64,000 nt of DNA, taken from Lumbricus terrestris (taxonomy: Eukaryota; Annelida; Clitellata; Crassiclitellata; Lumbricidae). The stretch covers positions 4,863,826 through 4,927,825 of the forward strand of contig OX457043.1 in the NCBI GenBank assembly GCA_949752735.1, in the 5' to 3' direction. The notes under the pieces are model-generated. The model was given only the letters and a program-made list of their open reading frames with translations, had not been told where the DNA came from and did no database searches. The position numbers and the translations under genes were made by a program. Every line of letters begins with the position of its first letter. The stretch's first letter is position 1. Positions 1 to 64,000 of the stretch are shown piece after piece.

Positions 1-89
1 ATCCAGCAGGAGGTCTTCCCCGTCTCTCCATGTTACATTTTTCTCCATCTATGATAGCCCAATAATAATAACCAATAAATGAGGAAGTA
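1..89 (-). pseudogene. Degenerate eleventh aromatic repeat beyond the gene 1 stop
   Basis: The minus strand still reads as the YYYWAI repeat after the TAA stop, but one extra base within the GKNVTW stretch shifts the frame. The repeat array therefore once continued past the present C terminus, and the window edge cuts it. Confidence 0.6.
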
Positions 90-2092
90 TTAGGCGCTAA
101 ATCCAGCAGGAGGCTTTTCCCCTTCTCTCCATGTTACATTTTTTCCATCTACGATAGCCCAATAATAACGATAACCCTTACCAGAGGAATCATATCCTTT
201 AGGAGGTGTTTCCCCTTCTTTCCATGTTACATTTTTTCCATCTATGATAGCCCAATAATAACGATAACCATTTCCAGATTGATCATATCCAGCAGGAGGT
301 TTTTCCCCTTCTCTCCATGTTACATTTTTTCCATCTATGATAGCCCAATAATAACGATGACCATTTCCAGATTGATCATATCCAGCAGGAGGTGTTTCCC
401 CTTCTCTCCATGTTACATTTTTTCCATCTATGATAGCCCAATAATAACGATAACCATTTCCAGATTTATCATATCCAGCAGGAGGTGTTTCCCCTTCTCG
501 CCATGTTACATTTTTTCCATCTATGATAGCCCAATGATAATAATAACCATTGCCAGAGGAAGTATCATGTCCATTTCCCTGATCTCCGTCAACGGGAGGT
601 CCTGTGTCTTCTCCTATGCCACCAGGGGGATTATATCCAGCAGGAGGTTTTTCCCCGTGTCTCCATGTTACATTTTTGCCATCTATGATAGCCCAATAAT
701 AATAATAACCATTGCCAGAGGAAGTATCATGTCCATTTCCCTGTTCTCCGTCAACGGGAGGTCCTGTGCCTTCTCCTATGCCACCAGGGGGATTATATCC
801 AGGAGGAGGTTTTTCCCCGTGTCTCCATGTTACATTTTTTCCATCTATGATAGCCCAATAATAATAATAACCATTGCCAGAGGAAGTATCATGTCCATTT
901 CCCTGATCTCCGTCAACGGGAGGTCCTGTGCCTTCTCCTATGCCACCAGGGGGATTATATCCAGGAGGAGGTTTTTCCCCGTGTCTCCATGTTACATTTT
1001 TTCCATCTATGATAGCCCAATAATAATAATAACCATTGCCAGAGGAAGTATCATGTCCATTTCCCTGATCTCCGTCAACGGGAGGTCCTGTGCCTTCTCC
1101 TATGCCACCAGTGGAATTATATCCAGGAGGAGGATTTTCCCCTTGTCTCCATGTTACATTTTTTCCATTTATGATAGCCCAGTAATAATAATAACCATGT
1201 CCATTTCCCTGATCTCCGTCAACGGGAGGTCCTGTGCCTTCTCCTATGCCACCAGTAAGATTATATCCAGGAGGAGGATTTTCCCCTTGTCTCCATGTTA
1301 CATTTTTTCCATTTATGATAGCCCAGTAATAATAATAGCCTTGTCCATTTCCCTGATCTCCAGTGCCACCGATGTGAACGGGAGGTTTCACAGTTCCTGG
1401 GCCTCCTCCTCCTCCTCCTCCGACATTGCCCGGACCACCACCGCCACCTCCTCCAGAACCTGGTCCAAAGACAAATCCTGGGAATGGCCAATTTTCACCT
1501 TTCCAACCTGCACCAAAGAGACTGTCAACCGATACTCCTACCCCTCCACAATCACATGTTCGACCACCAAAACCTCCACCGATAACATTTCCCGCTGTAC
1601 CAATTGCTCCACCTGCCACATTACCAAATCCACCGGCCACATTACCAGCAAAATTTCCCGCTGTACCAAGTGCTCCACCTGCCGCATTAGCTAATCCACC
1701 GGCCACATGACCAGCTAAATTTGCCGCTGTACCAATTGCTCCACCTGCCGCATTAGCTAATCCACCGGCCACATGACCAGCTAAATTTGCCGCTGTACCA
1801 ATTGCTCCACCTGCCGCATTAGCTAATCCACCGGCCACATGACCAGCTAAATTTGCCGCTGTACCAAATGCTCCACCTGCCGCATTAGCTAATCCACCGG
1901 CCACATTACCCGCTGCATTAAGGAATCCACCTGCCAAATTGCCAATTGCACCAAAGTCTCGTTTCGATCGTGACCGGACGGAGGCACCGACTCCCACTTC
2001 TGCTCCGGCCGGAGACCTTTTCTTTCGTGTTATGGTGCGGTCGTTGAGTCCTATATCTCCTACGAGATTGCCGGCTTCGAGGATGTTTGTCT
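90..2092 (-). CDS. Gene 1 terminal exon: secreted Ala/Gly-rich protein with Tyr/Trp glycosylation-sequon repeats
   Basis: I do not recognise the family. The exon starts after a consensus acceptor (tttctgttacag) at 2093. Its first two bases complete a Glu codon begun by the signal exon at 6508, giving a 692-residue precursor. In order: a short propeptide ending RKKR; a second propeptide ending SRSKR, a furin-type site; five Ala/Gly units like NAAGGAIGTAANLAGHVAGG; a C-x-C box followed by a Gly-Trp stretch; a poly-Gly linker; and ten copies of an aromatic unit built on YYYYWAI, then GKNVTW, PP and GY. Every aromatic copy carries the N-glycosylation sequon N-V-T. Copies 1-5 also have a Gly/Pro/Asp spacer; copies 6-10 are short. 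A matrix, mucus or adhesive role is inferred from signal peptide, cleavage sites, sequons and composition only. The TAA stop is at 90-92; a frameshifted eleventh copy follows it. Confidence 0.8.
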
Positions 2093-2199
2093 CTGTAACA
2101 GAAATGAACCACCTCTTCTCGTCACAAGTACGGTACAGTCGGTGGTGGATATTGCTAAATGCGCGTTGTAATTCTTTCATACATTCATAGCACATATTC

Positions 2200-2300
2200 C
2201 GGGAAACTACTCAGAGGCGCTCCAAAGTCCACCAAGGCCAAAAGGAATAGTTTTCAAGTGTTCACAGAAAGTGTCAGAGAGTGACCTATAGAACATGCGC
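2200..2300 (-). mobile_element. L2/CR1-type LINE 3' end fragment
   Basis: On the minus strand a tail like LKTIPFGLGG...WSASE is followed by the motif aggcgctccaa seen in every copy of this family. It is 5'-truncated, inside gene 1's intron. Confidence 0.5.
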
Positions 2301-2534
2301 ATTGCACAACTCAAAGAGTCGACTATAATTCCATTCCCCTGGTCAACCAGAAGAAAACTAACGGCTTTGTAATTATGAAGTAGTTACGAGCAAACGAATT
2401 GAGAACACCCCTTTCAGCTGAGCGATGGAACCGACTTATCCGAGTACCCGACACCGGCCGACAAAGATCGAGTAGGTACATGCAAGTTGGAGTTAAAGCC
2501 TAGCTGACATTGCCATATCAGGGATGCTACCCTT

Positions 2535-2860
2535 CAAGCATATAATTCGACTGAATTTAGGTATTCTACGGATAAGTCGCGCTGCAGCAGAGCATGGAAT
2601 ACGTTCAGAGAAGACCAGCCGATCAGATGGTAAACCAGTAAATCAGAATAAAGCAAAAGGCAATTATAGGCGAGCTGCAATAAAAGAGAGAACAACGGAG
2701 GAAGGGAGTTCAAAGGTGTCGCAGTGGACAAAGCAGGAGCCACTGAAGCGATTGAGGCGACGTGCAAAAGTAAGTTTCTGGTCGAATACGACGACAAGGT
2801 CTCGGACCGATTGGGAACCTTTAGTTTGGAATTTCAAATCAGAGGTCAATGAGGTCAAAC
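2535..2860 (-). mobile_element. LINE reverse-transcriptase scrap
   Basis: A minus-strand stretch reads SQSVRDLVVVFDQKLTF, matching the SVRDLGVxFDxxLSF block seen in the RT of L2/CR1 LINEs. It is frameshifted and short, and lies in gene 1's intron. Confidence 0.4.
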
Positions 2861-2929
2861 TTAGAAGGCTGATGGTAGGAGCAGCATAATGCGTATGTGC
2901 GTGCGTGTGTGTATTGTATTGTATTTAAA

Positions 2930-3260
2930 CATTTATAAAGCGCCTCTAGTAGGGTGAACCGTTCAGAGGCGCTCCCAGTGCGCAAGGCCCCACGAGAAGA
3001 AGCAGGTTTTGAGAAGAGACAGAGCAGAGGAGAGACTGACAGACAGAAGTGTAGAGTGAACAGAAGGCGAAAGAGCATTCCACAGAGAAGGACCAATTGA
3101 GACAAAAGATCGAGACTGGGCCATAGCAGTTCTAGACCGAGGAACCAATAGGTCAAGTCTGTTGGATGAACGAAGTGGACGATGGGAGGAAGCTGAGTGA
3201 GGACGAAGTAAAGCATTAGCCAGATATTTTGGGGCAAGACCCCGTTGAGACTTTAGGATC
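2930..3260 (-). mobile_element. 5'-truncated L2/CR1-type LINE 3' end
   Basis: The minus-strand frame reads LLVPRSRTAMAQSRSF, then IGPSLWNALS, then SLLKTCFFSWGLAHWERL, the usual C-terminal RT tail of this clade. The terminus, aggcgctttataaa, is followed by a short tandem tail. It lies in gene 1's intron. Confidence 0.65.
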
Positions 3261-3279
3261 AGAGTGAGGATCTTGAACT

Positions 3280-3380
3280 GTGTGTATGTATGTAAGGGCG
3301 CTAGTATGTGTAAGCGTGTGCGTGCGTGCGCGTGCGTGAGTGTGTGTGCGTGTGCGAGTGTGTCTTCTGTGAGTAGACAG
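3280..3380. repeat. TG/CG-rich low-complexity tract
   Basis: A run of gtgtg/gcgtg dinucleotides in gene 1's intron, with no gene signal. Confidence 0.7.
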
Positions 3381-4545
3381 ATGTGTTTGTCTGTGGTTGT
3401 AAATTATTTATGCGTCTTTCTTTGACAATAATTTATTCGAAATCTGGAATAATTGTGGGCCTCGAGTCGTTAACTTGCTTGATTTGTTGTTTAGCGTTGA
3501 TTATAACGGTGAAATGGTGAAATGAAATTGGTGAAATGAAAAGTTTCATTGCGGTAGACGCCGATGTCAAGATACAAAGTTTCCCCCATATAAAGTATCT
3601 CTCGAAATAGGCCTAGTGTTCCCCTCTGTACTGGAAGAAATATTTTCTGATAATAGGTGTATGCAGGTTTATGTTCATTTTAAATGAATGAGCAACGCAA
3701 ACTAGGCCTTACGGTTTAACCTGTTCAGTTATAAATTTTATGCGACTGTAGCCAATTTCACGTTGAACTAGGGAGACTTTTATTTCGTCGTTTGCGCCGT
3801 AGGAAATATTCTCTCCCTGGAGACTTTATTTCGGAATAGGCCTATAGTCTCGGGAGGGGGGCGAATTTATTCTGGAACTGGTCCGCCTCGGGGGAGAATC
3901 TATTTAGAAATCGAGTCTCCGGGGAGACTTTTAGGGAGACTCTGTCACGCGACACCGGCATTAGCCTATTGCTCTCATAGTCTATTTACCATAGGTACTA
4001 TATATTATAATGTTCTTCTTAATTTATGCCAAATGTCATGGCGCGATATTACTGAAAATGTCTGTATACTTGCAGGAAATGATCAGCACACCAAAAAATG
4101 TCCTTACAAGTTTATTTGTCTCGCGGCGAGTTTCATTATAGGCTAGTCTAAGTGGGTATCGGTAAGGAATGAATAAAAAACTTAGCACCATTACAGAATC
4201 GCCATGCGTAGCTATTTTTGAATAATGAAAGGAACGATAATAGTTACTAGCGTTTTGGCATGACTTTGACCAGACGAAAAACGCCAAATATTACGGAGGA
4301 TCAAATGGCCGAAATGATAGTCGACAGACAAGTTTTACCATCAATGACATCTAGGCAAGCTAGCGACCAGATCTTGCGGGGAATGGCTGGACAATTATTA
4401 CGAAAATTAAAATTGGCAGTGCTGAGAATAATGATACTCTTCCATCAGTAGGCTTACCTGATAACTCATTGTCGTATTTCCTTCACATTAAATAATAACG
4501 TGCTCGGTGATAAGTTGTCAATGCTGATCATCAAAAACCTACAAA
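3381..4545. other. Intronic sequence, nothing recognised
   Basis: I see no supported gene. The piece contains several reiterations of a gggagact(tt) word between 3765 and 3945 and three TAGGCCTA-type octamers (near 3608, 3705 and 3837). Confidence 0.5.
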
Positions 4546-4547
4546 TT

Positions 4548-4790
4548 GTGGGGCGCGGTGGTGTAGTATAGGTATGTTCGTTGCCCTACAGCCGGAGGAT
4601 TGCAGGTTGGAATCTACCTCAAGTCGCCGCGTAGGGACCTTGAGCAAGTCCTTCACTCGCATCTGCTCGGGCGCCTCAGCGGGAGCCTCCGATGCAATAC
4701 ACACGCTGCAGTCGGGAGCGCTTCTTATTAGGGAGCTTGAAGGGACGCTATAGAAATGGAGAACTAGAACTAAAATTAATTAATAATTAC
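4548..4790 (+). mobile_element. tRNA-derived SINE with LINE-like tail
   Basis: The 5' part resembles a tRNA gene: a box A-like ggtggtgtagtatagg and a box B-like ggttggaatct. The body has ccgcgtagggacctt, and the 3' tail ttgaagggacgctataga matches the 3' end of the local L2/CR1 LINEs. A second copy lies inverted at 50895-51098. Sharing a tail with a LINE is the usual sign of parasitic mobilisation. Confidence 0.7.
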
Positions 4791-4799
4791 AAACGTTAT

Positions 4800-6497
4800 C
4801 CCTCTCCTCTTGAACACGAGCGGTCGTGTGGAATGCTCGTTCGCTATCGGGCAAGTCAGTTTACGCTGGCCAAACGTTGTTAGAAATCTCACTGATTGTC
4901 TTCACAGTCAATGAGAGCTGCTGGCACCAGAAGAATGACGATTTGCCAGTCCAAGGTTCTTTTCCACGTCGCTTCACGCTTCGCGATCTAGCCTACCGCC
5001 ATGGCTGAAAGTGAGCCGGGTCTGGACGGGTCGGCAACCCGACATCGATTTTCGTTGCCTGCTGTTGCCGGGTCTAAAATCGGTTCGAATGGTTAACATA
5101 CAGTCTATACCAATTACCAAATTTAGAGGGAAATCAGTAGAGTTTTCGGGAAATTCAGTGCGAATTAGGCCGACTAGAAAAAGGTCATCAGAAAAATTTC
5201 GGGCCAAAACCCCCAAAACGACCGTTTCAGACCCTACAACTTTTCTAAACCACTTTCAGACCTGACGGCCGCCCAACCCACGGAGGCAACGCCAGGTTTT
5301 TTTTAACGTGCAGTTGTACACAAAATGTGCAGTTCTAAATGGATCTGTGCAGTTGTAAAAGCACTCCTGTACAGCTAAAACTATAGCAAAAAGGGCATTG
5401 TCCTCCGATTGGAAGAACTTTAACATGGTGGAAAGGAAGAGGTTGTGCAGTTCCAGAAATTCCTTTAAAACAGCCCTGGGCAACGCCGTCCCTCCTCCAT
5501 ATCCTCTTCATTCTTCCCTAATGCCATTGGATGTGGGAATCTTCACGTTCGAAGTCATCCGTGTCAACATTGCCACGTCTCACGGCTCATTTAGGCTACA
5601 TAGCCTATCAATTTACCAAACTGACTTTGACGCCCCATCTGAACAATTCTTTGACCAGTTCTCCTCCGTCCTAGAATATCTTGTCGCCACACATATCCAG
5701 CTCCTCGATCCTCATCCTCGTTGATTTTAACCTTCACTTAGGTAACCCGCCGATCCCGCAACCATCACTTTTCATTTTACTCAATTTGGACTGCGCAAAA
5801 AAATAATGTCAATGGGACCCCGTCAAAAGAGTATCCCGACAAAAGATCGCCGACAAAAGAACGCCCGACAAGAGAGAGCTCAGACATCTGAGCGAACGAC
5901 AGTTGAATTTATTTCATGGAATGCACCCAAAAAATATTCCGCTAAAGATAATTTGAACTAAAGTAAGTTTATAGACCAGCAGCGTATAACTACTTGTATG
6001 CATTCGGAAGGTCAGACGGTATTACATGTTGGTAAATTGTTTCTATGTAGCCCGTAGGGTTTAGACAAGCGATTAGTTTACAATGGGCGCAATCTAATAT
6101 CTATTAATTTTAAGCAAGCAATTATTTTATCCTATCCAACTTCTGTTTATGAAAAGAATTATTTTCCTCTAGCCAGCTTCTATTTAAGCAAAGAATCATT
6201 TTCATTTATCCAACCTCTACTTAAGCTATAAAAATTCTAGGCCAGGCTTAGATCTATCTCAATGTGAATGAACGACATCATCACCGCAATCCTTAGCCTA
6301 ATCAGTTATATCGACCTCTTCATCATCATCATGATAATTATAGGTTCCATTTGTATATTTTCTCCTTAGTAATCATTATCAGCAAACACTTTCTGGCGTC
6401 CTTCCTCATCGTCTGCGCCCTTCTCTTCGTCCTCATCAGCTACAACGCCATTCTAAAGACGATGTTTTCACATTTATCTTCAATAACAGACTAACAG
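4800..6497. other. Rest of gene 1 intron, no gene seen
   Basis: Only short unrelated ORFs. Around 5815-5880 is a reiterated gacaaaag word (cccgacaaaagatcgc and similar) resembling words in the foldback elements elsewhere. No RNA gene or complete transposon was identified. Confidence 0.4.
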
Positions 6498-6507
6498 TTA
6501 GGCCTAC

Positions 6508-6583
6508 CTGATGAGGCTGCATCTGAAATCGAATTCAGGTTGGCTGCCGAAATGGCTATCAACAGGAACAGTCCGATGACCAT
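6508..6583 (-). CDS. Gene 1 signal-peptide exon
   Basis: ATG at 6583 opens 25 codons plus one base, beginning MVIGLFLLIAISAANL, a hydrophobic secretory leader. The exon ends CAG at a GTAGGC donor (phase 1). It joins the acceptor at 2092 in frame, making a Glu codon from G plus AG. The same exon occurs at 30817-30892 and 54395-54470 with few substitutions, which supports both the start and the donor. The donor intron carries a GGCCTA insertion not seen in the other two copies. Confidence 0.85.
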
Positions 6584-6682
6584 TCTGTCGTTTCAAGAGC
6601 TGTACGTCGACCAATCTTGCTGATCAGTGATCTGTTGACGACTGATGAAACGTTGTAGTCTGTTGTATGACGCAGCCGGGGA

Positions 6683-6690
6683 AATTTATA
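6683..6690 (-). promoter_or_regulatory. TATA box of gene 1
   Basis: TATAAATT on the minus strand, 107 bases upstream of the ATG. The box and a downstream 5' UTR word around GTTGTAGTC are conserved in all three signal-exon copies, so this is the likely core promoter. A conserved block around GAACACGTCAAAC lies a further 60-100 bases upstream. Confidence 0.7.
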
Positions 6691-7203
6691 GACATACGTT
6701 AGTCGTGGGGACTAGAAGTTTAAATAACCCAAACACATGGTGACAATTGATGAACACGTCAAACATAAATATCTCTCCTTGCTCTTTTTGAACTGTATTT
6801 TAGCTTCAGCCGGATAAGCCAATGTATGCTTAAAGGGCGGAGTTGCAAATGCTATTAAGACACTAATACTAACGTTAACTAAAATACGCAAAATAGCGTA
6901 ATTTCAATATGAAATTAGACCATAATTATACACTCTAGTCTGTGATCCTAATTGCCTTCGATGAATTTCCTGCAAATTTACTTGAAAAAATGTTGAGTTG
7001 TGAAGCTAAAAAGTATTATTTCTTTTCTTTCCCTTACCAGGAATGTAAAATAAAATAACATCCTACACCATGCTCGATAACACAGTAGTTATTTATAAAG
7101 TCTTTCCGCATCGTTTCACGAATGTACAGCGGCGCATTTATCTGTGCACGTATGTAAATACCACATCAGATCACATCTCTGTATCCGAGGCATGAACATT
7201 GGA

Positions 7204-7680
7204 TAGCTTATTATGTGTTGATGAGTGGTTGGATGGAAGTATATGAAGGATGGAGATATGGATAGATTACTAGTTCGATGATCAGAAGGATGGATGCATG
7301 CATGTATGAACGTATGAATGTAGAATGGATGGATGGATGGACGAAGGGTTGGAAGCTCTTGAATCAAGTTGAATGGATGGTCAATTGGCCGTAAGAAGGA
7401 AACAAAGGATTGCTGGAAGGTCATGTGGAATGACGGATGAATGGATCTATGAATAGATGGATGGATGGAATGATGCATAGTTGGATGGTTGGATGGTAAA
7501 TGGATGAGTTGGTGGGTGCACGAAAAATGGTTTTATGAACGGGCTGTTGAATGGATGGTTGGACGACTGGATGGCTGGATGGATTTCCTACGGATGGATG
7601 GATAAATGTATGGATGGATGGATGGATGGATGGATGGATGGATGGATGGATGGATGGATGGATGGATGGATGGATGGATA
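7204..7680. repeat. ATGG tetranucleotide microsatellite
   Basis: Imperfect then perfect ATGG units, with an uninterrupted run at about 7612-7678. A related array sits at the same distance upstream of the third promoter (54725-55310). Confidence 0.9.
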
Positions 7681-8734
7681 GGCTATTTGGAATATTGAAT
7701 GCGTCCTCATGTAGGGCCTAAGTTATTCTTACAATCGTGCGTCATTCATCGCATTTCATGTTCATCACACCAATTTAATTGAAAGATTCACTAGAATGCA
7801 AATCGTCCACACGTTCATTCATTCGTCCCAGTGAGGTTTCTAGAGCAACGGAAACTGCAAAGATTAAGATAGGCTACACTAATATGCTTAAGAGCTGTAA
7901 GAATATGAAGCAATAGATCTATGATTTTGAAATCTATGTCATGTCGATACTAGATTTGTAAAATATTCAATTCAATTTCAATGTTGTTATTGCATTCGTT
8001 TGTGCAGGCTAGTAGAAGTACCAGCAACAGCGATTGTGGAAGTAGCAGAGGGCGTGGCTTAAAAGTACTGTTCAGTCATCATCAGTAGGCTATCGTTTTC
8101 TTCTTTCTGTTGAAGACATTTATCGCTTTCCTATCTTTAGCCTACTATTTGAAACGAGAGAAGGCAATGCGTTTTTCTGTACAGAAATTACGTTAAGTAT
8201 GCTACAATGTTATCGCTGGACGATATGTTAAATTTGAATGTCAGTATGTTATATCTTTGCATATGAGTCTCCAAGGTCGGATGAACGGCAGGCCTAAGCT
8301 AAAATAATCTCCATATGGTGATCCAGCGACAACTTTATTTACGGTTTTCTCCGCCTTCAGGATTTCTATCCAATGCCATTGCATACAGCTGCTGACTATC
8401 ATCGACAAACGCAACGTCTTACTAAGATTACGACTACTGTGATTTAGGCCTAAACCGTTGAAAATGACATCGACTTCTAGACATTATTAATCACGAGTAA
8501 AACGTGGCGCTGATCGACCGTGTGATATGACAGTAAAATATTGGCAAAGAGCGGATCATAAATTTCGACGCAGACGGCTTACAGACTGAGGTAGCATGTG
8601 CATTGGCAATTACTTTCCTCACGTGCCTTGAGTCTCTCCTCTGATATCGGTATAGGCCAAATATGTCTAGGTATCCAGCCCTATAACCTGCTCGTGAGAG
8701 TAGTGATCGTAGTATATCATTGTACATGTAGCTG

Positions 8735-9050
8735 CAGTAGTGGTAGCTGTTGTTGAAGTATTGGCTGTAGTAGTAGTAGCAGGGCACCTACGGGCACTTG
8801 TCCCTCGGTTGATGATGAGTAGTAGTAGTAGTTTTAATAGTAGTAGTGCAGTAGTAGTTGTAGTAGTGGTGGTAGCAGTAGTAGCAGCAGCAATAGCAGT
8901 AGCAATAGCAGAGCAGTAGAAGCACTAACAACAGCAGCATGCCCTAGTATTAGCTGTAGCAGTAGAAGTAGCAGTGCTAATAGCACCAGTATTCGTAGCA
9001 GAAATAACTGATGCAGTGGCATTAGTTGCGATTATAGTAGTCGAAGGTCA
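8735..9050. repeat. AGT/AGC trinucleotide repeat
   Basis: Imperfect agtagtagt and agcagcag units over about 300 bases. Confidence 0.85.
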
Positions 9051-9466
9051 TCCTGTTCTAGTATAATTCAGTTGTAATATGGCGGGACTGCCAGTGGTGA
9101 GTGCCCATTGCCTAAGCGTCAGCGCTGATTAATTCCATCGGCGCTTATTAGGTCTGGTATTATAGTGTGACTATGATTATTAACCTGAAAACAGTTGGAC
9201 GCTTCCATGTAGAAAACTAATTAAAGTCTTTTCCACCTCCTTTGACATTATGACTTCGCAGTAATTATTACTAATGAATGAAATTGGACAATTTCAATTT
9301 CTGCAATTGATTTTGATGTATTAGTAGCAGTAGCCTATTTGACATTGAAATCAATTAATTATCACTTACACTTCAGGCTCTTTATATCGGATGATGACTA
9401 TTCTGCTGTAGCTTTTGCAGATCATTATCTTGTTTAATGGCGTTTCCGTGTTTTAATAATATCTTG

Positions 9467-9718
9467 CAGTGATGTAGACAAGGAAGGTTCGGGGTTAAAC
9501 CCCCATTGGCCCAGGACAATTTTTTTAAAGGTTATTTATCCACTTAAATAAAATATAAAAAAAATTGCTTGTAGTAACAATTGGTTTTCTTACTTTATTC
9601 CCTTTGTTACTTTATTCCCTTTTTATTTACTGTAATACTGTTGGGTTGGTGTCAGAAAGGGCATCCGGGCAGACAAAAAACCCAAACCCCCTATCATAAA
9701 TTCCTGGCCACGCTACTG
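9467..9718. mobile_element. Short hAT-like MITE, copy 1
   Basis: The termini CAGTGATGTAG and CACGCTACTG form imperfect inverted repeats. Flanks atatcttg and atttcctg match at 6 of 8 positions, consistent with an aged 8-bp target duplication. Copies at 42257-42529 and 50431-50681 share the interior. It has no coding capacity. Confidence 0.6.
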
Positions 9719-10084
9719 ATTTCCTGCGCCTGCTTGCTCGCATGCAAGTCAATTGAAATTATTTACAGACAATAGGCCTATTCTAGCACTCTTGATTTTA
9801 AAACAGAAACTGGGACAGCATGACATTCTTTAAAGGACAAAGCTTGTAACTTACCTAAGGTCCTACTTACGGTTGCTCACTCAGGGCTGTGTTTAACATA
9901 ATTCGGTGCGGTGCACCGAATGCTCTGAGGCCTGAGCCGAGAGTTTTGTTCCTGCGTGTATTGGCCAAATGTCTTATGAGAGTGCAGCGAGTCTGAGTGT
10001 TAGGCCTACTTAGGCCTAAACCTTTTGTATGACAAGTAAGTGTAAGAAAAAATTAATTAAAAGTGTAACCACCATAAAAGTCCT

Positions 10085-10160
10085 ATAATTGTAATTGTAA
10101 TTGTAATTGAACATTTTTATAGCGCCGCTCACAGATTCAGTAGCGCATCTATAGGATGAT
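10085..10160 (-). mobile_element. L2/CR1-type LINE terminal fragment with attgta tail
   Basis: On the plus strand the tail attgtaattgtaattg precedes tatagcgccgctcac, the inverse of the family 3' end. Only the terminus remains. Confidence 0.5.
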
Positions 10161-10450
10161 GTAAATTTCTTTATGATATATAGGCCCACTTATTTACACG
10201 TGGCCGTAGCTTTTGGAAAACCAACGGCCGCTCGAAATACACTATGCCCCTGCGGTAACACTTTGCACCGACACTCGAGGAACCTTAAACACGACCCTGT
10301 GCTCACTATAGGCCTAAGCCAAAAGTTGTTGTCCTGCACACATAATATTATGTTATATCGATTTTGATCAACCATGTTGCTCCATCGCAATGACAAGCAA
10401 AATTTTTTGATGACGAAAACATGTGTTGCCATAATATGGCCAACTGCATG

Positions 10451-10521
10451 GAAAACTGCTGTTCAACGAGTAGGCCTAGGCTATATTATAGCCTAGGCCT
10501 ACTCGATGAGCAGCAGTTTTC
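10451..10521. repeat. 71-bp near-perfect palindrome
   Basis: Two 35-base arms around one central base (10486), with two mismatched pairs. The core is ctatattatag, flanked by aggcctagg. The arms can form a hairpin or cruciform. Confidence 0.9.
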
Positions 10522-10564
10522 AACACACGTGAGCACATAGGCTAAGCCACCTTGGTAAAGAGGG

Positions 10565-11420
10565 ACGACTGCGATTGTGCCACTTTCGACGAGGAAGTGA
10601 TGACCAAACTATTAGGACCATGGGCGCCAACAGAAATGTTTGAAGGGGGAGGTAAAAATTTACAATAGTCACGGTTAAAATTTTTTGTTGCAAGAGCTGG
10701 AAAAATGCAAAGCTGGAAATTAAGAATACGGTATTTTTCAAAGAGGTTTCTTCATGAAAATTTCTCAGTTTCATTTTGTGTATAATTTTTAATACGAATA
10801 GTTTCCTTAGAAATTTGTTAAAAATCAACAAGTAGATGTTAAAAAGTAGTTTCCTAAAGGTACGCTATATAAGTCCATAGAATGAACGAATGAATAAATG
10901 AACAAAAAACAGGTATCAGTTTTCAAGGGGCAGTGCTACTCTAGCTGCTTCTAAATCGCCACTCGAAAGCCAATCGCAGAGCACAAGCTTTTTCACATGT
11001 GCTGCATCGAGTCTGAAACCTACATGCATTCCAGAGAGTAGTCAGAAAGAGGTCCGAGTCTGGTAGCCAGAGGGCCAGAGTAACTGTTACTGCGGGTGTC
11101 GTTTAGGAAGGTGGAGGATCCGAGGATCAGATGAGTGTGGGTATCATATGCATGCAATTCTTTGAACAGATCTCTTTGTCAGTTTTGGGTGTAAATCCCG
11201 AGGCACGATAACCCTTATCCAAGTTTATCTACAGTTAACCTCCCTGGATTCAGTACTGTCAGCTTGCAAAATGGACAAAATGCTTATAGCAGGCTTGGTT
11301 TATATAATAATAACTTATATAATTACAATGCTATTGAATAAGCAGATCTCCCGAATGAAATTTCAATATACTTTGAGAAATTTTCACTGGTCATTGTTAC
11401 AGTTTTTAGAAAGAGCTTGA
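10565..11420. other. Spacer, nothing recognised
   Basis: No convincing ORF, RNA gene or transposon terminus was found. Confidence 0.4.
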
Positions 11421-11424
11421 ACAC

Positions 11425-14400
11425 GCAAGGCAGAAAGTTATTCTTTCTTTAGGTCTTCTTTAGGTCTGCTGCCTCTCGGCAGGTCCAGATGCCCAACGAC
11501 GCCACTCTTCTCGGTGTTGTGCCTTTTCTTTAAGTTTCCCATATCCATCCTCCATCATCCAGTCCAAGAACTTTTCCCTCGGTCTTCCTCTTCCCCTCTT
11601 CCCCTCCATTTTGCCCTCCACTATGTCTCTTTGCAAGGAGTTGCCTCTCAGTATATGTCCCATCCAGTTCTTCTGCCTTGGTCTAATTGTATTCATCAAG
11701 GATCTTTCCTCTTTCACCTTCTTCAATACTTCTTCGTTTGATTTATGCTCTGTCCAGCTGACCCTTTCCATCCTTCTCCATATCCACATCTCGAACGCTT
11801 CTATTCGTTTGACATCCTCCTTTCTCATCGTCCAGGTCTCTGCTCCGTACAGTGTGACGCTCCAGATCAGTGCCTTGACCATTCTTTTCTTGATGTCTCG
11901 ATTCAATCCTCCTTTCAGTAGCTCCTTCCTTTTCGTGAACGCTTCTTTCCCCATCGCTATCCTCTTCCTGATTTCTTTGTGGCACTTCGCATCCTCCGAT
12001 ATTAGGCTTCCCAGATAGCAAAATTCAGTGACTTGCTCCACTTCTTCTCCATTGATTGTTATTTTCATATTCTTTTCCCCTTTTGCTTCTCTACTTATTC
12101 TCATTACTTTCGTCTTTTTGATGTTTATCTTCATCCCATATTCTTCGCTGGTTCTGTTTAGTTCATCCATTATGTGTTGTAGGTGCTCTTCTTTGTTTGC
12201 CAGCATTGATTGGTCGTCCGCAAATCTTAGCGCCTTTATCATCTTTCCTCCAATCTTTATTCCTTCTTCCGTGTCCTGTATTGCTTCCCGTATTAACTCT
12301 TCGATGTAAAGATTGAATAGTATGGGTGAGAGTGGACACCCCTGCCTCACACCTCTTCCTATTTATACCGGCTCCGATAGTTCCCCCTCTATCCTCACTC
12401 TTATCCTCTGTCCCATATACAGGTTTCCTATTAACCTTCTGTCTCTCCAATCCACTCCCATCTTCCTCAGGATTGTCATTAGCTTCCTCCAGTCTACCCT
12501 GTCGAACGCTTTTTCGTAATCCACAAAGCATATGTACACTTCTTGGTTGTTTTCCAGACTTCTTTCCGTTAGTATTCTCAAAGCTCCAATGGCGTCTCTC
12601 GTTCCTCTACCCTTCCTGAACCCGAATTGATCGTCTCCAAGACATCCATCTGCCTCCGCCTTTGCCTGCAGTCTCCTTGTCATCACCCTTAGCAGCACCT
12701 TCGAAGCATGAGTCAGCAAGCTTATCGTACGGTATTCTTCGCATCTTACTGCGTTCGCCTTTTTCTTTAATGGTATTAGTATTGTCTGCAGAAAGTCGTC
12801 TGGCCACATTCCAGTTTTGTAGATCTCCTGACAGATTTGGATCATTTCATTCATTGCCTTTTCTCCCAACTCCTTTAATATTTCCGCTGGTATGTTATCG
12901 ATTCCTTCAGCCTTGTTGTTTTTCATTTTCGCGATAGCTGCTATTATTTCCTCTTTCAATATTGCTGGTCCTATTTCATCCTCCTCCACCTCCCCCATCT
13001 CCTGATTTAACCTCGTGGGCCTGTTTTTGGTTTGGTAGAGGTCCTCTACATATTCCTTCCATCTCTCCTTTACTTGTTGGGGATCTTGTATCATTGCGCC
13101 ATCTCTATCCTGTACCCCAATTCCTCCATTCTGCATCATGTTCTTTGTAGTCTTTTTCACTATTTCATACATCTTATCATATCTTCCCTTCCTCTGTAGT
13201 TCTTCTATCTCTCTGCACTGGTTCTCCCACCATTGTTCTCTCGCCTTTTCGGTTGTTCTTCTTAGTTTGTTGTTTAGCCTTCTGTACTCCTTTTTCGCCT
13301 CTTCCGTGCTCTGATGCCTCCACTTTCTTCTCTCTTCCATTTCTCTTATCATTTCTCCCGTTATCCATGGCTTCCGTGGGGTCTTTCCTTTTTGGTACCC
13401 TATTGTCTCTGTTGTTTCCTCCACGATTATATCCCTGATATTTTCCCACCTTTCCTCCACCGCTGTTTCTTCACTTTGCTCTTGTTGTGTCCTCTCCACT
13501 CTGCTTTCAATTCTCTGCGCCAGTTCTATTCTTTTCGTCTCTGTCTTTATATTTTCTTTACCCCACCTCTTTATTGTCTGCGTTTTTCTTCTTATCAGTT
13601 TTAGGATTAGGTGGCTTGACATAGCTACTAGATTGTGATCCGTATCCGCATCCGCTCCCGGCATAGCTCTGGAGGTTTTTACACTATTTCTATATCTTTC
13701 TTTTACCATGATGTAGTCTATCTGATAACGTTTTTCATCACCCGGGGATTTCCACGTGTATCGTCTCCTCTTTTCCTGTTGAAACCATGTGTTTGTTATC
13801 ACCATTTTCTGTCTCTTGCAGAAGTCCACAAGCTTTTGTCCTCTTTCATTTCTTTTTCCCAATCCATACTTTCCTACACAATTTCCCTCTCTTCCCTCTC
13901 CCACTGATGCGTTCCAATCTCCCATCACTACTGTGTAATTCTTCCCTCTCGTCTTTCGCAGTTTTTCCTCTATAACCTCGTATATCTCGTCCACCTCTTC
14001 TTCCTCGCTTGTTATTGTTGGCATGTAGGCTACACCTGTACTATCTTGATGTCTACCGGGTGTGCTTTAATTTCCACCACAAGTATCCGATCTTTGTGGC
14101 TCTCAATTTTAGTCAGACATCCGGCTACCTTTTCATTTAGTAGCACAGCCACTCCACTTTGCCCATTTCTTTCTTCAGTATATATCGCTCTCACTCCCTC
14201 ACTCATGAAGTCTCCTCCGTCCTCCCATCTCACTTCTGACAATCCCAAGATATCTAGATTGGCTTTTCTCATCCTCCTTATCACATTTGCTAACTTCCCC
14301 GCTCTTCTCATTGTTCTCACGTTCCAAGTTCCGATATTAATCTTTTCCTTAACGGATTTCCTTTGGGTTCCTCTCGCTTCGCTCGTTTCACAAGGATTTC

Positions 14401-14785
14401 TCTGGATTACGACCTGCATGGCCTTGCCCCCATGCCTGCCGAACGCGACTCTTCCCACCATTGGTTGGGTCGACCCGTTAACGTTGTTTACTTCTTTCTG
14501 TAATTTTGTCATTGGCATTATCTTGGGAAAAATAGAGAGGTGGTTTCCCGCTGCCTTCCTCTCGGTGTTTTTATTGAGACACCATCTCTAGCGTCGTGTC
14601 TTCCACTGTCCGTCCTTTTCTTCCTTCTCCAGGTGTGTTGGGTTCGCTTATACCGGCGAAAGCTCGGTCGTCCACCACGCACTTTGCTTCCACAGGGGGA
14701 CCGCGAGTAGGTGGCGTGGTGGGCAGTTGAGGGGCAGAGGCTTTTTGAGACGCATGCCACCCCCATTTCCACTCCCCCCAGAAAG
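11425..14785 (-). mobile_element. Nearly full-length RTE-clade non-LTR retrotransposon
   Basis: A minus-strand element with a single endonuclease-reverse transcriptase ORF. A probable 5' UTR runs from about 14785 to 14518. The 3' end has reiterated gacctaaagaa units (about 11430-11465), as RTE elements often end in short tandem repeats. Coding disruptions are few, so the insertion looks fairly recent. Ends are estimated from loss of element-like sequence, not from target duplications. Confidence 0.8.
11460..14518 (-). pseudogene. RTE endonuclease-reverse transcriptase, two lesions
   Basis: The AP-endonuclease domain begins IGTWNVRTMRRAGKL and includes LGLSEVRW, MGDWNAS and TDHNLV. The RT contains PAEILKELGEKA, FRKGRGTRDAI, VDYEKAFDRVDW, QGCPLSPILFNLYIEELI and FADD (near 12213-12224), followed by a BovB-like C-terminal region (LYGAETWTMRK, GHILRGNSLQRD, GKRGRGRP). 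Two lesions separate the reading frames. A 5-bp insertion at 14026-14032 turns an expected Val-Tyr-Met into GTG TAG and shifts the frame. An in-frame TAA at about 12363-12365 stands where family members usually have Glu, before Ile-Gly-Arg-Gly. The RT active site is intact. The element would convert RNA to DNA at a nicked target, but this copy should not make a full protein. Confidence 0.85.
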
Positions 14786-14789
14786 TTAT

Positions 14790-15370
14790 AAGAGCTTGTT
14801 TATTTCTATAGAGTTCTCTAAACATAGATTTATGACTTTCACTGTCTGGATTATTCAGGTGGCATATTGGTGTCAATTCATTTTGATTCCTACTTACAGC
14901 TAGTGGTCCTTTCACCACTTCTTTACCACTCTCAGACTGCAACTAAACCTTGTGGGCTACACAGAATGTTTATTGAATACAAAACATGGTTACTTTGCTC
15001 AGTCAGATCTATTATAGAGTTGAGGTCATGAGTCCTCAACTTGGTGTGGGTGGTTCATTGCAACAACTATGTTGTGTAATCTATACTATAACTACTTTTT
15101 TACCACTCTGAGACTGCCACAGCACATGAGAAAAATATACCACTATTGATAAGATAAAAGTCAACAAATGTTAAGATTCATCACTTCCTTTGGTCGAGGC
15201 GTCAAAATAGAAAAGTGATGCCATGCCAGTCCATGGATCTGAACACATAGCTGTGTCTATTAGGGAAATGAAAAGCTGACTGTACGAACCAGACAGTATG
15301 AAATTCTCTTGCACTTTGGCACTAAAGCCAATCTGTTGTAACTCAGATGCATTGTGCGAATGAAAGTCTG
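14790..15370. other. Spacer containing a weak minus-strand ORF
   Basis: A 108-codon minus-strand frame (15171-15497) has no recognisable domain. I do not call it a gene. Confidence 0.35.
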
Positions 15371-15517
15371 CGAAAGTTTGATTAAAAAAAATGAAATGCC
15401 GGCTCGCACATAGGCATTCCCTACCCGGTTTCATAGCATTGCCAGCCTTAAGCGCCTTCTTATTGGCAGATCCCAAATTATGAATATTCACAACCAATGA
15501 TGTCAGTGGCCTCGTTT

Positions 15518-15610
15518 TGTTTACAGATTACTGCGGTTAGCCGTTGGCAATATCAATAATATAATATATTATTGATATTGCCAACGGCTAACCGCAGTAA
15601 TCTGTAAACA
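15518..15610. repeat. 93-bp perfect palindrome
   Basis: Two 46-base arms pair perfectly around one central base (15564), running from tgtttacagattactgcggt to its exact inverse. No mismatch was found. Confidence 0.95.
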
Positions 15611-15614
15611 ATCT

Positions 15615-15659
15615 GTTGCCAGTTATTTAACCTATATTATAGGTTAAATAACTGGCAAC
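15615..15659. repeat. 45-bp perfect palindrome
   Basis: Two 22-base arms pair perfectly around base 15637, with core ctatattatag. It starts four bases after the 93-bp palindrome ends. Confidence 0.95.
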
Positions 15660-15867
15660 CTTTGCGTCCATTAATAGACTATATTATGGTAACTACCTGC
15701 TAAGATTTATAAAGTGCTTTAATAAATATATAGGGCCTACATCATACAGTTTTACATATAAGCTTAATGGAATAAGGTAACGCTGCGTGCTCTATTGATG
15801 AGTAATGGCAACAGGGTAACACTGGCGTTATTAGCAAAGCGCCTAATGGGACATCAACAAATGATGC

Positions 15868-16015
15868 AGTAATGTAATGTAATGTAATGTAATGTAATTA
15901 GAAATTTCTATAGCGCCGCTCACAACCAAGGCCATTCAGTAGCGCTCCCAGTGCGATAACCCCTAGAGAAAAAATAGGTCTTAAGAAGAGAGAGAGATGT
16001 AGATAACGATCCTGA
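15868..16015 (-). mobile_element. L2/CR1-type LINE 3' end fragment
   Basis: On the plus strand a tandem taatg tail is followed by tatagcgccgctcac and agtagcgctcccagtgcg, the inverse of the family terminus. Confidence 0.55.
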
Positions 16016-17019
16016 TGATGCAGTACCTATAACATAGAAGTAATAATAAAGAAGGCCTTTAATAGTAGGTCTAATGGGCTACGCAACACGGAAGCAATAA
16101 TAAAGTAGGCCTATAGCAATAGGCTATACATGAAAAGTAATGTAAAACAAATGCTGATAAGTGTAAAGCATGCGAGTAGTGAAATCCATTCTTGTGAGAA
16201 AGTCAGAACATGGAATTAGAAAGTCGTCGTGTTAACGTGGATGCAAAGTGCTCTGATTCATGATTCAACATATTTAAATTTGAATTATTTGAATGAAGGT
16301 AACTGTCACACTTAAATTAATAAAACTTTTACTTTATATGCAATCGCGCATGAATTGCACATAAAATTTTGAATGATTTTCACTAGAACTGAGATTGACA
16401 TGAACTACTTATAAGCTCAAAATATTACTGGCTATCGAACAGTAGGCATGGAAATGAGACAATTCATGAAACTGAATAATTCATGAGCTTTTAAAGTAAC
16501 AATGGGGAATGTGTGGAACGCTAATAATTTTCAACTGGTGCTGATTTACTGAAATCTAGTCAAATCTGATGTAATGAATTCTGCAGCACATTTTGATTTT
16601 TGGCTTTTGAATCATCGAAGCAGACGCCTGTTGCGTCACATAGCTGTTGAGCACGGTGCACTATTGAAGCGATGAGTTGGTCGATGACATTGTTCCCTGC
16701 AGGCACGCATGTAACAACGCGTAACTTTCTTAATTTATTTTGTGCTCTGATTAGAAGTCTATCTTCACACTTTTCGATTACTTCACGATCGAATGGCAAC
16801 TCGTTAAAACTCCAAGTCTAAAAGTATCGCAATCAGCCATTCCACCCCCCGTACGACAACAGCAGCAACAACAGCGCACGAGAAGGCGTTAGACACGTCA
16901 TTGGTTATGAATATTCATAATCAGGAGCCGGCCAATGAGAAGACGTTATGGCTGGTAATGCTATGAAATCGGGTAGGGAATGCCTATATGCTGCCGGTTC
17001 ACATAAGGGGCGTTAAGCC

Positions 17020-17740
17020 AACAATTTGCTACACAAAACTAATCACTAGCACTTTAGCACTTGAAACAGCTCAATATAACTGTTTAGTAAGCTTTCTGTA
17101 ACAGTGTTGGTTGCTATTGCTACAGGATGTTGATCTGAGACATGAACAGCATTATTACGATATTCTGCCTGTAAGCAATTCATTTTAAAATGTGTACAAT
17201 TTTGCATATAAATTCATTCAGGCATGCAATGTTTCTTAAAATTTTGATTATAAATTTGATTTTAAATGATTACGAGTACAAATTATTTATAATATTCTGT
17301 TAACTCGACTGAATCAGCAGTCCTGAGTGACATATCCTATACTTATCACTATGTAGATCTTCACGTACCCATTCGTGCCTAGCGTCTTCCAAAATGAGAC
17401 GCTTCAAAAACTTGCTCCTAGAACATCAAAAGCTAAAATTTTGCGGAATTTGTGTTAGGTAATGTCCAAACTCATCATTTGCAACAAAGTTTTCATATGG
17501 TGAGATGATTTTGGAATAGCACTACTGGGTTAAAATTGCATGGAAACAGGGCATACGACAGGTAGCCTAGTCTTCACTGAATATATTTAGCACGACCCGT
17601 CGCATGTCCAATTAATTGAAACGGAAGCAAAATAAACAAATGAATGCTGCAAATGAACTCCAGTTGCATTCCGGAAAAAAGTGGATTTACGACAAGATAA
17701 TTTATACTCAGATGAAGACGACTCCTAACATAATTATATG
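17020..17740. other. Spacer, nothing recognised
   Basis: AT-rich DNA without supported features. Confidence 0.4.
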
Positions 17741-17748
17741 CTATCATT

Positions 17749-17890
17749 CATGGGCGGAGTTTAACAGGGGCTAAGCTCCCCCAAGAAGACCCAGATTCAT
17801 ATTTTTACCGTGTAAATCGTATCTTTTCCCGGGCTTAGCCCCCAAGAAGGCTTTAGCCCCTCCAAGAACGGAAACCAAACTCCGCCCATG
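17749..17890. mobile_element. hAT-like MITE, CATGGGCGGAG family, copy 1
   Basis: 142 bp. The termini CATGGGCGGAGTTT and AAACTCCGCCCATG are perfect inverted repeats. The flanking 8-bp duplication ctatcatt is exact. The interior has ggctaagc...gcttagcc arms and taccgtgtaaat. Two further copies and one relative occur in this window, all with exact 8-bp duplications. The 8-bp size points to hAT-type transposition. Confidence 0.9.
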
Positions 17891-17899
17891 CTATCATTG

Positions 17900-19640
17900 A
17901 ATGAAGTTCGAAGCGCCGCCATGGACGGCACTGCACAATCTCCAATCAAAAGACATCAACGATCGATAGTAGCCAAAAGTTAAATCGTAGTTTGGAATAA
18001 TTTTGTAGTCCGTTTGTCAGAATGGTCGGGGTACGATAGAGTAGGGAAACGAAGCATTAGCCAGGGTAGGTTATAAACCAGGATTTATTATTATTTGCGC
18101 ATTATAGCTAATACCAGGAGAAGACAAAAACTAGCTATAAGTGCGATTGAAACCCGGGTTTGCCTGTCGATATCAAACAGAATCATTACCAACAGTACTT
18201 AAGATGTGAAGTTGCCTGAATCGTGTGGCATTGAAATTTGGAACATTAGTGTTTTATACAATTACCGCTGGACATTACAAACAGGACTCCTCTAGAAGTC
18301 AAGGTCGTAGCCAGGATTTTATTTCGAGGGATGATTACTCGACCGTGAGCAACGATTAGCTAGTCAAGAAGCAATCGTGACAACTGACTAATGGATTTGG
18401 AGAATCGTTGTGAGCTCTCATAGCGGTTGTTCTCGACGGCAAAGACATTAAAAACTGTGGTTTTTACATCAAGCGCTAGTAAATGCATTATTTTTACATT
18501 ATTTTTGAATTTCGGGGGTGCTCAAACACACAAAACACCCCCTAGCAACGACCTTGCTAGAAGTGTCCCATACTCACTCCACTGTTATGACTTCAATATA
18601 AAAAGTCGACCTGCTATGCTATGAAAGAAGATCTAATATATAATATTAGCCTTATTAGATCAATGATAGCAACTTGACTACATCTATTTTGTCATTACTG
18701 CCTGCAATGAAGTAAGGAAAGCAGTTTCTGCGAAGCTTGTAGTCTTGCTGTAGGCATACAGTAGTCCTACAGCCCTGCACACCATATTCTGCTGTACGTA
18801 GCCCCTAAATGCGATGTAGACCAATTTAATAAACGTTTAATTAATAAAAGTCATAGACTCTAAAGGTTTGTAGTTCAAATCCACGACAATTCGGATAGGA
18901 GTCGCTTCAAATGAAATTTCCCATCTGAACCCTATTTGGCCTTGTTGCTTGATTTCTAAAGCAAGGACGCATTATTTTAAACAAAGCTTTATTCCAATTT
19001 TCTCACGGAGCCATTGTTTTCCCTCTCACAAACATAGCTCCGCGCAACGCACATTATGATAAACGCTCGTCAACAAAACAATAGAGATTTTCTTATGAAT
19101 GTTCGATTGAAATACGACCCATGTCAAAATGTGTTCAATAAAAGCTACTTGATCGATCATTGGCTGTTGCTACTGCTGTCAGAACCGAAATTGCTGTTGG
19201 CCTAAAATTAAATAAGCTGGTAAATAAGCTCTTGCCCCGCGCTTGACTTTCGAGTTGCGCTTAAGAAGTTTAGAGATTACGATTGCGATTCCTCCAGCTA
19301 TTCCATCATCCATCATGAACCCTGTCCTTCGGAATGGACCTCCTAAATATCCAGACACAGTAAGGTTCCTACCAACTACGTGTAGACGTTGCGCCATTCC
19401 TTGAGCGAGCGCGTTTGAGTAAGCGTAAGACTCACGTATCGCGTGCATTCAGTAAAAATCTACAGGCAAAATAATAATTATGAGATCATCGTGATTTCAT
19501 TGATTACATTTTACGCTACTTTACGCTGCATACTGTGTCCGATGTGAAGAATAGCGCACACTTGAAACAAACCTAGACAAAGAACTTCTACGTTTGCGCA
19601 ATTTATCGTATTAGTTCGCCGAATCTAGTGGTAGTTGCTA
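17900..19640. other. Spacer, nothing recognised
   Basis: Short ORFs only; no domain, RNA gene or transposon end identified. Confidence 0.4.
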
Positions 19641-20448
19641 CAGTAGGTCGAGTAGTCTATGGTCTGCTGCCGTATGGCAGTAATTTTTTTGTATAACGTA
19701 GGCTACTGTCCTTGGTAGCTATGGAGCGTGATGATGTAAAGATTATGTGCGTTTCAATGTTTGCGTATGCGCCTGTGCGTTTGCTCTTGTCATGGCAAAC
19801 TCTGAACGTTTCTACTTAAAATGTGAGTCTAATAAAATTAATGTGTATTAAAGTTCATTCACTGAGAATGAACTTTAAAAGAAAAGGGACTATCTGAAGA
19901 CAGGAAATTTTATTCACTGAAATTTTATTCACTGAATACTCCAGATAGTGCTCGTACATGGTGATAATTATGTATAGCCTAGGTCTGCAGGTAGTAGGCC
20001 AAACTGCGACAGTTGGCCTACATGCTGCATTGGTGGTAGGCTACTGTTGCAGGGATTTCTGTGCGTGCAGTTATTCACAAAATTTGCTGTTCCATTACCA
20101 AATGTTTTCAGTTGTAGAAGTACTGATGTGCATTAGAAATAGTAAAAGGGTAATTGCGATCCGATTGCAAGTAGCCTAATTTACCTTGGAAGATGGGAAG
20201 AGAGATAAGAGGTCGCGCAGTTCTGTTCGAAAAGAAATCCTTTAAAAAAACCACGCACTGTGGCAGCAGTTGCTCTTACTTTGGTGGAAGCAGTGCTACA
20301 GTTCTTTAGTGGTATTGTATTGGAAATGATAGCCGTCGCAAGTTTATTAGTGCACATTTCACACCACAATTAATTAATTTTTGCTGATTCAAATAATTCT
20401 AATCGCACAATAAATCGCTGTCCATGTTGGAATTATAAAATAAATATA

Positions 20449-21650
20449 CACCGTGGTTCAAAAAAAAGTAAGCCAAATTGTTTTGCATATATCTTTAATA
20501 CCTGATGACATATCACGCTAAAATTTTACAAATATTTAGAGAATTGAACCAAGAATATGATTCCAAAATTTCATGAGATAAAGTTGAACGGATAAAAAGA
20601 TATGAATCTTTCAACTTCATATGCAGAAATTTCAGTTTACAAGCAATTTTCTGTTAGATTCAATAAAATGTAAGCCAAACTGTCTTACATCTCTAATGTT
20701 TGATGACTAATCATATTGAAATTTTCCCAATATTTAGATAATTGAACCAAGAATAGGATTCCAAAAAATCATGTCATAAATTTGAACGGATAGATAGATA
20801 TGAATATTTCAACTTCAACTCACGAAATATCAGTTTTCAGCAAATCTGTTATGGTATTCGTTGAGGTTTCGGCGCTTGGTCGTTCCCATTAATTTTAGTC
20901 TTCATTGATCCCGGAATAAAAATTAATGGAACCTATTATCGCGACGTTCTGCTGTCACAACATCTTCTACCTGTAATCAGAAATCCAGCACAGACTGCCC
21001 CAGCCCACAGAGCCAAGGAAGCCATCGAAATGCTGACAAGAGAGACGCCAGACTTCATTTCTCCCACATAATGGCCTCCGAACAGCCCAAATTTGAATTC
21101 TGTCGACTATAAACTGTGGAGCGTGATGCAAGACAGAGTCTACCAGACAACAATCCATGATATAAACGATCTGAAGCAACGTTTGTTTGAAGTCTGCCAT
21201 GGGATCGCCCGGACCAGAGGATAATCGACGATGCTGCTGCTCAATGGCGCCAGCGCCTCCAGGCTTGCGTGCAAGCAGCAGCAGGAGGACATTTTGAGCA
21301 TCTTATTAATTCAAAAATCGAACCATACTGTTGAAATAATATTGATGGTTCAATTCTCTACATATCTGGAAAATCTTAGACTGATTAATCATCAGGCATT
21401 AGAGATATAAGAAAAACAGTTTGACTTGCATTTCAATGAATCTAACAGAAAATTGCTTGTAAACTGATATTTCTGCATATGAAGTTGAATGATACATATC
21501 TTTTTATCCGTTCAACTTTATCTCATGAAATTTTGGAGTCACATTCTTGGTCCAATTCTCTAAATATTTGTAAAATTTTAGCGTGATATGTCATCAGGTA
21601 TTGGAGATATATGCAAAACAATTTGGCTTACTTTTTTTTGAACCACGGTG
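20449..21650 (+). mobile_element. Tc1/mariner element with long inverted repeats, internally deleted
   Basis: 1.2 kb flanked by TA. The terminal repeats start CACCGTGGTTCAAAAAAAAG and extend over about 200 bases at each end, with further related inner copies. A transposase remnant sits in the middle. Confidence 0.85.
20890..21300 (+). pseudogene. Mariner-type transposase C-terminal remnant
   Basis: The plus strand reads KINGTYYRDVLLSQHLLPVI, then APAHRAKEAIEML and TPDFISP, then WPPNSPNLNSVDYKLW and DRVYQTTIHDINDLKQRL. This is the catalytic core and C-terminal half of a mariner transposase. The DNA-binding N terminus and the Asp before APAHRA are missing, and stop codons interrupt the frame. 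It is inactive. Confidence 0.8.
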
Positions 21651-23199
21651 TATATTAGATAAACGGTTCTAGCACTAATCAGTGGCACAACTTCAAACGG
21701 TTTTACATGGTCGAACTTAGGCGGATCAACTGGCAGCTGCTGAGGAACCGAGCCTAATATGAAATGGTAGACATCGGCCAAAAATAGAACGAGTCCCAAA
21801 ACATGAGAAGCATCATAGTTTGGGTGCTCCATGATCATACCGAATGGTTTGACCTGTGAATAGTCATCCTCATAAATGGCAATAAAATAGACAAATTTTC
21901 TATGATCTATTCGAAGCAATGCAGCACACAGTACTGAATGAACGTTTATTAGCCTACAGTTGAAGCATATATTGCGCTACAGATGCGACTTTAAAGTCAG
22001 TGTCAAGCATACAAGTTTTGCGCATCTACGTAGATTAAAATAAAATACTCGAACCATAATAGTTATAGGCCTACGGTGATATTATTTTCTCCATGCGACG
22101 AGTAAGTTAATCTAAAAATTAAACAAACTTCAACAGAATTTACTGCTACATAAAATTAATAACACAGCTCTAAACCTGTGAAAAGTCACGCGAGCATTTC
22201 ACAGAAAATAAATTTCTATTCCAAAAGCGCGTGCTTCGAAATGTTTATGTTGTAGGCTACTACTGTCACGCCTAGACAAGAAGTGCAATAGCTGTCTGCA
22301 TCGCGCAGCCAATCCGGTAATCTTGGTGCAGACTTCCCAGGCCGTGCCTTATACGAAACTTGAAAGTTGAAGCACAGCAATACACTGATACACATTCCAA
22401 CTAGTCTACGCCAAACCATCAGGGAACACATGCCATGATTATGAGTGTATAACTGTATTATACTAAAAAAATCAGGGTAGACATGATTGAGTTCATTGAG
22501 CAGCATCTTGGTTGGGAATAGAAATTTATTTCTTTGCTGAATTATGCGGGCTGACTCAACGCAACCAGGAATTCAACCATGTTTCTTTTCTAAACGGCAC
22601 ATAACAAAGGAGGCTATATCAAGCAATAGGTTCACACGAACCCTGACAGAAAATTCAGAAATAATAGCTACACTGTCGTCTACAATTTTAATCATGGATT
22701 AAAGTCGTGTAGAGCCTATTTTTCTTGCAACTTGCAGGTAACTTACTGTTGTTAAGGTACGCGTTAAAAATCGAACGTTGCGACCAATCATGTAAGTGGC
22801 AAGCACCAGGCCTGTTTCAGTCTGCAAACGAAGCTGTTTCAGACACTTGCAATAGGCCTACTGTATATGACTTATGGGACCCACCGCATGTTGAATGATA
22901 GGCAAATTAAATTTAACAAGAGTACGAACAACGAAATAAACATACTATCTCCATGAAAATATCCAAAGCGCATAAATCAATAGGCTACTAAATGAACAAA
23001 GTATTTCATGCAAACTCGCGAAACCATCAGAGACTCACGACGAAACCAAAAGCGGGCATATTGGTACGTGTATGGAAAAAACGTATCGTTGAAAACATAA
23101 TAATTATGCGTCTGTAAGTCTAACGAAGCACTTATTTCACCCCCTTTTTTTTAGTCCAAGTGTAGTTATTTGAATAATTAGTCAAATTACAAGACTTCC

Positions 23200-23410
23200 T
23201 TCGTTAGCCGCATTTCCTGGACTTACCACGTAACTCCAGGAAATAATTATCCATTTCCAGTATTTCCCTCAGAAGAACAGGAATAATGATATCCACGTCC
23301 AAGATTAATCCCAGCATTTGAGGTATAATTATATCTATCCCCAGTATTACACAGGAATTCCAGGTCTTATTATAAGATAATACAGGCATTCCTCCTAATC
23401 AGTCATAGCC
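23200..23410 (-). pseudogene. Decayed C-terminal tail of gene 2
   Basis: Minus-strand frames give RYNYTSNAG, GNTGNG and NYTWTKKK, matching the tail of the silk-like exons (YNYTWSNGGSPGNAANGG, YSWTKKW). Stops and frameshifts break it, so gene 2 has lost this tail. Confidence 0.55.
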
Positions 23411-23413
23411 TTG

Positions 23414-23538
23414 TCCACCACCACCACCACCACCACCACCACCACCACCACCACCACCACCACCACCACCACCACCACCACCACCACCACCACCACCACC
23501 ACCACCACCACCACCACCACCACCACCACCACCACCAC
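23414..23538 (-). repeat. GGT trinucleotide array (poly-Gly potential)
   Basis: About 41 GGT codons in a row on the minus strand, placed between gene 2's coding repeats and the decayed tail. This is where the silk-like exons have their Gly-rich block. A TAG just upstream prevents reading into it. Confidence 0.85.
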
Positions 23539-23591
23539 CTACCCTCCTACTTCAACCTGATTCCATCCCCCAGTCAACAGACCTCCTTCTC

Positions 23592-25180
23592 TCAATCCGC
23601 CATAGCCTTGACTGCAGACCTTCGAGGTCTTGGGTAAATACTTCCACCCAATTCCATACCAGGCATACCCACGTCTCCAATGTCTCGCTTCGATCGAGAC
23701 CGGTCAGAGCCTTCGAGTGCGACATTTGCAGACCTTGGAAGTCTTGAAAAAATACTTCCACCCAATTCCTGACCAGGCATACCCACGTCTCCAATGTCTC
23801 GCTTCGATCGTGACCGTGCTGAGCCTTCGAGTGCGATATCTGCAGACCTTCGAGGTCTTGGGTAAATACTTCCACCCAATTCCTGATCAGGCATACCCAC
23901 GTCACCAATGTCTCGCTTCGATCGTGACTGGTCAGAGCCATCGAGTGCGATATCTACAGACCTTCGTGGTCTTGGGTAAATACTTCCACCCAATTCCCTA
24001 CCAGGCATACCCACGTCACCAATGTCTCGCTTCGATCGTGACCGTGCTGAGCCTTCGAGTGCGATATCTGCAGACCTTCGAGGTCTTGGGTAAATACTTC
24101 CACCTAATTCCTGATCAGGAATACCCACGTCACCAATGTCTCGCTTCGATCGTGACCGGTCAGAGCCATCGAGTGCGATATCTGCAGACCTTCGTGGTCT
24201 TGGGTAAATACTTCCACCCAATTCCCTACCAGGCATACCCACGTCACCAATGTCTCACTTTGATCGTGACTGGTCAGAGCCATCGAGTGCGATATCTGCA
24301 GACCTTCGAGGTCTTGAGTAAATAATTCCACCCAATTCCCTACCAGGCATACCCACGTCACCAATGTCTCGCTTTGATCGTGACTGGTCAGAGCCATCGA
24401 GTGCGATATCTACAGACCTTCGTGGTCTTGGGTAAATACTTCCACCCAATTCCCTACCAGGCATACCCACGTCACCAATGTCTCGCTTTGATCGTGACTG
24501 GTCAGAGCCATCGAGTGCGACATCTGCAGACCTTCGAGGTCTTGGGTAAATACTTCTACCTAATTCCTGATCAGGCATACCCACGTCACCAATGTCTCGC
24601 TTCGATCGTGACCGTGCTGAGCCTTCGAGTGCGATATCTGCAGACCTTCGAGGTCTTGGGTAAATACTTCCACCCAATTCCCTACCAGGCATACCCACGT
24701 CACCAATGTCTCGCTTCGATCGTGACCGTACTGAGCCTTCGAGTGCGACATCTGCAGACCTTCGAGGTCTTGGGTAAATACTTCCACCTAATTCCTGATC
24801 AGGCATACCCACGTCACCAATGTCTCGCTTCGATCGTGACCGTACTGAGCCTTCGAGTCCGACATCTGCAGACCTTCGAGGTCTTGGGTAAATACTTCCA
24901 CCTAATTCCTGATCAGGCATACCCACGTCACCAATGTCTCGCTTCGATCGTGACCGTACTGAGCCATCGAGTGCGATATCTGCAGACCTTCGAGGTCTTG
25001 GGTAAATACTTCCACCTAATTCCTGATCAGGCATACCCACGTCACCAATGTCTCGCTTCGATCGTGACCGTACTGAGCCTTCGAGTCCGACATCGACTAG
25101 AGACCTTTTCTTGCGTGTTGAGATGCTGGCCTTGAGTTCCGTCTCTAGAGCGAGATAACCAGATTCATCGATTCTTTTTT
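23592..25180 (-). CDS. Gene 2 terminal exon: tandem furin-site polyprotein precursor, one nonsense codon
   Basis: The exon begins after acceptor tttttaatacag, its AA completing a Glu codon from the signal exon. A propeptide ending TRKKR and a second one ending SRSKR match the other family members. Thirteen 38-residue (114-bp) repeats follow, each with RSKR-DIGDVGMP, ELGGSIYP, RPRR-S and ADIALDGS. Both RSKR and RPRR fit proprotein-convertase sites. Cleavage would release acidic peptides like DIGDVGMPGRELGGSIYP and spacers like SADIALDGS. The family's Gly-rich block is absent. The open frame is 333 codons to a TGA at 24255-24257, a CGA-to-TGA change in repeat 7. After it the same frame runs to 23592. 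The gene may therefore be truncated, polymorphic or dying. Tandem cleavage resembles neuropeptide or defence-peptide precursors; actual function is unknown. Confidence 0.75.
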
Positions 25181-25199
25181 CTGTATTAAAAATAAAACA

Positions 25200-25575
25200 C
25201 TTCCTTATGTTACAAGACTAGTGCAGGTAGATTAAAACTATTGAAGGTGGATTATTGGATACGTGTGCTTTCTGTTTCCTGTTTGTGCTACTGCGTCTGT
25301 GAATCCTGCAAGTGGGTGCGTCGCCTCACGGGAAGTTTTTATATAATGCGTGTTTGCGTGTGTGTTCTTGTACATAATTATGTGTGTGCGACATGTTTTT
25401 TGTGTGCTATTTGTGTGAGTTTAGATAGTGTGGCTTCTCTCGTGTTTGAGTGTGTCGTTGTTCTCTGTACATGTTAATTTTGGCATCTGTCGGCGACCAT
25501 TTTTTATGGGTCCAAATCGTGGGTCATCGAGTCGTAGACGCGTTATAGTGTGTTGTTTAGCGTTGATCAGTCAAT
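25200..25575. other. Start of gene 2 intron
   Basis: GTG-rich low-complexity sequence (25300-25480) like that upstream of the silk-like exons; no gene. Confidence 0.4.
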
Positions 25576-25579
25576 CAAG

Positions 25580-25965
25580 CAGTCATATAATTACATGAGT
25601 TTGTATAGCGCCCCTTCAGTATCGCCACTCAGAGGCGCTCCCAACCTAGACCTGGTCGAAAAGAAAATGCGTTTTTCAAAGAGAGTAGAAAGAGACAAAA
25701 GAGTCACGATGAAACGGGCGGAAAGCCGCATGGAGTCCATTCCAAATAGCTTTACTCTTCACCGAAAATGCTCTTATGCTAAATGCATGGTCACGGACGT
25801 GAAACAGGAACGAGGTAGTCACCACGGGCTGCGGAACGCATCGATCGGCGGCCCAGAGAAACGGAGATCTGGGCAAATTATAACTTGCATGGGTCGGGTG
25901 GAGTGCGTGCCAAAGAGCAACGCCAAGCAATGGACGAAGCAGGCGCCCAGTCTTTGATATACTAT
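25580..25965 (-). mobile_element. L2/CR1-type LINE 3' end fragment
   Basis: The minus-strand frame carries a degraded RFYSRAFSVKSKAIWNGLHA-like RT tail. The terminus, on the plus strand, is tatagcgcccc...agaggcgctcccaacct. It lies in gene 2's intron. Confidence 0.55.
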
Positions 25966-26200
25966 AGGACTTATGACCGAATAAATTAATAAACAGTTCA
26001 ATTCCAATAGACGCCGATTCAAAAGTTTCTTTGCGTGTTTATTTGTCAGCAAGTTTTTAAAGAAAAATTACTTTCACGTGCAACTGCACGACAAAACAAT
26101 GAGTAAATTGCGTGTGGAAGACTGGTATCCGATCAGAAGGGCGACTTCAAAAGTGCGACCATCAAAATGGCGAGTTGAAAGGGTGTTCGCTTATTAAAAC

Positions 26201-26485
26201 CATGGGCGGAGACCTAGGCGGGACAGGGGGACGGTCCCCCCAATGAAAGTGTTGGGGGGACGGCCCATGCATTTGTCCCCCCCCAATGTTTGAGCGTCAA
26301 GACTTTTTTGGCAGCGAAAATAGAAATTTTCGTCAAGAATTTGGCCGGATGACTAAAAAAAAGTCATCAACTTTTTTGGCGGCGAAAATAACTTTTTTCG
26401 AGATTTCGCCGGTCGTCAGAAATTTTTCTGAAAATCTCGCGTCTTTCCGTCCCCCCCCAATTCTCGGCCCAGGTCTCCGCCTATG
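26201..26485. mobile_element. hAT-like MITE related to the CATGGGCGGAG family
   Basis: 285 bp. The termini CATGGGCGGAGACCT and AGGTCTCCGCCTATG are flanked by an exact 8-bp duplication, attaaaac. The ends match the 150-bp family but the interior differs: C/G homopolymers and a reiterated gacttttttggc.gcgaaaat. Confidence 0.85.
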
Positions 26486-27020
26486 ATTAAAACACTTTTT
26501 AGAAAGGCGACGCCGACAAAATGGTGGCAATCGAATACTGCATAGGTCTATAAAATATATATATTTTACTCTTCGAACGATATTTCAACTTGGTGACAAT
26601 CGAATGTTCGCTAATTACTTGAATTTCAGCACAAGCAAGTCTGATTTATCATTGGAATTAACATAACATAAGCCTAACGTGTTCTATTTTGGCAACTAAC
26701 ATACTATTAGTTCTATTTTGGCAACTAACATACTATGCAGTAATTTCATCAGATTTATAGGCCCTATAGTATTAATTGATTTGTCCGTTTACTTAGGGGA
26801 ACCCAGGAGGGGCCAGAGGTCCCGCAAGCCAAGAAAACCTAGACAATAGTATCTAATTGACAAAAAACTGATCACGGCAAACCATGTTATGTGAAAAACC
26901 TATCGGTGATAAATCCGTAAGCAACATATGAACAAAATGAACTCTAGACACCGACAACTTAAATACCCAAGTTGTTTGTGTCTTAAGTGCATTCTGTTCA
27001 TAATTGTGTTACTTGCGGAT

Positions 27021-27996
27021 TTAACCCTCAGGCTACCAAGCTTTTTTTGTAACACTGACTACCAAGGGGGGGTGGTTACCACCCCCCTGGATTTTGGGTT
27101 TGGTTTGAGATATCATAACTTGTAATACACCATTTGATTCAGCATTCATTTCTGCACAAAATGGTATATTTAGGTTCAGAACATATGAATGCCCCTCGAA
27201 ATTATGAATTTTTTACCATGGGTACCCGTCGATTCCACAAATTGTATCCTTACGCATAAGGAATATATTAGATTCTGTGTGTTTTATACATGATTTATAT
27301 ATAAAAAGTAGTTTACATATAATAAAGTCCAATATTCAACTATAAAAACTAGTAATAAGTCTGTTTTATGTTCAATCAAAACAAAAAAACATGTTTTAGC
27401 CGCTGAAAAACTTTTACGCAGACATATTGGCTTGCGTTGTAAAAAACCCCAACATTTTCACATATTTTAATTTATTTTGAGCACTTCCGGTCATCAAAAG
27501 ACAAATTATTTAGTATCAGAAAATAGCCCTAAATGCCCTCTACAGAATGGCATAATTTATTTCTATTAAAAAATAAATTATGGATAAGTTATAATAGCAA
27601 AAACATGACAATTTCATAAAAATAAAACACATTTATATATATTTTAATGTATTTTGAGGACTTCCGGTTGTCAAAAGACAACTCAGTTAGCAAGGAAATG
27701 TAGCCCCACATTCCCTCTATAGAATGGTATAATTTGTGTCTCTTAATATTAAAGGGCGGAAAAGATACAGACGATATTCTATGGGGGGTGGTATCCACCC
27801 CCCTGGTACCTTGCGTATATCGGGTGTAACTTTTGAACGGTAGGGGGCATCATCAAACATTTTAGCTCAAAATGTGTCCCAATGAACCTCTACAGCTACC
27901 AATTTTTTCAAAATTTTATTCCAGACGGAACGCGTTTGATTTGCGAAAAACCTAGGGGGGGTGGCAACCACCCCCCCTTGGTAGCCCGAGGGTTAA
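27021..27996. mobile_element. piggyBac-like non-autonomous element
   Basis: TTAA at both ends and inverted termini CCCTCAGGCTACCAAG / CTTGGTAGCCCGAGGG. The interior contains a twice-repeated segment of about 100 bases (around 27455 and 27630, sharing cacttccggt and caaaagaca-type words) and three G-tract hairpins. There is no transposase. Confidence 0.75.
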
Positions 27997-28831
27997 TGGT
28001 AGCATTTAATGCTAACAAACAAATAAGAGAACACTAGTGATTCGATAGTAGTGACTCGTGTGTATTGCTTGATTAAGAAAGGGTTGGTTGGACTCCTTGT
28101 TGGATGTGAGTGCACAGTTCCCGTTTAAATAGTTGCAGGGTGGGCAGTGAGCGAATAATTATATGGAGGGATATCATTTCATACTCTTGGCCCTGCATAT
28201 CTTATAGAAATGAGTTGGCGGCAGGCCTATATATATTATATAATTATCGTTAGTATACGCGCAAAGAGAGTATGACATGGCTTTATGTTTGAATGACAAT
28301 GATTGCATAGTTGAAATTGATTATTATAAGTTGACGGTAATTGGTTTGGGACATAGGACTAATTTTTTTTTAAAAATCCAAATTTGAAGCTGTTTAATCT
28401 CGTTTGGTTTTCATACTTTCAAATTTGGATATTCAGTATTCGTATGGGCTCCATAATTTATGACATTTTTGCGATAAATCTGACCGCACACTTTTGAAAG
28501 ATTATAGGCCTATGCATAGAAAGATTTGACATAAATGCTGAAGCCCATGCTATAATAAAATAAGTTAGTTGTTGATATATGACAGTATGGTAGAGAGCGG
28601 TTCGAATTTGTGGAGGGAGGATTCTTGATAAGCGTATAAATATTCTCAGATTTTCTTCGGTTTGTGATAAAATATAAAATATATGTTCTTTCCAGGAGTG
28701 GTGTCGATCTACGTAGTACCCAGGGAACTCGTAAGAACGAACGCACTTGAATAATCGGGATATCAGTGATGAACAAGTTGGTATAATTTATGAATGAAGA
28801 AGTGACATTTTATATTATATAAAAAGAATAT

Positions 28832-28882
28832 ACAGGGTGGGCCAGCATAAATATCTTGTTCAACTGAATACAAATTGTTACT
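28832..28882. mobile_element. Solo left end of a Tc1/mariner-like MITE
   Basis: TA followed by CAGGGTGGGCCAGCATAAAT, matching the left end at 51117. A hAT element is inserted 51 bases in. Confidence 0.6.
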
Positions 28883-30143
28883 CAGGGCCGGATTAAGGCA
28901 TGTTCAACATGTTCGACCGAACAGGGGCTCCCACACTTTAGGGGCCCCCACACATGCAATAGGAAAATTGTCACCCATGCAGTATGAGTGTTTCTCCTCA
29001 TTGCTGCTAATATTAATTGTGATAGCAAAAACGAGTTTAAATCTCTGAGAAAATTGGAAAAAATATTCGAAAACTACTGATTTTGACATATTCAAGTTTT
29101 GTACATGTGTGGGGACCCTTATTGGAATTTTCATTACCAGGCAGATTGATCTTGAAATCAGTCAGAAATTCTAGTAAGAGCTATAACTTTTATTGCTAAT
29201 TTATACACCTGATACCTCATCAAATCGAAACTCAAGTGCCAAGCAACGCATTATGAAATGGCGTCATTATAAATTATTGTTTATACTATACAGATCTGTT
29301 TGTACGAAGTCAAACAATCAGTCAATCACATAAATTTGTATAGCGTCTAGTAAAGAAATCTACTCAAAGGCGCTCCCAACCCAGGCCTTTTCAAAATCAG
29401 AAAAACCTAAGAAGATGAAAGAAAGAGCCTGCAGAGTCATGGGGGAAGCGAAAGAAGACCACAGGGAGGCTATTTCAGATAGCCGGACCCACTGCCAGGA
29501 ATGTTCTTCACTGCATGGTGACAGTACGCGAAAAGGGGCAAGAAAGTCTCTAGGCCTACAGGTAGCTGTGCGCAGTGAAAGGCGGCCCATGCAGAGAGAC
29601 AGAAGCCGGGTTGAAAAGTTAACATTGGTAAGATGGAGCTTGAACCATGCATGGTCTACCACTGGCGAAAGCGCGGAAATATAGAAAAAAGGTATGTAAT
29701 ATGATGTTAGTTTGCAATAAGTGGCGATGCTACACCAGGGCAAATCAGGGCAAATGTCCTAGTAAAAAACCTCTGCCTTGCCATGGTCGTTGTTCTGCGC
29801 CTCAAGATTGCCAAGAATTTATTTGGGGGATAAAAAAGCTTCTGCACTGTTTGCTTGTAACAGTGCGCTGTCTATAGGCCTACCCTGGTTTGAAACAAGG
29901 TCTAACCATGTATCACTTTAATAATTATTCTTAAACCTTTTACTTTAACACTAGACTGGAATACTAAAAGACATGACTGTTTATATTGTAAGAATATAAA
30001 AATTGAATTAATAGTTGATTCGTTGAATAGGCCTATATATCCTATACAACACGTTTTGTGTGTGTCATTTTGTCGTCCTTTTGTAAGTTGGGGCCTCCAC
30101 AACTTTGCCGAACAGGTTCCCCACATTTGTTAATCCGGCCCTG
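28883..30143. mobile_element. Non-autonomous hAT element with nested LINE
   Basis: The termini CAGGGCCGGATTAA and TTAATCCGGCCCTG are perfect inverted repeats typical of hAT elements. Flanks ttgttact and ctgttact match at 7 of 8 bases. Internal Gly/Pro-coding tracts near both ends are also inverted (ggggcccccacac, ttggggcctccaca). An L2-type LINE end lies inside. No transposase was found. Confidence 0.8.
29310..29750 (-). mobile_element. L2/CR1-type LINE 3' end nested in the hAT element
   Basis: The terminus, seen on the plus strand, is tatagcgtctag...aaaggcgctcccaaccc. The minus-strand frame ends EKAWVGSAFE, matching the family's final residues. Confidence 0.6.
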
Positions 30144-30149
30144 CTGTTA

Positions 30150-30810
30150 CTTGACTAGGTTCAGTGCTTGTATGATCGGTTAACGATTCTATTGAGGACT
30201 GAGAGTAAAAATATTAGTATCGTCAGCGAATAATAGGCCTACAAAGAAAAGACCAGAAGAGACATGACATTGTGGTAGAGCATTAATGTAAGGAGTAGGT
30301 CATAGAAACCCTAGGACGGAACCTTGAGGGATACCATAATTGATCGACTTCAATAGTAACTTGGTACCATTAAACTAACTAATTAATATTCTGTTCCATT
30401 TTTAAACTAGCCTTTTAACCAGTTTTGCTGGATATTTCGAATCCCATAAACATATAGGCCTAATTTTCTTTGCAGAGACCCATAGTCAATAGTATCAATG
30501 GCTTTGACCAGGTCGAGAATTATTCGTATTCAATTTTCTTTTTTTTATCAATTGCATCTGTTATTTTTATCATGCATACTTAGGAGTGGCATGTAGCCTA
30601 TGTTAAATGGCCATATTGAAATCAACTACTGAATCGTCTTTTTGTGTTAATGCCTATAAATTTTGTCCAAGTTTATTTTAGTCGTGCATAATAACATTTA
30701 ACATTTAACTTCATTCATCGTCAAATTTTTCTTCCTCTTCGCCATAAAAATTATGCTCCAGCGTAATACGGTACTGAAGAAAAAAATCACCATAATTCTT
30801 AGCTGGTAGC
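30150..30810. other. Gene 2 intron near the signal exon
   Basis: Traces of a degraded LINE RT (words like accttgagggataccata near 30330, common in L2/CR1 RT) but no coding frame. Confidence 0.35.
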
Positions 30811-30816
30811 AGTTAC

Positions 30817-30892
30817 CTGATGGTGCTGCATCTGAAATCGAATTCAGGTTAGCTGCCGAAAAGGCTATCAACAGGAACAGCCCGATGACCAT
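30817..30892 (-). CDS. Gene 2 signal-peptide exon
   Basis: ATG at 30892; 25 codons plus one base beginning MVIGLFLLIAFSAANL, ending CAG at donor GTAACT. The phase-1 junction to 25180 keeps the frame (Glu). The only clear difference from the gene 1 leader is Ile to Phe, plus one residue near the end. Confidence 0.85.
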
Positions 30893-30982
30893 TCTGTCTT
30901 TCAAGCTGCACGTCGACCAGTGTCAGTAACCTGTTGACGGCAGTGACGAAATGTTGTAGTCAGTCGTATTGCGCAACGGGCA

Positions 30983-30990
30983 AATTTATA
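30983..30990 (-). promoter_or_regulatory. TATA box of gene 2
   Basis: TATAAATT on the minus strand, 98 bases from the ATG, in the conserved promoter block. Confidence 0.7.
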
Positions 30991-30994
30991 CGCT

Positions 30995-32335
30995 TTCCAA
31001 CGGGACGAATTAATAGCTAGGATGTCAAAATTACCCAAACAGATGGCGCTTTTCTTGCATCAGTTCTGAACACGTCAAACGTAAAATACCGGTCCTTGCA
31101 CTCTTTGAACTGTTTCAACTTAAACCAGAAAATACTAAGTGTGCTTATGCTATTCTGTGGAGTGGCAAATTAATGCTATTTAGACTCTAATACTAATGTT
31201 AACGTTAGAGCCCGCAAAACATGATTCCGTTATGGAATCAGATCATACACTCTGGCCCATGATCTTAAATGCCTCATTCCTATTTCATGATAGAGAGTGG
31301 GAGGAAGGGAAAGCGTAGGTAATGGCAGTCATTAATAAAGTCACCCATTTGTCATTCATTGCAGTTCGTTCTCACCACAAGGAATTTTTTTGATTGAGTC
31401 TCCAGAATGCAAAAACCCATAGGTTCATCGACAAATCGTTAGGTAGGCTACACGGCGCGTGGAAGCTTCTAGAATGACCGTTACTGCGACAATTAGGATG
31501 CACTCGAAGGCTTTTATAATTGGAAGAATTTGAAATCATCTGACATAAAAAACATACGAGGCATCGATACTTCACTTGCTTACAAATCGGACTATGGTAT
31601 TTATTTCAATTTGAAAATTGCAGCATTGCAACCGTAGTTTCAGTAGTAGCTGCAGCCGTTGTGGTAGTATCTGCCCGTTCTGCTGTGGATGTCATGTAGC
31701 ATTGGTTGTTGTTGCTGTACTATCATCATCACCATTATCATTTGCTTCCTCTCCTCAATAAATAAACAGCCTTTCTTGCATGAATGTTTGAAACGAGAGA
31801 AATCGACGAGTGTCTTAAAGCAGAAATTTGGTTAGGTAGGCCTAACAAGGGAATCAATGAACTTTGTGTTTGAACTGAATGACAGTTTATATTTTTACAG
31901 CATTCTGCAAGGACGGGTGAACAGGAACGCAATGAAGTCACCTGCAGATGATGCAGCTATGACTACTCCTTTGAGGCTTCTCTGCAGTGTCTTTACGATT
32001 TTCCATCCAATGCGGTAACATACAGCTGGCTAGCCTCGGCAAACGCAACATCTTCTCAAAGTTGGGGTTTCTATGATTTCAATCCGTTCAAACTGATATT
32101 GATTTCTCACCATTAGTCATTGAGTTAAACGTGGCGCTTATCGATCGTTATATTATTACAGCAACATATTGGTATTTAGTGAAGCATGAATTACGATGCA
32201 GACAGTTTTCAGACTGAGGCAGCATGTGCATTGACAATTACTTTCCTCACGAGACATCGCTGTCTCCATTGATGTATGTCTAGCCAGCCAGTCCTAACAA
32301 CTGATCGCCAGAATCGACTTGACTCGCTTATAGAA
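30995..32335. repeat. 5' flank of gene 2, paralogous to the gene 1 and gene 3 flanks
   Basis: Contains GAACACGTCAAAC, GTTTGAAACGAGAG, CATCCAATGC, ACGTGGCGCT and GAGGCAGCATGTGCATTG in the same order as 6700-9060 and 54575-57120. No additional gene. Confidence 0.65.
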
Positions 32336-32400
32336 GCTTACGCATAATAATTATTATGCCGATGACGAGTATACTCGTCCTTCAGGGAACTGTTGTTATT

Positions 32401-32411
32401 TTAATAATAAC

Positions 32412-32474
<63 letters not shown>

Positions 32475-32573
32475 AATACTAATAATAATACTAATAATGC
32501 TTGAATTCTTCTTTGTTTTAGTCTGGTATTAAGCTCGATTGGTCTTTTAATAAACGATTGTGTTATATAATAA

Positions 32574-32635
<62 letters not shown>
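32401..32635. repeat. AAT trinucleotide repeats
   Basis: Two AAT arrays (about 32401-32490 and 32572-32632) with a short non-repeat between. Confidence 0.9.
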
Positions 32636-33180
32636 GGCCATCACGGATTCTCTTGTCCAAAAGGTGCTGGAAGACAACAACGGCATGCTATGATAAAATT
32701 AATTACGTGATTTGGCGGGCGTTCACGAAAGCCAAAATACCGGCCATCAAAGAACCCAATGGTCTGTCCAGAACCGATGGCAAAAGAGCAGACGGAGTTA
32801 CTATAATACCGTGGTCCAGCGGTCGCTGCCTGGCTTGGGACGTCACCGTGCCGGACACATTTGCAGCCTCTTACGAACATCTAACATCGCAAAATACACC
32901 AGCAGCTGAAAAAGCAGCTCAAAATAAGACCAGTAAATACGCTGCCATCTTGCAGTCGCATTACTTCGTTCCTGTGGCCATCGAATCCGGAGGAAGCTGG
33001 CACACTGAGTCTCTGGAATTCGCTCAGGAGCTAGGAGGCAGGATTTCTGTAGCGACCGGTGACCAGCGAGAAACTAACCATCTGCTCCAGCGCTTATCAG
33101 TCGCGCTCCAAATAGGAAACTCGTCCGTGTTGGGCACAACAGAACTTATCAGCAAGGACACTGAGAGGCTTAGGACCTAA
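32636..33180 (+). pseudogene. Retrotransposon RT C-terminal domain, possible restriction-like nuclease fold
   Basis: After a frameshift near 32700 the frame reads NYVIWRAFTKAKIPAIKEP, NGLSRTDGKRADGV, WDVTVPDTFAASY, FVPVAIESGGSW and ISVATGDQRETNHLLQRLSV. Upstream, in another frame, a zinc-finger-like FSCPKGAGRQQRH is visible. This C-terminal region is widespread in invertebrate retrotransposon proteins. The spacing from RADGV to WDVTV resembles PD-(D/E)XK nucleases, which is inference. The rest of the element is missing. Confidence 0.6.
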
Positions 33181-33454
33181 TGTTGAAAACGATTATTTTA
33201 TTTGTCTGCATGTGATTGTGTCAGTTGTTGAAAAAGTGTTATAACAATTTTTTTTAAATAATGATAATAATTACGACAATTTATATGGTGCAGTAACGCA
33301 GCCATGGCGTTACAAGGGCGCCTTACAAAGCAGCTAACATGCGGAATAAACCCTAGTGAGCAAGTGTGATTTTTAGCATGGATTTATGGTGTATAATTTA
33401 CATCGCGCGTTTCAATAATTATAATAGGCTACATATAAAATTGAAAAATTAATT

Positions 33455-33850
33455 CTTATCTGACCATTTATAAAGCGCATGGGCGGAGTTTATCAGGGCT
33501 TGGGGGAGGGCTAAGCCCCTCCAAGAAGATCCAAATTCATTTTTTACCGTGTAAATGGTATCTTTTCCCAGGCTTAGCCCCCCCCAAGAAGGCTTTAGCC
33601 CCTCCAAGAACGGAAACCAAACTCCGCCCATGATAAAGCGCTTCTCGCAGCAAGAGCCTTTCACAAGCGCTCCCAGTGCGTTTAACTCAGAGAAAAAATC
33701 GAGTTTTTAGACGAGAGAAAGACGAGGATACACTACCAGAGAGGATGACAGAGCGAACTGATGGGGAAGTCCATTCCTTAGGAAGGGACCAAAGAAGAAG
33801 GAAGAGGCTTTTGAAAAAAATGCATTAGGAAACTACTCCGTATTTCATGG
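33455..33850 (-). mobile_element. L2/CR1-type LINE 3' end split by a MITE
   Basis: The terminus tttataaagcg...aagcgctcccagtgcg on the plus strand is the inverse of the family end. A 155-bp MITE (33478-33632) sits inside it with a duplicated ataaagcg. Confidence 0.6.
33478..33632. mobile_element. hAT-like MITE, CATGGGCGGAG family, copy 2
   Basis: 155 bp, termini CATGGGCGGAGTTT and AAACTCCGCCCATG, exact 8-bp duplication ataaagcg. It interrupts a LINE, so it is younger than that LINE. Confidence 0.9.
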
Positions 33851-34127
33851 ACAGAAATGTTGACTAATGAACGAGTTTACAAATTAGCAGGGACGAAAAG
33901 CGAGTTAATAGGTCATGTCAAAACCCGGAATTGTGTTACTTTGATCACATCATGCGTCAGCAGGAGAGTACTGAGAGTAGTGTTATTACGGTTCTGGTCT
34001 TCGTAACCGCGGTTGACCTAGAGCATTCTGGCTCGATAACATCATGTCGTGGACCGGACTATCGGAAGCGGATCTATTGAGGACCGTAAATGACAGATCA
34101 TGATGGGATGCATTCATTGGTCCATTC

Positions 34128-34277
34128 CATGGGCGGAGTTTGGTTTCCGTTCTTGGAGGACTAAAGTCTTCTTGGGGGGGGGGCTAAGCCCGGAAAAAGA
34201 TACCATTTACACGGTAAAAAAATCTGTGTCTTATTGGGAGGCTTAGCCCTCATGACCCCTGATAAACTCCGCCCATG
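34128..34277. mobile_element. hAT-like MITE, CATGGGCGGAG family, copy 3 (inverted)
   Basis: 150 bp, same termini, exact 8-bp duplication gtccattc. The interior is in the opposite orientation to copies 1 and 2. Confidence 0.9.
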
Positions 34278-34289
34278 GTCCATTCATGC

Positions 34290-34860
34290 AAGAAACCGAG
34301 GCGAAGCGACGACGGCTAAGTGTCATTACATCATTGATCATTGCTGCTTAGTTCTTGCTGGTCACCCATCTAGCTTAATAGGGCGTCTTGACCGGGTCAT
34401 GCGCTCTGCTGCTCGGCTTATTGGTCATACCTAAATTTGCCCCGATTTCTGCTTACATGCGTGATGTTTTGCACTGGCTTCCAGTCTCGCAGCGCATCTC
34501 GTACAGAGTAGCAGCACTTGTTTTGCGGTGCCTCACTGGTAGTGCCCCGTCCTACTTATCTGATCTCTGTCGCCCTGTCTCGGACATAGCCTCCCGTCGA
34601 GCTTTACGCTCTTCGGCCAATGGGGAGCTGCTGGTCCCTCGAATCTGCTCTACTACTAGACAGCGTCGAGCCTTCTCGGTTGTTGGCCCGTCCACGTGCA
34701 ATGGGCTCCCGCTTGCACTACGCTTACTATCTCAGAATAATTTGCTTGCTTTCTACCAGTTACTCAAGACCTTTCTTTTGAGCTGTGGCTGGGTTGGGAA
34801 CGCGTCGGAGTAGGCTTCTTGAAGGGGCGCTATATAAGTTTTCGGAATGGATGAATTAAT
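34290..34860 (+). mobile_element. 5'-truncated L2/CR1-type LINE with RT C terminus
   Basis: The plus strand reads RLDRVMRSAARLIGHT, then after a 1-base frameshift near 34425 KFAPISAYMRDVLHWLPV, RISYRVAALVLRCLTG, APSYLSDLCRPV, LLVPRICSTTRQRRAFSVVG and LLKTFLLSCGWVGNASE. It ends ggggcgctatataagtttt. This is the best preserved local copy of the LINE whose tail the SINE shares. Confidence 0.8.
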
Positions 34861-35783
34861 GAGTCATTGACATGGCATGACAACCTTTCTTTATAGCATA
34901 CCCCTCCCTACGCTCAACACACCCATCTCACTAGATGTAGCCTAACCGAGATTAATATAAGTGCTTACCCAAGAACAAATAATATTATGCGGAAAATCTC
35001 CATTAATTTAAATACTAAGGCCTGAAATGGTTACCGGGAACCCATGGAATTTCTAAACCCTGCTTTCACTTTAAATAATTAACACGAGCACGCCTAAAAA
35101 ATAACATCCAGTCTTGCAGAAAATAATTATCGTTGTTTTGTCTTTTTTTACTACGATTGACGTTTCTGTTCTACAAACGACCAATTGTTGAGCTACCAGC
35201 AACTGAGGCCTATATATACATGGCATACCTTGCACATACAACTTGACACGGACGAAGTTGAAGAACGTCTGCCACTACACAATAATTATTGTGGTAGTTC
35301 AATCTAATGGCAGTTGTAATGAGAGTTGCGAGTGTTATGGGGTTATATTAAGTCTGGTCCCTTGGTAACTACGGGCGTGATGTTGTAGAGATACAACGCA
35401 CAATTGTGCGTTTCAGTGTGTGCATGTGCGCGTGTGAAACTTGCTGATGTCATAATAAAACCTACAATCTTTGACTCTGCATTTATAATTGAATTTCGTA
35501 GACGGTAAACGTGTCCAATGACCAACGGTTGCTGCCTTAATAAATGGTCATTTGATTTTTGATATTTTATTGAACGTGTGTTTTAGAGGCGTAAGCTTAC
35601 CTCTGCTCTGAGTCTCTGACTGATTGCGTTTGTGTTTGTAGAGGCGCCCTTGAAACGGCATGTGCTGTGTTTCGGCGCCATATAAATTGTCGTCATTATT
35701 ATTTTTTTTGCTCCGAGGTATTTAGGATCCATCGGGGACTTCGCTCTTAACTACTGCTATAAAATCAGTCCGGAATGACCATA

Positions 35784-35965
<182 letters not shown>

Positions 35966-37654
35966 TCATCATCATTATTATTAGAATGGCTCGAGTGGGA
36001 GCATTGTGGCAGTAATAGCCTTAATTGTTGTGGTAAAAGTAGTGCTAATTGTAGCTTATTGTAAATTACAGCAGTGATAGCATCATTAATGCACATTTTG
36101 TACCAAAATTTGTTGACTGAATTCAATTTTTTTGCATAATGAATTGCTGTCCAGTTTTGCAGTAGCTGAAAAAAGTTGCAACATCATCCAGTGCCTCAAT
36201 TTCTAACAACTTTCAATGGTCAAGCTTAGATGAGAGAGGAGAGACTTGGGAATAGGCAGCATACATCGGTCGACAATTATTATAGACCCTGTAAACATTC
36301 CTGAAACATGATCATCAACACATTTTATTTGCTCCATATCGTACCAAAGTATATAAGCTAAAATACAATTGTGGATAGCCTCCAACGAAAATAGTAATAA
36401 AATGAGAATCTTTGCACGATATAGACTATTCGATGCGATGCAGCACAAAGCACTGAAGAAATGTTTATAATAGGCCTAGTTCAAGCTATATATTGTACTA
36501 CAGATACGACTTTTAGAGTCAGTGAGTGTCAAGCATACAAATTTTGCACATCTATTTAGTTTAAAATAAAATATCAGAACCTTACACGATGATATTATTT
36601 TCTGCCTGCAATCCGAAAGAAAATTTAAAAATAAAATAACATTTATCAGAAATTGCTGCTACATAATTTAACGTAAATCTACTCCAGTGGAAATCCAGCC
36701 TCGCATTTAACAGAAAATAAAATTGATATCTGTTGCAAAGCGCGTGCTTCGAAAAGTTCATGTTGAACATTTCTTACAACTAGTCCACGGATTTCTATTA
36801 GTCCCTTAGTTTCTTATAATAGTCTCTGCATCGTGCAACCGATCCGGGAAGACAGTTGCAGATTTTCCAGGCCGTGCCTTATACGTAAGTTTGACGATAA
36901 AGCACAGCAAAACACATTACAACTAAGGCTATATAATAGCCAAATAGGAATACATGATTTTGAGCGCAATGTAAAATTTACAAGGTAGACCTGTTTTCAT
37001 TGAGCAACGTTCAACTTTTTACTGGATCATATAATATTGACACAAGGCAAGCAGGATCTCAGAATTTTTTTGTCTAAAGTACAGATCACAAAGTAGGCTT
37101 AAACAAATAATCACTATCACTGGCAGAAAATATAGAAATAATAGTTACGCTGTCAGCCAAAAAAATTTAATGAATAAAAGTCGCGCCAATTCCTTGCTGA
37201 TAAGTCAAAACGTTGCGTTTTAAGAGACAGGACTAGGTCAGTTTCATTAAAGACCGCAGGGAGAGCACGGTAAACGACTATTATATTCACAGGGCGATGG
37301 ACAGGTAGATAAGGAGAGCTACCACAAGAGAGCGGTCGACGTGTGCCAAGAGCATCGCCTGAGATATAAGTCAAGACACTAGCAATATATAGCTTATTTT
37401 GAAAGAAATGTATTTAAACAAGCGTTTTGAAGATGAATTAGACATACTATGTCTAAAAGCAAACAATTGAAATATGGACAAATACAAAGCGCATAAAGAA
37501 GTAGGCCTAAAAAATAAGCAAAATATTTAATGCAAATCGCGAAAATATCAGAAACCCAATAATACATAGCTAAGACAGAGCACGACTATATGCGCATGGG
37601 AAAAAAGTCTTCGTCGACGACATACATGTATTTGTCGAAGCATTGAACCTCTTT

Positions 37655-40488
37655 TCACCATTTTTTAGTCCAAGAGTAGGCATAATTACCCCCGTTACCA
37701 GAATTTCCCCCGTTGGCTGCATTTCCAGGACTTCCCCCGTTACTCCAGGTATAATTATATCCACTCCCAGGGTTTCCACCGTTTCCTCCCGATCCCCCTC
37801 CACCGCCATTGCCTGGACCACCACCATATCCTATTCCTCCTCCACCGCTCCCGCCTCCTCCTCCGCCATTGCCTGGACCATACCCTGTTCCTCCGCCACC
37901 GGTCCCTCCTCCCCCTCCACCATTGCCTGGACCATGCCCTGTTCCTCCTCCACCGGTCCCTCCTCCTCCTCCACCATTGCCTGGACCATACCCTGTTCCT
38001 CCTCCACCGGTCCCTCCTCCTCCTCCGCCATTGCCTGGACCATACCCTGTTCCTCCTCCACCGGTCCCTCCTCCTCCTCCGCCATTGCCTGGACCATGCC
38101 CTGTTCCTCCTCCACCGGTGCCTTCTCCTCCTCCGCCATTGCCTGGACCATACCCTGTTCCTCCTCCACCGGTCTCTCCTCCTCCTCCGCCATTGCCTGG
38201 ACCATACCCTGTTCCTCCTCCACCGGTCCCGCCTCCTCCTCCTCCGCCATTGCCTGGACCATACCCTGTTCCTCCTCCACCGGTCCCTCCTCCTCCTCCG
38301 CCATTGCCTGGACCATACCCTGTTCCTCCTCCACCGATCCCTCCTCCTCCTCCGCCATTGCCTGGACCATACCCTGTTCCTCCTCCACCGGTCCCTCCTC
38401 CTCCTCCGCCATTGCCTGGACCAAACCCTGTTCCTCCGCCACCGGTCCCTCCTCCTCCTCCTCCGCCATTGCCTGGACCATGCCCTGTTCCTCCTCCACC
38501 GGTCCCTCCTCCTCCTCCGCCATTGCCTGGACCATACCCTGTTCCTCCTCCACCGGCCCTCCTCCTCCTCCGCCATTGCCTGGACCAAACCCTGTTCCTC
38601 CTCCACCGGTGCCTTCTCCTCCTCCGCCATTGCCTGGACCATACCCTGTTCCTCCTCCACCGGTCCCTCCTCCTCCTCCGCCATTGCCTGGACCATACCC
38701 TGTTCCTCCTCCACCGGTCCCTCCTCCTCCTCCGCCATTGCCTGGACCATACCCTGTTCCTCCTCCACCGGTCCCTCCTCCTCCTCCGCCATTGCCTGGA
38801 CCATACCCTGTTTCTCCGCCACCGGTCCCTCCTCCTCCTCCACCATTGCCTGGACCATACCCTGTTCCTCCTCCACCGGTCCCTCCTCCTCCTCCTCCGC
38901 CATTGCCTGGACCATGCCCTGTTCCTCCTCCACCGGTCCCTCCTCCTCCTCCGCCATTGCCTGGACCATACCCTGTTCCTCCGCCACCGGTGCCTTCTCC
39001 TCCGCCATTGCCTGGACCATACCCTGTTCCTCCTCCACCGGTCCCTCCTCCTCCTCCGCCATTGCCTGGACCATACCCTGTTCCTCCTCCACCGGTCCCT
39101 CCTCCTCCTCCGCCATTGCCTGGACGAAACCCTGTTCCTCCTCCACCGGTCCCTCCTCCTCCGCCATTGCCTGGACCATACCCTGTTCCTCCTCCACCGG
39201 TCCCTCCTCCTCCGCCATTGCCTGGACCATACCCTGTTCCTCCTCCACCGGTCCCTCCTCCTCCTCCGCCATTGCCTGGACCATGCCCTGTTCCTCCTCC
39301 ACCGGTCCCTCCTCCTCCGCCATTGCCTGGACCATACCCTGTTCCTCCTCCACCGGTCCCTCCTCCTCCTCCGCCATTGCCTGGACCATACCCTGTTCCT
39401 CCTCCACCGGTCCCTCCTCCTCCTCCTCCGCCATTGCCTTGTCCATACCCTGTTCCTCCTCCACCGGTCCCGCCTCCTCCTCCGCCATTGCCTGGACCAT
39501 ACCCTGTTCCTCCTCCACCGGTCCCTCCTCCTCCTCCGCCATTGCCTGGACCAAACCCTGTTCCTCCTCCACCGGTCCCTCCTCCTCCTCCGCCATTGCC
39601 TGGACCATACCCTGTTCCTCCTCCACCGGTCCCTCCTCCTCCGCCATTGCCTGGACCAAACCCTGTTCCTCCTCCACCGGTCCCTCCCCCCTCCTCCGCC
39701 ATTGCCTGGACCATGCCCTGTTCCTCCTCCACCGGTCCCTCCTCCCCCTCCACCATTGCCTGCACCATACCCTGTTCCTCCGCCACCGGTCCCTACTCCC
39801 CCTCCACCATTGCCTGGACCATGCCCTGTTCCTCCTCCACCGGTCCCTCCTCCTCCTCCACCATTGCCTGGACCATACCCTGTTCCTCCTCCACCGGTCC
39901 CGCCTCCTCCTCCGCCATTGCCTGGACCATACCCTGTTCCTCCTCCACCGGTCCCTCCTCCTCCTCCGCCATTGCCTGGACCAAACCCTGTTCCTCCTCC
40001 ACCGGTCCCTCCTCCTCCTCCGCTATTGCCTGGACCAAACCCTGTTCCTCCTCCACCGGTCCCTCCTCCTCCTCCGCCATTGCCTGGACCAAACCCTGTT
40101 CCTCCTCCACCGGTCCCTCCCCCTCCGTTAAAACCCGGTTCAACGTTCCATCCACCACCAGCGTAAAAGATTACTGGCACTCCCCAACACGTACATTTTC
40201 TGTCACCTTTACCAAATCTGCCTCCCATGAAATTTCCAGCTGCCCCGGCCAATCCCCCTGCCGCAGTACCAGCTAAATTTCCAGCTGCCCCAGCTGCGGC
40301 AACACCGGGGATTGCTCCACCTCCTCCCAATCCTCCGCCAAATCCTGGAAAGGATCGCTTCGATCGTGACTGGACAGAGACATCGAGTCCGAGATTCGCT
40401 CTGACTGGAGACCTTTTCTTGCGTGCAAAGATGCTGGCTTTGAGTCCCGCGTCTACTGCGAGATTTCCAACTTTGTGGATACTGTTCT
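37655..40488 (-). CDS. Silk-like Gly-rich terminal exon, copy A
   Basis: The exon starts after acceptor tttctactacag; its AG completes a Glu codon in the family's phase. Order: propeptide ending ARKKR; SPVRANLGLDVS; SRSKR; an Ala/Gly block (NLAGTAAGGLAGAAG); a box KCTCWGVPVIF; Gly-Trp; then about forty units of GPGNGGGGGGTGGGGTGY/F/H; and the tail YNYTWSNGGSPGNAANGG...YSWTKKW. The frame is open from 40488 to the TGA at 37655, but a 1-base insertion near 39692 and a 1-base deletion near 38557 put about 378 residues into an Arg/Trp-rich frame between two Gly-rich parts. No signal exon lies between 40.5 and 45 kb; it would have to use the one at 54395-54470, as an alternative last exon, or be unexpressed. 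A structural or adhesive role is inferred from composition. Long Pro-rich ORFs opposite are shadows. Confidence 0.7.
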
Positions 40489-40539
40489 CTGTAGTAGAAA
40501 TAAAACACATTCTCGTGTCACAAGTAGTGTGAAACTGTT

Positions 40540-40929
40540 GAAGGCGGGTTTCTAATAATATGCATGTTACGTGCGCGTGTGCGTGTGCGCGCGCGTGTGT
40601 TTTTTTAAAAGCGTTCAATATTAACTATAGTCAGTGCTATTCCTTTTGATATGTGCAACCTGTGGTGGTAGGATATCCGTAATCGTATCCGTAGTCTCGA
40701 AATATCTACAAACCCACAAATGCGAAATCTCGGGAACCAGTTTATTCACCGGCGATAAATAAAAACCAAATCGACAGGCAGAGGATCAAGATCCGGAAAG
40801 TCAGGCAGGCAGAGAGACGGACGGCTGAGGTAGGTGATGTTTAGAGTTGAAATGACGAGGGAGGCGAGGAGAAGTGGATTTGAGTTCGCACGATGTTCAG
40901 ATATTTGACTTAAAACGGGGTGGCGGGAG
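40540..40929. other. Intronic side of copy A, nothing recognised
   Basis: GC/GTG-rich tract (40560-40605), then sequence identical apart from scattered changes to 48680-49078. Confidence 0.5.
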
Positions 40930-41530
40930 TTTCACGACAATAATTGTTCTACAGTCTAACGACAACTCGGGTACAGACAATTGGTCTTAGGACAACTGGT
41001 CTACATACGACTCGTATTGATGAAATGGACGCTGGATTTATGAAAAAAGTTAAATGGTTTTCTAGCTTAAATGGAAGCTGGATTGATGATTTTCATTCAT
41101 ATATTTCAACACGAATCCAGCTTCTACTTCAGATCTAAAAATACCTTCTATTTCTCGCTCGTTATTTTCGTCAATCCAGCTTCTATTTCAGATATAAAAA
41201 TACCCTCATCAGGCTTACATTACTTAAGCGTTTTTCATCAATCCAGCTTCTCTTTCAGATCCATAAATACCTTCATTCAGCTTTTTCTCATGCGTTATTT
41301 TCGTCCATCCTGCTTCTATTTCACCTGTAAAACAACCTTCATCCAGATTCCATTTCTCTTGCGTTTTGTCATCAATCCAACCTCCATTTCACCTGTTAAA
41401 AGCTTTCAGCCAGCTTCCATTTCTCAAACGCTGGACCAGTTGCCTGTAGACCAGTTGGCGTTAGACGAATAATTGTCTGGAGACCACTTGTCGTTAGACG
41501 AGTTGTCTGTAGACCAGTTGTCATGACACC
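40930..41530. mobile_element. Foldback-type element with aagctggattgatga words, copy A
   Basis: Flanked by gtggcgggag on both sides (10-bp duplication). The ends ttcacgacaa and ttgtcatgac are loosely inverted. Inside are reiterated ccagcttctatttcaga and accttcat units, the same words as the element at 57578-58520, and gtctgtagaccagttgtc words at the margins. Confidence 0.6.
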
Positions 41531-41879
41531 GTGGCGGGAGATCGTGCCCGTTCGGGACAGCTCTGGCTATGGAGCGATGGTGCATTTAAGTGATGAGGTT
41601 ACGAAAGAACGGATCAGAGTGCGGGTGGATAAAAAACGAGTGGAACGGAGCGGTTAGAGAGTGAACAGCTGACGGAGATAGGAAGGCTGAGAGGATTAAT
41701 TTTAAGTGCGTAGTAGGTGAGTGAAAACCGAGGAAGACAGCAACCAACACGGTTGAATAACTTACGAGAGGGTCTGAAAAAAGTGAGCATGGATATGATC
41801 AAGGCAACGGAGAAAACCAGGAAGAGGGGAAACCTGGAGACGCCATGTGGAGGACTCATCGTCGGCCACGCCCTGACGC

Positions 41880-41995
41880 AGGAGAGAGAGAGAGAGAAAG
41901 AGAGAGAGACAGACAGAGACATAGCCAGAGAGTGAGAGACAGAGAGAGACAGAGACAGAGACAGAGAGAAAGGGAGAGAAAGAGAGATGAGAGTG
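41880..41995. repeat. GA-rich microsatellite
   Basis: Imperfect GA/GACA repeats; the unit B counterpart (49986-50165) is longer. Confidence 0.9.
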
Positions 41996-42256
41996 AAGTG
42001 GCTTTTTGAGACAGTGGAGTGATTTGAGGACAGGAGTAACGGGGTGGTGTTGGGGTGAGGGGGTTGGTGACAGCACGGACGAGGGCTTTCTGATTCGATA
42101 GTTGTGCGTAGTCTGGCTTGTTACTGAAGTTAAGGGAACGGATTAATTGGCATGTATACCGACGTATAACCTTCAAGGATTGTTAGCGGCTATTTAATAA
42201 GAGCAGCAATATGTAAAATGATAGATTTGGCTCACTGATACAAACTTCATACGCAG

Positions 42257-42529
42257 CAGTGACGTAGACAAGGGGGTTTCGGGGGGTTAAAAGTTTAAAA
42301 CCCCCATTGGCCTAGGAAACAAGTTTTCTAAAGGTTATTTATCCACTTAAATAAGAAAAACAGAACAATTGCTTGTAGTAACAATAATTATTGTTTTTCT
42401 TACTTTATTCCCTTTGTTACTTTACTCCCATTTTATTTGCTGTAATACTGGTGGGTTGGTGTCAGAAAGGGCATCCGGCCAGGCCATAAAACCCCAAACC
42501 CCCATCATAAATTTTTGGCTACGCTACTG
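42257..42529. mobile_element. Short hAT-like MITE, copy 2
   Basis: Termini CAGTGACGTAG and CTACGCTACTG, exact 8-bp duplication atacgcag. It is duplicated with unit B at 50431-50681. Confidence 0.75.
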
Positions 42530-42739
42530 ATACGCAGGCCAGTTTATTATTTTGTAATTGCGGGCCTAATTGTAATTGCAATTGAAATTGTAATTGTCTT
42601 GAGTTATAATTACAATTACAATTTATTTCTGAAGAATGAAAGAGACGCAACAGGTTTATTAGCGATTAGTCAGGACCTCTCTGAAATTCAAATGGTCAAT
42701 AGTAGCCTAGAGTTTGTTTGTGTGTGCATAGTGCACTTA

Positions 42740-42818
42740 TTATAGCGCCCATTCAAGCTCTCTACACTGAATCACGCCCGACTACAGCGCGGACACTGCA
42801 TCGGAGTTTCACGCGAAA
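42740..42818 (-). mobile_element. SINE truncated at the duplication junction
   Basis: Matches 50898-50978 (tagcgccc.ttcaagctc.ctacactgaatc...gagtttcacgcg) and then stops. Unit B homologous sequence begins within a few bases, so this is the duplication breakpoint. Confidence 0.7.
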
Positions 42819-44988
42819 ATTACCGGGTACCCATAGAATTGTAAGGTCCTACTCTGACTTTAAACAATTAACACGAGCATACATACCAAAAAACTCACAA
42901 TTATAGTCTTGCAGAAATTAATTGTCGTCCAGTCTTGTTTTTATTACATTTGGTGTTGCTGTTCCACCGACGACCATTATTATTGTTGATCTGCCAGCAT
43001 CTGAGGCGTACCGTATACGTGGATTACCTAGCTTGCGCTTAAAACTTGAAGCGGACAAAGATGAAGAACGTCTGCGACTGCACAACAACTGCAGTAGTTC
43101 GTTCTAGTGGCAGTTTGTAGTGAGGTCTGCGGTTGTTATTTATCATTATGGTTATATTATGGTTATATTAAGTAGGGCCTATGGTCCCATGGTAACTATG
43201 GGACGTGATGATGCAAAGGCATATGCTCAATAATGTAGGATACGTTTCAATGTGTGTGTGTGACTTTGTTTGTTTGTTTGAGTGCACCTGCACGTAATAA
43301 AACCTAAATCTTTGACTTCGCGTTTCTAAAGAACTATTTGGACGGTAAACGTTTTAGAGTCGATCCGCAGATACAAAGTGACTGTCTCGAGATAAGAGAT
43401 TTTACTCACTGAATGCTCCAGCGAGTGCCATTATTATAGTACAGTTACTGAAGTGATTCAGTTACTGAAGTAGACCTAACTGTGGTAGTGTTTGATTGAG
43501 AGGTTGCATCGTGGCAGCAACGGCCCAAATTGTTGTGGTAAAAGTAGTGCCAACAGTAGCCTGTAATTGCAAATTACAGTAGTCTCAGCTTTACTAGTGC
43601 ACATTTTTTACCACCATTTGCTGACGCGAACCATTTTAATTCCATAATGACGCGCTGTCCAGTTTTGCACTAGCAGGAAAACAGTTACAACACTAACCAG
43701 TTTCAAAATTTCTAACAGCTTTCGATGGTCAAGCTTAGGTGGGTCAACTAGCGAGGGTGGGACAAGCGGAACTTGGGAATAAGCACATTAAGCAGCAGAC
43801 AAATTATGCCGACAATATAAAAAGTCCAGAAACATGACCAGTAACACATTTCATTTGCTCCATATCAGACCAAGGCTATTAGGAAACAAATGAGAATATT
43901 TGCAGTTGAAACATATATATTGCGTTACAGATAGGCCCTACAACTTTTACAGTTAGCGTTAAGCACACAAGTTTTGTGCATCTATGTAGTTTAAAATAAA
44001 ATATCAGAACCTTACACGGTGATATTATTTTCTGCATGAAATCAGAAAGTAAATTTAGAAATTAAATTAAATTCATCGGAAGATACTGCTACATAACAAC
44101 GCAACTCTACTCCAGTGGAAATCCGGCCTCGCATTTCACAGAAAATGAAATAAACATCTGTTGCAAAGCGCATGCTTCGAAAAGTTCACGTTGCACATCT
44201 GTTACAACTAGTCCACGGATAGTTCTCTGCATCGTGCAACCGATACGGGAAGACTGCTGCATACTTTCCAGACTGTGCCTTATACGTGAGTTTGACGATA
44301 AAGCACAGCAAAACACATTACAACTAGACCTATTATAGGCCTATAATAGTGATATGGAAACACATGATTATGAGCGTACTGTAAACTTTAGACCTGTGTT
44401 CATTGGGCAAAATTCTGCCATCAAATTTTTTACTGGATCATACGAATTGACACAGTGCAACCAGGAACTCAAAACTGATTTTGTCCATTATGCGAAGAGC
44501 AAAGTAGGGTTTATCAAATACCTAATCACAAGCCCTGGCAGAAAATACAGAAATATAAGTTACGCTCTCACCTACAAGTTTTTAATGGATAAAAGCCGTG
44601 CCTATCCCTTGCAAGATGTTGATAAATCAAACGTTGCGTTATAAGTGACAAGAACCAGGTCAGTTTCATTAAGAACCGTAGAGAGAGTATTTTAAACGAG
44701 CATATTTGAGACACTTGCAATATAATTATAGCATATGTATGTTGAAAGAAGACAAATTAAACAAGCGTGCGGCGATTACATTGTTAAATATACTGTCTCT
44801 ATAGCAAGGAATGGACATCTTCACAAATTCAAAGCGCATAAAGCAGTAATGAATGAAAAAATATGTAATGCAAAGCCGACAAAATATCAAACACCCTCAA
44901 ATATATAAATAAGACAAAAGCATGCATATTTGCACATGAGAAAAACGGTTTCGTCGACACCATCAATGCCAAAACATTCAACCTCTTT

Positions 44989-47900
44989 TCACCATTTTTT
45001 AGTCCAAGAGTAGGTATATGCATAATTACCCCCGTTACCAGAATTTCCTCCGTTCCCTGCATTTCCAGAACTTCCCTGGTTACTCCAGTTATTATTATAT
45101 CCTCCTCCGCTGCCACCACTTCCTCCTCCTCCACCTCCTGATCCTGTACCACCGCTCCATCCTCCTCCACCTATTATTCCGCCACTGCCTGGTCTAATAC
45201 CACCGCCCACCTCCTCCACCGTTGCCTACTCCTCCTATGCCTTGTCCACCGCCACCTGAAGATCCTCCTCCCATTCCGACACTGCCATGACCACCGATAC
45301 CTACTGATCCTCCTCCTCCTATTCCGCCACCGACTGATCCTCCTCCTCCTATTCCGCCACCGACTGATCCTCCTCCTCCTATTCCGCCACCGACTGATCC
45401 TCCTCCTTTTATTCCGCCACCGAATGATCCTCCTCCTCCTATTCCACCTCCTACTGTTCCTCCTCCTCCTATTCCACCACCTACTGATCCTCCTCCTCCT
45501 ATTCCACCACCGATACCTACTGATCCTCCTCCTCCTATTCCACCACCGACTGATCCTCCTCCTTTTATTCCGCCACCGAATGATCCTCCTCCTCCTCCTA
45601 TTCCGCCACCGACTGATCCTCCTCCTCCTATTCCGCCACCGACTGATCCTCCTCCTCCTATTCCACCACCTAATGATCCTCCTCCTCCTATTCCACCACC
45701 GATACCTACTGATCCTCCTCCTCCTATTCCGCCACCGACTGATCCTCCTCCTCCTATTCCACCACCGAATGATCCTCCTCCTATTCCACCACCTACTGAT
45801 CCTCCTCCTCCTATTCCGCCACCGACTGATCCTCCTCCTTTTATTCCGCCACCGACTGATCCTCCTCCTCCTATTCCGCCACCGACTGATCCTCCTCCTC
45901 CTATTCCACCACCTACTGATCCTCCTCCTCCTATTCCGCCACCGACTGATCCTCCTCCTTTTATTCCGCCACCGACTGATCCTCCTTCTTTTATTCCACC
46001 ACCGACTCCGCCATTGCCTGGACCATACCCTGTTCCTCCTCCACCGGTCCCTCCTCCTCCTCCGCCATTGCCTGGACCATACCCTGTTCCTCCTCCACCG
46101 GTCCCTCCTCCTCCTCCGCCATTGCCTGGACCAAACCATGTTCCTCCTCCACCGGTCCCTCCTCCTCCTCCGCCATTGCCTGGACCATACCCTGTTCCTC
46201 CGCCACCGGTCCCTCCTCCTCCTCCGCCATTGCCTGGACCATACCCTGTTCCTCCTCCACCGGTCCCACCTCCTCCTCCGCCATTGCCTGGACCATACCC
46301 TGTTCCTCCTCCACCGGTCCCTCCTCCTCCTCCGCCATTGCCGGGACCATACCCTGTTCCTCCTCCACCGGTCCCACCTCCTCCTCCGCCATTGCCTGGA
46401 CCATACGCTGTTCCTCCTCCACCGGTCCCTCCTCCTCCTCCGCCATTGCCTGGACCATACCCTGTTCCTCCTCCACCGGTCCCTCCTCCTCCTCCGCCAT
46501 TGCCTGGACCATATCCTGTTCCTCCTTCACCGGTCCCTCCTCCTCCTCCGCCATTGCCTGGACCATACCCTGTTCCTCCTCCACCGGTCCCTCCTCCTCC
46601 TCCTCCGCCATTGCCTGGACCATACCCTGTTCCTCCTCCACCGGTCCCTCCTCCTCCGCCATTGCCTGGACCATACCCTGTTCCTCCTCCACCGGTCCCT
46701 TTTCCTCCTCCGCCATTGCCTGGACCATACCCTGTTCCTCCTCCACCGGTCCCTCCTCCTCCTCCGCCATTGCCTGGACCATACCCTGTTCCTTCTCCAC
46801 CGGTCCCTCCTCCTCCTCCGCCATTGCCGGGACCATACCCTGTTCCTCCTCCACCGGTCCCACCTCCTCCTCCGCCATTGCCTGGACCATACCCTGTTCC
46901 TCCTCCACCGGTCCCTCCTCCTCCTCCGCCATTGCCTGGACCATACCCTGTTCCTCCTCCACCGGTCCCTCCTCCTCCTCCGCCATTGCCTGGACCATAT
47001 CCTGTTCCTCCTTCACCGGTCCCTCCTCCTCCTCCGCCATTGCCTGGACCATACCCTGTTCCTCCTCCACCGGTCCCTCCTCCTCCTCCTCCGCCATTGC
47101 CTGGACCATACCCTGTTCCTCCTCCACCGGTCCCTCCTCCTCCTCCGCCATTGCCTGGACCATACCCTGTTCCTCCTCCACCGGTCCCTCCTCCTCCGCC
47201 ATTGCCTGGACCATACCCTGTTCCTCCTCCACCGGTCCCTCCTCCTCCTCCGCCATTGCCTGGACCAAACCCTGTTCCTCCTCCACCGGTCCCTCCTCCT
47301 CCTCCGCCATTGCCTGGACCATGCCCTGTTCCTCCTCCACCGGTCCCTCCTCCTCCTCCGCCATTGCCTGGACCATATCCTGTTCCTCCTCCACCGGTCC
47401 CTCCTCCTCCTCCGCCATTGCCTGGACCAAACCCTGTTCCTCCTCCACCGGTCCCTCCTCCTCCTCCGCCATTGCCTGGACCATGCCCTGTTCCTCCTCC
47501 ACCGGTCCCTCCTCCTCCTCCGCTATTGCCTGGACCAAACCCTGTTCCTCCTCCACCGGTCCCTCCTCCTCCGCCATTGCCTGGACCAAACCCTGTTCCT
47601 CCTCCACCGGTCCCTCCTCCTCCTCCGCCATTGCCTGGACCATGCCCTGTTCCTCCTCCACCGGTCCCTCCTCCTCCTCCGCCATTGCCTGGACCAAACC
47701 CTGTTCCTCCTCCACCGGTCCCTCCTCCTCCTCCGCTATTGCCTGGACCAAACCCTGTTCCTCCTCCACCGGTCCCTCCTCCTCCTCCGCCATTGCCTGG
47801 ACCAAACCCTGTTCCTCCTCCACCGGTCCCTCCTCCTCCTCCGCTATTGCCTGGACCAAACCCTGTTCCGCCTCCACCGGTCCCTCCTCCTCCTCCGCCA

Positions 47901-48621
47901 TTGCCTGGACCAAACCCTGTTCCTCCTCCACCGGTCCCTCCTCCTCCTCCGCCATTGCCTGGACCAAACCCTGTTCCTCCTCCACCGGTCCCTCCTCCTC
48001 CTCCGCTATTGCCTGGACCAAACCCTGTTCCTCCTCCACCGGTCCCTCCTCCTCCTCCGCCATTGCCTGGACCAAACCCTGTTCCTCCTCCACCGGTCCC
48101 TCCTCCTCCGCTATTGCCTGGACCAAACCCTGTTCCTCCTCCACCGGTCCCTCCTCCTCCTCCGCCATTGCCTGGACCAAACCCTGTTCCTCCTCCACCG
48201 GTCCCTCCTCCTCCTCCGCCATTGCCTGGACCAAACCATGTTCCTCCTCCACCGGTCCCTCCCCCTCCATTAAAACCCGGTTGAACGTTCCATCCACCAC
48301 CAGCATGAAAGATTACTGGCACTCCCCAACACGTACATTTTCTGTCACCTTTACCAAATCCGCCTCCCATTAAATTTCCACCTGCCCCGGCCAATCCCCC
48401 TGCCGCAGTACCAGCTAAACTTCCTACTGCGGGAACACCGGAGATTGATCCACCTCCTCCCAATCCTCCGCCAAATCCTGGAAAGGATCGCTTCGATCGT
48501 GACCGGACAGAGACATCGAGTCCGACATCCGCTCTCACTGGAGACCTTTTCTTGCGTGCAAAGATGCTGGCTTTGAGTCCCGCGTCTACTGCGAGATTTC
48601 CAACTTCGTGGATACTGTTCT
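44989..48621 (-). CDS. Gene 3 silk-like Gly-rich terminal exon, copy B
   Basis: Acceptor and propeptide as in copy A (SPVRADVGLDVS, SRSKR). Then an Ala/Gly block, GDRKCTCWGVPVIF, Gly-Trp and more than fifty GPGNGGGGGGTGGGGTG units. N-terminal units mostly end in Phe, C-terminal units in Tyr, with a few His. A block of IGGGGSVGGG units (45290-46010), absent from copy A, follows. With the signal exon the continuous frame is 1167 residues, ending at a TAG at 45194. The conserved tail (YNNNWSNQGSSGNAGNGG...YSWTKKW, stop at 44989) is in another frame; one base near 45205-45215 separates them. So either the protein lost its tail or there is a sequence error in a G run. The nearest upstream signal exon and promoter are at 54.4 kb, intron about 5.8 kb. 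The codons are mostly GGA/GGT, giving a purine-rich coding strand. Confidence 0.75.
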
Positions 48622-49078
48622 CTGTAGTAGAAATAAAACACGTTCTCATGTCACAAGTAGAGTGAAACTGTTGAAGGCGGGTTTCTAATAATATGCATGT
48701 TACGTGTGCGTGTGCGTGTGCGCGTGTGTGCGTGAGTGCGCGCATTAGTGTTTTTGAAAGCGTTCAATATTAACTATAGTCAGTGCTATTCCTTTTGATA
48801 TGTGCAACATGTGGTGGTAGGATATCCGTAATCGTATCCGTAGTCTCGAAATATCTACAAACCCACAAATGCGAAATCTCGGGAACCAGTTTATTCACCG
48901 GCGATTAATAAAAACCAAATCGACAGGCAGAGGATCAAGATCCGGAAAGTCAGGCAGACAGAGACACGGACGGCTGAGGTAGGTGATGTTTAGAGTTGAA
49001 ATGACGAGGGAGGCGAGGAGAAGTGGATTTGAGTTCGCACGATGTTCAGATATTTGACTTAAAACGGGGTGGCGGGAG

Positions 49079-49652
49079 TTTCACGACAATAATTGTTCTA
49101 CAGTCTAACGACAACTCGGGTACAGACAATTGGTCTTAGGACAACTGGTCTACATACGACTCGTATTGATGAAATGGACGCTGGATTTATGAAAAAAGTT
49201 AAATGGTTTTCTAGCTTAAATGGAAGCTGGATTGATGATTTTCATTCATATATTTCAACACGAATCCAGCTTCTACTTCAGATCTAAAAATACCTTCTAT
49301 TTCTCGCTCGTTATTTTCGTCAATCCAGCTTCTATTTCAGATATAAAAATACCCTCATCAGGCTTACATTACTTAAGCGTTTTTCATCAATCCAGCTTCT
49401 CTTTCAGATCCATAAATACCTTCATTCAGCTTTTTCTCATGCGTTATTTTCGTCCATCCTGCTTCTATTTCACCTGTAAAACAACCTTCATCCAGATTCC
49501 ATTTCTCTTGCGTTTTGTCATCAATCCAACCTCCATTAGGCCTACACCTGTTAAAAGCTTTCAGCCAGCTTCCATTTCTCAAACGCTGGACCAGTTGCCT
49601 GTAGACCGGTTGGCGTTAGACGAGTTGTCTGTAGACCAGTTGTCATGACACC
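49079..49652. mobile_element. Foldback-type element, copy B
   Basis: Counterpart of 40930-41530, with the flanking gtggcgggag word and the same internal units. It has a TAGGCCTA insertion at 49537-49544 that copy A lacks. Confidence 0.6.
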
Positions 49653-49985
49653 GTGGTGGGAGATCGTGTCCGTTCGGGACAGCTCTGGCTATGGAGCGAT
49701 TGGTGCATTTAAGTGATGAGGTTACGAAAGAACGGATCAGAGTGAGGGTGGATAAAAAACGAGTGGAACGGAGCGGTTAGAGAGTGAACAGCTGACGGAG
49801 ATAGGAAGGCTGAGAGGATTAATTTTAAGTGCGCAGTAGGTGAGTGAAAACCGAGGAAGACAGCAACAAACATGATTGAATTACTTACGAGAGGGTCTGA
49901 AAAAAGTGAGCATGGATATGATCAAGGCAACGGAGAAAACCAGGAAGAGGGGAAACCTGGAGACGCCATGTTGAGGACTCATCGT

Positions 49986-50165
<180 letters not shown>

Positions 50166-50430
50166 GCGAGTGAAGTGGCTTTTTGAGACAGTGGAGTGAT
50201 TTGAGGACAGGAGTAATGGGGTGGTGTTGGGGTGAGGGGTTTGGTGACAGCACGGACGAGGACTTTCTGATTCGATAGTTGTGCGCAGTCTGGCTTGTTA
50301 CTGTAGTTAAGGAAACGGATTGGCACACCGACGTATAGCCTTCAAGTTAATGACTGTTAGCGGCTATTTAATAAGAGCAACAATATGGAAAATGATAGAT
50401 TTGGTTCACTTATACAAACTTCACACGCAG

Positions 50431-50681
50431 CAGTGACGTAGACAAGGGGGTTTCATAGGAAACAAGTTTCTTAAAGGTTATTAAATTATTTTATCCACAT
50501 AAATAAGAAAAACAGAAGAGTTGCTTGTAGTAACATTAATTATTGTTTTTCCCACTTTATTCCCTTTGTTATTTTATTCTCATTTTATTTACTGTAATAC
50601 TGTTGGGTTGATGCCAGAGAGCATCCAGCCAGGCCATAAAACCCCAAACCCCGCATCATAATTTCTGCCGATACGCTACTG
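50431..50681. mobile_element. Short hAT-like MITE, copy 3
   Basis: Same insertion as 42257-42529, duplicated with the unit and since diverged (acacgcag / atgcgcag flanks). Confidence 0.7.
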
Positions 50682-50894
50682 ATGCGCAGGCCTTTTTATT
50701 TGTAATTGCGGGCCTAATTGTAATTGCAATTGAAATAATTATTGTAATAGTCTCGAGTTACAATTACAATTACAATTTATTTATGAAGAATGAAAGAGAC
50801 GCAAGTGGTTTATTAGCGATTAGTCAGGGCCTCTCTGAAATTCAAATGGTCAATAGTAGCCTAGAGTTTGTTTGTATGTGCATTGTGCACTTGT

Positions 50895-51098
50895 TATAGC
50901 ACCCCTTCAAGCTCCCTACACTGAATCGCGCCCGCCTGTAACAGCGCGGACACTGCATCGGAGTTTCACGCGGAAGCGCTGAACAATTGCGAGTGAGGGA
51001 CTTGCCCTAGGTCCCTACGCTGCGATTTGATTAGAACCTGCAACCCTCCGGCTGCAAGGCAACGAACATACCAGCTAAACAACCGCACCCCACGAGTG
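50895..51098 (-). mobile_element. tRNA-derived SINE, complete copy
   Basis: Minus strand: tRNA-like head (ggttgtttagctggtatg), box B-like ggttctaatc, body gcgtagggaccta, tail ttgaaggggtgctata. Same family as 4548-4790. Confidence 0.7.
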
Positions 51099-51116
51099 AT
51101 GATCATGTCTACAATA

Positions 51117-52575
51117 CAGGGTGGACCAGCATAAATGTAGCGACTTTTAATGCGCATAACTCAGCAAATTGTTGCAATTTATTTATACTTAATGCTTCAA
51201 ATTAAAGCTATTTCACTCTAGTATTAGCCTCAAAAAGTCGTACTGGTACTCGTTTAAATTTTACTGCAATGTTTGGAACGGCCTTAGCTACCATATTTTG
51301 TTGTTATCAGTGACGCAATATGGCGCCGTTTACAGACGATGATCGAGTTTTGATCAGAATTTTGCGAACTGATAAAGGATCATTTTAGTTCGTTTTCAAA
51401 TGATTAAAGACTTTCCTAACAGATGATGAAACGAAAGTATCTTGAATTCGTATGATACGAAAAACTGATTAAAGAGGAGCTTCGAGTCGTAAACCGCGTG
51501 AGTCGGTGCGCGCCGCGCGCACGCCCGCTACCGTAACATTGCTTTTGTGTCCGATTTAATTTGCAATCAAGACGATAACCATGCAGGTAAAAAGCAAATG
51601 TCCACTGGAAATTCAACGCAAAAACATGCATTTCTAGAAGCACTGTAAGTCGTATTGAAAATTCAAAGATGACCTGGAGTTGAAGACATTATTTTGGTTG
51701 ACTTAAGTGACTTAAGTCTAGTGTTGTTTTAATAATGCCCCAATTTTAGTTTTAGTTTTGGTTTTGATTGTTAGTCCTAATGTTTAGTTTTAGTTTTAAT
51801 TGTTGCTGAATATTAGTTTTAGTTTTCGTTTTAGTTTTTATGGATCAATTTTAGTTTTAGTTTTAGTATGCCAATTTTAGTTTTAGTTTTAGTTTTAATA
51901 ATCTGGGGCTACGCACTCGTTAGCAGTGAATACCGTTTCGTTTCTTGAACAAACTAAATTGATACAAATTAATACGAAGATATGCTGAACATGAAAAGTG
52001 ATCATTATGTGAGATGTCATTTGCTGTTGATGTGCCCAATTGATAAACACTTCAGCATTATGCTTAATAACTTTTTATGGAACTAATAATATTACAACGA
52101 TAGGGTAATATGTAGGCCTAATTGTCCATCAGTTAACGAATACAACACTACTTAAGTCCAACAGCTTCCCGACACTGACGCAAAGACATGTACGGCTTGC
52201 AGCATGCAAGCGTCAGATGCAACGCATGACTGCTGATAAAATTGAAAGCACATGGTTTAACGATTGTAGAAATTCTCCGCCGTGAATATCCATTCACGGC
52301 ACAGACTTCAACAAACACAAAAACGTGATCGTGCCTATGCTCGTGTTGGCAAAACAAGGAAAACAGCGCTATATTGCGTAGCCAAAAACAACAAAATGTG
52401 ATGACTAGGGCTGTTCCAAACATTGCTTTAAAATTTAAACTTGTATCAGTTAGACTTTGAAGCTGATACCAGAGTTAGCCTAAATGCCTTTAATTTGACA
52501 CATTAAGTAAAAAATTACAAATATTGACTGAGTTATAAGCATTGAAAGTCGGTCCATTTATGTTGGCCCACCTTG
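51117..52575 (+). mobile_element. Tc1/mariner-like element with transposase scraps
   Basis: Left end TA-CAGGGTGGACCAGCATAAA and right end TTTATGTTGGCCCACCTTG are inverted, with inner matching arms (gacttttaatgc / gcattgaaagtc). From 51320 the plus strand reads MAPFTDDDRVLIRILRTDKG, and around 52190 RLAACKRQMQRMTADKIE; both fit Tc1/IS630-type transposases. The catalytic centre is lost. A tttagtttt low-complexity tract (51735-51900) fills part of the gap. Confidence 0.65.
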
Positions 52576-52819
52576 TTGATTGTACTCATCAAGGATAATT
52601 TGGCAAACTAGCGACGAGCTCCTGGCGGGAAAGAATGATACCAAACTAAAAAATAGGTATAGCAGAGGAAAACTGATATGCAGTTTCAACAATGTCTGAT
52701 GAAAATGTTGTCGAATTTTTTCGTCAGAATCACACAATGCTCTGCAATAAGTAGCAAGTGCAATTTCGTTATCAACTGCATAACCGTTTGGACAAAAGCT
52801 ACATCTGCGGACTGCACCC

Positions 52820-52970
52820 GTCCAGATCGTGATTCCACAACCGGCAGCCTAAATCTGATTTCGACAGCTCGCGGGAGTCACTCGCATGATTATTTCTGCA
52901 ACGAGAGCTTTTCAAAGCAGTGGGGCTTCACCGTTGCAGGGCCATCTACATGCAAGCTGAATACACGATA
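52820..52970 (+). mobile_element. L2/CR1-type LINE RT fragment
   Basis: Plus strand reads TTGSLNLISTARGSH and GFTVAGPSTC, the AFSVAGP block of these RTs. Confidence 0.45.
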
Positions 52971-52984
52971 TTTAATTATTAAAG

Positions 52985-53115
52985 ATTAGATTGTAATTGT
53001 AATTGTAATTGTAATCGTACATTTATATAGCGCCACTTCAAGAGAACTCCTCAGAGGCGCTCCCGACCTGACACCTAACCACAATCAAAGAGAATGGTTT
53101 TCAAACGCTTGCGGA
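52985..53115 (-). mobile_element. L2/CR1-type LINE 3' end
   Basis: attgta tail, then tatagcgccac...agaggcgctcccgacct on the plus strand. The minus frame reads LFRKRLKTILFDCG. It abuts the plus-strand fragment tail to tail. Confidence 0.6.
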
Positions 53116-53119
53116 AAAG

Positions 53120-53640
53120 GGGCAAAGAAATACAAATATGATCGAAAGGATACCCCAGAATCCTTTTAGCTGGTGGGACTTTTTTTACTGTGCTGCCCAG
53201 TATATGCCAGCAACTTCAATTACGACTCGTGCCGCTGGAATGCTGGTGGCTGCATTAAAAGTTGTGATAATAATATTATAGGCCTACAATCAAGTCATTG
53301 CGACGCACGATGTTGCTCCTTTCGCCCTTCGAAGCCTTGATCCCATTAATTGCGCTGGTTTTGCATTCATTTTTTGATCTGGAACACAATCCACTCGGAT
53401 CTCCGCAAACCCGAGAGAAACAAGTCAGCTATTCCGACAGCTTTCAAAAATCGTATCCTTCGGCCATTCAATGCCGTGTCTTATCGCAGTACTTACCTTT
53501 GACATACCAGAATTGGATGAAACGTTATCGTTCCATATGTTACTAGCAATCTCCGGACATTTTTTTTACCTACTGACTGATTAGAACTACCTCGGTTGAC
53601 GTAATGATAATAATAATAACAAATAATAATGACAGCTCAT
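53120..53640. other. Gene 3 intron, nothing recognised
   Basis: An 82-codon plus ORF (53298-53546) has no recognisable domain; not called. Confidence 0.35.
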
Positions 53641-53644
53641 TTCG

Positions 53645-53725
53645 ATGATGATGATGATGATGATGACGATGAGGGTGATGAGGGTGATGATGATGACGAC
53701 GACGATGATAACGGCGATGAGTAAG
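53645..53725. repeat. GATG/GAC microsatellite
   Basis: Imperfect gatgatgat and gacgacgac units. Confidence 0.9.
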
Positions 53726-53828
53726 AAGGCTACTCCGAAGGAAATTACGATGGTCCATCTGCTCTAAAACGATATTTCATTGGACGAGCGTTGCCTCGAG
53801 ACACAGAGCACTTTTCACTTCAAGGCTT

Positions 53829-54260
53829 TTACAAAAAAATAAGCCAAACTGGGTTTTTTTATATATCTCTTACACCTGATTATTAATCATTCTAAATTTT
53901 CCCCAATATTTAGATAATTGAAACAAGAATATCAATATCCAAAATATGACGCCATATATATTTGAATGGATAGAAAGATATGAATCTTACAACTTTATCT
54001 GCCGAAATTTCAGTATATACCAGCAATTTTCTTTTGAGTTTTATAACAAAGCACTTCAAAAATGAAAATTGAAAAGTCTTTAATAATTATTTTGTGAAGA
54101 AAAAACTGAAATTTCGGGAGATGAAGTTGAAATATTCATATCTTACCATTCGTTCAAATTTATGACATGATATTTTGTAATCCTATTCGTGGTTCAATTC
54201 TCTAAATATTGTGAAAATTTTAGTATGATTAATCATCAGGCATTAGAGATATAAGAAAGC
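53829..54260. mobile_element. MITE related to the mariner at 20449
   Basis: The ends (aataagccaaactggg..., ...cattagagatataag) and inner words (gaacgaatg.taagatatgaat, atttagataattg) match the long terminal repeats at 20449-21650. There is no coding core. It lies about 135 bases downstream of the gene 3 signal exon, within the intron. Confidence 0.65.
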
Positions 54261-54394
54261 TGGCCTGGTCGTCATCACCAGCGTTGCCCAATGTCGATCA
54301 ACCTCAATCATCATCAAATTTTCTGTTTCTCTTCGTCCTCCAACATCATAATAAGAGAAACGATCTTTACACTTTCATTGTCAGTAAGAATTAC

Positions 54395-54470
54395 CTGCAC
54401 GCGCTGCATCTGAAATCGAATTCAAGTTGGCTGCCGATATGGCTATCAGCAGGAATAGCCCGATGGCCAT
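54395..54470 (-). CDS. Gene 3 signal-peptide exon
   Basis: ATG at 54470; 25 codons plus one base, beginning MAIGLFLLIAISAANL, ending CAG at donor GTAATT. It joins in phase with 48621 (copy B) and equally with 40488 (copy A). Confidence 0.85.
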
Positions 54471-54566
54471 TCTGTCGTTTCAAACGTTGTGCGTCGACCA
54501 ATGGAACCGAGTGATCTGTTGACGGCTGACGAAACGTTGTAGTCAGCCGTAAGGCGCAACCGGAGA

Positions 54567-54574
54567 AATTTATA
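54567..54574 (-). promoter_or_regulatory. TATA box of gene 3
   Basis: TATAAATT on the minus strand, 104 bases from the ATG, in the block shared by all three genes. It is the only promoter of this type between 37 and 57 kb. Confidence 0.7.
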
Positions 54575-54724
54575 GATTATCGTAAGGGGCGGACGAATAG
54601 CAAACGAATCGCATAGAAGTCAAAATTACACAAACATGAGGCGCATATTGATGTATATGTTCTGAACACGCCAAACATATATCTATTCTTGCTCTTTTTG
54701 AGCTGTTTTCAGCTTAAACCAGCC

Positions 54725-55312
54725 TAAGCCAGATGGACGAACAGATGGACGGATGGATGGATGGATGGAGGGATGGATGGGTTATCAGTTGCTTGGTTAG
54801 AAGGATAGATGGATGATGAATAAACATATGAATGAAAGTACATAAGTATGTATGAAGAATGGATGGATGGATGGATGGATGGATGGACGGACGGATGGAT
54901 GGACGTATAAATGGATGGATAGATGGGTGGGTGGATGGATGGGTGGGTGGGTAGATTGATGGATGGATGGGATGGATGGATGGACGTATGAATGGATGGA
55001 TGGATGGGTGGGTGGATGGATGGGTGGGTGGGTAGATTGATGGATGGATGGGATGGATGGACGTATGAATGGATGGATGGATCAATGGATGGGTGGGTGG
55101 GTGGATGGATGGACGAAAGGAGGTTCTGAATGGATGGCTGTATGGCAGAAACAAGGGATTGCTGGAAGGACGTGAAGAATGACGGATGAATAGATGAATG
55201 GATGGATGATTGGGATAATGGATGGATGGATGGATGGATGCTTGGGTTAATGGACGGATGAATGAATGAATGAATGAATGAATGAATGAATGAATGAATG
55301 AATGAATGAATG
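54725..55312. repeat. ATGG and AATG tetranucleotide arrays
   Basis: Long imperfect ATGG/GTGG region with internal ~115-bp higher-order copies (around 54890 and 55000), then AATG x13 (55258-55312). Confidence 0.9.
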
Positions 55313-55920
55313 AATTTGTTTATTGCACTCAAAAAGTCAAACGGTACAACCAAAATAAATAAATACAATAAATACAGTGCAATAGGAGTCAGGAAAAGCT
55401 AATAGTTTATACTACCCTGACCCCTCTTCCTTGACTATTTTCATACATGCTATTATTTCACTCAACTAGCACATAACTGATGAAATTACTAGTGAAAAAC
55501 ATAACATGAAAATAATAGAAATAAAACAATAATAAAAATAATAATAATTATAGTAGTAATACCAAGAAAATATTAGAAAATATTAGTGCAGCAGTATATC
55601 AACTCAATCCATATTGATATAAAAGACAGCAGAAAAGCATCATAATCAACAGTCTGTTAAGGAATACTGACATACAGATTGCCTAGATACTGCGAGTGGA
55701 AAGATGCATGCATAAAGACCAAATAGTTAAAATCAACTCTAGCATAGTTTAAAAATAAAGCCTTTATGACTTTTTTCTTGAAGGTACAGTAGGCCTACTT
55801 AAACTATTTTTCCTCTTCACATCATCTGATAGTGAATTCCATAAACGACGATTTAGAATTTGGAAGCTATTAAAGCGACAGGTGGTGCGAGCAAAAGGAA
55901 CAACATGATGAATCGATTAA
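55313..55920. other. LINE-like A-rich stretch, unassigned
   Basis: Begins tttattgcactcaaaaagtcaaacgg, like the 3' end of an invertebrate LINE in inverse orientation, followed by tgacccctcttcc. No coding frame is intact enough to assign a family. Confidence 0.35.
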
Positions 55921-56124
55921 TTGATGGATGGATGCTTGGATGGACGAACGGATGGATGGATTGACGAAGGGATGGAAGGGTGTACTAAGAATGGATGGAT
56001 GGATGGTTGGATGGATGAAATAGAACATGTTAGTCATTCATACACTAACTCATGAATCACAGCAATTATTTTATTTTAATGACTCTCTACGATGCAAATC
56101 ATCGATCAATGGTCCGTTCTACAG

Positions 56125-56375
56125 GGTGGGCAAAAAAGACCCCCTCCATTGGCCTCCAAATTTTTTGCAAATATCTTGGCTAGAAGTAAAAATTTCAAAA
56201 GATTTCAAATAGAACAAAAGTTTTGTTCTGTTTGAAATAGTTGAAATATTTTCATGAAATTTAGCCATCTTGTGCAAATTATAAATTGTCTTTAAGCCTG
56301 TAAAATTTAATTTCAAAATTATTACTTCTGGCCAAGATATTGGCAAAAACCTTAGGTTTTTTCGCCCACCCTATA
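56125..56375. mobile_element. Tc1/mariner-like MITE
   Basis: Ends TACAGGGTGGGCAAAAAAG and TTTTTTCGCCCACCCTATA, with inverted inner words (aatatcttggctagaagtaa / ttacttctggccaagatatt). The interior resembles the 61197 element. Confidence 0.75.
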
Positions 56376-57130
56376 GTGTGCGTGGAAGTAGTGATCTGAA
56401 TTCGATTTGTAATCGAATCGGAATGCGCATTCTTGTCAATTTGAACATTGTATTCGCAGTGGTACAGTAGTTTTAGCAACGGCGGTCGTTTTGGTAGTAG
56501 CAGTAGATGAGGTGTGGTATTGGTTGTCGTTGCTTTATCATCGTCATTATCGTTTTATTCTTTTTCCGCAATAATATTCCTTTCATTTATATTTGAAACG
56601 AGAGAAGACAATAATGCCCTGTGACTTTTAAAACAGAAATTTAGTTGAGCACTGTGTTATACCTGGGCTTCATCTTGAGGCTGAATGACAGTAGCCCAGG
56701 TCTATATTTTCACAGCATTCTTCAAGGGCCGGTGAACACCAACGCAATGAAGTCACAAGATGGCGCACTATGACTAGTTTATTTACGGCTTCCCTGTCTT
56801 CACGACTTTCCATCCAATGCCGTTGCATACAGCTGGCTAACCACGGCTAACGAAGCGTCTTCCGAAGGTTACGATTTCTAAGATTTAAATCCTTTCAAAA
56901 CTGACACCAACCGCTCAGTACTATTAATCACGAGTAGGCTATAACGTGGCGCTTATCGATTTTTGACATTGCAACAGACTATTGGTGGGCCTGTAATCTT
57001 AGGCCCTAAATGGTAGGGTCTGGCGCAGACGACTCTAGACAGAGGCAGCATGTGCATTGGAAATTAAATCTCGTCTCGTGTCTTCGCTGTCTCCACTCTT
57101 CACTGATATATTCCTATAAACAGCCATTTC

Positions 57131-57450
57131 CAGTGGCGGCGACAGGGGGGCTGGGGGGCTAAGCTCCCCCTAAACAAGGACATCCGGGGGCCAAGCCCCG
57201 TAAAAATAGGCCATCCGGTTTTTTTTACATGCAAACTGAAATTTTGGCGGATGAAAATGGAACATTTCCATGAGATTTTGTCGGCTGGTCGTCAGAAATT
57301 TTGGCGGATGGAAGTGGAAAATTTCCATGAGATTTTGACCGGATGAATTTAAACAAAAAGGTCGTCAGAAATTTTGGCGGATGAAAATGAAAATTTACTC
57401 CGCAAGGATTCAGCCCCCGCCCCAAAACTTAAATCCTGGCGCCGCCACTG
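57131..57450. mobile_element. hAT-like MITE, CAGTGGCGGCG family
   Basis: 320 bp, ends CAGTGGCGGCG and CGCCGCCACTG. Flanks gccatttc and gccggttc match at 6 of 8. Internally it repeats gtcagaaattttggcggatg. Confidence 0.65.
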
Positions 57451-57509
57451 GCCGGTTCTATTACTTTTTTGCGTGTCCTGTAAGATTATCGATTGTGGTA
57501 GCAACGGGG

Positions 57510-57569
57510 GTAGTAATTGTAATTGTAATTGAAACATTTATATAGCGACGCTCACAGATTCAGTGGCGC
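57510..57569 (-). mobile_element. L2/CR1-type LINE terminus
   Basis: attgta tail then tatagcgacgctcac; the foldback element is inserted just beyond it. Confidence 0.5.
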
Positions 57570-57577
57570 TCAATGGC

Positions 57578-58520
57578 GGGGAATGGACATTTCCCCCTGG
57601 ACATTTCCCCCCCGGACATTTCCCCCCGGACATTCCCTCCCCCGGACGTTTCCCCCTTACCCTAGGACATTCCCCCCCGTATGCGGAAATCATTGTGTTT
57701 ATGGTCTTCAACATATGAAAAAGCGCTTGAGAAATGGAAGCTTCATCCAGTTTCTATTTAACTTGCATTTTTTTCATCGATCCAGCTTCTATTTCAGATC
57801 TAAAAATACCTTCATCCAGCTTCTATTTAACTTGCATTTTTTCATCAATCCAGCTTCTATTTCAGATCTAAAAATACCTTCATCCAGCTTCTATTTAACT
57901 TGCATTTTTTCATCAATCCAGCTTCTATTTCAGATCTAAAAATACCTTCATCCAGCTTCTATTTAACTTGCATTTTTTTCATCAGAAGCTGGATTGATGA
58001 AAAAATGCAAGTAAAATAGAAGCTGGATGAAGGTATTTTTGGATCTGAAGTAGACGCTTTATCGATGAAAAAATGCAAGTAAAATAGGAGCTGGATGAAG
58101 GTATTTTTGGATCTGAAGTAGACGCTTTATTGATGAAAAAATGCAAGTTAAATAGAAGCTGGATGAAGGTATTTTTTGATCTTAAATAGACGCTTTATTG
58201 ATGAAAAAACGCAAGTTAAATAGAAGCTGGATGAAGGTATTTTTAGATCTGAAATAGACGCTTTATTGATGAAAAAATGCAAGTTAAATAGAAGCTGGAT
58301 GAAGGTATTTTTTGATCTTAAATAGACGCTTTATTGATGAAAAACGCAAGTTAAATAGAAGCTGGATGAAGGTATTTTTAGATCTGAAATAGAAGCTGGA
58401 TTGACTTAAGGGGGGGAATGTCCGGGGGAGAAATGTCCTAGTCGAAATCGGGGGGGGGGGAACGTCCAGGGGGGAAATGTCCGGGGGGAAATGTCCAGGG
58501 GGGGAAATGTCCTACATTCC
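57578..58520. mobile_element. Foldback element with internal tandem arrays
   Basis: 943 bp, flanked by an exact 8-bp duplication (tcaatggc). The ends are arrays of gGACATTTCCCC units, inverted at the other side. The centre has about four direct copies of a ~66-bp unit (ccagcttctatttcagatct...) and then about six inverted copies of the same unit. It has no coding capacity. The family is not one I can name. Confidence 0.8.
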
Positions 58521-58529
58521 TCAATGGCA

Positions 58530-59460
58530 ACGGTTAAGACTACAGTAGAAGTCGTAGGTGTTGCTGGTGTTGTTGCTGTTGTTGTCGTGTTATGGTAATA
58601 GTAGTTTATTTATTTATATGGTATTAATTATTGTTCCCAAATAAGCTTACATAAGATGATTTCTGGCTGAAAATCTACAACTTATTAAGCTGGTTGATCG
58701 TTGCTCCGCATATTCTCAGAAATTTCAATTTATTTTGTTTCAGACCTTAAACAATGTCAAGCAATAGGCCTACTAAGTGTCTGTCTGCATCGCATAGTTC
58801 ATCTTTTGTTATTTTCTGGAGACATGTAGCACTGTGCAAGTGATTGTATTGTGATCTGAGTAGGCGAAGTCTGTGACGTCTGTTGTGTTTTTTCTTTGCT
58901 TTCTTTTGCTACTCAAGAAAAATAAAGTCGCTTGTCGTACAGTTCCGTCAAATCTTTACAGTCACTCAGCTTGTCACTTACTTGTTTGTATCAACATTTG
59001 AATGGCATGGTTGAACTTATTAATAACTAGGTCATGTTTTCCTGAACTGATGTAACGTCATGAACTTCATTTAAATTCAAGGTAGGCCTACAGTTGCAGC
59101 AATACAATAAATTATTATACTTTGATGTGTTATTTTTATGTTAGGCCTACTTAATTTATTGTAAACGTTGGTCCTGCATATAATCTCTAGCTATAACGGG
59201 TAAAGCACAAGCCGTTGCTGGACAAAGAATCTGGTGTGAAGGTATATGGGTCAAATTCGCAGCCATTTTGTATCTTTGCAATAAAAGACAAATTTCTTTA
59301 TGATGAAAACATGTGTTGCCATTCTCGATGAACGGTAATTTTCCACACAGTCATGTGAGCAGGTAAGTTATCTTAGCCTACTAAATAAAGTTTGACTGCG
59401 ACTGTCCCAGTCTTGATAGGGGTGTACGTTTGAACAAAATAAGTTGTTGATGTTGAGTTA
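58530..59460. other. Spacer, partly paralogous to 10.2-10.5 kb
   Basis: 59200-59420 resembles 10290-10560 (shared word gaaaacatgtgttgcc and the flanking order). No gene. Confidence 0.45.
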
Positions 59461-59824
59461 AAGATAAGGGGAAGTTCCTAAGACGCACCCCCAAATCAAA
59501 AAATCTTAATATTTTCGATCAATATAGAAATAAAAATATGAAATTGTATGTGTTCATCCGTATCCATGAAAGGTACAAAGTAGCTATTCTGGAAATTGAT
59601 TTGAGTAAATAAATTTTGTGTATTTCGAAAAAATCATTGTTTTTAATAAGGGTGCGTCTTGGGCATACATCTTCCCAAGATGCACTCCCGGGGTGCGTCT
59701 TGGGAATCCCTGCGAAAATGAATAACAAAGACAAAGACAAATGTTGCCAAAATAGGGTCTAATTGCTGTCTTGATCTGATACCAGAACCTAGATGAGAAA
59801 TAGAAGTGTAAATATGCAGAAAGT

Positions 59825-60079
59825 TTACTGGCAGTAATAACAAACTGCAGTGTCAATGGGACCACAACTCTCGTGGTACCACTTTTTGCATGTGGGACAC
59901 CGTTGCCATGGCTCAAAAGGTGGTTCATTATACCGCTTGGTGCACATGTTGCATGGTGTATCATCAGAGTTACTCAGTTTCAATTTTTTACGTGCAACAG
60001 ACTTCGATTGTGCCAACACCTTTTTATGCACTTTCTCAGCCTTTGGTTTCACCTTTTTCTGAGCTTTCGCTACAGCCAT
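59825..60079 (-). pseudogene. pogo-like transposase C-terminal zinc-finger end
   Basis: A Lys-rich region (KAQKKVKPKAEKVHKK) precedes CNMCTKRY, EPWQRCPTCKKWYHESC and CYYC, a PHD-like Cys/His pattern common at the ends of invertebrate pogo/Jerky-type transposases. It overlaps the end of the N-terminal frame by 10 bases, in a different frame. Confidence 0.75.
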
Positions 60080-60597
60080 GGTTTTATATGGTGAAGAAGT
60101 TGTAACTCAAGCAGACTGAAGAAGCGATCAACCTGCGGACGATTAAAAGCAACAGCACGTGACATACTCGTTGCTTCAGGTTGTTGAACTGTAAGGTCTC
60201 GGTGGCGATCAATGAATCCCAACAACCACTTCTTTCCAGCCATTTCCTTTGTCTTTTCGAATGGACGATTTAGTTTTTCCTTGTCTGCTATTTGAAAAGC
60301 CAATCGTCTAATGTCACACTGCGTCAATCGATAGAATCGTTGTTGTAGTTCCAATGCATGCACAACAAGTTCTTTTTCAAATTCAGCACTCAGCACAGTC
60401 TCAAATCTTCCTAGACACTTTTTGCCAGGATTCCTCACTTGGCCCTTCATGTGTCTCTGAAGAGTTCTCCTTGGTATTCCAAACTTCTTCGCAACACTGT
60501 GATAAGACATTCCCTCTGTCAGTTGCTGTAAAGCTTGCTTCAGCTTCTCCTCACCATATGACCCTCTCGTAGTCGTGCGTTTATAATTGCGACCCAT
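60070..60597 (-). pseudogene. pogo-like transposase DNA-binding region
   Basis: Starts MGRNYKRTTTRGSYGEEKL. A helix-turn-helix (residues about 14-52: LKQALQQLTEGMSYHSVAKK, GIPRRTLQRHMKG) is followed by a CENP-B-like helix region (ELQQRFYRLTQCDIRRLAFQ, KWLLGFIDRHRDL). The frame ends at 60070, where a catalytic domain is expected. Such proteins bind transposon ends; this copy cannot cut DNA. Confidence 0.8.
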
Positions 60598-61196
60598 ACT
60601 GAAAATCTGTAAACACATGATAGTTCAAAATTTATGGAGTAGGCATACTAGAACAGATTCAACAGAAGAATAGGCCTCAACATTAATAAATGGAAATAAC
60701 ACTGTGATAGGCCTAAGACTGTCTTCCTTTAGGCCTACTTACTGCAAAGCTTTCATATACTATGCCCAAGACGCACCCCCCCCGGTGCATCTTGGGTAGC
60801 ATAGGTGGGGTGTGTCTTGGGAAATTATGAGTATGCTGGTTTATCGGCCATGTTGTCCTAACGTCGCATAATTACAAAACAACTTTTACGCGGAAAATTA
60901 ATCCGAATGAGTCCTCTTTTTAATACGTTTTAGCACTTTCTCACGTCTCAGGTAGTTTATGCACAATAACAACTTAAATATTAACCATGAATCTGTCAGA
61001 AATAGGTTAAAATCTTACCTTTCACATTACCACACGCCAATGCACGTGATATGAACTTTTTCTTGATCAATATGCAAGCCTGCAGACATCTGACGAATGC
61101 ATGTTAAACTTTTCAAAAAATTTATAGCGCTTTTATGTATAAGCAATGAGGTGCGTCTTAGGCTGTAGGTGCGTCTTAGGAACGTTCCCTAATCTA

Positions 61197-62370
61197 CAGG
61201 GCGCGGCAAAATAAAGTAATCCCCTACGGATGTTTGTCAATATCTTGGCCAAAAATAGGACTTTTTCAAATCCAGTTTTACGGGTTTGAAGGTAATTCAT
61301 ATCTACGTACAATAGCCAAATTTCACCGCCATATGTGAAACAGAACAAAAGTTATATCACTTCTAGTGAGGCCACCCACCGTTTTTTGACGATTCAAAAA
61401 CGTCACGCAACAAAAAGCAACATAAAACGGATTTTATTATTCTGGCCAATATCTTGGCCAAAAGTAAGAATATCCTAATGAAATTTTAGAGGCTTAAAGA
61501 CAATTCATATCTGCATATGATGGCCAAATTTCAGCAAAATATTTCAAACAGAACAAAAGTTATACTACTTGTAGTGAGGCCACCCACCGTTTTTTGACGA
61601 TTCAAAGATGTAACGCAGTAAAAAGTAGCAAAACACCAATTTTTTAATTATCATCTCAAACATTTGTTATCGAATAGGCTTTGATAATGTCAGATGATCA
61701 TTATTATTACTGTTTAAAAAAAGGAACAGGGTACCAGCGTAGCTGCACGTGACTGAGAAGTCACTTAGCAAGATGACAATCAAATTGGTAAATAAGAAAT
61801 CTGTCAGATTAATCAACAGGTCCATCAAGAACTTTGCAAAGAGACTCAAAAGAAGTTTGGCACTGGTGGTGGGGACATTGAACACAAGTTGTGAATCACT
61901 ACCAAGTTCAGTTCCAAACAGTTATTTGAGATATGACTTGATAAAATCACGTTTTTGTTACTTTTTGTTGCGTTACGCTTTTTAATCGTCAAAAACGGTG
62001 GGTGGTTTCACTAAAAGTGGTATAACTTTTGTTGTGTTTGAAATATTTTGATGAAATCTGGCCATCATGTGTAAATATGAATTGCCTTTAAACCTGTAAA
62101 GATTCATTTTGAAATTCTTACTTCTGGCCATGATATTAGCAAAAAACCTTTAAAAAACAGTGTTTCGTTTTTGAATCGTCAAAAAACGGTGGGTGGCCTC
62201 ACTAAAAGTGATATAACTTTTGTTCTCTTTGAAATATTTGTTTGCAATTTGACCATTGTACGTAAATATGAATTGCCTTTAAGACTGAAAAGTTTCATTT
62301 AAAAATTCGTATGTTTGGCCAAGATATGGGCTGAAAACCGTAGGGGATTGCTTTATTTTGCCGCACCCTG
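61197..62370. mobile_element. Non-autonomous Tc1/mariner-like element
   Basis: TA-flanked, ends CAGGGCGCGGCAAAATAAAG and CTTTATTTTGCCGCACCCTG. The interior is made of four or five reiterations of a module containing ttcatat.t.c..a.atggcca, ttttgttc and ggccacccaccgttttttga, direct on the left and inverted on the right. It starts five bases after the pogo-like element's last TA. Confidence 0.8.
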
Positions 62371-62399
62371 TAGAGTTCTAGACTAGTCACTCTAGTGTT

Positions 62400-63590
62400 T
62401 TATAATAATTGAACATTTTTAAAAGCGCCGTTATATATGGACGGAGCTTTCACAACGTGCAAGACATCAGTCAATAGTTGGTCGCGTGAAGCTAAATCGC
62501 ATTTAAAATGTGACAATAATATTGTTGTCCATTAAGCAGATTGGTGAAGAAGCGACAGATTAGAAAAGCCAGACGTTGGGTTACCGGGATTTTTCGATTC
62601 CCGAAAACCGAGCCAAAACGTGATTTAATCCCGGACTAATACCGTTCGATGTAAGAAAGTAGGTCTATCACTATCAACTCATGTTTCAAAATTTCTTGAA
62701 TTTGTTAACATTGGAACTTCTCGCGTGGCGTTGTTTACAATAATTGCCGGTACTATAATTTTAATTCACCTTTTTTTTATTTTCCGCGTGTCGATGTAGG
62801 TTTCGTGTACGACCCACAGAAATAGAAATTCGATGAAAAATATTTCCTCACGAAGTAGAAGCGGGATTTAGCGCGTGAGGGTCGGTTAGGGCTCAGGTTA
62901 GGCGTCGTGAGGGTCGGTTAGGGTTAGTTTTAGGGTTAGTGCAGTCATTCTGCTGGATTGATGAAGAATAATTTTCAATGTAAAATTGATGAAAAAGATA
63001 TACTGACAAAATAGAAACGCGATTTATCGAACAAATTCTTGTCTAAGCAGAAGCTGGATCGATTAAAATGGTTCTGGACAAACTAGAAGTTGGCGAAATT
63101 AAATCGAAAAAAAAGGTGAATTAAAATTATAGTACCTAATTGCCGATTGACGTTGCAATCAATAACTAATTGGCCTAGTTGTAGGCCATTGCCCTAGACT
63201 CGCTGGGCAATCAAAATACGCTGTCGTGAAAATGCCCGCTGCGATGGCAACATTCACCCATCAATCGAAATTTGAAGTATTATCGTCTTTAGCCTCAACA
63301 GCTTTGTTAAACTGACAACACTTCCAGGTTTTTCAATCAAACCGCGCGTACAAAATAACTCCGTTAGCCTAAATACCGTGTAGGTCTATTTATGATTTTG
63401 ACATTGCACACAAGCGAAACTTCTAGGCTATTATTGTTCTTTATTGTAAATCACAAAAACAAACATCCTAAGAAATCTGAAATTACATTTCTACTATGCG
63501 CGTAACCAACATCTTTAGGGAGCTCAATCCAATAAAAGAGCTAGGCTAATATTTTTGATAGCCTACATTAAATTTGTTCCAATGCAATAA
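62400..63590. other. Spacer with scattered gctggattgatgaa words
   Basis: 62870-63115 holds degraded gctggat(t)gat and gggtcggttagggtt repeats, related to the foldback elements. No gene. Confidence 0.4.
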
Positions 63591-63690
63591 TGTCTTGGGT
63601 TCGTCCATGTTTCGTCAACGGTCTATACGTCAACTGACTATTTGTCAGGGACTATTCGTCAAGTGGACGATTCGTCAACGGCTTTAAGCA
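63590..63690. repeat. Reiterated cgtcaa words
   Basis: ttcgtcaacggtctatacgt, then similar units (actatttgtcag, gactattcgtcaag, gattcgtcaacgg), like the margins of the foldback elements. Confidence 0.5.
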
Positions 63691-63988
63691 CAGCTCCTTT
63701 TGTCGCTCGAAATATTCCTTTGACTTATCGGCAACATCTGCATGCATTGTTGTTAATTGGCGCTTTAAATTCGCGGGTTTCATTGACTCATGATTAGACA
63801 GAGTTTGCACACACATAACACCAAGAGGTTGATCAGCATTTGATTCCGACTGCAATGAAACCATATGAAATACACTAGGCCTACTCTATAAAGTATGGAT
63901 TATACTTGCGGATTCCCCCCCCAGATTCGTCTTTGTCGTCAGAATCTTCTGATTTCTGATCAGCTTTTCTCATTAAAAATTTATCCAT
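63652..63988 (-). pseudogene. BED zinc-finger fragment of a hAT-related (ZBED/SCAND3-like) protein
   Basis: An ATG at 63988 begins MDKFLMRKADQKSEDSDDK, and RKYNPYFIE follows. The frame then breaks at a TAGGCCTA and resumes in another phase with QPLGVMCVQTLSN, ESMKPANLKRQL and KEYFERQKELCLK. This is the BED-type finger plus following segment of ZBED5/SCAND3-like transposase relatives. Two frame changes and no further domain suggest a dead transposon remnant. Confidence 0.65.
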
Positions 63989-64000
63989 GGTTAAGAAGAC

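Follow-up and report, generated by a model that had tools for sequence, protein, structure and literature searches.

Octamers and insertion sites in the window

The window, that is, the whole 64-kb stretch of Lumbricus terrestris DNA analysed here, contains 33 copies of the octamer TAGGCCTA, against 0.69 expected (sd 0.77; 100 shuffles), and among the palindromic 8-mers of the window ranked by enrichment this one came first (47x). Across the 1.06-Gb genome 354,398 copies were counted, about one per 3 kb, versus 8,418 for a control consisting of the pattern read backwards. Both counts bear out the initial annotation, which had described the window as full of TAGGCCTA and its variants. The window also holds a copy of a SINE (50895..51093, plus strand) that served as a genome-wide yardstick and that includes, on our reading of its letters, a putative tRNA-like part. 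A pogo-like HTH_psq open reading frame is located at 60070-60624.

Filled and empty copies of the same site were compared within the window and with related sampled sequences. At 6499..6506, TAGGCCTA corresponds to TA in both sister copies (at 30.8 and 54.4 kb), which confirms the pair named in the initial annotation. For TAGGCCTA at 37502..37509, both L055 and the 44.7-kb copy have TA. The TAGGCTA at 22981..22987 occupies the same place as the scar at 37502, and L055 has TA there. TA was also found in L011 opposite the TAGCCTA scar at 20172..20178. Two TAGGCCTA copies lie 10 bases apart at 10001..10018, and neither is present in the L023 relative. The sisters of the TAGCCTA scar at 52476..52482 have GA. 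A second class of scar is represented by TACATGTA at 37623..37630, which is +6 relative to L055 and +5 relative to the 44.7-kb copy; the anchor test yielded no 2-nt sister for this site.

Most of the filled and empty pairs proposed in the initial annotation were recovered. Insertions were confirmed for TAGGCTA at 56935..56941 (+5; the 8.5-kb copy and L056 have TA, the 31.6-kb copy has TT) and for TAGGCCCTA at 43932..43940 (+7; the 36.5-kb copy and L055 have TA, the 22-kb copy has TG). The pairing of TAGGCCTA at 22853..22860 with TA in the 44.7-kb copy was also upheld, with an alignment that is weak there. As had been stated, the empty copy of the +6 TAGGCCTA at 49537..49544, which lies in a recent duplicate, has TT, and the flanks are otherwise identical over about 120 aligned bases. 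For TAGGCCTA at 8445..8452 the comparison with the 56.9-kb copy held, but the net difference is only +5, and therefore one extra 1-nt change must be assumed. The TAGGGCCTA at 43173..43181 is an insertion (+7) as proposed, but its empty copy has TC and not TA. The pair built on TAGGCTA at 8086 did not stand: the sister copies differ there by about 2 nt, and the scar of this set of paralogues is instead the TAGCCTA at 8138..8144, common to L056:5953 and missing from the 31.7- and 56.5-kb copies.

Abundance and composition of the motif

In a sample of about 303 kb, TAGGCCTA was present in 95 copies, and forms differing from it by one or two G/C, in either direction, were also enriched, while G-only, C-only and TAGCTA forms were not. 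The range of one to three G or C on each side given in the initial annotation was correct for the enriched forms but not for the form with one G and one C. With a third base of G or C (TAGGGCCTA/TAGGCCCTA) 14 copies were found versus 1.4 expected, compared to 3 versus 1.8 for a third base of A or T. Besides TAGGCCTA, the only TA palindromes strongly enriched were TACATGTA (35 versus 5.1), which is about a third as abundant in the sample as TAGGCCTA, and TATATATA. About two thirds of the scars have A or G immediately 5' of TA, and T is depleted at that position (0.20 versus 0.31).

Single-substitution neighbours of TAGGCCTA were in excess when summed (112 versus 67) and individually ranged from 0.3 to 4 times expectation; these counts and those of TTGGCCTT-type words include L002, L003 and L006, which overlap L001/L005, and some sites are consequently counted twice. 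The three sequences were left out of the flank, indel, sister-state and later 303-kb counts. The sampled sequence contains 7,500 bases that are N.

Comparison of sister copies

The sister-state and background tests cover the small fraction of motif sites for which a sister aligned well. The modal sister state, which is arbitrary where tied, was exactly 2 nt at 15 of the 27 alignable motif sites, versus 166 of 19,519 control 8-mers, and was a different one at the other 12 motif sites. A net difference of motif-minus-two was observed at 4/8, 7/20 and 2/4 sites, versus 127/24,097 for +6 in the background. TACATGTA is likewise an insertion (+6 at four of five sites), and none of nine TAGCTA sites was at +4. 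AGGCCT was the most frequent of the 6-bp indels (5 of 76 sites), and AGCCT was the joint or sole most frequent of the 5-bp indels (5 of 64). These comparisons established insertion and the length spectrum of the inserts, and the alignments indicate that in most cases the octamer came in whole, by insertion at TA.

A sister of the same length as the motif was the main state at none of the eight TAGGCCTA sites and at four of 20 seven-mer sites, two of these four being one scar common to a recent duplication. Because of these counts, point substitution is a minor source of motifs, the opposite of the outcome that the initial annotation had named as telling against its reading, namely octamers arising mainly by substitution.

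Among the sites at which at least one sister replaces the motif with 2 nt, this dinucleotide was TA at 11 of 18 by our own tally, and the annotation's statement that TA was the starting point in each case was therefore too strong. The seven sites whose sisters lack TA include 49537, with its near-identical flanks, and L009:7772, where 25 of 28 SINE copies have AA. A SINE-anchored search of the genome yielded 14 scarred copies which, read by eye, represent about six events at three TAs, compared to three events spread over about 28 dinucleotides other than TA; the non-TA sister states were GA and C-n. No scar was found inside 20 SINE copies taken from the best-scoring 40, a choice biased against insertions. 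Comparisons in the window and in the sampled genome, and the genome-wide ones for a single SINE, all support a strong preference for TA at insertion.

One scar is common to five SINE copies and another to two near-identical C17 copies, and by their distribution both look inherited. Inheritance of scars, and repeated insertion at or beside scars, are also established.

Possible origin of the scars

We lean towards reading the motifs as footprints left on excision by a TA-targeting cut-and-paste DNA transposon that resembles Tc1/mariner and whose ends are GG(G)...(C)CC. Such a transposon would duplicate TA upon insertion; its excision would leave about two bases of each end (termini 5'-GG(G)...(C)CC-3'), and the break would be sealed by end joining as TA-GGCC-TA, with a join losing or keeping one base more resulting in GGC, GCC, GGGCC or GGCCC. 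The element would hop often and yet stay rare, or it may have died out. The transposon as intermediate and its end sequences are what we infer. TACATGTA is a second class that behaves like TAGGCCTA, and its letters are those of the classical Tc1/Tc3 footprint. As with Tc1/Tc3, two bases per end lie between two TAs, and TACATGTA forms a class of insertions in the earthworm genome, but the terminal bases of Tc1/Tc3 are CA..TG, versus GG..CC for TAGGCCTA.

For Stowaway and Osmar5, also Tc1/mariner, the excerpted text of PMC1925063 describes footprints in which 1-4 bp from the element's termini stay next to TA. The scars resemble these in that two TAs enclose 1-4 bp, presumably of element ends, and in reinsertion at a scarred TA. 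The Stowaway and Osmar5 footprints have CT..AG ends, are known from few loci and have resident elements, whereas here the presumed ends are GG..CC, the octamers number hundreds of thousands and no source was found.

The search of about 303 kb for GG-ended, TA-bounded inverted-repeat pairs identified two, and three by a looser test, none of them transposon-like. At the pair 15411/16986 the likeness to L056:8292 continues beyond the TA and the longest frame has 85 codons; at L019:2696-4478 the inverted repeat runs past the TA; the third pair, 57663-58514, sits in simple repeats. No convincing source with the TA-GG...CC-TA ends that the initial annotation had proposed to look for was found in the sequence searched. 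Of its proposal that a TA-targeting transposon with G...C ends had excised, the TA-preferring insertion is supported and the excised element is postulated. Many Harbinger and Pangu ends start with G or GG according to the excerpts of PMC4482050 and PMC4423477, but Harbinger, ISL2EU and Pangu were rejected as sources, since their target duplications (TAA/TTA, AT and ANT in the excerpted descriptions) do not fit scars flanked by TA on both sides.

Several observations speak against a transposon. The behaviour of one end is tied to that of the other: independent trimming predicted about 39 extra TAGCTA, and 7 were seen. In the 303-kb sample no resident source accompanies the roughly 223 excess scars, and sisters without TA and main states other than 2 nt add to these points. 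It is possible, though doubtful, that a single transposon lineage carrying its own TA, or a single break-tailing process, wrote several hundred thousand near-identical +5 to +7 scars with almost no self-copies left, near-TA targets (TT, AA) being converted to TA. The transposon form of this idea describes an element that hops without growth, its scars far outnumbering residents.

Alternatively, and rather unlikely in our estimate, no transposon was involved: breaks at or near TA would be filled in, extended by about two G per 3' end by a terminal-transferase-like polymerase and joined as TA-GG-CC-TA. Break tailing accounts for the GG on both 3' ends, the missing resident and the non-TA sites, but leaves the parallel class TACATGTA unexplained, as well as the uniform tail (TAGGGCCCTA has a count of 0 in the 303-kb sample, and G-only forms are unenriched). 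Still less probable is another short insertion process, in which a whole octamer including TA, for example from an element carrying its own TA, replaces a dinucleotide near TA; sisters with TT, AA, TC, GA or CA at net +6 or motif-minus-two, and the GA and C-n of the SINEs, suggest it, but TA predominates among the 2-nt sisters, and sister divergence explains part of the non-TA remainder.

Somatic excision of TA-bounded germline elements in the sequenced body tissue, the assembly showing only the seams, would account for many seams without residents. It appears very improbable against the apparently inherited SINE and C17 scars and the excess of one-substitution neighbours, which is expected of ageing scars. 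The internal eliminated sequences of Paramecium are likewise numerous TA-bounded excisions (PMC3077386), but there precise excision leaves one seam, whereas here extra bases stay and the scars are inherited with the repeats. SINE insertion at non-TA sites with non-TA duplications, as in the excerpt of PMC5801840, predicts TT..TT scars, and TTGGCCTT-type words were at expectation (5 versus 5.2). Telomere-type addition (TTAGG/TTAGGC head to head) is disfavoured by the depletion of T before TA, and no telomere repeat was found in the first or last 150 bases of six 1-kb contig ends. A selected binding motif, a methylation-related palindrome or an origin by point substitution is hardly credible: a single strongly over-represented palindromic octamer repeated across the genome recalls HIP1 of cyanobacteria (PMC4390886), but the octamer here originates by insertion, fixed-length substitution finds no same-length main state at TAGGCCTA sites, and the single-substitution neighbours scatter widely around expectation.

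Excision footprints are a known kind of scar; what is new is how many there are and that their source is missing, and no title on TAGGCCTA as a scar was present among the matches listed from open-licence PMC papers. If the reading as excision footprints is right, the genome records the departures of a cut-and-paste element at about the genome-wide density of the octamer, sequence data would suffice to measure how a natural transposon chooses its targets and excises and how the ends are then joined, and short insertions would have a large source identified for them.

Abundance and enriched forms of the scar words

The initial annotation had reported an abundance of the palindromic octamer TAGGCCTA (TA-GGCC-TA), which was borne out in the window (33 copies versus 0.69 expected from shuffles) and on a scale far beyond it, with 354,398 copies genome-wide versus 8,418 for the letters reversed (assembly of 1,056,305,194 bases in 331 contigs, with the window at C9:4863826-4927825). 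In 303 kb of fetched sequence, evaluated against a second-order expectation, the enriched words were TAGGCCTA (95 versus 3.3 expected), the seven-mers TAGGCTA and TAGCCTA (146 versus 26.9) and the nine-mers TAGGGCCTA and TAGGCCCTA (14 versus 1.4). No enrichment was found in the same 303 kb for TAGCTA (61 versus 54.2), TAGGTA and TACCTA (101 versus 116.6), TAGGGTA and TACCCTA (9 versus 24.4) or TAGGGCCCTA (0 versus 0.1). The enriched forms require a G part plus a C part.

Gaps shorter than 50 bp between scars, i.e. such words taken as inserted units, numbered 26 versus about 7 by random spacing (summed by hand), an excess in which some pairs sit in tandem repeats or a palindrome. One-substitution neighbours of TAGGCCTA numbered 112 versus 67 expected, beside 89 intact copies (summed by hand); if these neighbours are decayed scars, mean divergence would be roughly 6% per site.

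Insertion and target preference

Insertion with a preference for TA was well supported, by two comparisons with sister copies and by a genome-wide SINE test. When fetched stretches (321 kb) were aligned to one another and the commonest difference was scored, the motif minus two bases was the commonest net difference at 4/8 TAGGCCTA sites (the others being +4, +7, +1 and +5), at 7/20 seven-mer sites (the others being 0 (four sites), +7 and -1 (two sites each), and +9, +1, +6, +3 and -4 (single sites)) and at 2/4 nine-mer sites (the others being +1 and +8). The background of +6 at 8-mers was 127/24,097, and TAGCTA gave 0 at eight of nine sites and -6 at one. With 12-base anchors (329 kb), the commonest sister state was exactly 2 nt at 15/27 motif sites (3/7, 9/17 and 3/3 in the same class order) versus 166/19,519 control 8-mers. 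The motif was frequently the minority state among several sisters, with one copy versus 28 at L009:7772 and one versus four at L012:2226 (both in fetched stretches), and insertion is therefore the derived state there.

Some 2-nt sister was present at 18 anchor-test sites, although at L007:1501 and in ties it was not the sole state and L056:6259 gave a different picture in the net-difference test; TA was found in 11 of these (tallied by hand), and AA, GG, TT, CA, GA, TC and CT at the remainder. Since sisters are often 10-30% diverged, some loss of TA is expected. Divergence does not readily explain the missing TA at 49537, where the duplicate carries TT in otherwise identical flanks, or at L009:7772, where 25/28 SINE copies have AA. 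G directly preceded TA in 0.34 of motif cases versus 0.18 of all TA.

A consensus built for the SINE with a copy at 50895-51093 (about 5,000 first-look candidates) provided a genome-wide yardstick, a 32-base stretch between two anchors containing three TAs. Between these anchors TAGGCCTA was found at 14 places genome-wide and the reversed control at none. Assigned by eye, the scars lay on the first TA (C1:87833221, +6), the second (C5:1550961, +6), a TATA context (two cases, contigs C2 and C4, +8) and the third TA (C10, +5; two near-identical copies on C17, +6). Off the TAs were scars at GA (C1:68883041), at a variable C-n (C19) and one common to five copies (C7, three on C8, and C18) with an ambiguous original dinucleotide; its presence in all five shows that this scar was inherited along with the repeat. 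By eye, this amounts to about six events on three TAs versus three on about 28 other dinucleotides.

Other features of the window

Long repetitive minus-strand frames (90-2210, 24255-25217, 37655-40624 and 45194-48763) share the basic stretch SRSKR and encode glycine-rich or tandem-repeat proteins of a locally duplicated family, whose flanks supplied the paralogues compared here. Two adjoining minus-strand frames with reverse-transcriptase domains (11460-14066) are likely a non-LTR retrotransposon. A minus-strand frame with an HTH_psq domain (60070-60624) resembles pogo-type transposases, its closest relatives showing 100% identity over part and 63% over most of it. A 68-bp unit forms oppositely oriented arrays (57741-58404, junction near 57984-57993) akin to those at 41.1 and 49.3 kb. 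A near-perfect palindrome (10434-10538; 52-nt arms, 81%) has TAGGCCTA scars within each arm. Promoter-like sequences of about 93 bp starting with TAGGCATTCCC form an inverted pair at 15411-16986, with a relative at L056:8292.

A second insertion class and the origin of the scars

Apart from TATATATA, the sole other strongly enriched self-complementary TAnnnnTA word was TACATGTA (35 versus 5.1 expected; 8723-8730 and 37623-37630 in the window); TACCGGTA, TAAGCTTA and TAATATTA reached 3.5-3.8x. It was likewise inserted (+6 at 4/5 sites in the net-difference test; 2/3 sites by the anchor test) and was iterated once, as TACATGTACATGTA, at L017:7158. Forms one base shorter displayed no clear enrichment (40 versus 32). 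TACATGTA corresponds to the classical Tc1/Tc3 footprint, which makes it usable as an internal yardstick.

The octamers had been annotated as footprints of an excised TA-targeting transposon with G...C ends. Under this proposal, a cut-and-paste, TA-targeting transposon with ends GG(G)...(C)CC would insert, duplicating TA, and end joining after its departure would leave about two bases from each terminus in place. Published Stowaway and Osmar5 footprints retain 1-4 bp from the element's ends next to TA, and these elements can reinsert at a scarred TA (PMC1925063); a 2-4 bp footprint is cited for Tc1/mariner (PMC7913693).

Against this proposal, about 303 kb contained two GG-ended, TA-bounded inverted-repeat pairs (three by a looser criterion), none of them transposon-like, beside an excess of about 223 scars; for rice mariners, insertions are reported to exceed excisions by about 2.6 to 1 (PMC4423477). 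The TAGCTA excess was 7 versus about 39 predicted under independent trimming of ends. The scars may stem from a rare but busy element, from one now extinct, or from no transposon at all. Transposon excision is the best reading of the scars, with moderate confidence that was lowered slightly in view of the TAGCTA counts and of the sites lacking a 2-nt sister.
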